Below, one piece after another: positions 1 through 64,000 of a stretch of DNA of 64,000 nucleotides (positions are counted from its first letter, which is position 1; every line of letters starts with the position of its first letter). The notes beneath the pieces were generated by a model. The model was not told where the DNA came from. It saw only the letters and a program-made list of their open reading frames with translations, and did no database searches. Where the stretch lies: assembly GCF_037392515.1 (NCBI RefSeq), contig NC_090285.1, positions 3,971,501 through 4,035,500 on the forward strand. Direction: 5' to 3'. The DNA comes from Haliotis asinina (Eukaryota > Mollusca > Gastropoda > Lepetellida > Haliotidae). A program made the position numbers and the translations under genes.

Positions 1-286
1 TGTAATTGTGATCACGACTCGTCTTGGTTTGCATCTTGTTTATTTCCTCGACATGAGACGAATGTTCTTGCCGGATTGTCGAAATTGCCATGACGTCATG
101 TCTCCAAGGAGACATGACCTACAGCAAGGCGTATCCTTGTAGGGAATAGCTCTGAAACATGCCATCCTGACATTTCAGACATGCCCACTTGGGGCCGTTT
201 AAGCTATGTTATCTGGACGTATTATAGATAACATACACACAAAATATCTATTTAATGAAAAAATTTCTGTTTGAATGTCTAATAGC

Positions 287-515
287 TCAGTTGAGATTGA
301 CAACTGTCGCTTGTTAGGTAGCAGTCAGCGGGTTTACGATGCATGCTCGGAATCCTGGTCAGGTCAAGCTTACATCGTGTTGTCTCCGATAAATCGATCT
401 TAGAATGAGTGAGTATGCTTTAACGCCGCTTTTAGCCATTCTCCAGCAAAATCACGGCGGGGGACACCGGAAACCGGTTTCACACATTGTACCCAAGTGC
501 CTGAAGTACATGAGA
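287..515 (+). mobile_element. tRNA-derived SINE fragment
   Basis: The left part reads like a tRNA promoter head (TAGCTCAGTTGA, similar to an A box, then CGGAATCCTGG resembling a degenerate B box). It runs into GAGTGAGTATGC, CTTTAACGCCGCTTTTAG and then GGGGGACACCGG and TTTCACACATTGTACCCA. I recognise this second block from general knowledge as a dispersed repeat abundant in abalone and other gastropods. No intact tRNA fold is claimed. The exact ends are uncertain. Confidence 0.55.
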
Positions 516-589
516 GGTGAAGCAAATGAGCAGTGAGGATAGTCGTTTCAGTTTGTTTGTGGTGGTCTTTCCAGCTAGGAGAATATTTG

Positions 590-750
590 ATCCTGGAAGT
601 TAAGGTGACCGGAAACTATCAACATACTTTCCAATAAGATATCCGGAAGTAGCAGTGACCGGAAGTAATCGAACACCGCCCCATACGATATCCGGAAGTG
701 CCTCTGATCCGGAAACCGCACACGATATCCGATGGGACACCCGGAAGTGC
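590..750 (+). repeat. Degenerate 50-bp tandem repeat carrying CCGGAAGT motifs
   Basis: Three diverged units of about 50 bp follow one another. Each carries one or two GGAA cores, four of them in the context CCGGAAGT (near 643, 658, 692 and 739), and each has the sequence GATATCC near its end. CCGGAAGT matches the ETS-family binding consensus, but a repeat will create such clusters by itself, so no regulatory role is asserted. Confidence 0.5.
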
Positions 751-3352
751 TGGTAAGCATCCAGATGTCTTGTGAGGAGTTTATTGGTAGGATAAGGGTT
801 TCCAGAACTGTCATATTTACTGAATGTGGATGTTTAGGGAATCTGCGAGAGGGTTTCTGCCACATTTGCTTGAAATGTTTATCGTATATTGTGACGTCAG
901 TAACGGGCGAATCACAGAAGTAAACAATCCTAACTGATCAAATCACCAGGTGTGAAAATATCCAACATAAAGATGACCGTTTTGACGGTTCTGTGTATGC
1001 TAGAGTTGCACTGATGCTGACGACACACATATTTTCGCTTTCACATTCATCACAGTTTTTAACAGTGGCTCTCGTATGCAGTCTTTTCAATGAAATCTCT
1101 CAATAAAGTATCACTAAGCTGTTCGACGTTGACGAAGTCAGCGTGTCTGTTACTCATGGTCCGGAGAGTGTCTGAGATTGACACATCACGTAACTCACAA
1201 AACAGATCTGTCTTTTCTCGTCGCCTTCAGGGATTCTATGGCGTATTTTGATTGTAAACTAAAGTGGCACAAAATAAATGAATTCAACATCTCGATTCAA
1301 AAAGAATAAGATACATTTGTCTAAGAACGTGATTATTTAAGTTAAGCCTTTTCTGGACAGATCTTGTAAATATTATGTATGAATGGAAACAAGTTGACTG
1401 GTGTTTATATATTCTGGAACAAAAGGTTGAGTAAAGATGCAATTGTAGGGTGATATTAGATTACATTGAAACTAATGTGCACGGTTGTGCTTAACGCAGT
1501 AATAGAAAGATTTCATTGTTTGCTTTTTTATGGGGCTACAGTTTGTTGTTGAGAAAAACAAGGTTAGTGAAAGTGTCTAATTTTGGTGAAACTCAGTATG
1601 AACATGACCATGGTGGACTGGGATTGGAACCATGGTGCTTACGACATTGAGATATTGCTTCCTTTACGAATAATTTCAGATTAATAATTTATTAGTTATT
1701 TTCTGATAAACGGCTCGTTTTGGCTTCGTGTCACAGCTGCCGTAAGTATTATCCTATCTGCACCTATGATGACACTTCGTAATGTAGAGACTTCATGTAA
1801 CACTGGACAGTTCCGAGGTGGAGAAGATAGCCGGTCTACATAGAGAACTGGAGATTAAGAAGCTGCCTTGTCTGGTATCAAACCAGAATTGATCCAATCC
1901 AAACGTCCGCACAAGTATACGCCCACGCCAACACACACACACTCACACGCTACTGTGTAGTCCTAAACACACAGTCTTTACAAACACGGCCTTTAAACAG
2001 TACCATGAACTATTCCGACTGCAACAGTTGTGTTATTCAATGCGTCAAGTACAAACTGTTTAGTATGGACTTGTAGTTTCCACCAATCATAGATCGTTGC
2101 CCGTTGATTGAGGGAGATTTACAACACCGACAATGTTACAAAGTATGTTGATACACACCATATTTCAATGTATTCACTGTTTAATTAATTTATAATATCT
2201 GACAATATCACCCAGGTTTGAAATAAATATCTGTACAAATAGTCCTGGGGCAAAACATGAAGATCATATAATATGAGAATGATATTATACAATGCTTAAT
2301 AACTAATTGATTCTTACAAGGGGCATTGTGTCCCAATCGCGCTTTTGACATTTTAAAACTGTTTTCGTGAAAGAACAACTAAGTGACTAGGCGATTCCAC
2401 TAGTTACAAACACTACAGTGTTCAAGCCTGCCTGCTCACCTATCCGCTGCATGTAACATTATGTACCCTATAGCTCCCTGGAGCATATATTAGAGATTTA
2501 AACCTTTAGTCTCCAGAACGAGTCAAAAGCAGCGCTTTCCTAATGGCAGCTCCTTGGTCAGTGATCTCCATGGGACATCCACAGAAATACGTCTTAAAAC
2601 TTTAACAATCCTATTTGGCATGGGTGGTCAAGGCGAGCTGCATAACTCGCTATCACAGATTCTTCATGGAATAACCAGCAACTGGGACACACCATGCTTC
2701 ACCATAGCGTCCCACCCGTCATAGGGACCGTTCATTATCTATGGCTAGGTGTGACGACGACGACGACGATGATGATGATGATGTTTATGGAGAAGCCACT
2801 CCTAAAATGCATATGCAGAATGTATAACAAAATTGCTGACCCACCCCTATAGCTACCCCCTCAGAAGAGAGTGACTGACACCTTCCCGATTATTAAATCA
2901 TCATACCCTTCACCCAAAGCCATAAGTATGACCGGTCCCTTACTGTAGAACCACTGAAATATGGCCCACACTGAATTTCACTACTGTAAGGGTATTGCAC
3001 ATCACCGTCTTGTACGCTGTTCCACTCGCCCTCCAGATTGCTAATCCAATAACGCCATGTTGAGTTTGTTTGCTTGTCCAGTTGCCTTAACTCACAAGGG
3101 TACTGTTCCACTAGTCAGGATATGTGGTCCTGGTCGTGTCTGGCATCCCGTTCCTGACTCCACCAGTCAGTTGATCCGTGTTTCTGCTATTTCGTCGGAA
3201 CACGGTAAACCTGCTGTTTACCTTATGGTCTTCTCACCCTAAGGTGTGGCACCACACTATAGGACGTGGACATCGTACAGGGACCCACCTAGGCCATCCC
3301 CGACAGACGACCCGCACGTTGGGCAGAACGGACCTACATCAATGGAGTAGCA
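751..3352. other. Intergenic stretch, no gene seen
   Basis: Only short open frames with no recognisable family are present. There is a trinucleotide microsatellite (GAC then GAT repeats) at about 2752-2782 and an AC-rich patch near 1926-1950. It lies downstream of the copine stop codon on the minus strand. Confidence 0.6.
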
Positions 3353-3358
3353 TTTATT
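3353..3358 (-). terminator. Candidate poly(A) signal of the copine gene
   Basis: On the minus strand this reads AATAAA, about 200 bp downstream of the copine stop codon at 3560-3562. The position is reasonable for a short 3' UTR, but a single hexamer is weak evidence. Confidence 0.35.
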
Positions 3359-3559
3359 AGTCAATTAATGAATTCGTGTTCTTGAGCTAAGTATACTTGA
3401 AAATCTAGAGTGGTTGTTTTCTGGCACTGAAGTTTTCCATGCTGTCAAGGAGACTACATAAATGTTGTAGTTTGTCCGTGATATAGATTACACTATTCAA
3501 ACATATTGACGATTTAGAGGTTTCAAGGAATTTACGACAGTTTCTAATGGAACTTGTTT

Positions 3560-6500
3560 CTACCTACCCATCTGTGTGAACATGGCCGAGCCTCTTGATC
3601 CACGGGATGCTAGCGACGTCATAGAAGGTGCTGACATCATACCCATTGTCTTAAGCCCCTCCCTCTCCTCTGCTGTTGACCCAACCCAGGAGTTTCTGGG
3701 ATCGGCTTTAACTAGACGGGGTCTGTTGGGGGTTATGTTGTGGCACTTCATGTACTGGAGGAATTGTGCTGACAGTGAAGCGAGGGCCTCTTGCACCTGG
3801 ATCACGCTATGACAGAGTCAGTTTGTGTCTGTGGCCATGTGGTGATGTTGTGTTATTATGACGTGAAATTAACTGGGTAAGGTTAAACAGGTAATACTTT
3901 GACGAGTATGTACTGTACTGCTGCCCAAACATTAGGACGTCCGTGTCACAGTGGAACCTCTAAACCTGACCCCTTCCGGCTAAGACTCACGACCTTGTGT
4001 CTTTGCCTAACATTCTTAATGTAATATATTTATCGAGATTTTGAAGAAAGGCTGGGCAAGTGAATCCGTATATGAAACAGTCACGGTTAAATTATATATA
4101 GCAAAATATTTTTGACAGTCGGGAGTAATCTGGCTACATTACGGAACAGTAGACAAACCAGAGCTTGATGACATGGGTAAAGGGGATCCCAAATCCCTGT
4201 CAATAAAAGGGACAGAGATCCAAGATGGACATAGATATAAGACTCAGTAGAAATCATAGCTCTGAAACAGAGTCGTGGACAAACTGACCACAGCGAGGCT
4301 TCCTCCGCTGACCACAGCTTCCTTCTTCAGAGCTGTGAAGTGGACATTGGCTCGGGTTGCACTCCTCTTGCTTTGGTCATCTGATAGCGGCCGGTTGTCG
4401 CTTGTACGAAACTGCTCCTGGAATCACAGTCATATTTAGTTCATCTGTGCTATCACTTTGAATAACACATGGCAGATAGGAATGCTTAATGCAATTATTA
4501 GATAGTTGTCAGTTGTTACATATGGTATATTTGGGAGTACACGTTCTCAGAGCACAAATTCTAGTAGTTGCCAAGCCTATGTGGCTCACTTAGTGTGTTG
4601 GTTATAAAGTTCTATAAACATGCGTCACAAACAATCTACTGGCACTTACCATCAAAGTGAAGTCCGCTGGGCCAACGCCTACGATGATAACCGACAAAGG
4701 GAGGTCACTGGTGTCAATAAGGCGATGTATTGTGGCGTCGATATCGTTAATTACACCATCCTAGAGCCAAGCAACTTTGATATTAAATATGCCACAAGAA
4801 TTACCATTTTGAAAAATGTTATATTTTATGAATGTATTTTTGACATGAAAATTACTCATGATTCGTGAAATATATCAATAATAACAAGAAGAAAGGTCAC
4901 TTGCTAAATAAATAGAAGTGGGATACTCTAGCCGTCACATATCTTATATTACACCTTACTAGGAGAAGAGAAACTTACTGTAAGAATAAGCAGAACGTGA
5001 TATATCTGGTTGTCCTGGGTTACAGGGACGTCACTTATGACGTCAGCAGCGGTTGCAATGACCGGCGCCACGCAGGTTGGCCCAGCAAAGGTCAGAGTGG
5101 GGAGGGCGTTTGTGTAGGCTTCTGTTACACCCTGGGGACATTTGTCACAGATGTCACAGATGTCACAGATATCACACAGATTCAGCAACAAGAAACTATT
5201 TCTAGCAATGAGTTCCTAGCCATATTCATCCCCATTAGGACACCTGGAAGTCCACATTGTGACCTTACATGGATATGTTCTGCAGGAATGCCTAAGGCAC
5301 AGTGGCTCATGAGTTTGAACAATGAGATGTGACAAGGGAAGCTACTTGTCAATACAGCGTGGCCTGTCTGAGGACTGTGTGATTTGTTTCACCATAATAC
5401 TAGCATTCTTCATTCTCCAAACCTTACGTTAACATACAACGTAGACAACAAAACCATAATTATCAGGTTTCCGTGATGTTGAACTATGTGCAGAGTACAT
5501 GGTATTAGTAAAGATATTGTTTACTTCAAATAGTCTTCAGTTGAGATGAAATTTAGTTTGGAAGAGATATAAAGTGTATACACCAGATAACGCTTGGAAG
5601 AGATATAAAGTGTATACACCAGATAACGCTTGGAACAGATATAAAGTGTATACACCAGATACGCTTGGAAGAGATATAAAGTGTATACACCAGATAACGC
5701 TTGGAAGAGATATAAAGTGTATACACCAGATAACGCTTGGAACAGATATAAAGTGTATACACCAGATAACGCTTGGAAGAGATATAAAGTGCATACATCA
5801 GATAACGCTTGGAAGAGATATAAAGTGCATACACCAGATACCGCTTGGAACAGATATAAAGTGTATACACCAGATACCGCTTGGAAGAGATATACAGTGT
5901 ATACACCAGATAACGCTTGGAAGAGATATACAGTGTATACACCAGATAATGCTTGGAAGAGTTATACAGTGTATACACCAGATAACGCTTGGAACAGATA
6001 TAAAGTGTATACACCAGATAACGCTTGGAACAGATATAAAGTGTATACATCAGATAACGCTTGGAACAGATATAAAGTGTATACACCAGATAACGCTTGG
6101 AACAGATATAAAGTGTATACACCAGATAACGCTTGGAACAGATATAAAGTGTATACACCAGATAACGCTTGGAACAGATATAACGTGTATACACCAGATA
6201 ACGCTTGGAACAGATATAAAGTGTATACACCAGATAACGCTTGGAACAGATATAGACATAGTAGTACACATAACGTGATGTTTAGTGTAGAGGATGTCTA
6301 ATGGAGATGATGTTTAGTTCAAGTGGTATTCATTGAAGATTTAGATTAGAAGTTTAGACTAAATCACGTGTAATCCACATAGTGCTTAGAAAAGATGACA
6401 TTAGGTGAAGAAGTATTGAGTGAAGATCAAATTTGTGTTCAGATGATGTTCAATGGAAATAAAACGTAGTACAGGTTGTATTTAGATGGTTACCTTTGTG

Positions 6501-8227
6501 GTGACATTTAGTCTTCAAGGAGATCAGTTAAAGTGTTTAGATCAGTGACAATGTGGCCCCTTTGTCTTTGACTAGATCAGTGACAATGTGACCCTTTTGT
6601 CTTTGACAATGTCTATGAGACAAAAATGCAGGCGTTACAATCTACAATTCGGATTCTTTTTTCTTTTCTTTCTTTATCTCAGATCCATTTCAAATGTGTG
6701 CATGCATAATGGAAACAAATGTGTTTGAACCAAGCAGAAAGTTTAAAACAGGCGATTGTCACAAACAGCCATACTGACCTTGACCCCTTTGACCCAGATA
6801 TTAGATTCGTTGTCTCGGAGCGGGAAGCAGTGGAGCGGATTGTCGTCTGATGTTCTCTTGGCACCAAATCCAAACACTGCTATTTTCTGTTCCACATCGT
6901 AGCGGGATATGCTGGCTCCCAGCGTCTGTATCGTCGCTAAATACTGGTTCTGACGTCAGAGCGGAACAAGAGAAAAATAACCATACGTGTCAGAGTATAA
7001 CATGGAAGCGAATTTGTTGTTAGCTCATTGCTGCTTAGTCCACCTGGTCAACATGGTAGCTGGACATCTTGGACATCACCTGAATTGGTGTATGTCAGTT
7101 TTTCTTGTCTTTACTATTGCCAGCAGTGTGACGAACATGTGGTCAGCATGGTAGCTGGACATCTTGGACATCACCTGAATTGGTGTATGTCAGTTTTTCT
7201 TGTTTTTACTATTGCCAGCAGTGTGACGAACATGTGGTCAACTAGTTAAAGTAAGGATCGATATTGCCGATGATATATTCGACACAAGGTTATATTTTCT
7301 TCAGTGAAAAATGACCCATACGTTTGATACAATGACCTTTAAAACCGTTGATAAAAATAAAATCACACTAATCGAGGTACGAAATGCATAAAATACATAT
7401 ACGCTAGGATGTGCACGTCTGCACAGGCGTATCCAGAGGGGGTAAAGGGTGCCGGGGTGATCCTTGAGACACGGGTGAAAGTCTCAATAGTACGTAGCAC
7501 CGCCCCCCAACCCCACCCACCCTCCTTGTGTATGTTTGTAACACAATGTGCATCATAATGTGACGCTGATACCCCACTAAATATCTGAAATACCGTACAA
7601 AGCGGCGCTTTACCCGTTTCACTCACTCACTCTGGGTGGAGTGTCATACAAATATGTCACACGGAACCATTTTGAATTGTTGGGTGTGTCTACTATGTGT
7701 GTGTGATATGCGCCTCCCATCACTTACCTTAGCATCCGTGCTGTTATGTAGAGATAGTTCGTCCGACAGTGTGCCGTTGGAAGCCTGCAGGTGCACGAAA
7801 TGATGTTACAACGAGACAGGACGTTTTTATTTGTCTACGACATAATAGCAATATTTTAGTGGTTTGGGCAGTGATGACGCATTTTGAATGCTCGTGATGG
7901 TAAACAACACTAGCAACAACATCTCTCATTTGTTTCACTGCTAGCTATCCGCAATGTAGAGTGAATACTTAAGGCCTCATATTGCTGCCGTACCTCCACT
8001 CACCGAAAGACACCTTAACAACGACCTTTGACAATCTCCAGTTCGGCCTCTGGTACAAGTGAGCTGAATCGTCTAATGCTGATATGAATGAGTATGCAAT
8101 TCCTGCTCTATTCAGAACTTGCATATAAGCTGAAGTTCCTGCACTTACAGTGAAGTCAATGGCAATGATGAGGCGTAGTTGACATCCTCCTCGCACAAAG
8201 TCCATCAGGGAGTACTGTTTGTCAACT
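3560..8227 (-). CDS. CPNE-like: Copine exons 9-15: vWA (copine) domain and C-terminus
   Basis: Exons 9-15 encode residues 283-586. Exon 9 gives FVRGGCQLRLIIAIDFT, joined to ASNGTL from exon 10, so the MIDAS DxTxS plus SNG is intact. Exon 11 has IAVFGFGAK. Exon 12 has AGPTCVAPVI, the second MIDAS part, and ends in LLILT, which joins DGVINDIDAT in exon 13 to give LTDG. Exon 13 also has LPLSVIIVGVGPADF. Exon 14 is less conserved. Exon 15 has ALASLSAQFLQYM and then a polar tail of about 60 residues rich in Ser, Met and Arg that I cannot match. Intron 11 holds a 36-bp minisatellite. Confidence 0.92.
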
Positions 8228-9807
8228 CTGAACAGAGAGCCACATATATATGTCTATTGTCATAAAGTTCCTAAGGTGCCCGTAAAAAGAGACATTCATG
8301 TGCCATACTGTTCTACAGTTACTCGAACCAAGAAACAATACTTTGATAACCCTGGTGCTAGCTATGGCAGTCTAAGTAAACTTAGTCTCAGTGTTATTCG
8401 TTACACTTCACCACTGAGTCTAACAAACCCTAGTAGAAGGTCGCGTCAGGTAACCTTTGACCGACCTATGACCGTCCAGTCAATAGCGAGACGGTTAAGC
8501 AGATTTAACCAATCAGACAACAGCTACTACTCAGAAATCGGACTTGCAAAATATTCAGCTCACTGACACAGATCCCTCCACAAACAAAAATCCGCATATA
8601 ACACAGTTATTTGACCTGCAGTATATACGTTTTGGGGTTCCTGTTGACATGGTTACCGTTAGCTAATATTTCCGCAAGATAAGATCCTTGAATACTGTCC
8701 AAAACACTATTTTCACGACTGCTTACTCACCGTTGTCATGGTAGTACGTACACCGTGTGCATTACCCGGAAGCGAGCGTACGGAAAAGCGCATTTGGAAT
8801 ATTTCGGGTACGAACCTTTTCGATATAAAAAGTTCAAAAGGTATGTGCGAATGTCTACGTTCGCGATTTGTAAGCTGTGTTCTGATTGGTTAATATCAAA
8901 AGTTACTTGACGCGACCTGCCATAAGGTTTTGTTAGACTCAGTAGTGGAGTGTAGCGAAAAGTACTGAGGATAAGTTTACTTAGACTGCTAGCTATGGTA
9001 ACGTTGTTTCAAATAGTCAAGACGTTCATGTAACTTTTCTATCGTTACGGTAATATTTTCTATCATTGTGTAAAAACGCTACATAAGTTTATTAATCCCT
9101 GTGATGTTTGCTCACCTACCGGAACTGGTAAAATCTGACGCTGCCGGAAGTGACATCCTTCTTTTTCTTCTTCTCCTTCTTTGGGCAAATGAGATGGAAG
9201 CTCTTGTAATTGTTTACTCTGGGAACCACCCAAGAAACGTGCAAATGGAATATTACACCAGTGACATGCTTGTGTGACATAGCTTTGTCGACATACGCGC
9301 ACATGCACACACACCTTTTTCTCCTCACTAAAACTAAATGAGAACATGACTGTCTCAGGTTTTACATAATTTGCTCTGTAGGGGTGTCTTTTTCTTCCTA
9401 TGACCTACTAGATGATGTGCCTGTCTTACTGTAGAATTGGACTACAGTATGTTGGATAAAATACAACGTGGACTTCGAGTCTTTTGTATGTAGACATAGG
9501 GCACGTGAACAGTATACTACTACCTGCTACTGTATATACACCATGACAGACAACGTAGTGTTCATATTATCGTCCACTGGTTTGTCACAGCGGTGACGAA
9601 GTCAACATTAAATGTTGCTGTTAACAAGTGATTCTACAAATCATTCTTACCTTTTGGCGTTCAGAAGCTTTCTGGCTGTTGTAACAAATTCTCCTAATTT
9701 GTCGTAGGCAGACTTGAACCCAGCCCTGGAATAGAATAGAGAGAAGAGTAACATGAAACAATATCATATTACCAAAATTATGCACCCAGTAGTACGCACG
9801 CACGCAT

Positions 9808-9842
<35 letters not shown>

Positions 9843-12800
9843 CATGCTCTAATCTGTGGACTCCCTCACTGTCAGCACAGGTTCTATCCGGCTAACCTGC
9901 GATGTAATCAAGGTAACAAAAAACACAACCTAGTTTAAGCCGAACAGACAAAATATGTCAACTGGTATGTCGTTTCCATTAAAGACTGTTACCATAATCT
10001 ATTATTAAACATCTTAGTACAGGTATACGCTTTATGTTTTCAGTTTGACCAGCATATGGATTAACTCGAAGAAGTCTCTACAAGACTTTGTACATACAAA
10101 TACTTTGGACATACCCATAGTTCGTATGCCAGCAGGAGAACTGTATTGGACGATCAAGGTCGTCGTTGCAGAGTCGTTGCATGCTCACGTCGAAAGGACG
10201 CCAGCTGTGATTTAACGATGAAACAAATCTTCAGTGTTAAAAACTTCACTGAAACTGATATCATCTCATGAACATGAAAGTTTTTTTGGAGTATGACAGC
10301 ATCAGTAAATTCAAGTACATGTACCACAAATACTAGCATCGTCTTAGAGCACTTAACCGGAAGTAACATCATGGTACCCGAACTCGGGTCTTCAGCGTGA
10401 CGAGCGGGCGCATTAGCAATTAGGCTACCATTACATCTTAGTTGCAAAGATCGATATTGATTATGTCATTCACAGAATTATCTGTTCAAGTCGGTTATTT
10501 AGAGACTGCTTTTATATAGCTTGAATATTGCATTGAAGTGTGTATAACAAGAGACAATATACAACTGGTTTTCAGACAGCCAGTTGTTTCGTAGCAAGCC
10601 AGTTGTTTCGCGTGAACCCGATAGGTTGCAAAGCTTATTTTTTAGAGTGAGCGAGTGAATGGATAGGTGGGTGAGTGAATGAGTGAGTGCGAATATCACA
10701 GGTATGCATCATACATTATATCAAACTGAATGAAGGAATTAAAATTCGAGTCTGTAGTGGACTACCTCACTCCGAAAGCTTCACGGATGTTTATGTGTTT
10801 GTGAACAAAGGGTACACGGGTATTCGAAAGCAGGCAAGGATCCGCTGATTGTAGGTTCGATCCCTGGTTCGTCAGTACCATACTCGTGTTAGAATTGTAT
10901 TAGCGGACACTCGACATGGTAGAAATAAATTTTTCACCTCACTCACTCACCCATCGACCTACGCACGCACCCATACATACTCACACAAGCACTCGGGAAC
11001 ACACCTTGGGTTCCTTGTCTTATGCTGCACCTCTGTCCTAAACACCGGGTGGTAGGTAACGCTGTTGATCTGTCGACCGATCTCAAGATACGTGTCTGGC
11101 TGTTGAAACCGGAGAACATTGAAACTTTAGCTTATCAATCACCCAACAAATAAGAAAGTCTAACTTTTTTATGATCGTTTTAGATCATGCCATAGTATTA
11201 CGATGATAAATGTTCCTGTAATATATTTCTTCCGATCAAATAACACAGTCCACTTACTTGTCACGTTACATCGATAAATATACAGTTTACAGAATTTCCG
11301 TTTATTTCATTATCTCAAGACCGAATAATGGCTAGATAACCAGCGTGTCCGTCTCACCTTGCGGTTATTGAGGAAACCAACCTTCCCCAGTTTGTGGCCT
11401 GCTACATGGAACTGAGCCTTGCTCCGTGTCTCTCGCACGATCTCGGCGGTCAGGTTAATAAGGCCGCGAGACTTCGGGTCACCTGGGATCAGTAACAACG
11501 AGCGAATGTAGCAATAAACAGTTTAATAAAAGAATGAATAGAATAACTCCAGCATTGTGTTGCAGTTAACTCCAGCATTGTGTTGCAGTCAATGGTATCT
11601 TGGGGTATTGATTACTCCAATGAGGACTCCAATATAACGTATTTAGGTATATAGAGTATTCTCCCTTTACCACACTACTCCAGCCAGAAAAGGTGCTGTT
11701 TTTGCAATTTAAGAAAACCATTCAAAATCCATTTTTAGAAGGTAGTTATAAAAGCAGTTCATGCAAACAATTCAAAACTGTAGTCATGGCAACCTGCTAC
11801 TCGTAGAATCCTGGAAGTAGTGGTCCAAGGTTTGGTGACATCAATCAGGGAGTCGAGTGTCACCTCCACGCACCCCACAAAGTCGTGATGGCGCAAGTCT
11901 GATGATCTGCGGCCAGATAAAACACAATTGCCGTGTTCACGAAGAACATTAAGTTAACGCGTTGATGTCCATTAACAGTTATAGAGGACGTGTCACCAAA
12001 GTAGAGGGTTAACGTTTGGGCAAAAAATATTCTGACATAAACAGAACTGTTGGTACGTTGTGCTTAATATACCTTTCAAAGCCCTTTAATGAATGTACGT
12101 TGGGTAACAAATAACATTATTACTCATTCTGTCATTTAGTCATCTTTTTGGGCTAGACATCTTGTAAACCCATCTGAATTCCATGGAAAGTGCATCCATT
12201 ACAACGACATGTTGTTTGAATTATTTTTTCAGGTCACAGTTGACTTTGTAAAACTGACGTTCTATCCTGAATATAAATATAGAGGAAGGATTCTGCTTTG
12301 TCATTGACTTTAATCTTCATTAGTGTACCCTTGTATACCTGTAAATGCCTTTGCATACCTGTAAATGCAACGTACACATGAAGTTCGACTCATTAACTTG
12401 GAATGATGTAGTCGATAAAATACCACCGCAGTGTCCATATGTTCTTGACTACACAGGTCACAACGCTTTGGACCAATGCATCTGATGTTCTCTCCGGGGA
12501 ATATGTCCAATGGTCACGCACTCACCTGCTGTCGATGTCGTATACGGAGAACATGAGGTGTTGCTGCACGTCAGGTTGTAGGTCCACCATGAATACCTGA
12601 GTGAACTGGGCGGAAACAAGAAGTGTCAGTACAAGTCACAAAGGGCCAAGAGTATCCCACTATTCGACACACAAATATTCTATTACCACCTAATATGTAC
12701 TACATGAAAGGCGATTTTAAACACTGGTGTATCTACTTCTGATTTACTGGGAATCAGCGTCAGACTGGGCCATCATTACCTCCTGTCCTCCTGTTTGTCT

Positions 12801-15183
12801 CCCTCCGGCCCCCTTCCCCTACCAACCTGAACACCTCTATTTCTTGTATCTTCCCACCCCACCCCACCCCATCTCAGGTGTGTCTCGCTGTGTTATGGGT
12901 TCTCTAGTGCATATCTGGCTTAAGAGAGAACAATAATAAGATTTACCCATTTAAAGCCTACCTGTACAACTATCCAGTTTCTCCTCCGTTCCCCGCCGAC
13001 TTCTTTTCATCCACCCTACCATCCACCCTACCATCACCCCAATCTTGAAGTGTCCTCTGCATGATTATCATAGAAAGCTTTAGACTGGGATGTTGTAACC
13101 TTTCTAAAACGTGTTTTGAACAAAAATCCTATGAGAACGAGCAGTCTCGAGTGATCATCTGGCTTTGTGAAATGTGGACTCATAGGGCCAGAGCTGCTGG
13201 AAAACTGCACGACGTAGAAGGATGATGGGAACGTTGAAGTCATCCCTCTTGTCACCATGACTGGTAGGGAGTACATTGTCACTCTGACTCATGTTGTTAT
13301 GTGGCTTGCTGTGTTATGCAGACGGTTTTTATACGCAGATTTTGTCATTAGTTACAAAAGAAATTACTTTTACTGTCATTTTGGTTAAATTTGGGTTTAT
13401 CTGTCAAAATTGAAATTCTGGGTTTTTGGAGTGGTTGCAAATTAAGCAAGCGGTAACACATTTTATTTTATTTTATTTGTAATTATTACAATCTAGGAGA
13501 CCTTTTTGGTAGTACATATACCTGAACCTTGTCAGCAGAGTAGACGGGGTAATGTGTAGTGACACATTTGCTTCTTGAGTGATATACGGTATCTCCATTT
13601 ATGAAATGCTTCATGAGCACGCCAAGTCACGTGTTTTGTAGTCTGTATAGGCGGTTTTAGACGAGCCGCTGACCAAGACCCTGTCATATGAGATCCTGTG
13701 TAAGATTTCGGTACTATGTACTGATGTTAAACGTTGCTGTGACAGGAGTAAGATGTATGTTGGTCTGCTTTGATTGCACATGGGTTTGGTTCTGTGTGTA
13801 AAACACATAACACAGCAGTGTTCTTAAGTCGATGAACGCTATTCCTGTCTGTACTGTCAGATATTCACAGTTGGGCAGCTATAGGCGAATATCAAAACAA
13901 GACGTTTGTGTTGACCAGTATTTGACTATAAGGTCAGATGGTGCGAGTCTCAGGGTGGCTATATTAATGATTGAAGTGTTGCTCCACTACTGCGTCCCGT
14001 GATGGAGCGAAAACGTATCAATATGTATGTACAACTGACTGTATGCGATATTATTGCTGTTGAACAATTTCTTTATCTGTTTTAAAGTCTGTTATGATCG
14101 ATATCCTTCAAAACGCTGTCAGTCTGTTTGAAGGTCAGTCTGTTTTGACTGATATCCTTCAAAACGTTGTAAATCTGTTTGAAAGTCAGTCTGTTATGAC
14201 TGATATCCTTCAAAACGTTGTAAATCGATGGATAGTATATTGCAAAAACACTGACGTGCAAGATTACATTGGCAACTCTGTATGTTTAATGCATGTTTTA
14301 TTACACTCTACCTCAAAATGTCTCCACTTTCATTATGCTTATGGATGAAAGGTCCCCTGTGATACAGAATTATCGATATCCCTGGTCTCCTCTACATGAT
14401 CACCAGTCGCTCATCTAAATGTAGGACTACTTCAGCCAAGGCTGGAAACACATGACCTACAACAGCTCCTGGCAAATACAAGGACCTACGCAAGCGCAAG
14501 CAGCTTCTTTGGGTTGAAATATCCCGCACTGTGTCGACCCCTTGTAACGTACTTGAGGTTTAGGGACTCTTTGCTAGCGTACTTTGTCGCTGAGAGAAAC
14601 TGAAAGTACGTAGGGGTTGAGAGATACTCTGATAACATACCCCGGGAATGAGAGACTTCCTCTTGACGTACCTTGGAGTTAAGAGACACTCTCATGACGT
14701 ACCATGGGATTGAGAGACTCCCTCATGACGTGCCTTGGGACCGAGAGACTCCCTCATGACGTACCTTGGGATTGAGAGACTTCATCATGACGTACCATGG
14801 GGTTGAGAGACTTCCTCATGACGTACATTGGGATTGAGAGACTTCATCATGACGTACCTTGGGGTTGAGAGACTTCCTCATGACGTACCTTGGGATTGAG
14901 AGACACTCTCAGGACATACCTTAGAGTTGAAAGACTCCCTCAAAACGTAACTAGGGATTGAGAAACTCCATCATAATTTACCTTGCTGTTGAGAGACTCT
15001 CTCATAACGTACCTTCGGGTTGAGAGATTCCCTGATTGCCTCTGTCCTCCCATGTTCCTTCCACTGGCCGAAGAGTTTGACAAATAGGACACACATGGGG
15101 TCAGTCTTTGTAAACACGTCCAGATCGGCCAGGTCCTGGCAGGACACGAGAATCTCCACCCGGCCACCAGGGGGCGCTGACAT
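3560..15183 (-). CDS. CPNE-like: Copine family protein, 15 coding exons
   Basis: Copines are cytosolic calcium-dependent phospholipid-binding proteins that dock on membranes through two C2 domains and bind partners through a vWA-like domain. I rebuilt the gene from minus-strand exons: 15183-15013, 12605-12526, 11906-11794, 11482-11358, 11099-11005, 10204-10115, 9725-9651, 9218-9120, 8227-8149, 7784-7728, 6949-6779, 5131-4979, 4760-4650, 4417-4313 and 3796-3560. All have AG/GT borders, and the phases join without a break to give 1761 bp, 586 residues plus a TAG stop, close to the usual copine size of 530-580. The chosen start is the ATG at 15183, seven codons before the first C2 strand. An upstream coding exon cannot be excluded. 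Individual exon ends come from conservation and splice consensus, not from transcripts. Exon 14 has two in-phase donors, so a 594-residue form is possible. Confidence 0.93.
5558..6254. repeat. 36-bp minisatellite, about 19 copies, copine intron 11
   Basis: The unit contains GAGATATAAAG then GTGTATACAC then CAGATAACGCTTGG. GTGTATACAC is a perfect palindrome. Copies differ at a few sites (GAGAT or CAGAT, AAAG or ACAG) and one copy near 5660 is a base short. The unit length is a multiple of three and stop-free in several frames on both strands, so it makes open frames of over 200 codons that are not genes. Confidence 0.95.
7045..7243. repeat. 95-bp tandem duplication in copine intron 10
   Basis: CATGGTAGCTGGACATC recurs at 7052 and 7147, and the following 95 bp are nearly identical, differing by one or two bases. 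This is a recent simple duplication. Confidence 0.9.
8368..8988. mobile_element. MULE-like MITE with long terminal inverted repeats, copine intron 8
   Basis: Both ends begin CAGTCTAAGTAAACTTA and stay alignable as inverted repeats for about 95 bp, including GAGTCTAACAAA and GGTCGCGTCA. The 10 bp CTAGCTATGG flank the element on both sides (8358-8367 and 8989-8998) as a perfect target duplication. Long inverted repeats with a 9-10 bp duplication are typical of Mutator-like elements. At 621 bp with no transposase it must be non-autonomous. A diverged relative lies at 50372-50918. Confidence 0.8.
9120..11482 (-). CDS. CPNE-like: Copine exons 4-8: linker and C2B domain
   Basis: These exons encode residues 121-283. 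Recognisable parts are GLINLTAEIV at the linker to C2B, FRTEVQHK and NPSWRPF, then RLCNDDLDRPIQFSC, FKSAYDKLGEF and a lysine-rich stretch (CPKKEKKKKK) before GSVRFYQFR, as copines have before the vWA domain. The acidic calcium ligands are missing: loop 1 reads LGKVGFLNNRKP where copines have LxKxDxxxKSDP, and loop 3 reads CWHTNYG where they have CYDWDSDG. Exon 8 must use donor CG/GTAGGT at 9119, because the better-looking GTGAGC four bases on would put TAG in frame. Confidence 0.9.
9795..9844. repeat. GCAC microsatellite
   Basis: A run of GCAC/CACG tetranucleotides in copine intron 6, with a single GCAT interruption. Confidence 0.95.
10365..10440 (+). mobile_element. SINE fragment
   Basis: The block CGGGTCTTCAGCGTGACGAG followed by GCATTAGCAATTAGGCTACC matches, from memory, the inverted tRNA-like end of a common gastropod repeat. 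It sits in copine intron 5. Confidence 0.5.
10785..10965 (+). mobile_element. tRNA-like SINE with CACT tail
   Basis: GTAGGTTCGATCCCTGG at about 10850-10866 is a near-perfect pol III B box. About 80 bp later the sequence ends in CTCACTCACTCACCC, the usual tail of gastropod SINEs. No A box or cloverleaf is convincing, so this is a tRNA-derived repeat, not a tRNA gene. Confidence 0.5.
11794..15183 (-). CDS. CPNE-like: Copine exons 1-3: C2A domain
   Basis: Exons 1-3 encode residues 1-121. Exon 1 gives VEILVSCQDLADLDVF then TKTDPMC, the classic copine C2A opening, followed by GRTEAI and ESLNPK. Exon 2 gives FSVYDID, exon 3 gives HHDFVG. Aspartates at about 22, 28, 80, 82 and 92 occupy the five usual calcium-binding positions, so C2A should bind calcium. 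Exon 1 ends at AACCCGAAG with donor GTACGT. The following intron of about 2.4 kb starts with a 31-bp array derived from this exon end, and also holds a 51-bp triplet repeat and a degenerate tract. Confidence 0.92.
14085..14230. repeat. 51-bp tandem repeat, three copies, copine intron 1
   Basis: GATATCCTTCAAAACG recurs at 14100, 14151 and 14202. The unit is 51 bp and leaves a plus-strand frame open, with no coding character. Confidence 0.9.
14500..15012 (-). repeat. 31-bp array of exon end plus 5' splice site, copine intron 1
   Basis: On the gene's strand, exon 1 ends TCTCTCAACCCGAAG and the intron opens GTACGTTATGAG. The next roughly 15 units of 31 bp each repeat this junction, for example TCTCTCAATCCCAAG then GTACGTCATGAG. 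About six copies keep AAG/GTACGT exactly; others vary to ATG/GTACGT or AAG/GTATGT. Similarity fades towards 14500. The array thus begins at the true donor and consists of copies of the last 18 or so exon bases, the donor and about 12 intron bases. Because 31 is not a multiple of three, use of successive donors would shift the frame. Confidence 0.93.
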
Positions 15184-15849
15184 GGCTGGGAGGTACAGAC
15201 ATTATATGATCAGATTTGAATGCTTTACATACAGATATTTGTCTGAGACTGGTATGAAAATTTTAACCACTGATCCTTCTATCACAGTGCGTGTCACCTG
15301 GAGTATCTGCCTTACCTCATGTATTAATAATATATGGGGTCCAGGAATACACCTGTACCGGTTATTGTGTTCTACGGCAAGGTAGATTATACAGACTTAA
15401 TAATTCATATATTAGTCAACTGTCCAGGCAATAAACATAAACAAATCCTTAGGTTAGTTGAAAGATGTATATGTCTATCATATATTTTAAAGTCCAAATG
15501 TTCTTTAATCTAAGTGCTCTACCTTGGATTTGGGAAAGAAATACTCGATTCTGATTGGTCAGTCAAAAGTTATCATTTCACAAAAAACATATCAACCTCC
15601 CGAGGCATGCGTGTGCAAGATACTATTTCGACCCCTACTGAGTAGATCAACCCTCATTTTAAAACTGGATGTCACATCAACGTTCTGACATCTATACTGG
15701 ACAAATATAAGTTAAGAATACTGGTATTTTTATGACGTATATTTTATCAGCATGTCAGTGAATGAATCATTCTTCAGAATTGCAAAAGTAACAAATATCC
15801 CTAACTATTTTTGTTCAGTATATTTTGGCTTGTCTGCATGGTGTTATTT

Positions 15850-16055
15850 GTCATCAAACGCAACATTCGGCTATTATCCAGCAATCAGAGAACGTGGAAC
15901 AGAGAATCCCGTGATGAACGCCATGAACATCTCCATGTGCAGTTAAAATACCATGACATGCATCCACGAAGACAACAGGACTGGTCACAAATAACACAAA
16001 CAACAAGCATGGGTTGCTGGTTGTAATCCGAATCTTCACGGATCTCTTCAGGTGC
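15850..16055 (+). mobile_element. SINE copy
   Basis: It starts with CGGCTATTATCCAGCAATC and runs through GTGATGAACGCCATGAACAT, CCATGACATGCATCCA and AAGCATGGGTTGCTGG to GAATCTTCACGGATC. The order matches other copies in this window (near 22.8 kb and, inverted, 49.8 kb). Confidence 0.6.
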
Positions 16056-16624
16056 GCAGCGTTGATGTAACAGCAACCTCCAGCAATTTGCTGGTTCATC
16101 TATATACATATACACGTGCAAATTTACATTTGATAAAAAGCCCTGTAAATTTAAGATTCAAAACACAAATACAATACCGTGCAAAACGCATCTCCGAAAT
16201 CTGTCATTTTAGACACCACTACCAAGTGTTAGCGAACACTTACTTTTGACCAGCAGTATCTGTTGGCGACAGGGAGAACATGAGTGTATGACCTGACTCC
16301 TCTGACCAACGATTTGCTAGGGCGTAACCCCAATAGCGGAATAAATTATTACACGTACTTATATTGATGTTTATACTCATTCCGCCCGAGAGTGACATAC
16401 CTGTATGTACACAGATAGATTGACGTGATAGGTAATAGTTTGACATTCTTTAGGGGAATAAAAACGCTAACTGAATGTCACGTGTAACCTTGGCCTATGT
16501 ATGCCCATGTAGTGCTGACGTACACTACTATCTCCACCTATAGTACTGAAAACGTAAATTTAAGTTGGAATCGCAATGTTTGCAAATGTTACCAGTGTAG
16601 CAAACGCTCTATGTGAGTAGGGAA

Positions 16625-17600
16625 AAATCACAGGTATATTGTAGTCTATCGATTACTGTATATTGTCTATGGGTTACTGCGTTACTACAGGTATGCTGTA
16701 GTCTGTCAGTATCGTATCACTACAGGTATATTGTAGTCTGTCAGTATCGTATCTCTACAGGTATGTTGTAGTCTGTCAGTATCGTATCTCTACAGGTATG
16801 CTGTAGTCTGTGAGCTATTGTTTCACTACAGGTATGCTGTAGTCTGTGAGCTATTGTTTCACTACAGGTATATTGTAGTCTGTGAGCTATTGTTTCACTA
16901 CAGGAATATTGTAGTCTGTGAGTTATTGTTTCACTACAGGTATGTTGTAGTCTGTGAGTTATTGTTTCACTACAGGTATATTGTAGTCTGTGAGCTATTG
17001 TTTCACTACAGGAATATTGTAGTCTGTGAGTTATTGTTTCACTACAGGTATGTTGTAGTCTGTGAGTTATTGTTTCACTACAGGTATATTGTAGTCTCTG
17101 AGTTAATGTGTCGCTACAGGTATATTGTAGTGTGTGAGTTATTGTTTCACTACAGGTATATTGTAGTGTGTGAGTTATTGTTTCACTACAGGTATATTGT
17201 AGTGTGTGGGTTAATGTGTCACAACAGGTATATTGTAGTGTGTGAGTTATTGTTTCACTACAGGTATATCTGTGAGTTAATGTGTCACTACAGGTATATT
17301 GTTGTCTGTGAGTTAATGTGTCACTACAGGTATGTTGTAATCTGTGGGTTAATGTGTCACTACAGGTATATTGTAGTCGATAGTTTACTGTGTTACTACA
17401 GGTATATTATAGTCTATAGGTTATTGTGTTGCTACAGATGTGTTGTAGGCCATGGGTTATTGTAGTCTGTGGGTTACTGTTTTACAACACGTATCTTAAT
17501 AGTATGTGGATAGTTGTGTTGGTACAGGTTTATTGTAGTCCGTGAGTTAATGTGTTACAACTGGCATTCAAAAATCTATAAATCATTGTGTCACTACAGG
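16625..17600. repeat. 36-bp minisatellite, about 26 copies
   Basis: The unit reads TTTCACTACAG, GTATATTGTAG, TCTGTGAGTTATTG. CTACA and TGTAG form an inverted repeat within each unit. Variants GTATGTTG and GTATGCTG alternate, and the edges are degenerate. Each plus-strand unit resembles a CAG/GTATRT donor. No exon is recognisable next to it. It lies upstream of the copine start codon. Confidence 0.93.
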
Positions 17601-18694
17601 TATAGTGTAGCGAAGCGAGAGAGTAGCAACTGTACTACTACAATCCATACATCCAGGTCACGTGTCTCATGTCTCGAGTCTAGCGCTACGAGTACTCGGG
17701 TTACACAAATATTTAGGTGCTACATTTGTGTGTCATAGTTAGATCTGTCCCCTGACAGGCATTAGTTGATTTTTATTTCGGTAAGTCCAAGCTAGAACAG
17801 GATCAGTTATGACAGTTGCATGACACCCGTACACGCCGAATTACCCATAGTTTTCACAATAACACCACTGGACAATCCGATAACTAGACCTTGTAAATAT
17901 TTAAATATATATTTTCACGAGAGTTATTGTTTCACTAGTCTGTGAGTTATTGTTTTACTACAGGTGTGTGAGTAAGAATGCATATGTGAGTTTCAGGTTA
18001 TCGCTGTCAAAGAGTCTCACTTATCCTCAGGGAGCATATATCCGGCGTCCCCAGCCGTTGTCTGCCTGTCATAGAGCTATTAACGGCCGAAAACAACTAT
18101 CACTCGGCCACTCTCTGAACTGAATCCCATGTGTTTGAACATGAACTAGCCTGGGCCCATGTTTGTTTAACAGATGATGGTTTCCAAGGTGCAACCCAAA
18201 TAAACCATTATGCGCAGTCTGTAATAATTGTGGCGTTGTTCACCTCTTTATATAATTAGAAATTAGTTCTATAAAACATTACGTCATTTCTCATAATTAA
18301 CAAATTACCATGTGCATTCGACAGTCAGCAATGTAATTACATCCTTCTGCTGCTAGATTTATCATGACCATGTTTCTTGTTGTTCGTCTGGCTGCTTTAC
18401 ATAATGTACCATCGATGTGGAAATTATGGCAACATTTCACCAGGAAACCAAAATATCAACATAAACAAACTCCAGTCTGTCAAGTGCCGAGATGACTTAA
18501 GAACACAAAGTATGAAGGCGATAGATCGGTAGTCGATAATCAATAATCAATGAAGGTGCTTGTAGATTCAATGCAGTGAAACGACACACTCAGTCTACCG
18601 ACACACTCAGCTGTAATACATTCTTACACACAGACACATTACACCACAATGAGACGATGTTTTACGATATACTAATTGAGAAATGTATACTTAC

Positions 18695-18960
18695 CTTATT
18701 CTGTAAGTCACCTGCGGCGTATAAACAACCCTTATATCAAGCGCTCGGCGATGAAAGTCGTCCAACTCCGTTCTGTCGAAGCTTGTGTACAATATCAACA
18801 TATATCTCCCCGCCACTACACGTACCCTCCACCAGACAGACGTACCCGTGTCACGTGGTTCAGGAGGGAGTCTACCCTGACAGGGAGGGGGTTAGCCCAG
18901 CTGTGTTGACATCACCAGGGAGATTACCACACCGTCACTGACAGTGAGAACCCTCTCTCG
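18695..18960 (-). other. Possible non-coding first exon of the copine gene
   Basis: On the minus strand a strong donor, AATAAG/GTAAGT, ends a sequence of moderate GC at 18695. Its reading frames do not join the copine ATG in phase, so if it is used it is 5' UTR. An acceptor-like ACCTCCCAG lies just before the copine ATG at 15183. The 5' end is unknown. Confidence 0.25.
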
Positions 18961-20224
18961 CACCCGGGTGTGTTGTAGACAGCTATACGGGTACACTTTA
19001 TTGTACAACTAACCCAACGCTTCTCACTGACGACATACTGAGAACAGAAGGATTTTCAGTGCGATAGTTCACCAGGCTTGTCAGTGCAAGAGTTCATTTC
19101 GGACACTCTTGGTGAACATCGATGTGATAGGTATTTGATCATGCATTACTGATCATGCATTACTGAGCAGTCTGTACTCGTCAAGCTTTACCGCCCATGT
19201 ATTACTTGTGATTGTGTTCTGGTCAAACTTTACTGCTAATGCTAATAGAACGTGTGCATGTTGAGTCAGGTCCTCCTCCACTCTCCAGGCCATCTGCCCA
19301 AAACAAGGGAACGAGAATACAAGACAATACACGTCCTTTACAAGAGCGGAGAATTTCAACTCTCATAAGTACGAGATACATGTACTTACTTTGTGTTAGG
19401 GTTCTTGGTATTCGCTGTGTTGTGGTAATTTCACCTGTAGACTGACTGTAGACATTTCACACTGAGACCAACAGCTGACCAGACGGTTATGCTCGTGCTG
19501 CCACCACGCAGGCTCACAGAGTATAATATGCTGTGTTTACATATCCTGTGTGCCAATGTATATGCATTGTGGGTTACAGACTAGATGACAGCTGTTTAAC
19601 GTCTCATTGACTCTGCTCACATCCTGCCCTGCACTGCTAACCCAAATTTAATGCATAATAAGGCTCCTGGTGGGGGCGATAATGATTATATACGTCCATT
19701 TATAGACCTTTATTCTCTGCTCCTTGGACAGAAAACAAACTAATTTGCCTGTGAGGTGAAAGCCGCGTCATACGCAACATCATCGCATACTACCGGGTAC
19801 CCACCCATTGACTGTTGGTCGAACAAGGCATGTCTATATCAAGGTCAGTCGTCACTTAAGAGATAAGACAGGTGTTGCACCTGCGTCAGTGCGGTGCAAG
19901 ACGGAAATAAATACTCAGAAGTCAAGCTACCGGCCACGTCATATTTAACAGTTAAAACAGCCTATCAAGTATTGTCATTTCCGATGTAGGGTGAATTGGT
20001 GTTTCCCGACTTGAAAGAGTATTTCAATACGATCAGGTCCAGGCAGTGTTGGAGGGAAAACCTTAAGTACTGCAGATGTTTGGTGATCAAGACTTTGGCG
20101 CAACTCACGAGCATTGATAGGTGCAAATAAAATAAGGATAACGCTCAGGAAGAATCATGGATTCGAACCCACGATTTTCGCACACCTTGTATATGCAACG
20201 ATGCACTCCTTAGAAGTCAATTGG

Positions 20225-20308
20225 CCGCTCGTGCGTATGTGCATGTATGCGTGTATGCGTGTGTGTGTGTGTGCGTGTGTGTGCGTGTGTGTATGCGTGG
20301 GGGCTAGA
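20225..20308. repeat. GT/GC microsatellite
   Basis: Alternating purine-pyrimidine run of GTGTGT, GTGCGT and GTATGC steps, a possible Z-DNA former. Confidence 0.85.
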
Positions 20309-21062
20309 CCGGACTGATTCCGATTCATATGTTAACAAGGACCTATGCCACGAAACAGTTTAACATTGTTACACAACTCAAAACACAGTAATATACTGAC
20401 TCGAAGGCGACCGGGGCAGGTTTTCTCCCGTCATGCCGAGCGTGAGACTGCATTATATATACATTTCAAAGAAAGTGATGCGTTTATAAATTAATACAAG
20501 AATACCGTGTTAGCTCTTCCTCAAATATAAGGAGTGACTTCAGTATCTACACGAGAATCGAACCGACCCCTCAGACGACAGTGAACGCACGTACCATTTA
20601 CCTACACTATGTCAATGCTGGTAGTTGCGATGGTTTCCAACAAGAGAGTGAAAAACCCCAACGCCCTGTTGTCAGGTATAAATCCAGTTACACTTTCACA
20701 AATACCAATGCTAACATACATAACAATATGTGTGCATGCGTGTGCATGCAAGTGCAAGCGAGTGTGTGTGTATGCATGAGTCAGTCATTACGAGGCAGGT
20801 GTTATACTCCAATACCTAAAGTTAAGAGATAAATCCGACGCTTGGCGGGCATGAATTATTTCTCACCGTCGGGATTCCACAACGAATCGATACATGTAAT
20901 GTTGAGCGAAGCGCCCCTAGAAGGACCTTAAGCAGGGATGTGCCATTACACGATAAATCGCTGTATTGTACATGGTATTTTATGGAGACTTCTTCCGCTT
21001 TATTGTTTATCAACATTGATTGATTGATGTGTGAGGCTGCGCTGACGGCGGTCTTATAGCTT

Positions 21063-21195
21063 TAATAGAATCTGGACAAAAAAAACCCGGTGATCAACCT
21101 CATGAGCATCGTTCTACGCATTTGGGATACGATGACATGTGTCAACCAAGCCAGAGAGTTTGACCACCTGATAAATGACTGTTGTATCAATACTT
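21063..21195 (+). mobile_element. SINE fragment next to a Tc1-like insertion
   Basis: GTGATCAACCTCATGAGCAT, GATGACATGTGTCAACCA and GACCACCTGAT follow the same order as the copy at 22.8 kb. It is cut short just before the left end of the Tc1-like element at 21209. Confidence 0.6.
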
Positions 21196-21208
21196 TGATC
21201 CATAAGTA

Positions 21209-22640
21209 TACTCTCCAAAAAAGAAACGCGTATAGGAATTTCAGATGTATTTTTATGTTTATTTTGAAAGATCTTGTAGGACTTATGAGTCAATGAAATA
21301 TAGCGAAATTGGACACTATGAATGCAGACTTATCCGTCTTTGGCACCAACTAGAGGAAAGTCAGTTTGAGTGTCAGATGGAGACTTGTGGTGGCGCTGAA
21401 GTCAGTACCTATAGCTAGTGTGACCACAGTGGGCATCCAGAACTGCACGACATGGCATCGAACGAATTAGTCTCAGAATCTCGTGTTGCCCATTCGCAGC
21501 CCTCTTTGCCTGTAGTGCCTGTGAGAGTTGCTGAAGTGTCTGGGGCTAAGTGTTCCAGCGTCGCGCCCGTCTGTCCAGGGCATCCCATAGATGTGTGATC
21601 GGGTTTAAGTCCGGTGATCTTGAGGGCCAGGGGAGCACATTGATGTTGTTGTTCTGGAGGAGGTCACTAGTGTGATGTGCTGTGTGAGGCCTGGCATTCT
21701 CCTGTTGAAACAACTCCCTCTGGCGATCAGTGATTCGAAGGAGGTGTGGGCGTAGGATTTTGTAACAGTACATTTGAGCTGTCGGGTTGCCCTGGATCAT
21801 AACCAAATCACCTCTTACAGCAGGTGAACTCACCCCACATCATAACACCTCTCTCGCCGTATCTGTCCACCTGGGGAGCGCAAGCGTCGGCGAAACGTTC
21901 ACGTCGACGTATGTACACCCGCTTTCTTCCATCGTGTCGTTCCAGTGGAAATCGTGATTCATCACTGAACCAGACTCTACGCCAGTTCGGTAGGTTCCAG
22001 GCCTGAACTTTGGTGCACAATTGAACTCGATGTCGGCGATGTCGTTGTCGAAGCACAGTGCCAAAATAAGGTCCTCTGGCACGTAAACCAGCCACTCATA
22101 ACCTGGCGGTCTGTGCATAAAGCCTCCTCAATCCGGGTATTTGTTGAGGGGTACTGGTCGCTGTAGCTGTTCGATGACGCCTCAGAGGTACCTCGAGATC
22201 GCCAACTACGAGGGGCATCTGCTACCGAATTCTTAGGGGCGATATATCTCCCAGAGCCATGAAATGGTGCTTTGGTGAACATTCGGTCGTCGGGCAACTG
22301 GACGTTGAGACTGGTCAGCTTCAAGGAGACCAATGTCGATATGAAGGTTGGATTCACTTAGATGTGGCATTTTGCGTTCGTCAACACTATTCCAAATTCA
22401 GTGAATAATCGACAGACAGAGATCAATCTTTTATACTCATCACTGAGACTATCTGACCCCCAACTTTCACGTGCATTGCATTCGAAATGTGCATTCTGTG
22501 ATACTACATGCCGAGATTGTAAATCATGCTGTTAAATACGGGTATTTTACGGTTCAGGTGTTTTGTGTTGTGATGTTTCAAGACTTAAACACCATAGGAC
22601 TCTTTTGTAAAATGAATAAGCGTTTCTTTTTGGAAGAGTA
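21209..22640 (-). mobile_element. Decayed Tc1-like DNA transposon
   Basis: Terminal inverted repeats match at 19 of 21 bases: TACTCTCCAAAAAAGAAACG at the left and TACTCTTCCAAAAAGAAACG read inward from the right. Both ends are flanked by TA, the expected target duplication. The 1432-bp element carries a broken transposase on the minus strand. Confidence 0.9.
21402..22370 (-). pseudogene. Tc1-like transposase pseudogene
   Basis: Fragments in different frames follow the order of a Tc1-family DD34E transposase. The N-terminus at 22370 starts MPHLSES and continues QSQRPVARRPNVHQSTIS, a helix-turn-helix. Next come VWFSDESRF (first Asp), VMMWGE, then LFQQENARPHTA and SPDLNPITHLWD. The C-terminus, RLIRSMPCRAVLDAH, ends at a TGA at 21402. 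At least three frameshifts and an internal TAG after RRWNT break it. The second catalytic Asp is Glu and the third acid is Thr, so the element cannot move itself. Confidence 0.9.
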
Positions 22641-22807
22641 TAGTAATCTGTAAAAAAACTGAGGATACGGGGTGGGTACCTCAATGACCCCTCGGTCTAA
22701 CTACTGCCCCGGTTACTGAAGACACGGATCTTCACTTGACGGGTATGTTTATCAACAATTGTGTTGCGTCACTAGCCACCAACTTAAACACGTGTCCTTG
22801 TGTCAGG

Positions 22808-22995
22808 GAGCGAAATACTTCTTGTAAGCAATATTCCAGCTATTATGGCAGCGGCCTGTAAATAATCAAGTCTGGACCATACAATCTAGTGATCAACAAC
22901 ATGAGCATTAATCCACGCAATTGGTATAGGATGGCATGTGTCAACCAAGTCAAGTCTTACCACTAGATTCCGTTTGTTGTCTCATGGGTTGCAGC
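22808..22995 (+). mobile_element. SINE copy
   Basis: AGCAATATTCCAGCTATTAT, GGCAGCGGCCTGTAAATAAT, CAAGTCTGGACCATACAATC and GTGATCAACAACATGAGCAT give the clearest copy of this family in the window, continuing through GGCATGTGTCAACCAAGTCA to a partial end. Confidence 0.75.
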
Positions 22996-24338
22996 ACAGA
23001 TCACCTACTTTCAGTACCTCCACACATATTAAATGAAAGGTCATAGATATACATTAACATATCAGCATACAGAGACACTGTGATTATGAATTCTTACACA
23101 ACTTTCCTGAAATTTGCTTGACACACGACAGTGTAACAACTGTTTTTGTCATTGTTTATTTCTTAACTCTTTAACATCTTTATGTTGACGTCAAAAACAG
23201 TTCTCTTGCTTTCCTCCTTGTGTGGCGTCATTTCAATCTTACGTCACAATTCCTTACGGGTGAAGTGAACAATACACATACGTGTTCGAGCATTAAACAT
23301 TAAACAACTATAGACTGGTGATGAGGTCAATATCTATTGTTCTTGGTTTTTTTATGGACCCACGAAAAGTAATACTGACCGAGAACGAAAAAATAAAAAT
23401 ACGGATAATGACCTAATTCACCAGTGTGTAATTGTTTCATGACGCATTTGCCAAGAAATAGCTTCTAAAAACCAAAACAAGTACATTTATTCAAGAAAAG
23501 TAATTTTATTATCAGTACAAAGCAGTAACGTGATGTCAGCAATTCTGTAACATGTAAACAATAGAATAGCGTCATAGCTTGACGTCATAGTAACTCTAGT
23601 CAATATGAGTTTTGGTCGGACCTGGATTGGAGTCAGTATGATTTTCTGTCGCCTTATAAACCAACTGGGTAGCCGGAAAAATGTGCGTACATAATAAACC
23701 TATTTAATCTTAGCAATACGGCGAGCTCATTCACTGGATTCCGTGTTGAACTCCGACTTCGGTAACTGCACGGCTGTCGGGCCTCGAACTTCATTAATCA
23801 TGGTGTGTTCTCCAAAGCGTGTCCCAGGTGAGATCTTTGAAACATTATTGCTGATCAATAGAAGTTGTTTTGAGTAAAATGTCATTCTGTTTTCTTCTTT
23901 CGTGATCAAAACGTGGTACTAGCATGATGTCGTTACGCCAAGGAATGAGACCATACATGTGAAGAGACCATACATGTGAAGAGACAGATATCAAAACGTT
24001 ATGGATGATCATCTTCTTCTTTTTTCAAAAATAAAGAAGCTGACCATCCATGAAGGTTTGCCATCTCTGCACCACCAACTTCTGGAAAGCCACTTAAACA
24101 AATGTGATAAGGCCCTTGCATAGAGTGAAAATCAGGTCACGGTAATTTCAGTGCGGACGTTTCAGCTGTAATGTTTACAGCTGGATGAAAACAGCATGTG
24201 TTATGAAAAAGGTATGTAAAAATACACAAATAAGTACACTAATGCCATCGTCCTTTCTTACTGTGATACCTTCTCGTTCGAACCTTGCTGAACGGTCTCA
24301 TGGTTGTCAGCAACTGTTGTGAGTAGGGAACCGATATT
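22996..24338. other. Intergenic stretch, nothing recognised
   Basis: AT-rich, no family-like coding frame. Contains a short direct duplication, GAGACCATACATGTGAA, at about 23948-23980. Confidence 0.5.
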
Positions 24339-24339
24339 C

Positions 24340-24525
24340 TGTGCAGTGGCAACAAATATCCTGACCATCCCCAAATTAGATAACTGTTACAACTGTCAGC
24401 AACTTCATGCGTGGTATCAGACATGGTCCGGTCTAGTGAAGTCATATTTAGCGATCGCGCAATTTGGAACCAGAATTGGTTCTTTCTAAAATATACACTT
24501 GTCACCGGAAATCTTGTACCGGAAG
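24340..24525. repeat. Dispersed repeat, copy 1 of a close pair
   Basis: About 175 bp, from AATATCCTGACCATCCCC to TCTTGTACCGGAA, is nearly identical to 26349-26510 in the same orientation. This copy has an extra 11 bp or so near ATAACTGTTACA. Confidence 0.9.
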
Positions 24526-24859
24526 TAGCGTCTCGACTAGACCTGACCCAAAAATCAAACATTGCGTTGATATACACTCTTTGAAAAATAATAAGGAAAA
24601 ATAAGGAAATGAACATGTTGTATTTTAGTGTATATAAGTCGATTAAGCTTGATCACAGATGAGGAAAATCACACACTGATGAACATATGTTTTGTTGTCT
24701 GCCTCAGCATAAATTCAGTTCGCTCACTGTACATGTGCGGACAAAGGGTTTGGCTAGCGGAATTCTTCCGTAAATCGTCATTCGTCCTTCAGTGCGTTGG
24801 CAAGTTTTCAGACTCTAAGGACAGTGGTGATTTCCAAAAAGTCGTCAATCAAGTTCGTG

Positions 24860-25250
24860 CCACTAGCTCTGATCTGCTCGTGTAGGACATGCCCCCCACA
24901 TCATGACGCGTCTCATCCAAATCTACCCACCTGCTGAGTTTGACGTCGACAGTCACAGTGTCTCCCACAACGTCGCTGCAGGAGGCAACGCGTTTGAATC
25001 GCGTTGTGGGAGACATGTTCCCCATGTTCTATACCTCTACCATGTTCTCCCATTGAACACGTCGTTGTCAGTGTCTACTTGACAGGACGGTTCCAACTTT
25101 TGAATTCTTATGGTTTTGTTCGGAAATTATTTGAAGACGAGGTACCTGTCCTGCAATGGTGTTGGTCAAGCGCCCCGAGGTATCTGGCAACAACAGACTG
25201 GGACTCTCATGCTTGCAAATCTCTAATGGCGATATTTCGGCCAGTAACAT
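24860..25250 (-). pseudogene. Weak Tc1-like transposase remnant
   Basis: On the minus strand VLSSRH, a stop, then QRRVQWENM resembles the RRHRxxRVQW segment of Tc1 transposases. About 150 bp later QVGRFG and, after frame changes, a CATGATGTGGGG block resemble the VDRFG and VMMWG segment. Nothing else aligns and no terminal repeats were found. Confidence 0.35.
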
Positions 25251-25407
25251 TCAAACTTGGTATTTGTTACCTTCCTTTACATCGTAAATTCTGTAATGAA
25301 AACATGATGTTGGTTTGACGTTTTATGGTCTGTGTTTTCGAAACATTGCACGTGCATTACGGGGTGAGCTTTTTTACATGCACTTTTCCAGTATCGTTTT
25401 CGGTTGT

Positions 25408-25590
25408 TGTTTTGTAATGACAACCGTTTACATACACGTTTGGGGTGCGTCGGCGTGCAATAAGCAACAACCGACAACCGTTTACATATACGTTTGGGGT
25501 GCGTCGGCGTGCAATAAGCAACAACCGACAACCGTTTACATACACGTTTGGGGTGCGTCGGCGTGCAGCAAGCAACAACCGCAACATGAT
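25408..25590. repeat. 54-bp tandem repeat, three copies
   Basis: CAACCGTTTACATACACG recurs at 25421, 25475 and 25529. Copies are almost identical. The left edge, CGGTTGT, forms an inverted repeat with the first ACAACCG. Confidence 0.92.
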
Positions 25591-26348
25591 TAACGGGATT
25601 CAAACACAGGAATTGTCTTAATGACGATTGCTGTTAAGAGGCATCAAAATGAACTGCTGAAACGCTTGTGCCTTTCATCATTTACACAAGTTTAAAGTAT
25701 TAATCACTTTATTACACATTATATTTAGTTTTTAATAATCCTGCAAACATTTCAATGCACATAAAAGCATCTCCTTGATAGTTGTGAGATACGTTCTGTT
25801 ATTAATACACTCCAGCATAAAATGTTTCCTTTTCAATTTGGAAAGACTACATATTATCGACAAGAAATAACAAAATAGCCAAAATGTGCACTGATGTTTT
25901 GTCCCGTCTCCATTGGTCAGGACTGATAAAAGCTCAGGATATATTAAATAGATATTTGTCATGATAATTAACTTTAGTGATAATACATTTATTAAAACTG
26001 CAAAATAAAAATAACTATAAAATCAAACGTTTCACCCATTTGCAGACATATCAACTCCATCCTCACTTTAAACGTCACGATCAAACTATACCAGCCTTTT
26101 TATGAAAACAAAAACATCGACGTACAGAGTAAACTTGCCTCGACTAATGAATGGACAACGGCCAGTGTGATGTCAGTTAAGGATACTTTGACAACTCTGC
26201 AGCTGTTTTGTCTGATTAATACAACCTAATCCAAGTGTTTATTGTAGCCTGATACATGTGACAGTTTCCTTAGTCACACAGCGTGTGTCGAGAAAGATTA
26301 ACTAAGTCATGTCATCATCCCTAGGACACTATAGTAATCCTATATTTT

Positions 26349-26510
26349 TAATATCCTGACCATCCCCAAATTAGAACTGTCAGCAACTTCATGCGTGGTA
26401 TCAGACTTGGTCCGGTCTAGTGAAGTCATATTTAGCGATCGCGCAATTTGGAACCAGAATTGGTTCTTTCTAAAATATACGCTTGTCACCGGAAATCTTG
26501 TACCGGAAAT
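26349..26510. repeat. Dispersed repeat, copy 2 of a close pair
   Basis: Matches 24340-24525 from AATATCCTGACCATCC to CTTGTACCGGAAA, with one short deletion and a few substitutions. The two copies are 2 kb apart in direct orientation. Confidence 0.9.
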
Positions 26511-26979
26511 TTTTAAACAACTGACAAGCTTTAGAAGAGTTTTGTAAAAGCAAGGTTTAATAAATTGGCCTTTAAGACTCAACAAAATTGGGACATTCTA
26601 AAATTGTATGATATTCATGGACCAAAAAACTAAAAACACGACCATAAATATAAGAAATATGGCCAGGGCAATGATGTAATTTCAACCCGTCACCTGAAAT
26701 TAAATTACCATCAACATTAAATTTTTAAGCTAACACAGAAATGCTCACACTGCAAAGAACCAACCATATGCTACTGCTCTACATACAGTACCAACAAGAC
26801 AGAATTGTGCTTCAAAGTACACCGAGCACTGACATACACCTAACACTAAAAGCAGTCCCTGGTATACAAATATAGATCACTAACTGTTTCAAAGACGCAC
26901 TTATATATATCACTTACTGGCAGCATTTATGGGAGAGACCTACTTACGAATAAATGTTTATTTAATCTACATACCTTCC

Positions 26980-27760
26980 GAGTAAATGTACTTGACATAC
27001 AAATCTCCACAGTGAATATACTTCACAGACATGTCTCCCGAGTGAATATACCCCACGTACATGAATCCCAACTAAATATACTTCGCAGACTCATCTCCCG
27101 ATTGAATACACCTCATATACATATCTTCCCAGTAATTATACTTCAAATACATATCACCCAAGTGAATATACTTCCCATACATATCTCACAAGTGAATATA
27201 CTTCCCAAACATATCTCACAAGTACATATACTTCAGAAACATATTTACCGAGTGGACATATACGAGCATATATCTCACAGACAAATATACTTCGGAGACA
27301 TATCTCCCGAGTGGACATATATACATATCTATATCGAGTGAGCAAGCTTCATAGACATATCTCTCGAATAAATATACTTCACAGACATATCCCCCGTGTG
27401 AGAATAATTCACATACATACCTCTCGAGGGAATATGATTCACTGACACATCTCCCTAGTGAATATACTTCACAAACATACCTCTCGAGGGTATATGCTTC
27501 ACTTCACTGACACATCTCCCTAGTGAATATACTTCACAAACATACCTCTCGAGGGTATATGCTTCACTTCACTGACACATCTCCCAGTGAATATACTTCG
27601 GAGACATATCTCCCGAGAGGACATATATACATACCTATATCGAGTGAGCAAGCTTCATAGACATATCTCTCGAATAAATATACTTCACAGACATATCCCC
27701 CGTGTTAAAATAATTCACATACATACCTCTCGAGGGTATATGCTTCACTGACCCATCTCC
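26980..27760. repeat. 30-bp minisatellite with higher-order duplication
   Basis: The unit reads AATATACTTCACAGACAT then ATCTCCCGAGTG, with many variants. A block of about 145 bp, from ACATATATACAT through GAGTGAGCAAGCTTCATAG to CCTCTCGAGGG, occurs at about 27314-27430 and again at about 27618-27735. Between them another 65-bp block is doubled. Confidence 0.9.
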
Positions 27761-30700
27761 CTGAATTGCTAGAATGCTCACTGTATGTACTCCGTTCACG
27801 AAGAAAATATCTACCGTGTTATTATTACACCAACCCAAATCTCCATAAGTTTACAGCTCTTTTGAATTCTAAATCAGCTGATATACTAGTGAGTTTAGCT
27901 GTGTATTGTACAAAAATAATGCAGTCACGTACCTATAACTCAATATCCAGGCGCTCCTGATTCTATACTATTATGAATGTCGATGTACTATTGGCCTCAT
28001 GGCCATACATAAAATTCATTCAACTCTGCTGTCTGTCTATATCATATAAAATCATATACGTGTATGTCATATAAAATCATATACATGTATATCATATCCT
28101 AAACTGTATTTTTATCGTTTGTCTATGTAACCTACCGCTAAAGGTTCCACCATTGTTTTGTTGGAGGTTATTAGCCTTGAGCGTAGTGTGTATAACCCCT
28201 AGAAAAGGGACATTCAATAAATTTTCATACATTTATACACTTCATACGTGATACTTAAATGCCTAAGTTTCACATTAAATAACATGTACTCCATGGCTCA
28301 CCCCCAAAAGCTAATCTGGGCATTTCTGATTGTGTCTCAATACAATTATTTCTTGTTTTTGACGGAATTTTTTTCTATCCTGTTTGTTGAATATCCTAAT
28401 AGTTAAATAAATTATTGCATAATTACATCATTTACGTTTTTACAGACAGAATGCAAAAAAAAGTTTCAAACAGTGCGTGATATTATGGTATATCCCACTA
28501 CAAACTGTGATTATTCTAGTCAGAATAGCCTATTATTGCTATCATACCTAATGGTACCTCGTCACCGGGTGGGAAAGGGATGTTAGTGTCGGGGAGCGGG
28601 GAGGGTGTCCCCAGCGTTGGGGAGGGTCGGGGGTAGGTTGCTGATGGGGTCATAGTGGGTTCCATTTTGGGATCGTTCAATAGGCAGATGGACTGGAGCG
28701 TTGGTGTCCTGAGAAGTACGGCATCAGTCGGCGGGGGCGGCGTTGGCAGAATTAGGGGGCGGCGTTAGGGTCAGAGGAGAATGTTGTTTGGGGTGCGGCG
28801 CGTGTCATCAGACAGATATACATGAGGATACTACACCTTAACGGGGGTAAACAAGTTCGATCTTAACGCGCGACTTGATATTACCAAATAAATTGCCAAA
28901 TAAGAAAAGAATTTGTGTAAAAATAGAACGCGGCCCACCTCTGGTTTCGCAATTACCATGGAAGGCAATGATGAGAGGATAGTGACTATATGGGCATCGT
29001 CTATATTTGATTTATTAGTTACCGTTCACAGAAGGAAGTTAATCTGTTTTACGTGGCTGGACGTTAAGACGAAATAGAACACTCCCATTTCTTCTGCCCT
29101 CACAATAAGACCATGAAATATATCCTATAAAGTCGTTTGCAATTTTGATATCTTAATCATTCAGTTTAGGAGTTACTGGTCCTTAATGGCATTTCTGTGC
29201 AGTAATAAGACACTTTGGTTCTGACGAAACGTTCGCCCAATGTGAGCACTACGCGTGTTCAGTCTGCGGTATTAGTTGTCAAGTATAGAGTGTTATTTTA
29301 AATACGAAAGATTGATCTCAAATATAAAATCTGGAGTAGGTAGTCAAGGTTTGTATTGGGCTGCATAAAACGTGACAAAGTTACACTAGCTGTCACAGCA
29401 TCAGCTTCTTCAGTCTGACTTTCGTCCAGATTTAGCGCGTTGCCAATGAAAGCTCGCCCCAAGGGCTGGGTTTGTACTCAATGCTGTGGAAGCTTCCGAG
29501 GCCCAGCCTAGCTCCTCAATCCTGGCGTTGTTTCATCCTTTTGCCGTAACGTCCAAGCTTGGGTTACCATACCAACGTTGAATTACGCGCGTTGCTATAT
29601 TGTGTTGCTATGACAACGCTCTATCCCGCTGACTTATTTGCATACTGCTGGTGTGCGGACAAGGCTCTTGGACGCTCGTGTACACCTGGGTAATGCAGTT
29701 TATCAACAAAGCGACGGCCATACTGTGTCCCCGACATACATTAATGCCCGTCTCCGTCGCCTTAGCTCCCTCCCTGGTCGTGCATCACGCCTCATCCCAT
29801 CCGTGCTAGTTCTCAGCCAGCTGGAGGCAGAGCAATCACACCGTGCTGGTGAGTTTCAACAACTGTCGACGCATTAATTGGGTCACATTGATGAATTCGA
29901 ACTGACAAGCTCCGATCAGCATGTCGCCTGGCCTCTCAGTCGGACTACAACAACTACACATCGTCAGGAACATACATTATGTGAGCAGACGCCAATACTC
30001 GACATGGGTTGTAGCCAATCACCTACCGCTTTGCCTCACAGAATCGAGGCCATGTTTTACAATCAATCGATATGCGTACCGCCATCAGGTCGCACTGACG
30101 GCCGGCTGCGACCTTCTATAGGGATCGAGCTGCTAGGATACCAATAGGCCTTGCCTCTTTCCTCGTCTGTATGACTGGCCACCAGATTGCAGTGTAAGTG
30201 TCGTGCGTGCAGTTCCGTCATCTGACATATCTACCATTCCTCGTGGTCAGAGACGGACAAAGCCGGACCTCCGACCTCATACCCAACAGCGCGTCACCAC
30301 CAGTTGCCCTGTCCTTTGCCGCCCAAAACTTTGACGTCTGCGTTGCTAGCTTGGCTGCTTTACGTCTGCAACTGGTTGTGCAGACGATATTCATGAGCAA
30401 ACAGTCTTCCGTCGTCACTACCGCTACTCGTGGCTACACTGGGAAAACCAAAATAACTGCTGTCTACATCGCCTGTGTCTCTCTGCAGGGTCCTTGTGTA
30501 AGGAAAGGCCATAACCATTGGTGATTGCTCGAGTCGACGAGGGGGGCCCACTGTGCAATGGTGTCTTTTCTCGGATGGATGTCAACAGTTTGTGCCATGA
30601 GCCGGGAATCGAGGTGAGAAATCCTCCACCGACAGCACCGCGGGTTTTTGGAGTCACGTTATGTGTTATAAATATCCATCGGCGACTCAGACTATGCCAA

Positions 30701-30774
30701 CCCTTGAAGACTATGTGGCTGACGTACACTTGTATGTAGTGATAACTGGCATATTTTGAGGTCGAGACGAGGCG
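27761..30774. other. Region upstream of the SLC16-like gene
   Basis: 27.8-28.5 kb is AT-rich with short ATCATATACRTGTAT repeats. 28560-28800 is strongly G-rich with many runs of three or more G. Between 29638 and 30524 several overlapping open frames of 60-108 codons occur; I recognise no family in them and they may be old transposon remains or chance. The promoter and 5' UTR of the transporter gene should lie near the right end. Confidence 0.45.
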
Positions 30775-31129
30775 ATGCCTGCCTCTACAACCTGCGACGA
30801 TGTCGGTAACAGTAAATCTGAGAAGCATCTTTTATATCGTCTGAGCAGCGACGAGAGCGCACGCAGCGGGGAAAGCACACGCAGCGGACAGTCGCAGACG
30901 ACACGCGACACATCGTGTAGTCGCGTGCATAAGAAAGACCTGTGTAGCATGCAGGAAAAGGTTCCACCCAGACTGGACTTCGCTGACTATTACCCCGATG
31001 GCGGGTGGGGTTGGGTAGTGGTTGTGGCAGCCACGCTTGTTCACGTGTTGTGTAACGGCTTCCATTTCGCATACGGCACATTGTACCTGCAGATCAGGAA
31101 GAAGTTTCCTATCAACGACATCGATACAG
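30775..31129 (+). CDS. SLC16A-like: SLC16-like exon 1: N-terminus and helix 1
   Basis: Encodes residues 1-118. A hydrophilic Ser/Arg-rich N-terminal tail of about 70 residues ([17 protein letters not shown]) leads into [18 protein letters not shown], the family signature and helix 1, and then to [15 protein letters not shown]. Ends GATACAG with donor GTAAGA. Confidence 0.93.
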
Positions 31130-34100
31130 GTAAGAATTGATGAGTCATGACACTTCTGAAGTCCTGTTTTCAGTACATTGTGTATATACATAGATGTAAT
31201 CTCTTCCGCCGGCAAGGCGAGTCGTGTCAGAAATACATCGTCTAAAAATACCAGAATACATCAAGGCATTTATGGTTGATTAATTTGCTATGCCTGATTC
31301 ACGGAATTACTGTCCATCCCCTCTGTTTGTCATACCTCGATATACGTGTTGGGCACTTGACAACGGATATGTAGAACATGACGAGTGGTATGGGTTTCTT
31401 CTTGAAACACCACGACCCTGTGTGAAAGTTACCCTTCTCAATTTATGTTATTGACCACAAGGCGTAGTAAGGACATTGCAAAGCCCAATGGAGCGTGTGT
31501 CTGTGTTGGAACCACCCCTGACCGCGGTGTATGTGTTGACAATACGTCTGAAGCGCCGACACTGGAGGGTTATAGTCTATATTTAGGTATTGATGTTGCA
31601 AGCTACGACGTTGTACGACGTCACTGGCTGAGAAGGTCGATGTGGATGATTGGATTCTTGTCATATTATCATGTGTCCTTTTTCGTCTTGTGAAACACAT
31701 CGTCATATGTCCTTATTCGTCTTGTGTAATACATCACGTCCATATTCGCCTTGTGTAACACATCGTCACATGTCCTAATTTGTCTTGTGTAACACACCGT
31801 CATTCGTTTCGTGTAGCACATCGTCATATGTCCTTATTCGTTTCGTGTAGGACATCGTCATATGTCCTTATTCGTCTTGTGTGTAGCACATCGTCATATG
31901 TCCTTATTCGTCTTGTGTGTAGCACATCGTCATATGTCCTTATTCGTTTCGTGTAGGACATCGTCATATGTCCTTATTCGTCTTGCGTGTAACACATCGT
32001 CATACGACCCTGTTCGTTTTGTGTGGCACATCGTCATATGACATTATTCGTCTTGTGTGACACATCGTAATATGTCCTTGTTCGTCTTGTGTAATGCATC
32101 GTCATATGTCTTAGCAGCACTTCTTATGTCTATACAACATGCCATCATAAGTCCCCATGTGTTATTGTATAGTGCATTTGTCTAGAAACACGCCAGAAAA
32201 CCGACGATCATGCTTTTAATACCTGTTCCTCGAGTTTCCCTTTCCAGTTTTTTTGTCCGCAACATGCTTGAGGGTTTCACAAAACTGGTGAAAGTCTAAG
32301 ACCAGAACCATCTCGGACAGTCCTCCCACTGACACCCCTTAATATAACTGTTCAAAGCGGAATTCAACTCATTCACTCACACGTGCTATTGTTTTACCAA
32401 TATCCAGCGAACACCCAGTCATACTGTTTCCCGTACCCTGCACAACGCCATCAAATTGTGTTATTCACCCTTCGTCCGACATCATTTATTGTTTTTTATC
32501 CACTGTCATGTTGTGTTATTTATCCACTGCCACAATTCATCAAACTGTATTATTTATCCTCTGTATGATCTCATAATAAAGACCTCTTTGTCTTCTTTAT
32601 TTTTCTGCATGTTGGGATTGAAGATCCGAACCTAGTGATAATATTGTGTTATAATCACATGGTCATGACATCCTCTTGTCACAAACCACACTCTGTCTGT
32701 CACCTGAGCCACGTCATCATATAGTCGTTATCAGCTGCAGCACGTCATCATATTGTCTCATCACCAGAACCATATCACCTGCAGCAAGTCATCATATTGA
32801 CATGTTATCAGCTGCAGCACGTCATCATATTGTCTCATCACCAGAACCATATCACCTGCAGCACGTCATCATATTGACATGTTATCAGCTGCAGCACGTC
32901 ATCATATTGTCTCATCACCAGAACCATATCACCTGCAGCAAGTCATCATATTGACATGTTATCAGCTGCAGCACGTCATCATATTGTCTCATCACCAGAA
33001 CCATATCACCTGCAGCACGTCATCATATTGACATGTTATCAGCTGCAGCACGTCATCATATTGTCTCATCACCAGAACCATATCATTTCATTGTTTTCAC
33101 CGTATCGTCTTGATATGGCCTGAACTGTTTCCCCACATGCTTTTGTCATCACCTGAACAGTTTCACAACATCGTGTTGTCATTACTTGAATAGTTTCACA
33201 ACATTGTCTTGTCATCACCTGAATAGTTTCACAGCATTGTCTTGTCATCACCTGAACAGTTTCACAACATTGTCTTGTCATCACCTGAATAGTTTCACAG
33301 CATTGTCTTGTCATCACCTGAACAGTTTCACAGCATTGTCTTGTCATCACTTGAGGAGTGTTATCATAAAGCCATACCGTTATATTTATGTTGGTCTACA
33401 CTGACAAGTCTTGTGGTTAATGTATCATGTTTGTTTCCTTCTCGTGAAGACGGGTATGTCCTCTTCTAATGAGTATCAGCATAGGGAAGACAGGACTGTT
33501 ATCCAGTCTGAAAAAAGATTGTTCGTCTAGTAGAGTGTATCAGTTAATGCGGTACTGTGTTATCCAATGTTATAGAGATTGTTCGTGTGAGATAATGCAT
33601 CGGTTAATACAAGGCTGTTACCAAAAGTAAAATCAGTTTCTCATTCAGAGTAAAACAGTGTATCAGTGGGTATAGGACTGTATCAGCCAATCATCAAGTG
33701 TGAAATCAGTTAATGTAAGAGTGTGTTATCATATGTGTCATTCAGTGTAACAGAGCTCATCAGTTAAGGTGCAATCCGATATATGAAACTATATCGTCTT
33801 TCGGGGTAGAACAAGGTATAACTTCATATAAAACTGTGTTATTCAGTTTTTAAGAGGTTGTCATTCAGCTTTAAACAGTGTATCACTTAGTATAAGACTG
33901 TGTCGTCCATTCATAGCAGGGTATACATGAGTATATACAGAGTTTCGCTCAGTATAGGGGGAGAATGTCACTCAGTATAAACGGATGTCTCAGTGAAGAA
34001 ACACGTGTCATGCAATATTCTCTCCACCATCTGCTTATGTGACGAAGGCTACAGCTTCGAGAACTTGTATGTATTGCGCAACAGAAAACATCTGATGACT

Positions 34101-37100
34101 GTGGTGATTCTGTTGTTGGCTATGACAGCAATGTTTCCCCAGCTGCATGACTGCGTGCTGATGTACATCCACAAACACACGTCTCACACTGTACACATTA
34201 TATCCACAGGGCATTGTGGAAGAGAAAATCTTCACTTTGATCAGTAGGCATTACATTTCACTGTATGTTTCACAAATACACCCGTTTTCCTATACTTTGC
34301 TACACCTCCCTGCTCAATTTGTATCCTCAATGCAAAAACACTGATATCCCCGTCAGTGGGTCAGTGTACAACCCAAGCTGCCTGTAAGCACGAGAAGGTT
34401 AACGGTGATTTCAGCATTTCATCCTCCCGGGTACCCAGTCATACACATCACAGAACAGGGCATACTGTCTTGACATCTGGCAGACGTAACAAGTTACTAA
34501 TACACGCTGGCTGTCTCTCTCTCATACACACACAGTGTGAATATAGTGTCGTGGGCCGTTCTCACATGTGTGATCAAGTTAGTATATGACAGGTGGGATA
34601 ACAGGAAGATGGTGTACAAGGAACAGGTATATGCAATATTTTCAGTCAGCATTGTAGATGCTATAGTGTGAGGAGGTAACTGACTTATATCTACGTCATT
34701 TGGGCTTTCTTATAAAACTAATGTGCTTTATCTAAACGAGACATTTCAAACGAAATCCGTACGTTAGTCCATACTGAAAGATAATAGTAAGGACATGTAT
34801 GTCAGCTTGACTGGACACACAGCGAAATGGACTCATTTCGACACCGAAGTACCATATCGAGCTTGTGATGCCATACCATTGTGAGTCTACAGAAAACAAG
34901 TAGTTCCATTGTATGCAACTCAACAATGGTCAAGGATCACTGATTGTATCACATTTCTTTAGTTAATCTGTAATTCTTTGGTTGTATATGTCACATTACA
35001 CAATTTAGGACCATTATTTGTTTCTGTCCTTCAATTAGGAACACTATTTGTTTCTGTCCTTCATTTAGGACCATTGTTTTTCTGTCCTTCAATTAGGAAC
35101 ACTATTTTTTTCTGTCCTTCATTTAGGACCATTATTTTTTCTGTCCTTCATTTAGGACCATTATTTGTTTCTGTCCTTCATTTAGGAACACTATTTTTTC
35201 TGTCCTTCAATTAGGAACACTATTTCTTCTGACCTTCATCAAGAACACTATTTCTTCTGTCCTCCATCAAGAACTCTATTTCTTCTGTCCTTCAGCTTGG
35301 TAGATGTCTACACTGCATTATGTTTAATGACTACACGGTCAGGTCGCCAACCGCTTCCTGCAGAACAGTTTATGTACTTTATACGACAGTGATCGCCTCA
35401 GCTTGGTGTTATGGCTGTTGATTACAATTACTCACCGCTAGATCTGATTAACTCGACAAATTTTTTGTCGGTAGCCACGGATGTCCAAAGAATGCTCTTT
35501 GGCTTCAGTGCGACCGTACTGGGTTGAGCAATGTAGGTCGTGAGACGCCGGGTCTGATTGGTGAAAAATCAGTAGCGCTCCTGAGTCTGACATAATCTTC
35601 CATCATTCCGGTCCAGGTGTCCCTCAGATTAGCCATACGCCAGATAGACATGCATCTACTCCACAGATTCAGTTCCTAAACTTGAATTCGAACTCACACT
35701 TTGAAGACAGTTACATTCGTTTGTGTGTCATAAGAAAAAGAAACAGAAACAGTGGACTTTTGTTACCCAGAAATAGAAGAAGGGAATGCAAACCCTAGTC
35801 ACCAAAGGTGTTCGTGAAAGGGATAAATCTGTCCTGCTACTACAGGAAGTTATTGAAGATGGAGGCCGTGATGGTTGGGCTGTGTGACGGGTAGAAATAT
35901 TCTTTGCTTGTATATCTCAAAACCAGGCCCGAGATGGGGATTAGAGTGCACAGTCGACATGCCTCTCGGGCTTCTTTTAGCTTGTATGTGATGGACTTAA
36001 TGTATAGTTTCATAGGTTGGAAAAAGCAGGTAAAAAAGTTAGTCCCTTCAACATCACAGTCCCTATGCAATGTCTTAGTCAAATTGTCCAGATACCTCGT
36101 ACCTTCTCCAACAGGACTAGAAGGTGAGAGTCATTTTATGTTTTATTTTATGGGTTTATGGATCCTGGAGGTAGGACACGTGTACATCTGGAACTGACAC
36201 ATGCTCGAATAATCGACTCCATCATGGTACATGGTACATCATGGTACGTCTTCTACCCATACATATGGCTCAGTCACAACCTTACAGGCTCCGCTGCCTT
36301 CACTTAGTTCAGAATAATGTTTATCAGCCTAAATTCTCATTTTTGGTCATCAGGGACGAGAAGGATTGAGAACTGGGAATTCGGGGAAGATCTTACTATG
36401 CACTTGTATAGCCTAACGACGAGAAGCGTTGTTTATGGTGTCAGACGTAGGGTCTGAGTAGATTACTTTGGCCATCTACTGGACGTTTGGAGAGGTTCGG
36501 TATGGGCTGAAGAATGAGATGACACATGAATGTTTCGAGAGGGTTTTGGAAGTGGAGGTACAAGCAAACGTTGTCAAAGGAATTCCTTTACAGGGCCACA
36601 AAAGGGTGAAAAAGTCATCTTGGTTCAGATGTCAAATGTTCTTTCCTGCTTGAATGTTTCTCGCTGTTGCCCACTCACTGAATAAACAATTCACGCCACA
36701 CATCCAAAACGTGCATGTGACAGGAAGTGACGTCAATTTCTGAACAAAATGTGTATTCGTCCAATATGGATCCCTGCGATAATTCTTGCTGATTCCAGTT
36801 ATCAACATTTAGCAGTCCATTTGGCAACAGTTATTTACCATTGATGAAAATGAAATTTTATGAACGTTACTAGACTAAAATCAGTTGTCAAAACATTGCA
36901 TACCTGTGCCCAGGAGCATGTTTGATTCCTGTTTGGCGACTACCCATTTCCTGTTTGCTGTATTTCAACAATCATCGTTGTCGTGTTGTCGGCGCTTGCA
37001 GAACTATTATTAGTATTAAATAATATGGTAGCTTTCCGGGGGGTGGGGGGGGTGGGGTGGGGGGTGGGGTGGGTAGGGGGTGGTAGTTGATAGTATTGGG

Positions 37101-40100
37101 AGATATGCACTATGCACTTTTAGAGAAGTGTGGTGTGATACTGTGTGGAGCTGTACGTGCTTTACTTTCTCTGATTTTCAGAGATCAGTTCACATAATTT
37201 CACCAATGTTTTCGTTTACGACAATAGCCCGATATACGGCGTCAGTGATAGGGTGACTCCAGCTACATCATGGCGCCATGTTACTTCCGGGTCTAAACTG
37301 AACAACAAATGGTTGTCAGCGTTTACCCCGATATACTGAAAGAGTGACTCTCAATCCAACCTGATACCCATTTTGGGGGCACCAAATGCCCATTTGAAAC
37401 TTCTCCTACGACGACCAACAGTCGACCCGGATCCTACAATGTGCATGGTGATAGCACGATGGTACAAACTGTGTTTGTTTAACAGACCTTAAAGAGGACA
37501 CCACGGGCGTCTGTTTTAAAAATAACCACCTGTATTTTTACTCTTGAAAACTGACTAGTTGATAAGAATTTAGTTCCTGTTAGTCCCTGTTATAACACCT
37601 GTAGAACATGTGGATACTGTTGTCATGGCAACAAGCTTGGAGATTCAACAGATATCAGCCGCTGTTATCTACGTCATCATGTGAAGTGTGTCGAAATGTA
37701 ATATGTATTCCTAGTGTAACATATTAGGCTGCATAAAAAATAAATGTTTCTCCAGCACATTTTGTTTCAAAAGTGACGAGGGCGGTACGACTTTTTGTCA
37801 TTTTTGAAGTGACGAGGGAGGAGCACATTTCTCTTTTGTTCTCTCAGACAGAGAGATGGGAAGTTTAACACGTGTTAATGTGTGGTCGGTTCAGTCACTA
37901 CAGATACTAATTCTTAGTGGACAAATGGATCGGGACGCGGCCAAGTCAAAATTATTTTCTTTCAATGGCTTTGAAAAATTGTCACGCGCACAAACAAAAG
38001 AGATGATGCGGCGATGCCCGAGATACATTGCACTTGTTTTATCTAGCCTTAGTACTATGTGTTTTACTCGCCCCATGTTCATACTAAGACACCCTACTAG
38101 AGGTTGGTGCCCATGCCATGGTTGAATGTTAACATTAAAATGCTCCCCACCCCACCCCACCCCTAACCTTCCCTCCAGTGTTACCCACTTGTTGCTGTAT
38201 CGCTAATTTATACCCCTAGTTTTAGTTGTAATGTTGGTGACGGTGACTTCAAGCAACGTTCACTCGCCGAGAGCACATGTGCGCGTGTGCATGTGATGCA
38301 TTCTTTTGACAGCTGTAATACTGAGACAGAGACTCGCCGAGGGAGAGGGAGAGCTGGTACAGGGAGTTCACCATACCAGTATTGATTTTCCACGGCTATA
38401 TGGTCGGGATTCCAGTCAAGGTTCTCTCTCGCTCAACGATCTGAGCTGCTGCGTAGATACAATGCAGTGTCTTGTCTATGTAGTCAGCCGCTGTGTTTCT
38501 AGGGATGGTCGTTCATGGTTGTTCCACACAGGCGTCGTCTCACCGACGTGAAATTGCCACACATCAGGTTCTGTTAGCCACTTATCCTGGGGACATCACT
38601 AGGCCTAGCATAGATGGAAAACAGAGGTAAACAGAGATGGAATACTTACATGACAATTGCATATAAAGGCCATACACAGTAAGAGGTCTTTGTGAAGATA
38701 TGGCATCAGTCGTACTGTTAACCATTGATCGGTCATTAAAAGGTGACGATCGACTGGACTACCTTGCTTTGTATGCTGCTCGCCTTCATGATGTCAATCA
38801 CGGCATCGTCTGGTCCAGACTCAATTATTTACAAACCACCGTCGATGGTGTCGTATATTTGGAACATTGCAATATTGCCGAGTGATGGGTTAAACAAGCG
38901 ATAAAACCTACGTAAGAATCTATTGCCAAAATATACTATGTAGAATCGCAAACATATCACCGTGATACATGTATAGAAAGTGTATTAGGTTTACGAATGC
39001 GAACCACAGATGGACCTGTGATTCTTTTGGCTTCATTGTAATGTTTATGTGTAATATAGAAACCACAATGGCAAGGTAGCACTTTAAAGTACCAAACCTC
39101 GGATGATATCTCCTATATGTATCCCAGTCCAAACAATACCACCTATCTGTGTCATACTCCAGACGATATGACGTGCATGTACCATGCTCCAGACGACATG
39201 ACTGATATGTATCCTAGTCCAAACAAACGATATCACCTATATGTACCATACACCAAACGATACCACCTATCTGTGTCATACTCCAGACGATATGACGTGC
39301 ATGTACCATGCTCCAGACGACATGACTGATATGTATCCTAGTCCAAACAAACGATATCACCTATATGTACCATACACCAAACGATACCACCTATCTGTGT
39401 CATACTCCAGACGATATGACGTGCATGTACCATGCTCCAGACGACATGACTGATATGTATCCTAGTCCAAACAAACGATATCACCTATATGTACCATACA
39501 CCAAACGATACCACCTATCTGTGTCATACTCCAGACGATATGACGTGCATGTACCATGCTCCAGACGACATGACTGATATGTATCCTAGTCCAAACAAAC
39601 GATATCACCTATATGTACCATACACCAAACGATATCACCTATCTGTGTCATACTCCAGACGATATGACGTGCATGTACCATGCTCCAGACGACATGACTG
39701 ATATGTATCCTAGTCCAAACAAACGATATCACCTATATGTACCATACACCAAACGATACCACCTATCTGTGTCATACTCCAGACGATATGACGTGCATGT
39801 ACCATGCTCCAGACGACATGACTGATATGTATCCTAGTCCAAACAAACGATATCACCTATATGTACCATACACCAAACGATATCACCTATCTGTGTCATA
39901 CTCCAGACGATATGACGTGCATGTACCATGCTCCAGACGACATGACTGATATGTATCCTAGTCCAAACAAACGATATCACCTATATGTACCATACACCAA
40001 ACGATATCACCTATCTGTGTCATACTCCAGACGATATGACGTGCATGTACCATGCTCCAGACGACATGACTGATATGTATCCTAGTCCAAACAAACGATA

Positions 40101-43100
40101 TCACCTATATGTACCATACACCAAACGATACCACCTATCTGTGTCATACTCCAGACGATATGACGTGCATGTACCATGCTCCAGACGACATGACTGATAT
40201 GTATCCTAGTCCAAACAAACGATATCACCTATATGTACCATACACCAAACGATATCACCTATCTGTGTCATACTCCAGACGATATGACGTGCATGTACCA
40301 TGCTCCAGACGACATGACTGATATGTATCCTAGTCCAAACAAACGATATCACCTATATGTACCATACACCAAACGATACCACCTATGTTTACCCTAGACC
40401 AGACGATGTCATCTACACATACCCTATGTATTTCGCTCATATGTACCCTGCATCGATTGATAACATATGTATCGCAGACGATATCATCCTTGTCCAGACT
40501 GAATCATCTAAAGGTTGCGGAAGCATGATGATATAAGTAAATCTTCATGTATCGCAATCAAGATGATATCACCACTGTGTATATTTCCAGGTTATATCAT
40601 CTAAATATACATTAGTATATACAATATAAACTTCATGAACCCTGCTACGGGCGTTATCTTTTTCTGTGCCTTTGATACCTCAACAGTATCTCTTTATATC
40701 TGACACCTTGGGGACTATCCGGTTACTTGTCCATCTCCACCTTCATAAACCTGAGCATCGTGGATATCACCTTAATATACCCTAGCCTAGGTGATATGAT
40801 CCCTTGTGACTTCATGTTTCAAATAAAGGCTTACTTGCACACAGGATCTTGCTGTTTACAACAGCGAATCACATAAAGAACCACAGTGGCCCACTTCTAA
40901 CAAGGGATGACTTTCACATACATTTGATACAGGCTCACAGTTCAACAGCGGAAAATTGGATCATTTGTGTGCAGATTGTCTGTCGGGTCTTATCTCGCGA
41001 GATCTCGTGAGTCTTTGCAGTAGCCTACTTTCTTTGCTTGTTTAATTATCACCAGGGGAAGTCACCTTAGAATTCCGTTTTCATTTGAAAATTATGGGTT
41101 TTTTTTGGACATGGCCATGTTTTCGGGATCCCCTGAAATGGTTGCCAGCTGTACAACATCCACAACTTGATAATGGTAACCGAAATATGCATTGACAGAG
41201 AATGGTGTTCTTCACGTGACCTCGTGTACGACCTGTTGGTGTTTTTTCACGCCGTACATAAGAATGTCGTGTAGAAATACAACCCGTTGTCTGGAATGTC
41301 GTGTAGAAATACAACCCGTTGTCTGGAATGTCGTGTAGAAATACAGCCTGTTGTGTGGAATGTCTTGCAGAAATACAACCTGTTGTCTGGAATGCCGTGA
41401 GGAAATACAACCTGTTGTGTGGAATGTCGCTCAGAAATACAACCTGTTGTCTGGAATGTCGTGTAGAAATACAACCCGTTGTCTGGAATGTCGTGTAGAA
41501 ATACAACCTGTGGTGTGGAATGTCGTGTAGAAATACAACCTGTTGTCTGGAATGTCGTGTAGAAATACAACCGGTTGTATGGAATGTCGTGTAAAAATAC
41601 AACCTGTTGTCTGGAATGTCGTGAGGTAATACAACCTGTTGTCTGGAATGTCGCACAGAAATACAACCTGTTGTCTGGAATGTCGTGCAGATATATAACC
41701 TGTTGTGTGGAATGTCGTGTAGAAATACAACCTGTTGTGTGGAATGTCGTGTAGACATACAACTGGTTGCTGGAATGTCGTGAGGAAATACAACCTGTTG
41801 TCTGGAATGTCGCATAGAAATACAACCTGTTGTCTGGAATGTCGTGTAGAAATACAACCGGTTGTCTGGAATGTCGTGCAGAAATACAACCGGTTGTCTG
41901 TAATGTCGTGTAGAAATACAGCCTGTTGTCTGGAATGTCGCGTAGAAATACGACCTGTTGTCTGGAATGTCGCGTAGAAATACAACCTGTTGTCTGGAAT
42001 GTCGTGTAGAAATACAACCCTTTTTCTGGAAAGGCGAATGGCATTTTTGCAGTTTCAGTACATTCGTAACAGTTAGGACACGGTAGCGCATGGATATTTA
42101 GCACGGTGTCTTTCCAAAATGACCGTCAAGTTAGTGTTAGGGCGCGCAGATAGACACACGCACTCATGTACCCGCAAGACAGACTTATATAAGCAAGGTT
42201 GCAGTCTCATTAGAAAATAACAATCAGTAATTGCACTTAAGGTGCGGTGTGTCTTTGTGACATTTGATACGATGGGTTTTTTTCATAGTATCCGTTTGAC
42301 ATTCTGTGTAACCGGTTTGTACGTCATATATCTGTTTGACATTTATTCTCTGTTTTTGACATTCTGTTCGGCACGTTTATGGGTTTTTCAACATGCCGCT
42401 TCTCAGTGTGGCCCCAGTATGTCTGTTTGATATTCGATCGTATGTTTGACAATAGGTGTGTTTGTTTGACATTCGGTGTGTCTATTTCCATTCGGTGTAT
42501 TTATTCAACATTCGGTGTGTCTGTGTGACATTGGCGTATCTATTTGACGCTCACGTTTGCCTGGTTTACAATGTGACGTTTGGTGTTTCCTTACCATCAT
42601 GTTCCAATTTGACTTTGTAGGACATTAAGAATATTCATTCCACATTCGTTGAACCTAACTGGCATTCCGTGTGTCTGGTTGACAGTCTGTTTGATCTTCC
42701 GTGTGTCTGGCTGATATTCGGTGCGTCTGTTTGATCTTCAGCGTATCTGGTTGATATTTTGCACGTCTGTTTATCTTCAGTGTGGTAAACATTTAGGGAG
42801 TCTGTTTGATCTGACGATCATACAACCGATTGAGAATGACCTTGAGAATATTCATTCAACATTCGTTGAGTCTAACTGACATTCCGTATATCTGGATGAC
42901 AGTCTGTTTTATCTGCCTTATCCCTAGTTGACATTTGGCGAGTCTGTTTGATCTTCAGTGTGTCTGGTGGACACTTGGCGAGTCTGTTTGATCTTCAGTG
43001 TGTCTGGTGGACACTTGGCGAGTCTGTTTGATCTTCAGTGTCTGGTGGACACTTGGCGAGTCTGTTTGATCTTCAGTGTGTCTGGTGGACATTTGGCGAG

Positions 43101-46100
43101 TCTGTTTGATCTTCAGTGTGTCTGGTGGACACTTGGCGAGTCTGTTTGATCTTCAGTGTCTGGTGGACACTTGGCGAGTCTGTTTGATCTTCAGTGTGTC
43201 TGGTGGACACTTGGCGAGTCTGTTTGATCTTCAGTGTGTCTGGTGGACACTTGGCGAGTCTGTTTGATCTTCAGTGTGTCTGGTGGACACTTGGCGAGTC
43301 TGTTTGATCTTCAGTGTGTCTGGTGGACATTTGGCGAGTCTGTTTGATCTTCAGTGTGTCTGGTGAACATTTGGCGAGTCTGTTTGATCTTCAGTGTGTC
43401 TGGTGGACACTTGGCGAGTCTGTTTGATCTTCAGTGTGTCTGGTGGACATTTGGCGAGTCTGTTTGATCTTCAGTGTGTCTGGTGGACACTTGGCGAGTC
43501 TGTTTGATCTTCAGTGTGTCTGGTCGACATTTGGCGAGACTGTTTGATCTTGAGAGGGTCTGGTTCATATGTAGTGTGTCTGATAGACGTTCGAGCCAGG
43601 CTGGCCAACTGTCGGTTAAAAATTTGGTTTAGCGATGTTGAGGTTGTAAGTGGCGTTGTACATGAGCGGATGGGAGGGGAGGGGTTAGAGTGGGGGAGGT
43701 TTAGCTATGTTGGGGTTGTAAGTGGTGTTTGACGTGAGCGGATGGGAGGGGCGAGGAAGTTAGAGGGGTGAGGTTTAGCTAGGTTGAGGTTCTAAGTGGT
43801 GTTGTACATGAGCGGATGGGAGGGGCGGGGAAGTTAGAGGGGCTGAGGTTTAGCTATGTTGAGGTTGTAAGTGGTGTTTGACGTGAGTGGATGGGAGGGG
43901 CGGGGAAGTTAGAGGGGGTGAGGTTGCAAGTGGTGTTTGACGTGAGCGGATGGGAGGGGAGGGGAAGTTAGAGGGGGTGAGGTTGCAAGTGGTGTTTGAC
44001 GTGAGCGGATAGGAGGGGCGGAGAAGTTAGAGGGGTGCGGTGATGTGTGTTTGTGAAGTGAAACTGGTCGTACCTCGTTTCTCTGACAATGTTATTCTGG
44101 TACAACAGACGAACGCCGTGCCAAGATGCAATAAAAACACCGAGCTCCACTACACCGAGAGTCTGTATTGTTAGCTGCAGGAATAGTCGCCGTGGTGGTC
44201 GTTGTGGTTTACAATCCGCTCCAGGTCCTTCTTGAACTACAGAAACATCAATCATACAGAAACATGGCTACTGAGAGAGTTCCACGATTATGTTTGTGTA
44301 CACCTGAAATAAATATGAAAAACTGATTTGTGAAAAGACATACCAAAATGGTGACCATAGGGGTCACTCAGTATTGATGTACAAAATCGGGTACTCGTAG
44401 CGGCATAAGGCCACTCAGTATTACAAGACAGTCACTCACTCACTCACTTGCGTGAGATACTTAAGCGACTGCATACGGGAATTTATGTTATCCATAGGCA
44501 TTGTACACACGATTCCTGTCATAGCTAGTGTCTAACATATAGCACTACACTGTGGTTTCAGTGTATTTGTCATATAACTAACATTAGACGATACAAGGTT
44601 GTTTGGACTCTTAAGATAGGAACTGCTATCGTTGGAAGACGTTGAACGTGAACTGGTTTCTTGACCTTAATGATAGTAACGTGCTTACTTCAGCGTCCGT
44701 GAGTAAACCTTTTAACCAATTCCACGTTGCGACGAAACACGGCCATAACACAAGACCACCTGGTGTCTTCACTACGTACTTCCACTACAATTGCTGTACA
44801 CATTTTGTATGGGTTGTCCTAGGTTCTCTTGCTTCCGGTCACCTTGACCTCTGTCCCCAGTTTTGTCACACAGATACGAATGTGGATACCGTCTTGGGAT
44901 TAACATTAACATGTTTTATCTACGTGTTTTATTTCATGGGATTAGTAGACAACGGATTATGGCCATACTTTTGAATAAACGTGTCCTGTGTCCTAGTGGT
45001 CACACCACACACCTTCCCAAACACAACTTCGATAAGACACTGTATTTGTTTGAAAGCAATGTCACGCATTCTCGCAATAGAGAGCAAATGTCAAGAAACA
45101 CATATGTTCAAACTTATATGTTCTCCACAGGTTGTACGTGCTCCGCTGAAACCTGAAACTCTACTAACTGGGGTAGAATGTTAACTCATCACATCTGTCA
45201 CCTTTGTAGATTCTCTACGTAGATACAATGCATTGAACCCTCATTTACCTCCGTTTGTGCGGTCCAAAATGCTGATAACAGCATTAATAACAACATTTAA
45301 TCATTATTTCTCGTCGAGTGCTGCATATAATACTGGTAACAGCTCTGGAGCAGTATTTCTTTGAGTATTTCGTATGTTAATATGTTTAGTTAATATGTTT
45401 GAATATGCAGTATGACGTCAGAAGACTACATACGTATGTGCAGTATGACGTCTTGGTACTGAATAGGCAGTCTGACGTGACAGGGCTGAATATGCGATAT
45501 GGCGTATGTGAAATGCGAATATACGGGTAAACGAATAGGTAACTGACATTACAGGAAAAGATAAACGAATATGATTAAACTTTACAGTTATGTATATTTA
45601 CTGTGACGTTAGAGAATGGAATGCAATAACATAGAATCAATTTAGACAAATTTATACGATTATTAGGTATGATTTTAGAGGACTGAATGTGACTTAAGAG
45701 CAATGAAGACAAAAATGCTGTGTTGTATGTAAGAAATGAAAACAAATTCACGGTATGGCGTTAAAGGAATGAGTATACAGTATCCCATTATTGGAGAAAT
45801 GAAAGCGATTACGCAATTCCACTACTTCCAGACAGTTGGACAGATGTAAGTATATTACATGTTTGGCGTTTCTGTTTTCCAGCCTGGCTTGGAAGTCTAG
45901 GCATCGGGATCTCCTTGTTCATCTCGCCTGTCGTGACCATCATTTGCAGAAGGAAGAGCCCACGTCTGTATGCCGTCATTGGAGGACTCATCTGCGCCCT
46001 AGGTTGTCTCTTTCTGGCCTTCTCCACCCAACCAGAGCAACTCTTCATCAGTCATTGTGTTGTCATGTCGCTAGGCAGTGGAATCACAATAGCAACGGCC

Positions 46101-49100
46101 AATATTATGGTGGGGAGGTACTTCCGGAAGAGACGCGAGGTGGCCGAAATGATTCTGGTTGGAGGAACTGGCGTAGGAACTGCTCTGATGTCGGTACTCT
46201 TCAGGGAACTCATGAGGTATAATAATCCTCATGATGTCTCAGTATAGCGTGAATCAATATCATTTTCCGCTTAACTCAGAATCATAATTCAACCCCTATT
46301 CCATCCTTTCAGTCCGTTTAGAAATTGAGAAATTGTCTATTATTTTCGAAAATGCTAGAATTCATTTGCAGTATTAACCAACATACATAGCCAAGTTCAG
46401 GTCGACCCTGCCCAGCATGTATATAATTGGCGTGACAAATGTGCCTGCGAGACGCGAAAATAGACAAGTGGGAATTTATTCTGTGAAGAGGAACCTAGAG
46501 TAGCATAAATATGACACACTGTCAGACGCCGTATTCCTCTGTGTTCTATTATCAGATAGGTCATCTTTGGGGTCAAAACTTTCTGTTAACATTGCAACGA
46601 GTATTACTTCATGTTTGACGACTGTATTTTGTCAATGATATTTTTATGCCTGACAGTGTATATTCATCTCTATGGTTACAAACAATTCATATACAGTAAT
46701 ATAAGTTATAATGATGACCCGCCTTGTCTGTAAAGTGTCCAATGTTCTTCTCCAGCATCGTGGATTGGATGCATGGCTTGCAGTGTGTCGCGGGGCTGCT
46801 GATTCTTACCATCATTGCTGGTGCCATGTACCGCTCGGCCTCGTTATACCATCCCCGGAGGAAGGTTATCCTCCACCTGAAGAGTCAGAAGAAGAACCGC
46901 AGGGACAGGGAGGCGGAGAAGCCGCCATACTTAGACTTCAGTGCTCTAAAGATGAGGTCCTTGCAAGCTCTCATGGTTATCTCCTCCATCGTGGCAGTCG
47001 GAATACATGTGCCATTTATTGTTCTGGTAGGTGGAATACATGTGCCATTTATTGTTCTAGTACGTAGAATATGTGTGTAATGTATTGTCCTGGTAGGTGG
47101 AATATATGCGCCATTTATTGTTCTGGTAGGTGGAATACGTGTGACATTTAGTATTCTGGTAGGTGGAATACGTGTGCCATTTATTGTTCTGGTAGGTGGA
47201 ATACATGTGCCATTTATTGTTCTGGTTGGTGGAATACATGTGCCATTTATTGTTCTGGTAGGTGGAATACGTGTGCCATTTATTGTTCTGGTAGGTGGAA
47301 TACATGTGCCATTTATTGTTCTGGTAGGTGGAATACGTGTGCCATTTATTGTTCTGGTAGGTGGAATACATGTGCCATTTATTGTTCTGGTAGGTGGAAT
47401 ACATGTGCCATTTATTGTTCTGGTAGGTGGAATACATGTGCCATTTATTGTTCTGGTAGGTGGAATACGAGTGCCATTTATTGTTCTGGTAGATAGAATG
47501 CATGTGCCATTTATTGTTCTGGTAGGTGGAATACATGTGCCATTTATTGTTCTGGTAGGTGGACTACGTGTGCCATTTATTGTTCTGGTAGGTGGACTAC
47601 GTGTGCATTTATTGTTCTGGTTGGTGGAATACATGTGACATTTATTGTTCTGGTAGATAGAATACATGTGCCATTTATTGTTCTGGTAGGTGGAATACAT
47701 GTGCCATTTATTGTTCTGGTAGGTGGAATACATGTGCCATTTATTGTTCTGGTTGGTGGAATACATGTGCCATTTATTGTTCTGGTAGGTGGAATACATG
47801 TGCCATTTATTGTTCTGGTAGGTGGAATACGTGTGCCATTTATTGTTCTGGTTGGTGGAATACGTGTGCCATTTATTGTTCTGGTAGGTAGAATATGTGT
47901 TCCATTTATTGTTCTAGTACGTAGAATATGTGTGTAATGTATTGTCCTGGTAGGTGGAATATATGCGCCATTTATTGTTCTGGTAGGTGGAATACGTGTG
48001 CCATTTATTGTTCTGGTAGGTGCAATATAGAATACATGTGCCAATTATTGTTTTGGTAGGTGCAATATATGTGCCATTATTGTTCTGGTAGGTGGATCAC
48101 ACGTGGTAGGTGGAACATACGTGCCAATTTGTTGTTCTTCTTACACGTGACTTCGATGTCCTGGTAGTTAGTAGTTTCTTGGTAAATGATGTCTATATTT
48201 CATTGATTTGTTCATTGCAGGGAATGTGAATCTGTATCACACACTGGTCATGTCACCCAACGGAGAAACGTCTCCAAATTATGTTGGTGACATTACTTGT
48301 GACATTTGGTATTGATTGCATATATTCGGGGCAAGAAACATGTCACATTTGTTTGACCCTATTGATGACTGTTGTTTACCATTACGATACCCAACTCGTC
48401 AAGTGAACTGCTGTCTCTTGCGAAGCCTGGTCTTCAGAACCCATAAGAATATCACTGTTGATAACACCTGATAACATGGGTTTGCTTAGTTACAATACCC
48501 GTGGCAATATGAGGGCTTTGTCAGGGAAACTATGACATGCCTGAATGAGGTAGTCTATTATTCGAATCTATATCCGTGTTGATAGTTTCATGATTATTTT
48601 TGTGCTAGTGCATAGGTTTCTACATTGGACTACCACTGCATTAAACTCTTTCACTGTTCTCTTTTACTTACAGCTTCACACAGCGTCAGAACACGGCGTC
48701 CCCGACAAACAGCTGCTGCTCCTGAACGTATACCTAGGCATCGGTTACGCTGTTGGTTGTTGTGCTCTAGGCTACATTCTCATTCGGAACAGTATAGAGT
48801 GTTCCATCTCTCGGCGTCACTTGTGTCAAACAGCCGCCATCTTTTGTGGTGTCTTTTCGCTGCTTCTTATCATGGCGGAAGACCATAACGCGCATGCGCT
48901 GTTCGCATGGGCCTACGGCATATGTTGTGGAGCGTATTATTATAGTTTTAAGATGTACGCATATGAACTTGTTAAAGCCAAACTGATGGAACGAGCTTGG
49001 AGTTTTCTATCAGCAGTCCAATGTTTTCCTTTTCTTTTTGGAGCGCCAGTAGCAAGTAAGTGATGGAGTTTGGTTTATCTGTTCACTTAGTTTTGTTTAG

Positions 49101-52100
49101 CCATCTTTTTCAACAAGACTTACTTTGTTATACCTTACACACATTCATCGCATTACGACACAGGTGCTGCACCAACCTCTACCAGCTCCTCCCCCAAGAC
49201 TAGATCGTCATGACATGGCTGAGATATTGCCGATGTGACGTTAAATATTAACTCACTCACTCACCCCAAGACTAGATCTACTCCACCCTCACTCGTGACG
49301 TTCACCCCACCCCACTCACCACTCGCAGACCCTAACGTCCACCTAAACACCTGTACACCAACCAACCCTCACACTATCCATACCCACTGACGTCCACTGA
49401 AGAACCTGTACCAACCACCCCCCACCCTCAAACGCGGGAAGGATGAAAATACCTACCCGTCACGTTTGCAAAATGTTTGTTGTCAAACACAGCAGGCATA
49501 GGTGTGTAAATAATCGAGTCTTTTCTCTGGTTTTCTGTCTATTCCGAGAATACGTTGTATGTCAACCTACGTTTCTTGTACCTATTTATCGAAATATACC
49601 ACGAAAGTGTTCAGTCTACATGTGGATGGACCTGGGATTAAACAGATGCAGATATGTCACTGCTATCAAGGACATTTTGAAGGGAAAATACACTGGAGTC
49701 TGTCAGGTGGAACTAGACTTGTTTCTAGTAACCAGAAAAAACACTTCTGTCCAAACCGTTAAGAGCCTGTAAGAATTGGTCTTAAGCAACCCGCGGTTGT
49801 TGTAAAAGGAGACTAAAGGGATCATGTGAAACACGTCGTTACATGTATTCCAATGCTCGTAATGTCCATCACTGAATTGTGTGGTCCAGACTCCCCCGAT
49901 TATTTTATAGACCACCACCACATAGCTAGAATATTGTGGAACTATTTAGTGACCTTAGTTTACTGATGAAAGTGCGACATTGTACATGCTGGTAAGCACG
50001 TGACACTGAGTGGCACTCCCAACCACCTCGACAGGGGAGAATGGACTTAAAAGTACATTGTTATTTAAGTTGACAAACGTAGATAGGTCACGTGGTGTGG
50101 TGTGACCTGTCTCATTTCCGGTGATGTGCCTGCTTGCACTACAAGATGTTGGCCCGGTCCTCATCAACAGACACGTGTTCAACATTGTGTCGTCTGCGCC
50201 AGCTTTGAGAGTTACACAAGAGTTGTGGCGACAGTGTCACACGTCTCGCTGTATCACTGGAAGCAGTTCGGTTTCCCTGGAGACCTTTTGTATAATTGCT
50301 AGTTGGACTGAAACGGGTACCCAGTTACTCGAGTACGAGGCGGGTAGAAGCATTACTCAAGTACTAACATTCAGTATAAGTAAACGTAACCCCAGTGTTA
50401 ATAGTTACACGCCTACACCTTTGAGACTGACCAATCAGAGCGAATACCTTTTGAACCTTTTACCCATGCAAATGTTTGTACCCAAATGATTCCGAATGCT
50501 ATTTTCCCTACGATCGCTTCTGGGTAATGCACATGGAGCACGCCACAACACTGAATAAACAGTCGCTGAAGAAAAAGCGTTTTCGACAATATTCAATGAT
50601 GTCAGCTTGTGGAAATATTCGCTTGGGCAAGCATGTCAACAGAAACCAAACATCGTATATACTGCTGGTCAAATATCAGTGTTGCATGCGGATTTTCGTT
50701 TGTTGAGAGATCATTATCAGTGACCGTCGTATTTTGTAAGTCCCACCAAACCCTTAACAGTAGCCGTTGTCTGATTGGTTAAATCCGTCTGGCCGTTTTG
50801 CATTTGATTGGACGGTCATAGGTAGCTCAAAAGTTACCTGACGCGACCTCCTACTTGGTTTCGTTAGACCCAGATAGGAGTGTAACGAATAACACTGGAG
50901 CAATATTTACTTAGACTGACTTTATTCGAGTACTCGTCCAAGGGGAGTTATCTCCCTTCTCACTCCACGTGCAGTCGTGTTGACACAAACATGGCAGGGC
51001 AATCACGTTTCCAACGTTTGGTCTTATGTCAAGCTAACTGATGACAAGCTGCAAAGAGGATGCCTTCCATGTGCCAAAAAAACGACACGACCTCAACTTT
51101 TGAGGAACCTTCTGAAAATGGAGCATAAATCTACATTTGATACGCCCGCCTCGACATCGACACAAAAGCAGACTACCCGAGGCAGTTTCGCTAAAAATGT
51201 ACAACACAATATTTCCAAATTTCAGATACATTCATATCGACAACATAAAGTTCTCAGAATCTGCAAACATTATAAAATAACTGAAGGCCGAAAATTTACG
51301 CCCAAGAAATTATGGTTTGTATTCAAGCTAGTTGCTTGCCATCTTTACATTAAAGTCTGGAATTGTATTTAAACTTGCGTCATTAATTCATACCTATAGA
51401 TCATTCAGTTACTAATCAGTTTGAGAATAAATCACAATATATTACATGGTGTTTATTATGTAAGGGTAGGTCCATTTGCTATTTCGTATTCAATGGGCTT
51501 CAAATGTAATATACGTATAACATAACAACACGTGGATTGCCAGATGGGATAATTAGTTTTGAAAAGAACACATCTCAATGGCCAAAAATATGTACCTAAA
51601 TCAAAGGCGTAGTTACAGTTCAAAACACCCGGAAATCCGTATTTCACAGCTTCTAATTTTCATAGTTTTCCGGGGTGGGTGCCCGCCCCCCTTGCAGACT
51701 CGATCATTAAGTGCTGTCGGCTCACCTGCTTCGAAGTTCGAAAATGAGTACTCGAGTACGTTCAGTTACCCCCCGTTGCAGCCCTAACTACTAATCAGCA
51801 ACGCTGAACGTGTCTTCACTGAGAGAGAACATGGTCGATATGCTGGTCAGATCGCAAATTTTGTTGTGTCGCTCACGTCAGATTTATCTCCCTTTGATTC
51901 CAGGATACAATGTAGATATCATAGACACACACAATCCATGAGCATACATCATGCAATAAGTGGTTGATTTCCTCTGGAGACAACGTCATGAGATACTTTA
52001 AAAGTCCGTGCTGTCCACTTTAATGCAATATAGTGTAACTGAAATTAAATAAATTTCTTGGTTATGTTTGAAATGTTCATATGTACAATTGTACTAGCCA

Positions 52101-52798
52101 ATCCTGAGTTTATGCGCTTGTTCTCTATTCCAGCTTATCTAACAAGTAACTTCCGGTCGGATGCGGCGGGCTACATATTTTCAGGAGTCAACATGATTCT
52201 TGGGGGCGTTCTGTTTTACGCCATGCCAGTGTTCGAGCGCCATCCCTCCAACCAGGTGATAATTCAGAAACAAAACAGCGCGTGCTGTGCCAATGTGGCA
52301 GAGGCCGCGGCTCTCCTTGACCTTGAGGTATCAGAGGGGGTCATCTCCAAACCTCTAAACAACGCTCAGTGTACGGTGACACATTCCAAAATGAAACAAA
52401 ACGGAAAGGAGGGAGGTAAAATTCAAATGCAGTGTTATCTTCAGCACAAAGAACGTGAAAAGCCGAAACAAATAGTGTTGTCCAAAATTGCTGAGGAAAG
52501 GGACTCCAGAGGGGGCGACATGGTGCCCAACAGCAGCAAAGTGCCAGAGTATGTTTCAAATAAGAACGAATTCTCTGAATCCACTACAGATGGTCCATCC
52601 GACAGTACGTTTTCTAACAACACGGACAGATCGAGCAGCAAAGACAGTAATTCTGTGAAAACGAACGATAGCAAGAAGAGCAAGAAGAACGATGTCAGGG
52701 TCGATTTGTTTGATCCACCAAGTCAAGAAAAGGAATCAACTGCCACTGTTTCGTATGATAGTGACCTGTACATAAATCTTTGTGAAGCACAAGTGTGA
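30775..52798 (+). CDS. SLC16A-like: SLC16 (monocarboxylate transporter) family protein, five coding exons
   Basis: SLC16 proteins are 12-helix plasma-membrane carriers of the major facilitator superfamily; members move lactate, pyruvate, aromatic amino acids or other substrates. The substrate here cannot be told from sequence. Exons 30775-31129, 45883-46216, 46756-47026, 48674-49055 and 52134-52798 have AG/GT borders and phases 1, 2, 0 and 1, which join without a break into 2007 bp, 668 residues plus TGA. The start ATG is preceded in frame by TGA at 30757. Both family signatures are present: DGGWGW (residues 75-80) at helix 1 and [19 protein letters not shown] (197-215) at helix 5. The first intron is 14.7 kb and packed with minisatellites. 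The third begins with an array copied from the exon 3 end. Confidence 0.93.
31670..32115. repeat. About 36-bp minisatellite, 12 copies, SLC16 intron 1
   Basis: Unit: ACATCGTCATATGTCC then TTATTCGTCTTGTGT, followed by GTAGC or a shorter spacer. Copy length varies from about 26 to 38 bp. Confidence 0.9.
32690..33085. repeat. 77-bp minisatellite, about five copies, SLC16 intron 1
   Basis: TATTGTCTCATCACC recurs at 32751, 32828, 32905 and onward at 77-bp steps. Each unit is two related halves sharing GCAGCACGTCATCATATTG. Left of it, 32375-32575 is an older degenerate repeat with TGTGTTATTTATCC motifs. Confidence 0.92.
33105..33355. repeat. 33-bp minisatellite, about seven copies, SLC16 intron 1
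   Basis: Unit: TGTCTTGTCATCACCTGA then ACAGTTTCACAACAT, with AACAG/ATAG and AACAT/AGCAT variants. From 33480 to 33990 a strongly diverged repeat with TGTATCAGTTAAT and ACTGTGTTATCC motifs follows. Confidence 0.92.
35000..35290. repeat. About 28-bp minisatellite, ten copies, SLC16 intron 1
   Basis: Unit: TTTCTGTCCTTCATTTAG then GACCATTATTTG or GAACACTATTT. Every copy has a pyrimidine tract followed by TTTAG on the gene's strand, like a 3' splice site. Confidence 0.92.
35291..38784. other. SLC16 intron 1, part without arrays
   Basis: No exon-like sequence found. Contains a G-tract at 37037-37084 (listed separately) and short open frames without family resemblance. Confidence 0.5.
37037..37084 (+). 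other. G-rich tract, potential G-quadruplex
   Basis: Nearly every base is G in runs of three to eight separated by single T or TA (for example GGGGTGGGGTGGGG). It satisfies the usual G3+N1-7 pattern many times over, on the sense strand of SLC16 intron 1. Confidence 0.8.
38785..38900 (-). mobile_element. SINE copy, inverted
   Basis: Read on the minus strand: CACTCGGCAATATTGCAA, GGTGGTTTGTAAATAATT, GAGTCTGGACCAGACGAT and GTGATTGACATCATGA, the same order as the copy at 22.8 kb. Confidence 0.65.
39105..40400. repeat. 124-bp higher-order array, ten copies, SLC16 intron 1
   Basis: Each 124-bp unit is four related blocks of 30, 30, 34 and 30 bp, each with a GAYAT or GATACC start and a CCARAC end (for example GATATGACGTGCATG). 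The ten long units are almost identical; the obvious variable site is GATACC versus GATATC in the first block. The flanks hold single degenerate 30-mers. Because 124 is not divisible by three, identical 70-codon open frames recur every 124 bp and overlap; they are not genes. Confidence 0.95.
40401..41261. other. SLC16 intron 1, between arrays
   Basis: Left part has decayed 30-mers related to the 39.1-40.4 kb array. The rest shows nothing recognisable. Confidence 0.5.
41262..42020. repeat. 32-bp minisatellite, about 23 copies, SLC16 intron 1
   Basis: Unit: GTCGTGTAGAAATACAACC then TGTTGTCTGGAAT. The centre ACAACCGGTTGT is a perfect palindrome in several copies and imperfect in the rest. All three minus-strand frames stay open across the array because the unit has no stop in any frame; the 336-codon open frame is a by-product. 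Confidence 0.95.
42240..43560. repeat. 40-bp minisatellite with long degenerate flank, SLC16 intron 1
   Basis: From about 42930 the unit is CTGGTGGACACTTGGCGAG then TCTGTTTGATCTTCAGTGTG, about 16 copies, some 38 bp (lacking one TG). From 42240 to 42930 the same TTTGACATTCGGTGTG-type motif is present in diverged form, so the array is old with a recently evened-out right part. Confidence 0.93.
43610..44040. repeat. G-rich minisatellite, about six units of variable length
   Basis: Motifs TGTTTGACGTGAGCGGATGG, GAGGGGCGGGGAAGTTAGAG and GAGGTTTAGCTATGTTGAGG recur with units from about 60 to 88 bp. Confidence 0.88.
44041..45882. other. SLC16 intron 1, right end
   Basis: CACT-type SINE tail near 44430-44450. 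Two overlapping open frames of about 100 codons at 44642-45184 show no family resemblance and no splice context. The acceptor TTTCTGTTTTCCAG at 45882 ends the intron. Confidence 0.5.
45883..46216 (+). CDS. SLC16A-like: SLC16-like exon 2: helices 2-5
   Basis: Encodes residues 119-230, starting [17 protein letters not shown] (helix 2), then [19 protein letters not shown] (helix 3), [19 protein letters not shown] (helix 4) and the second family signature [11 protein letters not shown] leading into helix 5. Ends CTCATGAG with donor GTATAA. Confidence 0.93.
46756..47026 (+). CDS. SLC16A-like: SLC16-like exon 3: helix 6, central loop, most of helix 7
   Basis: Encodes residues 230-320: [13 protein letters not shown] (helix 6), a basic loop with [16 protein letters not shown], then [18 protein letters not shown] and PFIVL (helix 7). 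The exon ends ATTGTTCTG with donor GTAGGT. The last 27 exon bases plus the donor are the seed of the array that follows, so the cell has to select this donor from about 30 look-alikes. Confidence 0.93.
46998..48110 (+). repeat. 33-bp array of exon end plus 5' splice site, SLC16 intron 3
   Basis: The exon's last bases, GGAATACATGTGCC then ATTTATTGTTCTG, followed by donor GTAGGT, are repeated about 33 times without a gap. The unit is exactly 11 codons in the frame of the gene and encodes [11 protein letters not shown], that is, helix 7 residues 312-320 plus two. Most copies keep CTG/GTAGGT. The second intron-side copy ends CTA/GTACGT, and the next has an in-frame TAA at 47078-47080. So use of the second donor would add 11 residues to helix 7, and later donors would truncate. 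A variant block is shared by both ends of the array. The minus-strand open frame of 304 codons here is a by-product. Confidence 0.95.
48674..49055 (+). CDS. SLC16A-like: SLC16-like exon 4: helices 8-11
   Basis: Encodes residues 321-448. It opens [13 protein letters not shown], the loop after helix 7, then [20 protein letters not shown] (helix 8), [16 protein letters not shown] (helix 9), [20 protein letters not shown] (helix 10) and [18 protein letters not shown] (helix 11). Ends GCAA with donor GTAAGT. Confidence 0.92.
49195..49275 (+). mobile_element. SINE 3' end
   Basis: GGCTGAGATATTGCCGATGT, GACGTTAAATATTAACTCAC and TCACTCACC form the typical CACT-tailed end of a gastropod SINE, in SLC16 intron 4. 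Confidence 0.65.
49775..49962 (-). mobile_element. SINE copy, inverted, nearly complete
   Basis: On the minus strand: ATATTCTAGCTATGTGGTGG, AGTCTGGACCACACAATTCA, GTGATGGACATTACGAGCAT, then CCCTTTAGTCTCCTTTTACA and CGGGTTGCTTAAGACCAATT. This is the longest copy of the family here. Confidence 0.75.
50372..50918. mobile_element. Diverged MULE-like MITE, relative of the copine intron 8 element
   Basis: Left end CAGTATAAGTAAACG and right end TTTACTTAGACTG are inverted repeats related to the element at 8368-8988, as is the inner GACGCGACCT and GTTAGACCCAG. No convincing target duplication remains. It lies in SLC16 intron 4. Confidence 0.65.
52134..52798 (+). CDS. SLC16A-like: SLC16-like exon 5: helix 12 and C-terminal tail
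   Basis: Encodes residues 448-668. [18 protein letters not shown] and [15 protein letters not shown] give the last loop and helix 12. The remaining 185 or so residues are hydrophilic, rich in Ser, Lys, Asn and Asp (for example [20 protein letters not shown]), and should be cytoplasmic. I find no domain in the tail. Stop TGA at 52796-52798. Confidence 0.92.
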
Positions 52799-55009
52799 CG
52801 TCATTGTGACATAATTTGGTGACGTCATTGTGACATCATTCCGTGACGCCACTGAGGCATCTGCACCGTGTTTGTTTCATCACCATCATTCATCATTAGT
52901 CCTCGTGTTAGTGAGGGCTCTGCGGGTGTTTCTATTACGAGGCCACATCAGAGTACATGTTCATTTGAACAAGTTGTTGAAGTAAGATGTTGTGTTTCTA
53001 TCATTCAATATTGTACCGCCTTTAGAAACTGTATGATTATGTCATCTGTTTGTGAGATATCTTCTGGCATCCTGTGTTTTAATGTGTGATATTATATTTC
53101 AGTTCAGCACCGTCAGACGCGGTAGCCTACGTTGACCTTGGTCGTTTCGCAAGCAGGGTTAATATCCTTATCCTTTCTGAGACAACACTGTCTCACGTCA
53201 AGGTCATTCATAGGTTCTGTTGGGCAGTCATCTGTATGTCATCAACTGTCAGAAATAACCACCTATCACACAAGGCTGTAATGTTAAATCAAGGAGGAAT
53301 ACGATAGTTAAAAGTCATGATACAACTAAACCGATAACGCTATTGGAGCCCTGCGTCAAAGTTGGAGTATTGACAAACTGATTCGAATCTAGTGAGCAGT
53401 GTTTGACAATATCAGACAGTCAAAAAGATATGACCTTTTTGGAAGTAGTAACGTATAAGGAGATGGTCGAAGTTGTTAGACCAGCTGCCCAAGTCTCAAA
53501 TTCGACCCCTATCTCCCCTCCCAAAAAACAACCCCAACATCACATTTCAGCACTTCCATCTAACATATTTTGTTGTGTTTTAGTTGGGTTTTTTTCCTGT
53601 TAAACCTATTGAACTCCTAGTATACACTGGCTACACACCGTTTACCCCTCCCAACAAAAGGTTCCCGTTGCCTTCAATTGCTGTGTTTCTGAACACGTGA
53701 ACACACCAAAAGGTATTTTAACCTCAGCCTACATACATCCGAATGAAGTCATTAATAGCTGATGTTACTGGAGAGCGCCACGGTAAAGGATCCGACATCA
53801 CACATACAGATGGAGTGCCAGGGCCTACCTGCATCGTGCTGTCAACCTCCGTTCTCCGCAACAGCTTGTGTGGATTAACATGTACTCAATCTCATCACTG
53901 TGTCGTCAATGATTTTGTCAAAAAATAAACATTTGGAAGAAACGTTTTGAGAGGGGTTTTGTCGTTATTACATTCTGCATTATGTGTCGTATACAAACAT
54001 TATGGCAATGAGATGTCATTATCACATGGAAATTGTAATCTCAATGGACTCGTAGTTTTCTTTGATGTTTGTCGACAAACAGCGGCTATATTTCACATTT
54101 ATCCACCATATGGGTTGTATGAACATGTGTAATAACTGACTGATATGAGCATTAAACGAGTCTCTTGCTTATCGGTCAATTGAGGCTGTGACACGTCAGT
54201 GATTCATTGAGAAAACAACGTCTCCAAATGTTCATGACGTCACAAACAATTAGCTACTGTGAACGAACCACGTTGATATCCAGGTGGCGGATATAACGAA
54301 CAATTTTATAGGACCTGACATTTGCTGTAGCTGAAGGACAGCATCGGCGTCACTGTTCCTCGAGATACACTTTATATGAACAATAAAACATTAGATACAC
54401 GCACAACGGCATTAGGAACACACCAATGAGAAGAGAATATATCTCACGCAATACACGAGACGGGTGTACGTGAGCTCCTCTTCCAGGTCTGTTCAGGTGT
54501 GCTACAGTTGTCGGATTTCCAGATGACTTTATGAAACTGGACATACATGTATTACGTCGTTAAACATGTATAACAAGTACAATTATCTTACCGCACACAT
54601 GAATGTCGCTTTCTGATTGGCTAAGCGCTATTCTATCATTTTCAATGTACCTCGCTTACAGGCGATGTATTATTTTCAATGTACACCGCTGGGAATTAGG
54701 GAATTCCGAACTCTTCTGGTGCTTCATAGTAGTACTTTTTTTAAATCTCGAATAACATTGAATCACGCATCAAACACGGAAATTACCGATGTTTTGCGAT
54801 TGAAAATCGATGGAAGGAGGATAACTCAAAATGCGTTTACCTTGTGTCGTCTGCAAAATGGCGATTCGCCGCGTATTCAACAGACGTGCTTCAAACAGTT
54901 CAAAATTAAAATTCAGGTGTTCGGTAAGATGAATACGTTGTTCACTGGTCGCGCGGGGTCCATAGGCTCATGTACGCTCTAGGTTTGTTTATGTGAAGTG
55001 AGTGAAACC
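52799..55009. other. 3' flank of the SLC16-like gene
   Basis: Probably includes the 3' UTR; TGACGTCATTGTGACATAAT-type short repeats follow the stop. Several open frames of 60-120 codons have no family resemblance. Confidence 0.5.
53924..53929 (+). terminator. Candidate poly(A) signal of the SLC16-like gene
   Basis: AATAAA about 1.1 kb after the stop codon, the first I noticed downstream. Not supported by anything else. Confidence 0.25.
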
Positions 55010-55390
55010 AGGGAACCTATATAGAGGAGAAGGAGAAACTCCTCGAAAAGCCGCTGGAGCGTATGTCTCGGGTCGTTACGTAACCAGTCTAGCCAATATG
55101 GTGACAGCGTAGTATTTAATAAAGGGGCACTGATGCGGAGCAATTTCCGTGGACTGGTGTAAACTTTTGTTATTGTTTTTCTCCCGTGAGTACCCGGATG
55201 ATATCCCAGAATTCGTGACTGGTTCGTGACCTCTGTCGCGCAGTCCGTATGCGCAATTGAGAGTTTAATCATAGCAGGGAGCCTATATAGAGGGGGAGAA
55301 GAAACTCCTCGAAAAGCCGCTGAACGTATGTCTCGGGTCGTTACGTAACCAGTGTAGCCAATATGGTGGCAACGTAGTATTTAAGATTGA
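55010..55390 (+). repeat. Pair of 110-bp direct repeats
   Basis: Copies at about 55010-55120 and 55273-55385 share CCTATATAGAG, AAACTCCTCGAAAAGCCGCT, GTATGTCTCGGGTCGTTACG and AGCCAATATGGTG, about 90 percent alike, 265 bp apart. Each begins with a TATA-like CCTATATAGAGG. Confidence 0.85.
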
Positions 55391-55456
55391 GCACGGTTTA
55401 TTTTCATCAGCTGATTAAGTTCGCTGAGTGTTATAACAGCTGAAATCCAACATGTA

Positions 55457-56753
55457 TAGTATTCCCAGAAATTATTGAGAATCATGTTGCGTCATGTAAC
55501 TCATTACGTTTAGTAACTTCTGGCGTTTTACTTACATAAACATGTTAAAACATCATCCTTTTACAGTCTCAGTCTTGTTTTAGTACTTTGTTAGACCTCC
55601 TCGCTCAGCAATGCATGCCTGAATACGCCTAGGCACACTACCCATCAAAGTTTGTAGGTAATCGTGTGACAGGGTATCCCAATATTGGACCACCTCGGCC
55701 TTCATATCTTCAATATTTCTCAGTCCCTTTTGGTTTATTCTGTCCTTCATGACTCCCCACACATTCACAATTGGGTTTAGGTCTGGGCTGTAACTTGGCC
55801 AGTCTAAAACTTGAACATTTTCGCCCGACAACCACTGTTTTGTGTAGCGCGCAGTGTGTTTTGGGTCATTATAATGCTGGAAAATCCAATCATCTTCATA
55901 CAATGTTTGTGCTGTCGGAAGAAGGTGACCATTTAGAATGTCAACGTATCTTTCTTTTGTCAAGTTTCCCGTGAAAACACACAATGGCGTCACTCCGCGA
56001 GCCGATATGCCACCCCACATGTGAAACTTCGGGCTATGTTTTGGTCGCTTGTAGATAGGTTTGACAGTATCTTTGGTCCAAAGTTTCACACAATTAGGGA
56101 ACAGCCAAACAGAACTTTCATCCGAAAAGAAAACATTATCCCAATCTTGATTTTCATGAGCCCGACACCAGTTTAAACGTTTTTCCCTTTGTGCATCTTT
56201 CATCAACGGCGAGGGAATTCCACGTTTTTTCACCCAGTTAAGTCTCTGTAATTCCCGCCTAACTGTTTCATTGCATACCTGAGGACTTCCTCTGCTAATC
56301 ATTTCATTTCTGATGTTCTCAACACTTTTCAATTTGCCCCTGCTCACAATCTGCCCAAGTCTTCGGCGATCCACAACACTGAATTTCCTAGGCCGACCTG
56401 CCCCTGCTTTGTGCTCTATCCCGGTTCCTGTTTGAATATTCTTCAAAGTTCTGTATACTGTAGACAGAGGAATACCATGTCTACAAGCTAACACTTTAGC
56501 ATCAGCTTCACCCCTTTCAAAATCATCTAGAATGAGCTTTCTTTTCTCTCTTGCTGTAAATTCTGCCATGTCAACACAGGAAGCCGGCTGCTCAGACAAG
56601 GGAGATAACTCTTGACGTAATGAGCTGCCTTCTAAGCCTTCAAGAGTTGTCTCCCTTATTTAGCATGCTTAGTGCATAGTGAAAGCCCTTTTCCCAATCT
56701 TAGCATCATTAGAAAAAAAACAAAGATTTTCCCAATAATTTCTGGGAACACTG
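55457..56753 (-). mobile_element. Full-length Tc1-like DNA transposon
   Basis: Terminal inverted repeats, TAGTATTCCCAGAAATTATT at the left and CAGTGTTCCCAGAAATTATT from the right, match at 18 of the first 20 bases. TA duplications flank both ends (55455-55456 and 56754-56755). At 1297 bp with one transposase frame it has the normal size and layout of a Tc1-like element. Confidence 0.95.
55580..56599 (-). CDS. Tc1-like transposase, open frame but catalytic residues replaced
   Basis: A 339-residue uninterrupted frame, the normal length. Residues 12-60 are a helix-turn-helix (LACRHGIPLSTVYRTLK), followed by an AT-hook-like AGRPRKF at 67-73 and a second DNA-binding part. The DD34E core is recognisable: FFSDES has Asp160. 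But the second acid, in the motif FQHDNDPKHTA, is Tyr243 (codon at 55871-55873), and the third, in SPDLNPIE, is Val278 (codon at 55766-55768). Both differ from the usual codons by one base. Spacing from 243 to 278 is exactly 34. The protein should bind its ends but not cut DNA. The alternative that it is a decaying copy that happens to keep its frame is as likely as domestication. Confidence 0.93.
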   Translation of the reverse strand: MSEQPASCVDMAEFTAREKRKLILDDFERGEADAKVLACRHGIPLSTVYRTLKNIQTGTGIEHKAGAGRPRKFSVVDRRRLGQIVSRGKLKSVENIRNEMISRGSPQVCNETVRRELQRLNWVKKRGIPSPLMKDAQREKRLNWCRAHENQDWDNVFFSDESSVWLFPNCVKLWTKDTVKPIYKRPKHSPKFHMWGGISARGVTPLCVFTGNLTKERYVDILNGHLLPTAQTLYEDDWIFQHYNDPKHTARYTKQWLSGENVQVLDWPSYSPDLNPIVNVWGVMKDRINQKGLRNIEDMKAEVVQYWDTLSHDYLQTLMGSVPRRIQACIAERGGLTKY

Positions 56754-56929
56754 TATAAGATATGTTAACTATTTTGTCAGTTCAGTTTATGTCAAATAAT
56801 TGGTATTAGTGTCCGTATTAGGACAGCAAAATTTGTAGTAAAGTTTCAGGTCGGTAAGTTATAGCTCAGTGGTTTCTGTTCTCGATTCACCGCGAAGATA
56901 GACTATATTGTGCCGATAAACACTTCTTT

Positions 56930-57295
56930 CACACATTCGTTTAATTTTTAGAAGGAAAGCATATACTTTTAGTTGAAAGGTATTTGCAAGTAATAGTGAC
57001 AGTTTTATGACTTAAAAAGTGTTAGGGTGTAATTGAGGTGTGTGAAAAATATGACATTTCGCCAATCTGTTCTGAACCACCATTGACATGCTACACGCCA
57101 CTGTTTGAGTGTTTCTAGTTTTTTCTTCAAAAACATCTTTCACATACACCTTTAATTCATATGAGGGGAATAAACTATCAGGTGAAATGTGTTTGCAAGT
57201 AATAGTGATAGTTTCATAATCTGAAAAAGAATGTTAGGGTTCATTTGAGGTGTGTGAAAAATATGACATATTGCCGATTTGATCTGATTAGCCAT
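56930..57295 (+). repeat. Diverged 230-bp tandem duplication
   Basis: TTTGCAAGTAATAGTGA, TGAGGTGTGTGAAAAATATG and CCATTGA occur in the same order twice, with about 75-80 percent similarity. Confidence 0.75.
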
Positions 57296-60200
57296 TGATG
57301 CTTGAGGTTTATCGTTCCATAACTTCGTTCTTTCTTGTTGATTTTATTATTTGACAAAACTGGAAAGGTGTTTTAGAACGCTTAGTGAAAGTTTTACACT
57401 TGGCCTTATTTGTAAGGGCAGTGTCACAGTGTCACTTAACATTTTGTTAATGTCCATTCCATTCCTCACAGGCAATAACATATCTGAATTAATTATTAAT
57501 GTAAACAAAAATATCCCAAAGTAGATTTTTTTAAAAAGGACAGCTCATGTTAACACGTGTTCTCGCGGTACTTTTGCGTTCTTTAACATGTTTTGGGATG
57601 GAAGGCCGCGGTGTATCATTTTTTCTTTCATTCATTCACATAAGTACTTCTGTATTTATTCTTTTTCTTTACTTCTTTCATTCATTCACATAATTCTTGC
57701 TCTTAATTCTTACTATAATTCACTCATTTATTCATTGTAAAATTCCGACTGATACAATAAACTGGCTGAAGTTCTGTTAAACACAACTGAAGTTACGCTG
57801 GGAACGAGCCAAGTCACTGTGTGCGTTGGAGCATGACGAGGCAAATGGCAAAGAAAGCAAGCGAGTGACCAATCCCTGTTGTAGAGTATCCCTGGTGAAA
57901 CCAACCGGCAAATGACCCCCTTGCAACCAGTGAAAAACTTATAATAAATATTTTACTAGATTTCATTTGGATTACGAAGATTTAGTCATGACCCACTGAA
58001 ACTGCCATGTACTCAAATGACAGTATGATGTGTTATTTTAATTAATATTTGCCTCAACAGGTGTAAATGTCACAATACCGCATGTGCATTATGCTTGGTG
58101 AAACTAGAACTTGTTACTCAGTGGCCAGGTACTTGAAACGGGTGTCCCACTTGTGAATTAGTCCGCAAGTCTTCATTATTGGGCAGTTATTTCAGTCTGG
58201 TTTGATTTAATAACGTTCTTAGTTTAACGTCAAATCCAACTCTAAATTTTGTAAAAGATCAAACCGATAGAGAAGTTGTATTGCAATTGTATGTTATCAA
58301 ATCAAGTGTTACGTTAATGTTAAGGGTTAACTATACAGTCAAGCCTGTAGCATAAACGACTTCGGCAGCAGACATACAAAAATATAGTCGAAGAGCTAAA
58401 TAGTAAGGACCACAACGTTGTACCTAAATCACGCTGTGCTTCCTACATGAGGTATCTGTCCTAGTAACACAGGATGTAGTTCTAACCTGAACAAGTATCG
58501 TCACTGAAACGTTCCCAAATTAGCCATACTTCAATACAAATGTCATCTTCCTTGTAATATAATCGATATGAACACGTCCAAGTCGCAACAAGTACAGTCG
58601 TACTGGTTTTACGAAAACCCTTTACCACAGCAGTGGGCACTCCTGGTCGCCTACAGCATGGTTGACGTTCACCGAGAACCTTGCGACTTCTACGACATGT
58701 CATTTGCCGGTTGGTTTCACTCACTGACATCGATCCAACTCACGCGTTGCTCGTGCAAGGGGTGAATGACCGTTAGAAATAGGTCAGAAAGAGGGAGGGC
58801 TGCGTCAGTGCTGCATTAAGTCAAACGTCATACTCGGTTTCACGACCAGATTCTGTTGAAGAGGCTGGATGTGTTTTGAATGGAATTGTACGTGGCTGGC
58901 ACATGTCATTTTGTAATACCTGAGTTTCGGGAACATTCAATCTGTGACACTCTTCATTTGAAGTTGTTTGCACACTTACACTTAACGAGTTTGCGTACGT
59001 TTATTCACTGCAGTTCTGAGTCTCATCATCATCATCATCATCATCAGATTGAAAGCCTGTGCGAGTGTATCCGCATCTTTCAGTTTAAGCTAGCAGTACA
59101 GTTCACGCGATTTTGAATATCTATTAAAGTACAACTTTATCAGTATTGTAGTCCCGTGTACTTTTTCTAGTAAGTGTAGTTCCAAATATGACTCGTTCAA
59201 TTTCTACATGCCATTGAATATTCACGACCTCATGTCAGTTTTCGTAGCCTCATGTCATTATCAGGAAGTTACCAATCACCAACCTGGAATTCGTTATTTC
59301 ACATCTGTGATACTACATGTATTTATATCAAATCTCAAGTGCTGGAGGACAACTTTAACTTTGAACCTAAGTGTACACAAACTGCAATAAAGAAGTAAAG
59401 CAGTAACTGTTCCAACAGTTTCACAAGACAGGCCCTGCACTTAGCTGTAGCTTTAATTAACAGGTCTTCTGAAACAATAAATAAATAGAAGACCATACCA
59501 ATTTGCCTAGATGTGACTGATTGGGAGTCAGTCCCAAGTTTGATCGTGTATAAATGAGGGCTGTTATTTAAGGCTTTCGTTATGTTAGTGGGTTCCCGAA
59601 ATTTGGACAAGTTCCCAGTTCGATGACTCATTCTGCGTCTGTAAGCACCAGCCGTGCCTGGTTTGACCAAGTGGTCAGTAAGTAGGAATGCCTCAGTGGC
59701 ATCAGTTGGTGAATCGCTGCCCACCGTCCACGATCGAGGGCGCTGGCCATGAGTTCGTCGTCAGGCTATGTGTAGGCAGCTCCCATCAAGGAACAGTTCA
59801 ATGTTCTCGCGTAATAAGTTGGTCATCTGTCTATATATAGTTGACTCCGGACAGTGAAAGTTATCTGGAAGCGACGCCCCGGTGACGGCAGACCAGTTGG
59901 AGGTCCCCTGGGCCAGTCAACGCAATTCTTCAAATATGTAACTGTTTTCTGGTTGTTATTCTTGATAATTTCAAAATGACGTATTTGATTAAATCTGTCG
60001 TAAAGTTACTATTGTACCATATATTGACCCATGTATCCTTAAGGTCCATTGATGTTTAAAGTGTTTCAATGGCTATTCAGTCCTCGGAGTTGATGAATGC
60101 ATTTTTATGCCCCTGTCACTATTATTGCTGGAACAAGATGGGGATTTATCGGGCTTGTATCTGACAACTGGTGGCAGGCATGAGGAACGATCCCCGGGAT

Positions 60201-60419
60201 TATTCTACAACCAAACTTGGGGGTGCGCGGCTACTAACACTTGCAAGAACTATAGATAGTTTAACTTACAATCCCACCAAAATACCAAGCCACCGTTTCA
60301 CATTGATGTCAAACTGAGACAAACGGAATCCACGCCGCCCGAAGACACTTATCAAACAAAAATACCCATTAAGGAGGTAATAGCATTCATCATGCTATGT
60401 TTGCAAGCATGGACATAGA
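57296..60419. other. Intergenic stretch, no gene seen
   Basis: Contains a 22-bp perfect inverted repeat pair (57895-57916 and 58699-58720) and an ATC microsatellite at about 59022-59046. Open frames of 60-129 codons show no family. Confidence 0.5.
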
Positions 60420-60699
60420 CATGTTGCAGGTGGACACGTTTCAGGCCACTGTTGCCACAAGACGCATGTTGCAGGTGGACACGTTTCAGGCCACTGTTGC
60501 CACAAGACGCATGTTGCAGGTGGACACGTTTCAGGCCACTGTTGCCACAAGACGCATGTTGCAGGTGGACACGTTTCAGGCCACTGTTGCCACAAGACGC
60601 ATGTTGCAGGTGGACACGTTTCAGGCCACTGTTGCCACAAGACGCATGTTGCAGGTGGACACGTTTCAGGCCACTGTTGCCACAAGACGCATGTTGCAG
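60420..60699. repeat. 45-bp minisatellite, six near-identical copies
   Basis: Unit: CATGTTGCAGGTGGACACG, TTTCAGGCCACTG and TTGCCACAAGACG, six full copies plus a partial one, with no difference that I can see. Open on both strands (15 codons per unit); in the plus frame it would encode MLQVDTFQATVATRR repeats. No start context, domain or splice support for a gene. Confidence 0.95.
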
Positions 60700-61249
60700 T
60701 CTGCCGCTCAGTACACTAAGGACAACAACTCCAACCCATTACAGTTTAGGCACTCACGAGATCATTGGCACGTCATTGGATGATAACATATATTTGTCCA
60801 GAAAAGGCTGCTGATTTGTTCTTGGTTGTCATGGAGTGTTATGGTATGACACTGCAGGCTCTCAGCTCGTTATGTTCTCGATCTGGATCTCCACCAAGGT
60901 CACTCACGCTAAGTATTACACCACGAGACAGGAGACCATTCGCTCGTTAGCACAGGTACCGCTGTACGCGGCCAACCCACACAATAACAAAACTTTGCTG
61001 ACTACACATGAGTTGACTCGTCATGTCTGCAGAGTACTGTGTGACAGTCCCTAGTGTTATTATCTATCCCAGAAACTACTGAAAATATTATCCTCTCATT
61101 AAGATGTTGATGAAGTTGCTGTAGTGAAGTGCTTCTGATGTAATCGCGACAGAATTACATCATACATTGTGACCACGGCATCAGTCATGAACGCGTTATG
61201 CATAATATTATGTCAATAATATGAAAAACAACAACAGACCAGTCACTTG

Positions 61250-61435
61250 ATTTACATAGGACAGTTTACATGTGGTCTGATAAGTTCACTTGAATAACAT
61301 AGTACAGTTTACGTGTGGTTTGATCAGTTCACTTGAATACCATGGCAGAGTTTACGTGTGATTTGATCAGTTCACGTGAACAACATAGCACAGTTTACGT
61401 ATGGTTTGATCAGTTCACTTGATTTACAGATTGCT
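61250..61435. repeat. About 43-bp tandem repeat, four copies
   Basis: Motifs ACAGTTTACGTGTGGTTTGA and TCAGTTCACTTGAATAACAT recur four times with substitutions. Confidence 0.85.
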
Positions 61436-63489
61436 GAAGGAGAAAATCGGGTAATTAATCGGTCACACGATGTAAATACAGGAATGTAAATAACATTATA
61501 TCTACACAAACAACGTAACGTCAGACCACATTGCCTTTTAGACTGACATCACATCCGGTATGCGAATATGCATAAAATGCAATATACGGCCTGATAGGCG
61601 TAAAAATTAAACTTCCTGTTTAGAGTTCGCCTTCGTGCAGGTGAAATATAGCGAAAGTGTGTGTGTTCCCTGTGGAAAATAAATTGAAAAACGAATGCAT
61701 AACGTCAAGTCGACAGGAGACATTTGCAAATAGTTATTAATGTCGTAATGTTTATGCATGTCCACAATTATTATGTTGTACCTCAGGTGTCATTAACTAC
61801 AGTATGCTGACTATATAGGTCGTCTCCATAACAAAGTCTTGCGGGAGATGTACAGATAAAATACCGCGCGCGTGTCACACCGCTCCTAGGCCGAGATTAT
61901 CGAAGCTCTCTTAGCGATAAGATAGTCGTACGTGCCATACATCAACATTAACTTACGACTACCTGAGCTCTAAGTAAGCATCGACATTTAAACCCCTGGG
62001 CCTAGCACTAGGATAGCCTTACGGTAAGGTTAATGTATAGGACTGACAACTATCATAGCGCAGAGAGAGCTTCGAAAATCTAGGCCCTGGACTATATCAG
62101 TTTGTGGAAGATATCCGGGAGTATGGTGTTAGTTTGTAATATTCCTGTATTTCACAGTGCAGGTGTTTGTTATTACTGACTACATATAGTCTGAACTGAT
62201 GGAGAGTTTTTTCCGAAGCTAAAAGTGATCGTAGTATGTCTATTGTCAAAGGTCCAAATTACCGTAGTTTTCTAAAACTGCTCGGGAGCTGTGCATTCAC
62301 AAAGTGACGTTAACTCAACGTAACATACATTTGGGTTTGCACTCTTTCAGTTATGTACTGATTATGATGATTTGGAGTTAATGAGTCCCATGATGGATTA
62401 GAACCCACAATTTCAGAGTGAGATACCTAATCGCCAGCATACAAAGTTTTTTGGTTTGTCGTTTAACGACGGCACTCATCAATAATCCAGCTATATGGCG
62501 GCGGTTTAAATATTCGAGTGTGGAGCAGACAATCTAGTGATCAACAGTCAGCGATTCGGTGATGAGGTCCATCGCTCTGAGAGAGTGCCCCCAAAAGGAA
62601 AGTACTAACATGTGTAGCTAGAGTGTGTATGAAACGTTTGTTACATTTGGCAATTTTCTGAAGGGAGAAGTGTATTGATACAAGCTCTTCGGTAGCCCTA
62701 ACGGACATAGTTCAGCATGAACTTACAAATGTGGTCACTTTGACAAACTAGGGCCAAGGAGGGCGACGGAAGTCGACAGTGAAGATAACAAGCAACTGAC
62801 GAACTAGTGGGAAGCGATTTTACGTACGCTTTGTAGCTGAGAGGGTTTGGTCGATGTTTATGTTGTGGACACGGTGGTGTTCAACGCTATGCAATGTGCA
62901 CAGTCATATCATCATGTGCATGGTGTATATGCGCTTGAGTGGAGTGAGAGTCGCTCGTGCAATCCAGGAAGCAGCGTGTCACCAGGCCACGTACTATCAA
63001 ATATGGGTCAGTTTAAATAGGGGTGCAGTGCGTCATTAACACACTGAAACAATTCCTGATAGTTTGTACTCGCCACAGACAGAAACTACAACACGGAGGT
63101 CTTTCTGAGGCGATATTGCCTTAATTAGACCAGGGGTAATCTATGACATTATATTATCCCTGGATATACGACACTGTCCATATTTTGGCAGAAAATGTCG
63201 AAAAATGACAGATCTAAATTAAAAACCAATGATATTATTCCACAGTTGTCATGGTTCAAAACGCGGTTTACAATTATTTCCCCTTACAAAGACCATGTGC
63301 ACTTTGTTTCATGAATTGCAGCATCTCCAATGTCCCAAATTTAAGAGGGGGGTCCCACCAGGCCGACATTGGAATTAAATGGACAAACAGATAGGTGTGC
63401 CAGACCGACATACCCGGGTGTCCTTTGACGTCGTTAACGCTAATTATCATTGTTTTGACAGTACGATGGTGGTGGCAGCTCACGACGAG
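61436..63489. other. Intergenic stretch, SINE fragment only
   Basis: Apart from the SINE piece near 62.5 kb, nothing recognisable. Confidence 0.5.
62455..62560 (+). mobile_element. SINE fragment
   Basis: GTTTGTCGTTTAACGACGGC, ATCCAGCTATATGGCGGCGG, AGTGTGGAGCAGACAATC and TAGTGATCAAC match the 5' part of the family seen at 22.8 kb. Confidence 0.7.
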
Positions 63490-64000
63490 ATCGCCACTTA
63501 CTGCATATACTTTTCTAGAGTGAATTCAAACTCCTTGTTTAATTACGAGATCACCACTTACTGCATATACTTTTCTAGAGTGAATTCAAACTCCTGGTTT
63601 AGTTACGAGATCACCACTTACTGCATATACTTTTCTAGAGTGAATTCAAACTCCTTGTTTAATTACGAGATCACCACTTACTGCATATACTTTTCTAGAG
63701 TGAATTCAAACTCCTGGTTTAATTACGAGATCACCACTTACTGCATATACTTTTCTAGAGTGAATTCAAACTCCTGGTTTAGTTACGAGATCACCACTTA
63801 CTGCATATACTTTTCTAGAGTGAATTCAAACTCCTGGTTTAATTACGAGATCACCACTTACTGAATATATTTTTCAAGAGCGAATTCTAACTCCCGGTTT
63901 AGTTACGAGATCACCACTTACTGCATATACTTTTCTAGAGTGAATTCTATCTCCTGGTTTAATTACGAGATCACCACTTACTGAATATATTTTTCAAGAA
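63490..64000 (-). repeat. 60-bp minisatellite running off the window end
   Basis: About 8.5 copies. On the minus strand each unit has GAATTCACTCTAGAAAAG, TATATGCA, GTAAGTGGTGATC. GTAAGT is the strongest 5' splice consensus and is kept in all copies. Copies near 63841-64000 differ (CTTGAAAAATATATTCA before GTAAGT). A frame ending NRELEFALEKYIQ is open up to the GTAAGT in one of these. Confidence 0.93.

Follow-up and report, generated by a model that had tools for sequence, protein, structure and literature searches.

In amphioxus, tandem repeats extending over exon-intron boundaries were described for the Adh3 gene and named mirages, and according to excerpts of the same report they are found at the acceptor in the globin gene BflGb6 and at the donor in BflGb9, with RT-PCR suggesting normal splicing (PMC3087553). 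Amphioxus PGBD5 is another mirage case, as stated in a section of a second paper (PMC3902484). The human 6-16/IFI6 gene contains a minisatellite that offers multiple splice donor sites, and the available part of the report states that downstream units are used (PMC4526556). Intron gain via tandem AGGT duplication was proposed in work by Rogers, by Gao and Lynch and by Zhuo et al. (as cited in the accessible part of PMC3087553). In abalone, intron 3 of a TSSK1-like gene harbors a minisatellite with a 27-base unit that is variable between individuals; it resembles the arrays reported here in genus, approximate unit length and intronic location, but is not described as junction-spanning in the available portion of that paper (PMC6905558).

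We analyzed a stretch of 64,000 bases from the 1.14 Gb genome of Haliotis asinina (C6:3971501-4035500), hereafter the window, in which two genes unrelated to one another, copine on the - strand and an SLC16-type (monocarboxylate) transporter on the + strand, both contain an intron whose start is built of tandem copies of the junction with the preceding exon. This shared architecture, put forward by the initial annotation, was confirmed for both genes. Like in mirages, the repeat unit crosses the exon-intron boundary, arrays occur at both 5' and 3' boundaries (the latter in a kinesin gene and, as a weaker case, in a dynein gene, see below), and many but not all units keep splice signals (24 in the 33-copy transporter array). 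Judged by these traits, the abalone arrays appear to share the anatomical features of mirages that we examined. Whereas the amphioxus mirages come with RT-PCR and length-instability data, the arrays of this gastropod come with a rough genome-wide sample and are known at the sequence level. With 6-16/IFI6 they have in common repeat units that would be able to act as donors, although downstream donors are reported to be used in the human gene, whereas the abalone arrays are read from DNA alone. The 6-16/IFI6 unit, said to have been described by Turri in 1995, is reportedly 12 bases long and belongs to a single gene. In intron gain by AGGT duplication splice sites are copied likewise, whereas in abalone an existing intron is lengthened. 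The abalone arrays are thus a known kind in another phylum that is recurrent in the genome, and the proposal that they form an undescribed class was not borne out, as amphioxus mirages and human 6-16/IFI6 are already in print. Our literature search met no mirage-type case in a mollusc, and the arrays found here suggest that this type of repeat is not an oddity of amphioxus.

Copine exon 1 (MSAPPGGRV..RESLNPK; 15183-15013, - strand) ends in phase 0 and matches the Pfam C2 family (E 1.4e-5) up to residue 57 of its 57 residues; it also resembles human copine-3 (tblastn E 6.7e-10). The exon end reads ..NPK|gtacgt, with the donor at 15012, and is covered by a minisatellite (14644-15033, - strand; TRF: period 31, 12.6 copies) that starts within exon 1, copy 1 consisting of the last exon 1 bases and gtacgt. 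Exon 2 (FTQVFMVDL..; about 12605-12525, - strand, ends approximate; tblastn E 1.4e-5) continues the C2 domain, demonstrating that the array opens copine intron 1. Across its 12.6 copies 10 candidate donors were scored, the inner ones of which would shift the frame or meet stops. A smaller in-phase donor duplication had also been noted in copine exon 14. What is present at the end of this exon is merely an 11-base repeat, GCTGTGGTCAG, that occurs twice (4284-4318, - strand) with the copies 24 bases apart, and no array covered it at a TRF score of 30.

The transporter gene lies entirely on the + strand. Exon 1 (30775-31129), placed by orthologue alignment, ends with ACAG|GTAAGA, and exon 2 (45883-46216) was identified by sequence reading, orthologue alignment and a Pfam MFS_1 match (E 8.6e-8) whose 31.9 bits are slightly below the curated cut-off. 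Exon 3 (46756-47026) ends in phase 0 with ..GIHVPFIVL|gtaggt, the donor being located at 47027, and is followed by exon 4 (LHTASEHG..; 48674-49055; sequence reading and orthologue alignment) and by exon 5, which contains the stop codon (52134-52798). The donor of exon 3 is spanned by a minisatellite (47000-48096, + strand; TRF: period 33, 33.1 copies) that starts at 47000, 27 bases within the exon, the unit combining 27 bases of the exon with 6 of the intron. An identical donor, CTGGTAGGT, is kept at 24 places of this 33-copy array. The frame is open for the first two donors alone, as the third copy contains an in-frame TAA (47078-47080, + strand), so that use of any donor past copy 2 would lead to an in-frame stop.

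The closest protein relative of the transporter, from Haliotis cracherodii, shows 98% identity at 100% query coverage. When the joined product was aligned with seven mollusc orthologues, the motif GI(H/Y)(V/I)PF was found as a single copy in each of the seven, indicating that the junction of exon 3 is placed correctly, and the annotated Haliotis orthologue has one GIHVPFIVL copy. The alignment points to the conserved exon as the origin of the array. A dispersed satellite or transposon family finds no support for the transporter unit, as an exact-match search of the genome with its 33 bases gave ten matches, all ten inside the transporter array. Chance repeats are ruled out for both the copine and the transporter array by their length; their placement is a separate question.

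The 24 identical donors of the transporter array might be taken as a sign of function, with serial donors tuning expression, e.g. by shunting splicing to stop-bearing inner donors with subsequent decay. The stops encountered past copy 2 and the frame shifts or stops behind the inner copine donors would fit such a role, for which the use of downstream repeat units as donors in human 6-16/IFI6 (as reported in the available part of PMC4526556) provides a precedent. The single GIHVPFIVL copy in the annotated Haliotis orthologue and the restriction of the exact unit to one locus argue against it, and we regard a functional array as quite improbable. As the orthologous proteins imply, the outermost site is probably the one used in vivo. 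RNA reads from the transporter array could reveal how the spliceosome chooses among 24 equals.

The arrays are best explained by neutral, junction-spanning tandem duplication of the mirage type in a minisatellite-rich abalone genome, a reading to which we assign a probability of roughly 75%. Local slippage or unequal exchange would copy roughly 10-40 bases from the exon end together with the first intron bases, in mirrored form at acceptors. Since this would leave the outermost splice site and the entire coding sequence intact, the messenger can stay unchanged, and selection would spare a junction copy, whereas duplications inside exons would not be near neutral. Subsequently, the array would expand and homogenize as an ordinary minisatellite, with no donor-specific process being needed. 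As the outermost donor (or, at the other end of the intron, the acceptor adjoining the remainder of the exon) and the full coding sequence are intact, junction duplications are expected to be nearly neutral, which is in line with the earlier proposal that the arrays are tolerated since one working donor stays; the intact outer site would explain this tolerance. Junction arrays may thus represent a visible route to harmless intron lengthening.

Key to the interpretation is that the window is rich in minisatellites. TRF listed 61 rows for the 64 kb, and the 24 merged arrays with a unit of at least 9 bases and at least 2.5 copies occupy 9,844 of the 64,000 bases (15.4% of the window), a background that may suffice to account for arrays at junctions. 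Outside the window, arrays amounted to 9.5 of the 153 kb examined at kinesin and dynein loci. A third large array had been suggested at the right end of the window. This array, of period 60, exists (63485-63999 according to TRF) and runs past the window edge to about 64050, as seen in the sequence beyond. On the - strand, by our reading, it starts where an open frame of some 70 residues ends in ..TDKC + A|GTAAGTGG, with the donor near coordinate 64041. No Pfam or PDB relative was found for this frame, so that the array is a candidate for spanning a donor, if a plausible one.

Long arrays of near-identical copies are difficult to assemble, and one element recurs at C2:51810, C2:51829 and C7:50063, which could indicate that the arrays were enlarged by misassembly. 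Yet the copies within arrays differ by substitutions, the contigs are chromosome-sized, and the repeat number of the intronic minisatellite in the abalone TSSK1-like gene varies among individuals (according to the accessible part of PMC6905558), so that an assembly artefact is very improbable.

In place of a scan of annotated donors we used exon families, motif counts and the reading of array edges. The genome contains 25,340 copies of the donor-type 9-mer CAGGTRAGT and 16,934 copies of its reversal. Three tandem copies with gaps of 6-36 bases gave 587 matches for CAGGTRAGT and 82 for the reversed motif. We rejected these match counts as evidence for an excess because they are inflated by a few large arrays, with one array that is repeated three times near C6:55.2-55.3 Mb contributing about half of the listed rows, and distinct places were counted by hand instead. 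In the gap bin of 6-20 bases, which was listed in full, 73 CAGGTRAGT matches fell at 22 places (21 if a repeated element is counted once) and 17 matches of the reversed motif at six places.

We then read the 5' edges of 35 donor-type arrays, i.e. all 22 of the gap bin 6-20 and 13 among the first 100 matches listed, as well as 20 edges of the about 26 hand-counted places of reversed-motif arrays. Coding potential was assessed by a codon score whose training set comprised 73 exons of kinesins and dyneins, values above 6 being taken as apparently coding. Such values were reached by 45 of 46 true donors, a set partly overlapping the training set, but by just 3 of 102 random intron points. Among the donor-type arrays 11 of 35 edges scored above 6 (8/22 and 3/13, one of the latter three being doubtful as it reads through GAG-rich repeats), compared to 2 of 20 among the reversed-motif arrays (p 0.067); if the edge was allowed to shift by one copy the fractions were 14/34 and 4/20. 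Three of the arrays read (L072, L101 and L104) are a single repeated element. One of the two high-scoring reversed-motif arrays (L105) follows an open frame with TTAG|GTGAGTGG and is itself donor-like, rendering the reversed-motif control impure and the comparison conservative.

A Pfam scan of 20 open frames, 17 from donor-type and three from reversed-motif arrays, yielded three frames above the cut-off, each of them matched to the last residue before the donor. These are a Peptidase_M1 (E 3e-17) and two alpha-L-fucosidases (E 1e-8 and 2e-6) on different chromosomes. The other 17 frames gave no Pfam match above the cut-off, with weak matches below it for two (L075 and L073), and no PDB relative was found for the open frames of L103 and L071. 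For the 13 arrays chosen for their exon-like appearance, copy 2 repeats the 10 to 45 bases preceding the first donor with at least 80% identity, showing that these arrays contain exon-like sequence rather than merely lying next to an exon.

Donors might nevertheless be true hotspots, either because tandem duplication is initiated there more often, e.g. by R-loops or breaks near the intron start, or because arrays are retained as a splicing aid. The 21 distinct CAGGTRAGT places compared to six of the reversed motif point in this direction, given that single copies predict a ratio of 1.5:1 (p 0.04). For the acceptor-type 9-mer there were just 20 triple matches at seven places compared to 105 matches for its reversal, and thus no acceptor excess, although such bare counts of triple matches give no rate. 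Taking the difference between the two 9-mers (25,340 minus 16,934) as about 8,400 presumed real donors, eight exon-edged arrays (11 with the doubtful ones) contrast with six arrays among the 16,934 copies of the control motif (p 0.08 and 0.009, respectively), corresponding to 9.5-13 arrays per 10,000 presumed real donors and 3.5 per 10,000 control copies. When set against the non-exon arrays, of which there were 13 (or 10) per 16,934, the exon-edged rate gave p 0.65 (or 0.07).

The fairest control, single CAGGTRAGT copies, argues against a hotspot, as the exon-edged fraction was alike: 11 of 35 arrays and 5 of 20 single copies scored above 6 (p 0.76), the 20 single copies being a small sample in which two (L134 and L135) share upstream sequence, giving 5/19 if merged. 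With a looser score above 4 the values were 18/35 and 6/20 (p 0.16). In the window, 2 of 12 placed donors are located within arrays with 1.76 expected by circular shift (P 0.53), some donor positions being approximate and the copine exons being placed incompletely. A strict test that demands an array edge 5-40 bases within the exon gave 0.16 expected and two found (P 0.013), but it is post hoc, as these two arrays were what had drawn attention to the window. Overall, some comparisons lean towards donors and a modest donor excess is possible, but none is demonstrated. By the refuting condition that the initial annotation had set, the outcome is split: the copine and transporter arrays are not the sole cases, as set out below, while no clear excess over the minisatellite background was found.

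Two exon families were located by Pfam, with 128 matches for kinesin and 82 for dynein DHC_N2, and 60 loci of 3 kb (153 kb) were examined around the exons. Of these 210 matches 139 were analyzed (57 kinesin, 82 dynein), 94 of which had 100 bases or more of flanking sequence to either side. In a kinesin gene, which we take to be kinesin-1 with a presumably conserved exon end, a 32-base array spans the donor of an exon outside the Pfam match (..LYKQMDDK|gtaggg; L026). Acceptors are spanned by a 39-base array in a second kinesin locus (L031) and by a 61-base array in a dynein gene (L050), the latter being a weaker case with few copies and about 10-14 shared exon bases. The arrays at three further loci (L021, L033 and L063) were rejected as junction-spanning since they are 16-37 bases off the junction. 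Separately, a two-copy repeat was observed in the dynein block on C13.

The 94 matched exons thus carry two acceptor-spanning arrays and no donor-spanning one, the single donor case belonging to an exon outside the match; consequently, the architecture is not restricted to donors, as had been assumed. Among two-sided junctions the intron contained a copy with 20 or more of 26 bases at 0 of 46 donors and 1 of 46 acceptors, compared to 4.2% of 1,448 intron-internal 26-mers. This sample shows no donor bias and a rate no higher than the repeat density within introns. Both results speak against a donor hotspot, which we consider unlikely.

The rate per junction is roughly 1-2% (donors 1/95, 0.03-5.7%; acceptors 2/94, 0.3-7.5%), the counts being lower bounds as individual inspection covered the arrays near the matched exons. 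Extrapolated tentatively, about 1-2% of the splice junctions of Haliotis might carry a junction-spanning minisatellite, i.e. hundreds to thousands of loci, an estimate we put at somewhat below even odds. If true, the spliceosome must routinely settle on the outermost donor in series of up to dozens of identical ones, and the loci would constitute a large natural experiment on the ranking of sites of equal strength and on neutral intron growth. That the architecture recurs in the genome, as was suspected initially, is evident from donor-array junctions backed by homology in five genes (copine, transporter, M1 peptidase and two fucosidases), besides which there are the kinesin donor array and the two acceptor cases in kinesin and dynein genes.

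Arrays across exon-intron junctions were also observed in kinesin genes elsewhere in this Haliotis genome. At the locus L031 (C9:2975436-2978648) a 39-base minisatellite spans the acceptor of a kinesin gene (locus positions ~1740-2110), being the mirror image of the donor-spanning arrays in the copine and transporter genes of the window, and at the locus L026 a 32-base donor-spanning minisatellite (locus positions 2705-3098) is located where an exon of a kinesin gene ends.

The donor-like CAGGTGAGT array at C2:51810, C2:51829, and C7:50063 (loci L072, L101, and L104) is carried by one repeated element, and the sequence upstream of the array is almost identical in the three places. On C6, the contig of the window, a large CAGGTGAGT array with a period of 39 is present three times at C6:55172813-55311778 with a spacing of ~69 kb, a recurrence that is probably a segmental duplication.

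Within the window, intron 1 of the transporter gene is crowded with several large minisatellites (39105-40386 and 41262-44035), which are distant from the splice sites of this gene. Another minisatellite (60420-60699; TRF: 45-base unit, 6.2 copies, 100% identity) contains TTGCAGGTGG within the array. Finally, the long open frame at 55580-56659 on the minus strand, with the transposase domains DDE_3 and HTH_Tnp_Tc3_2 (Pfam), is a Tc1/mariner-like element.
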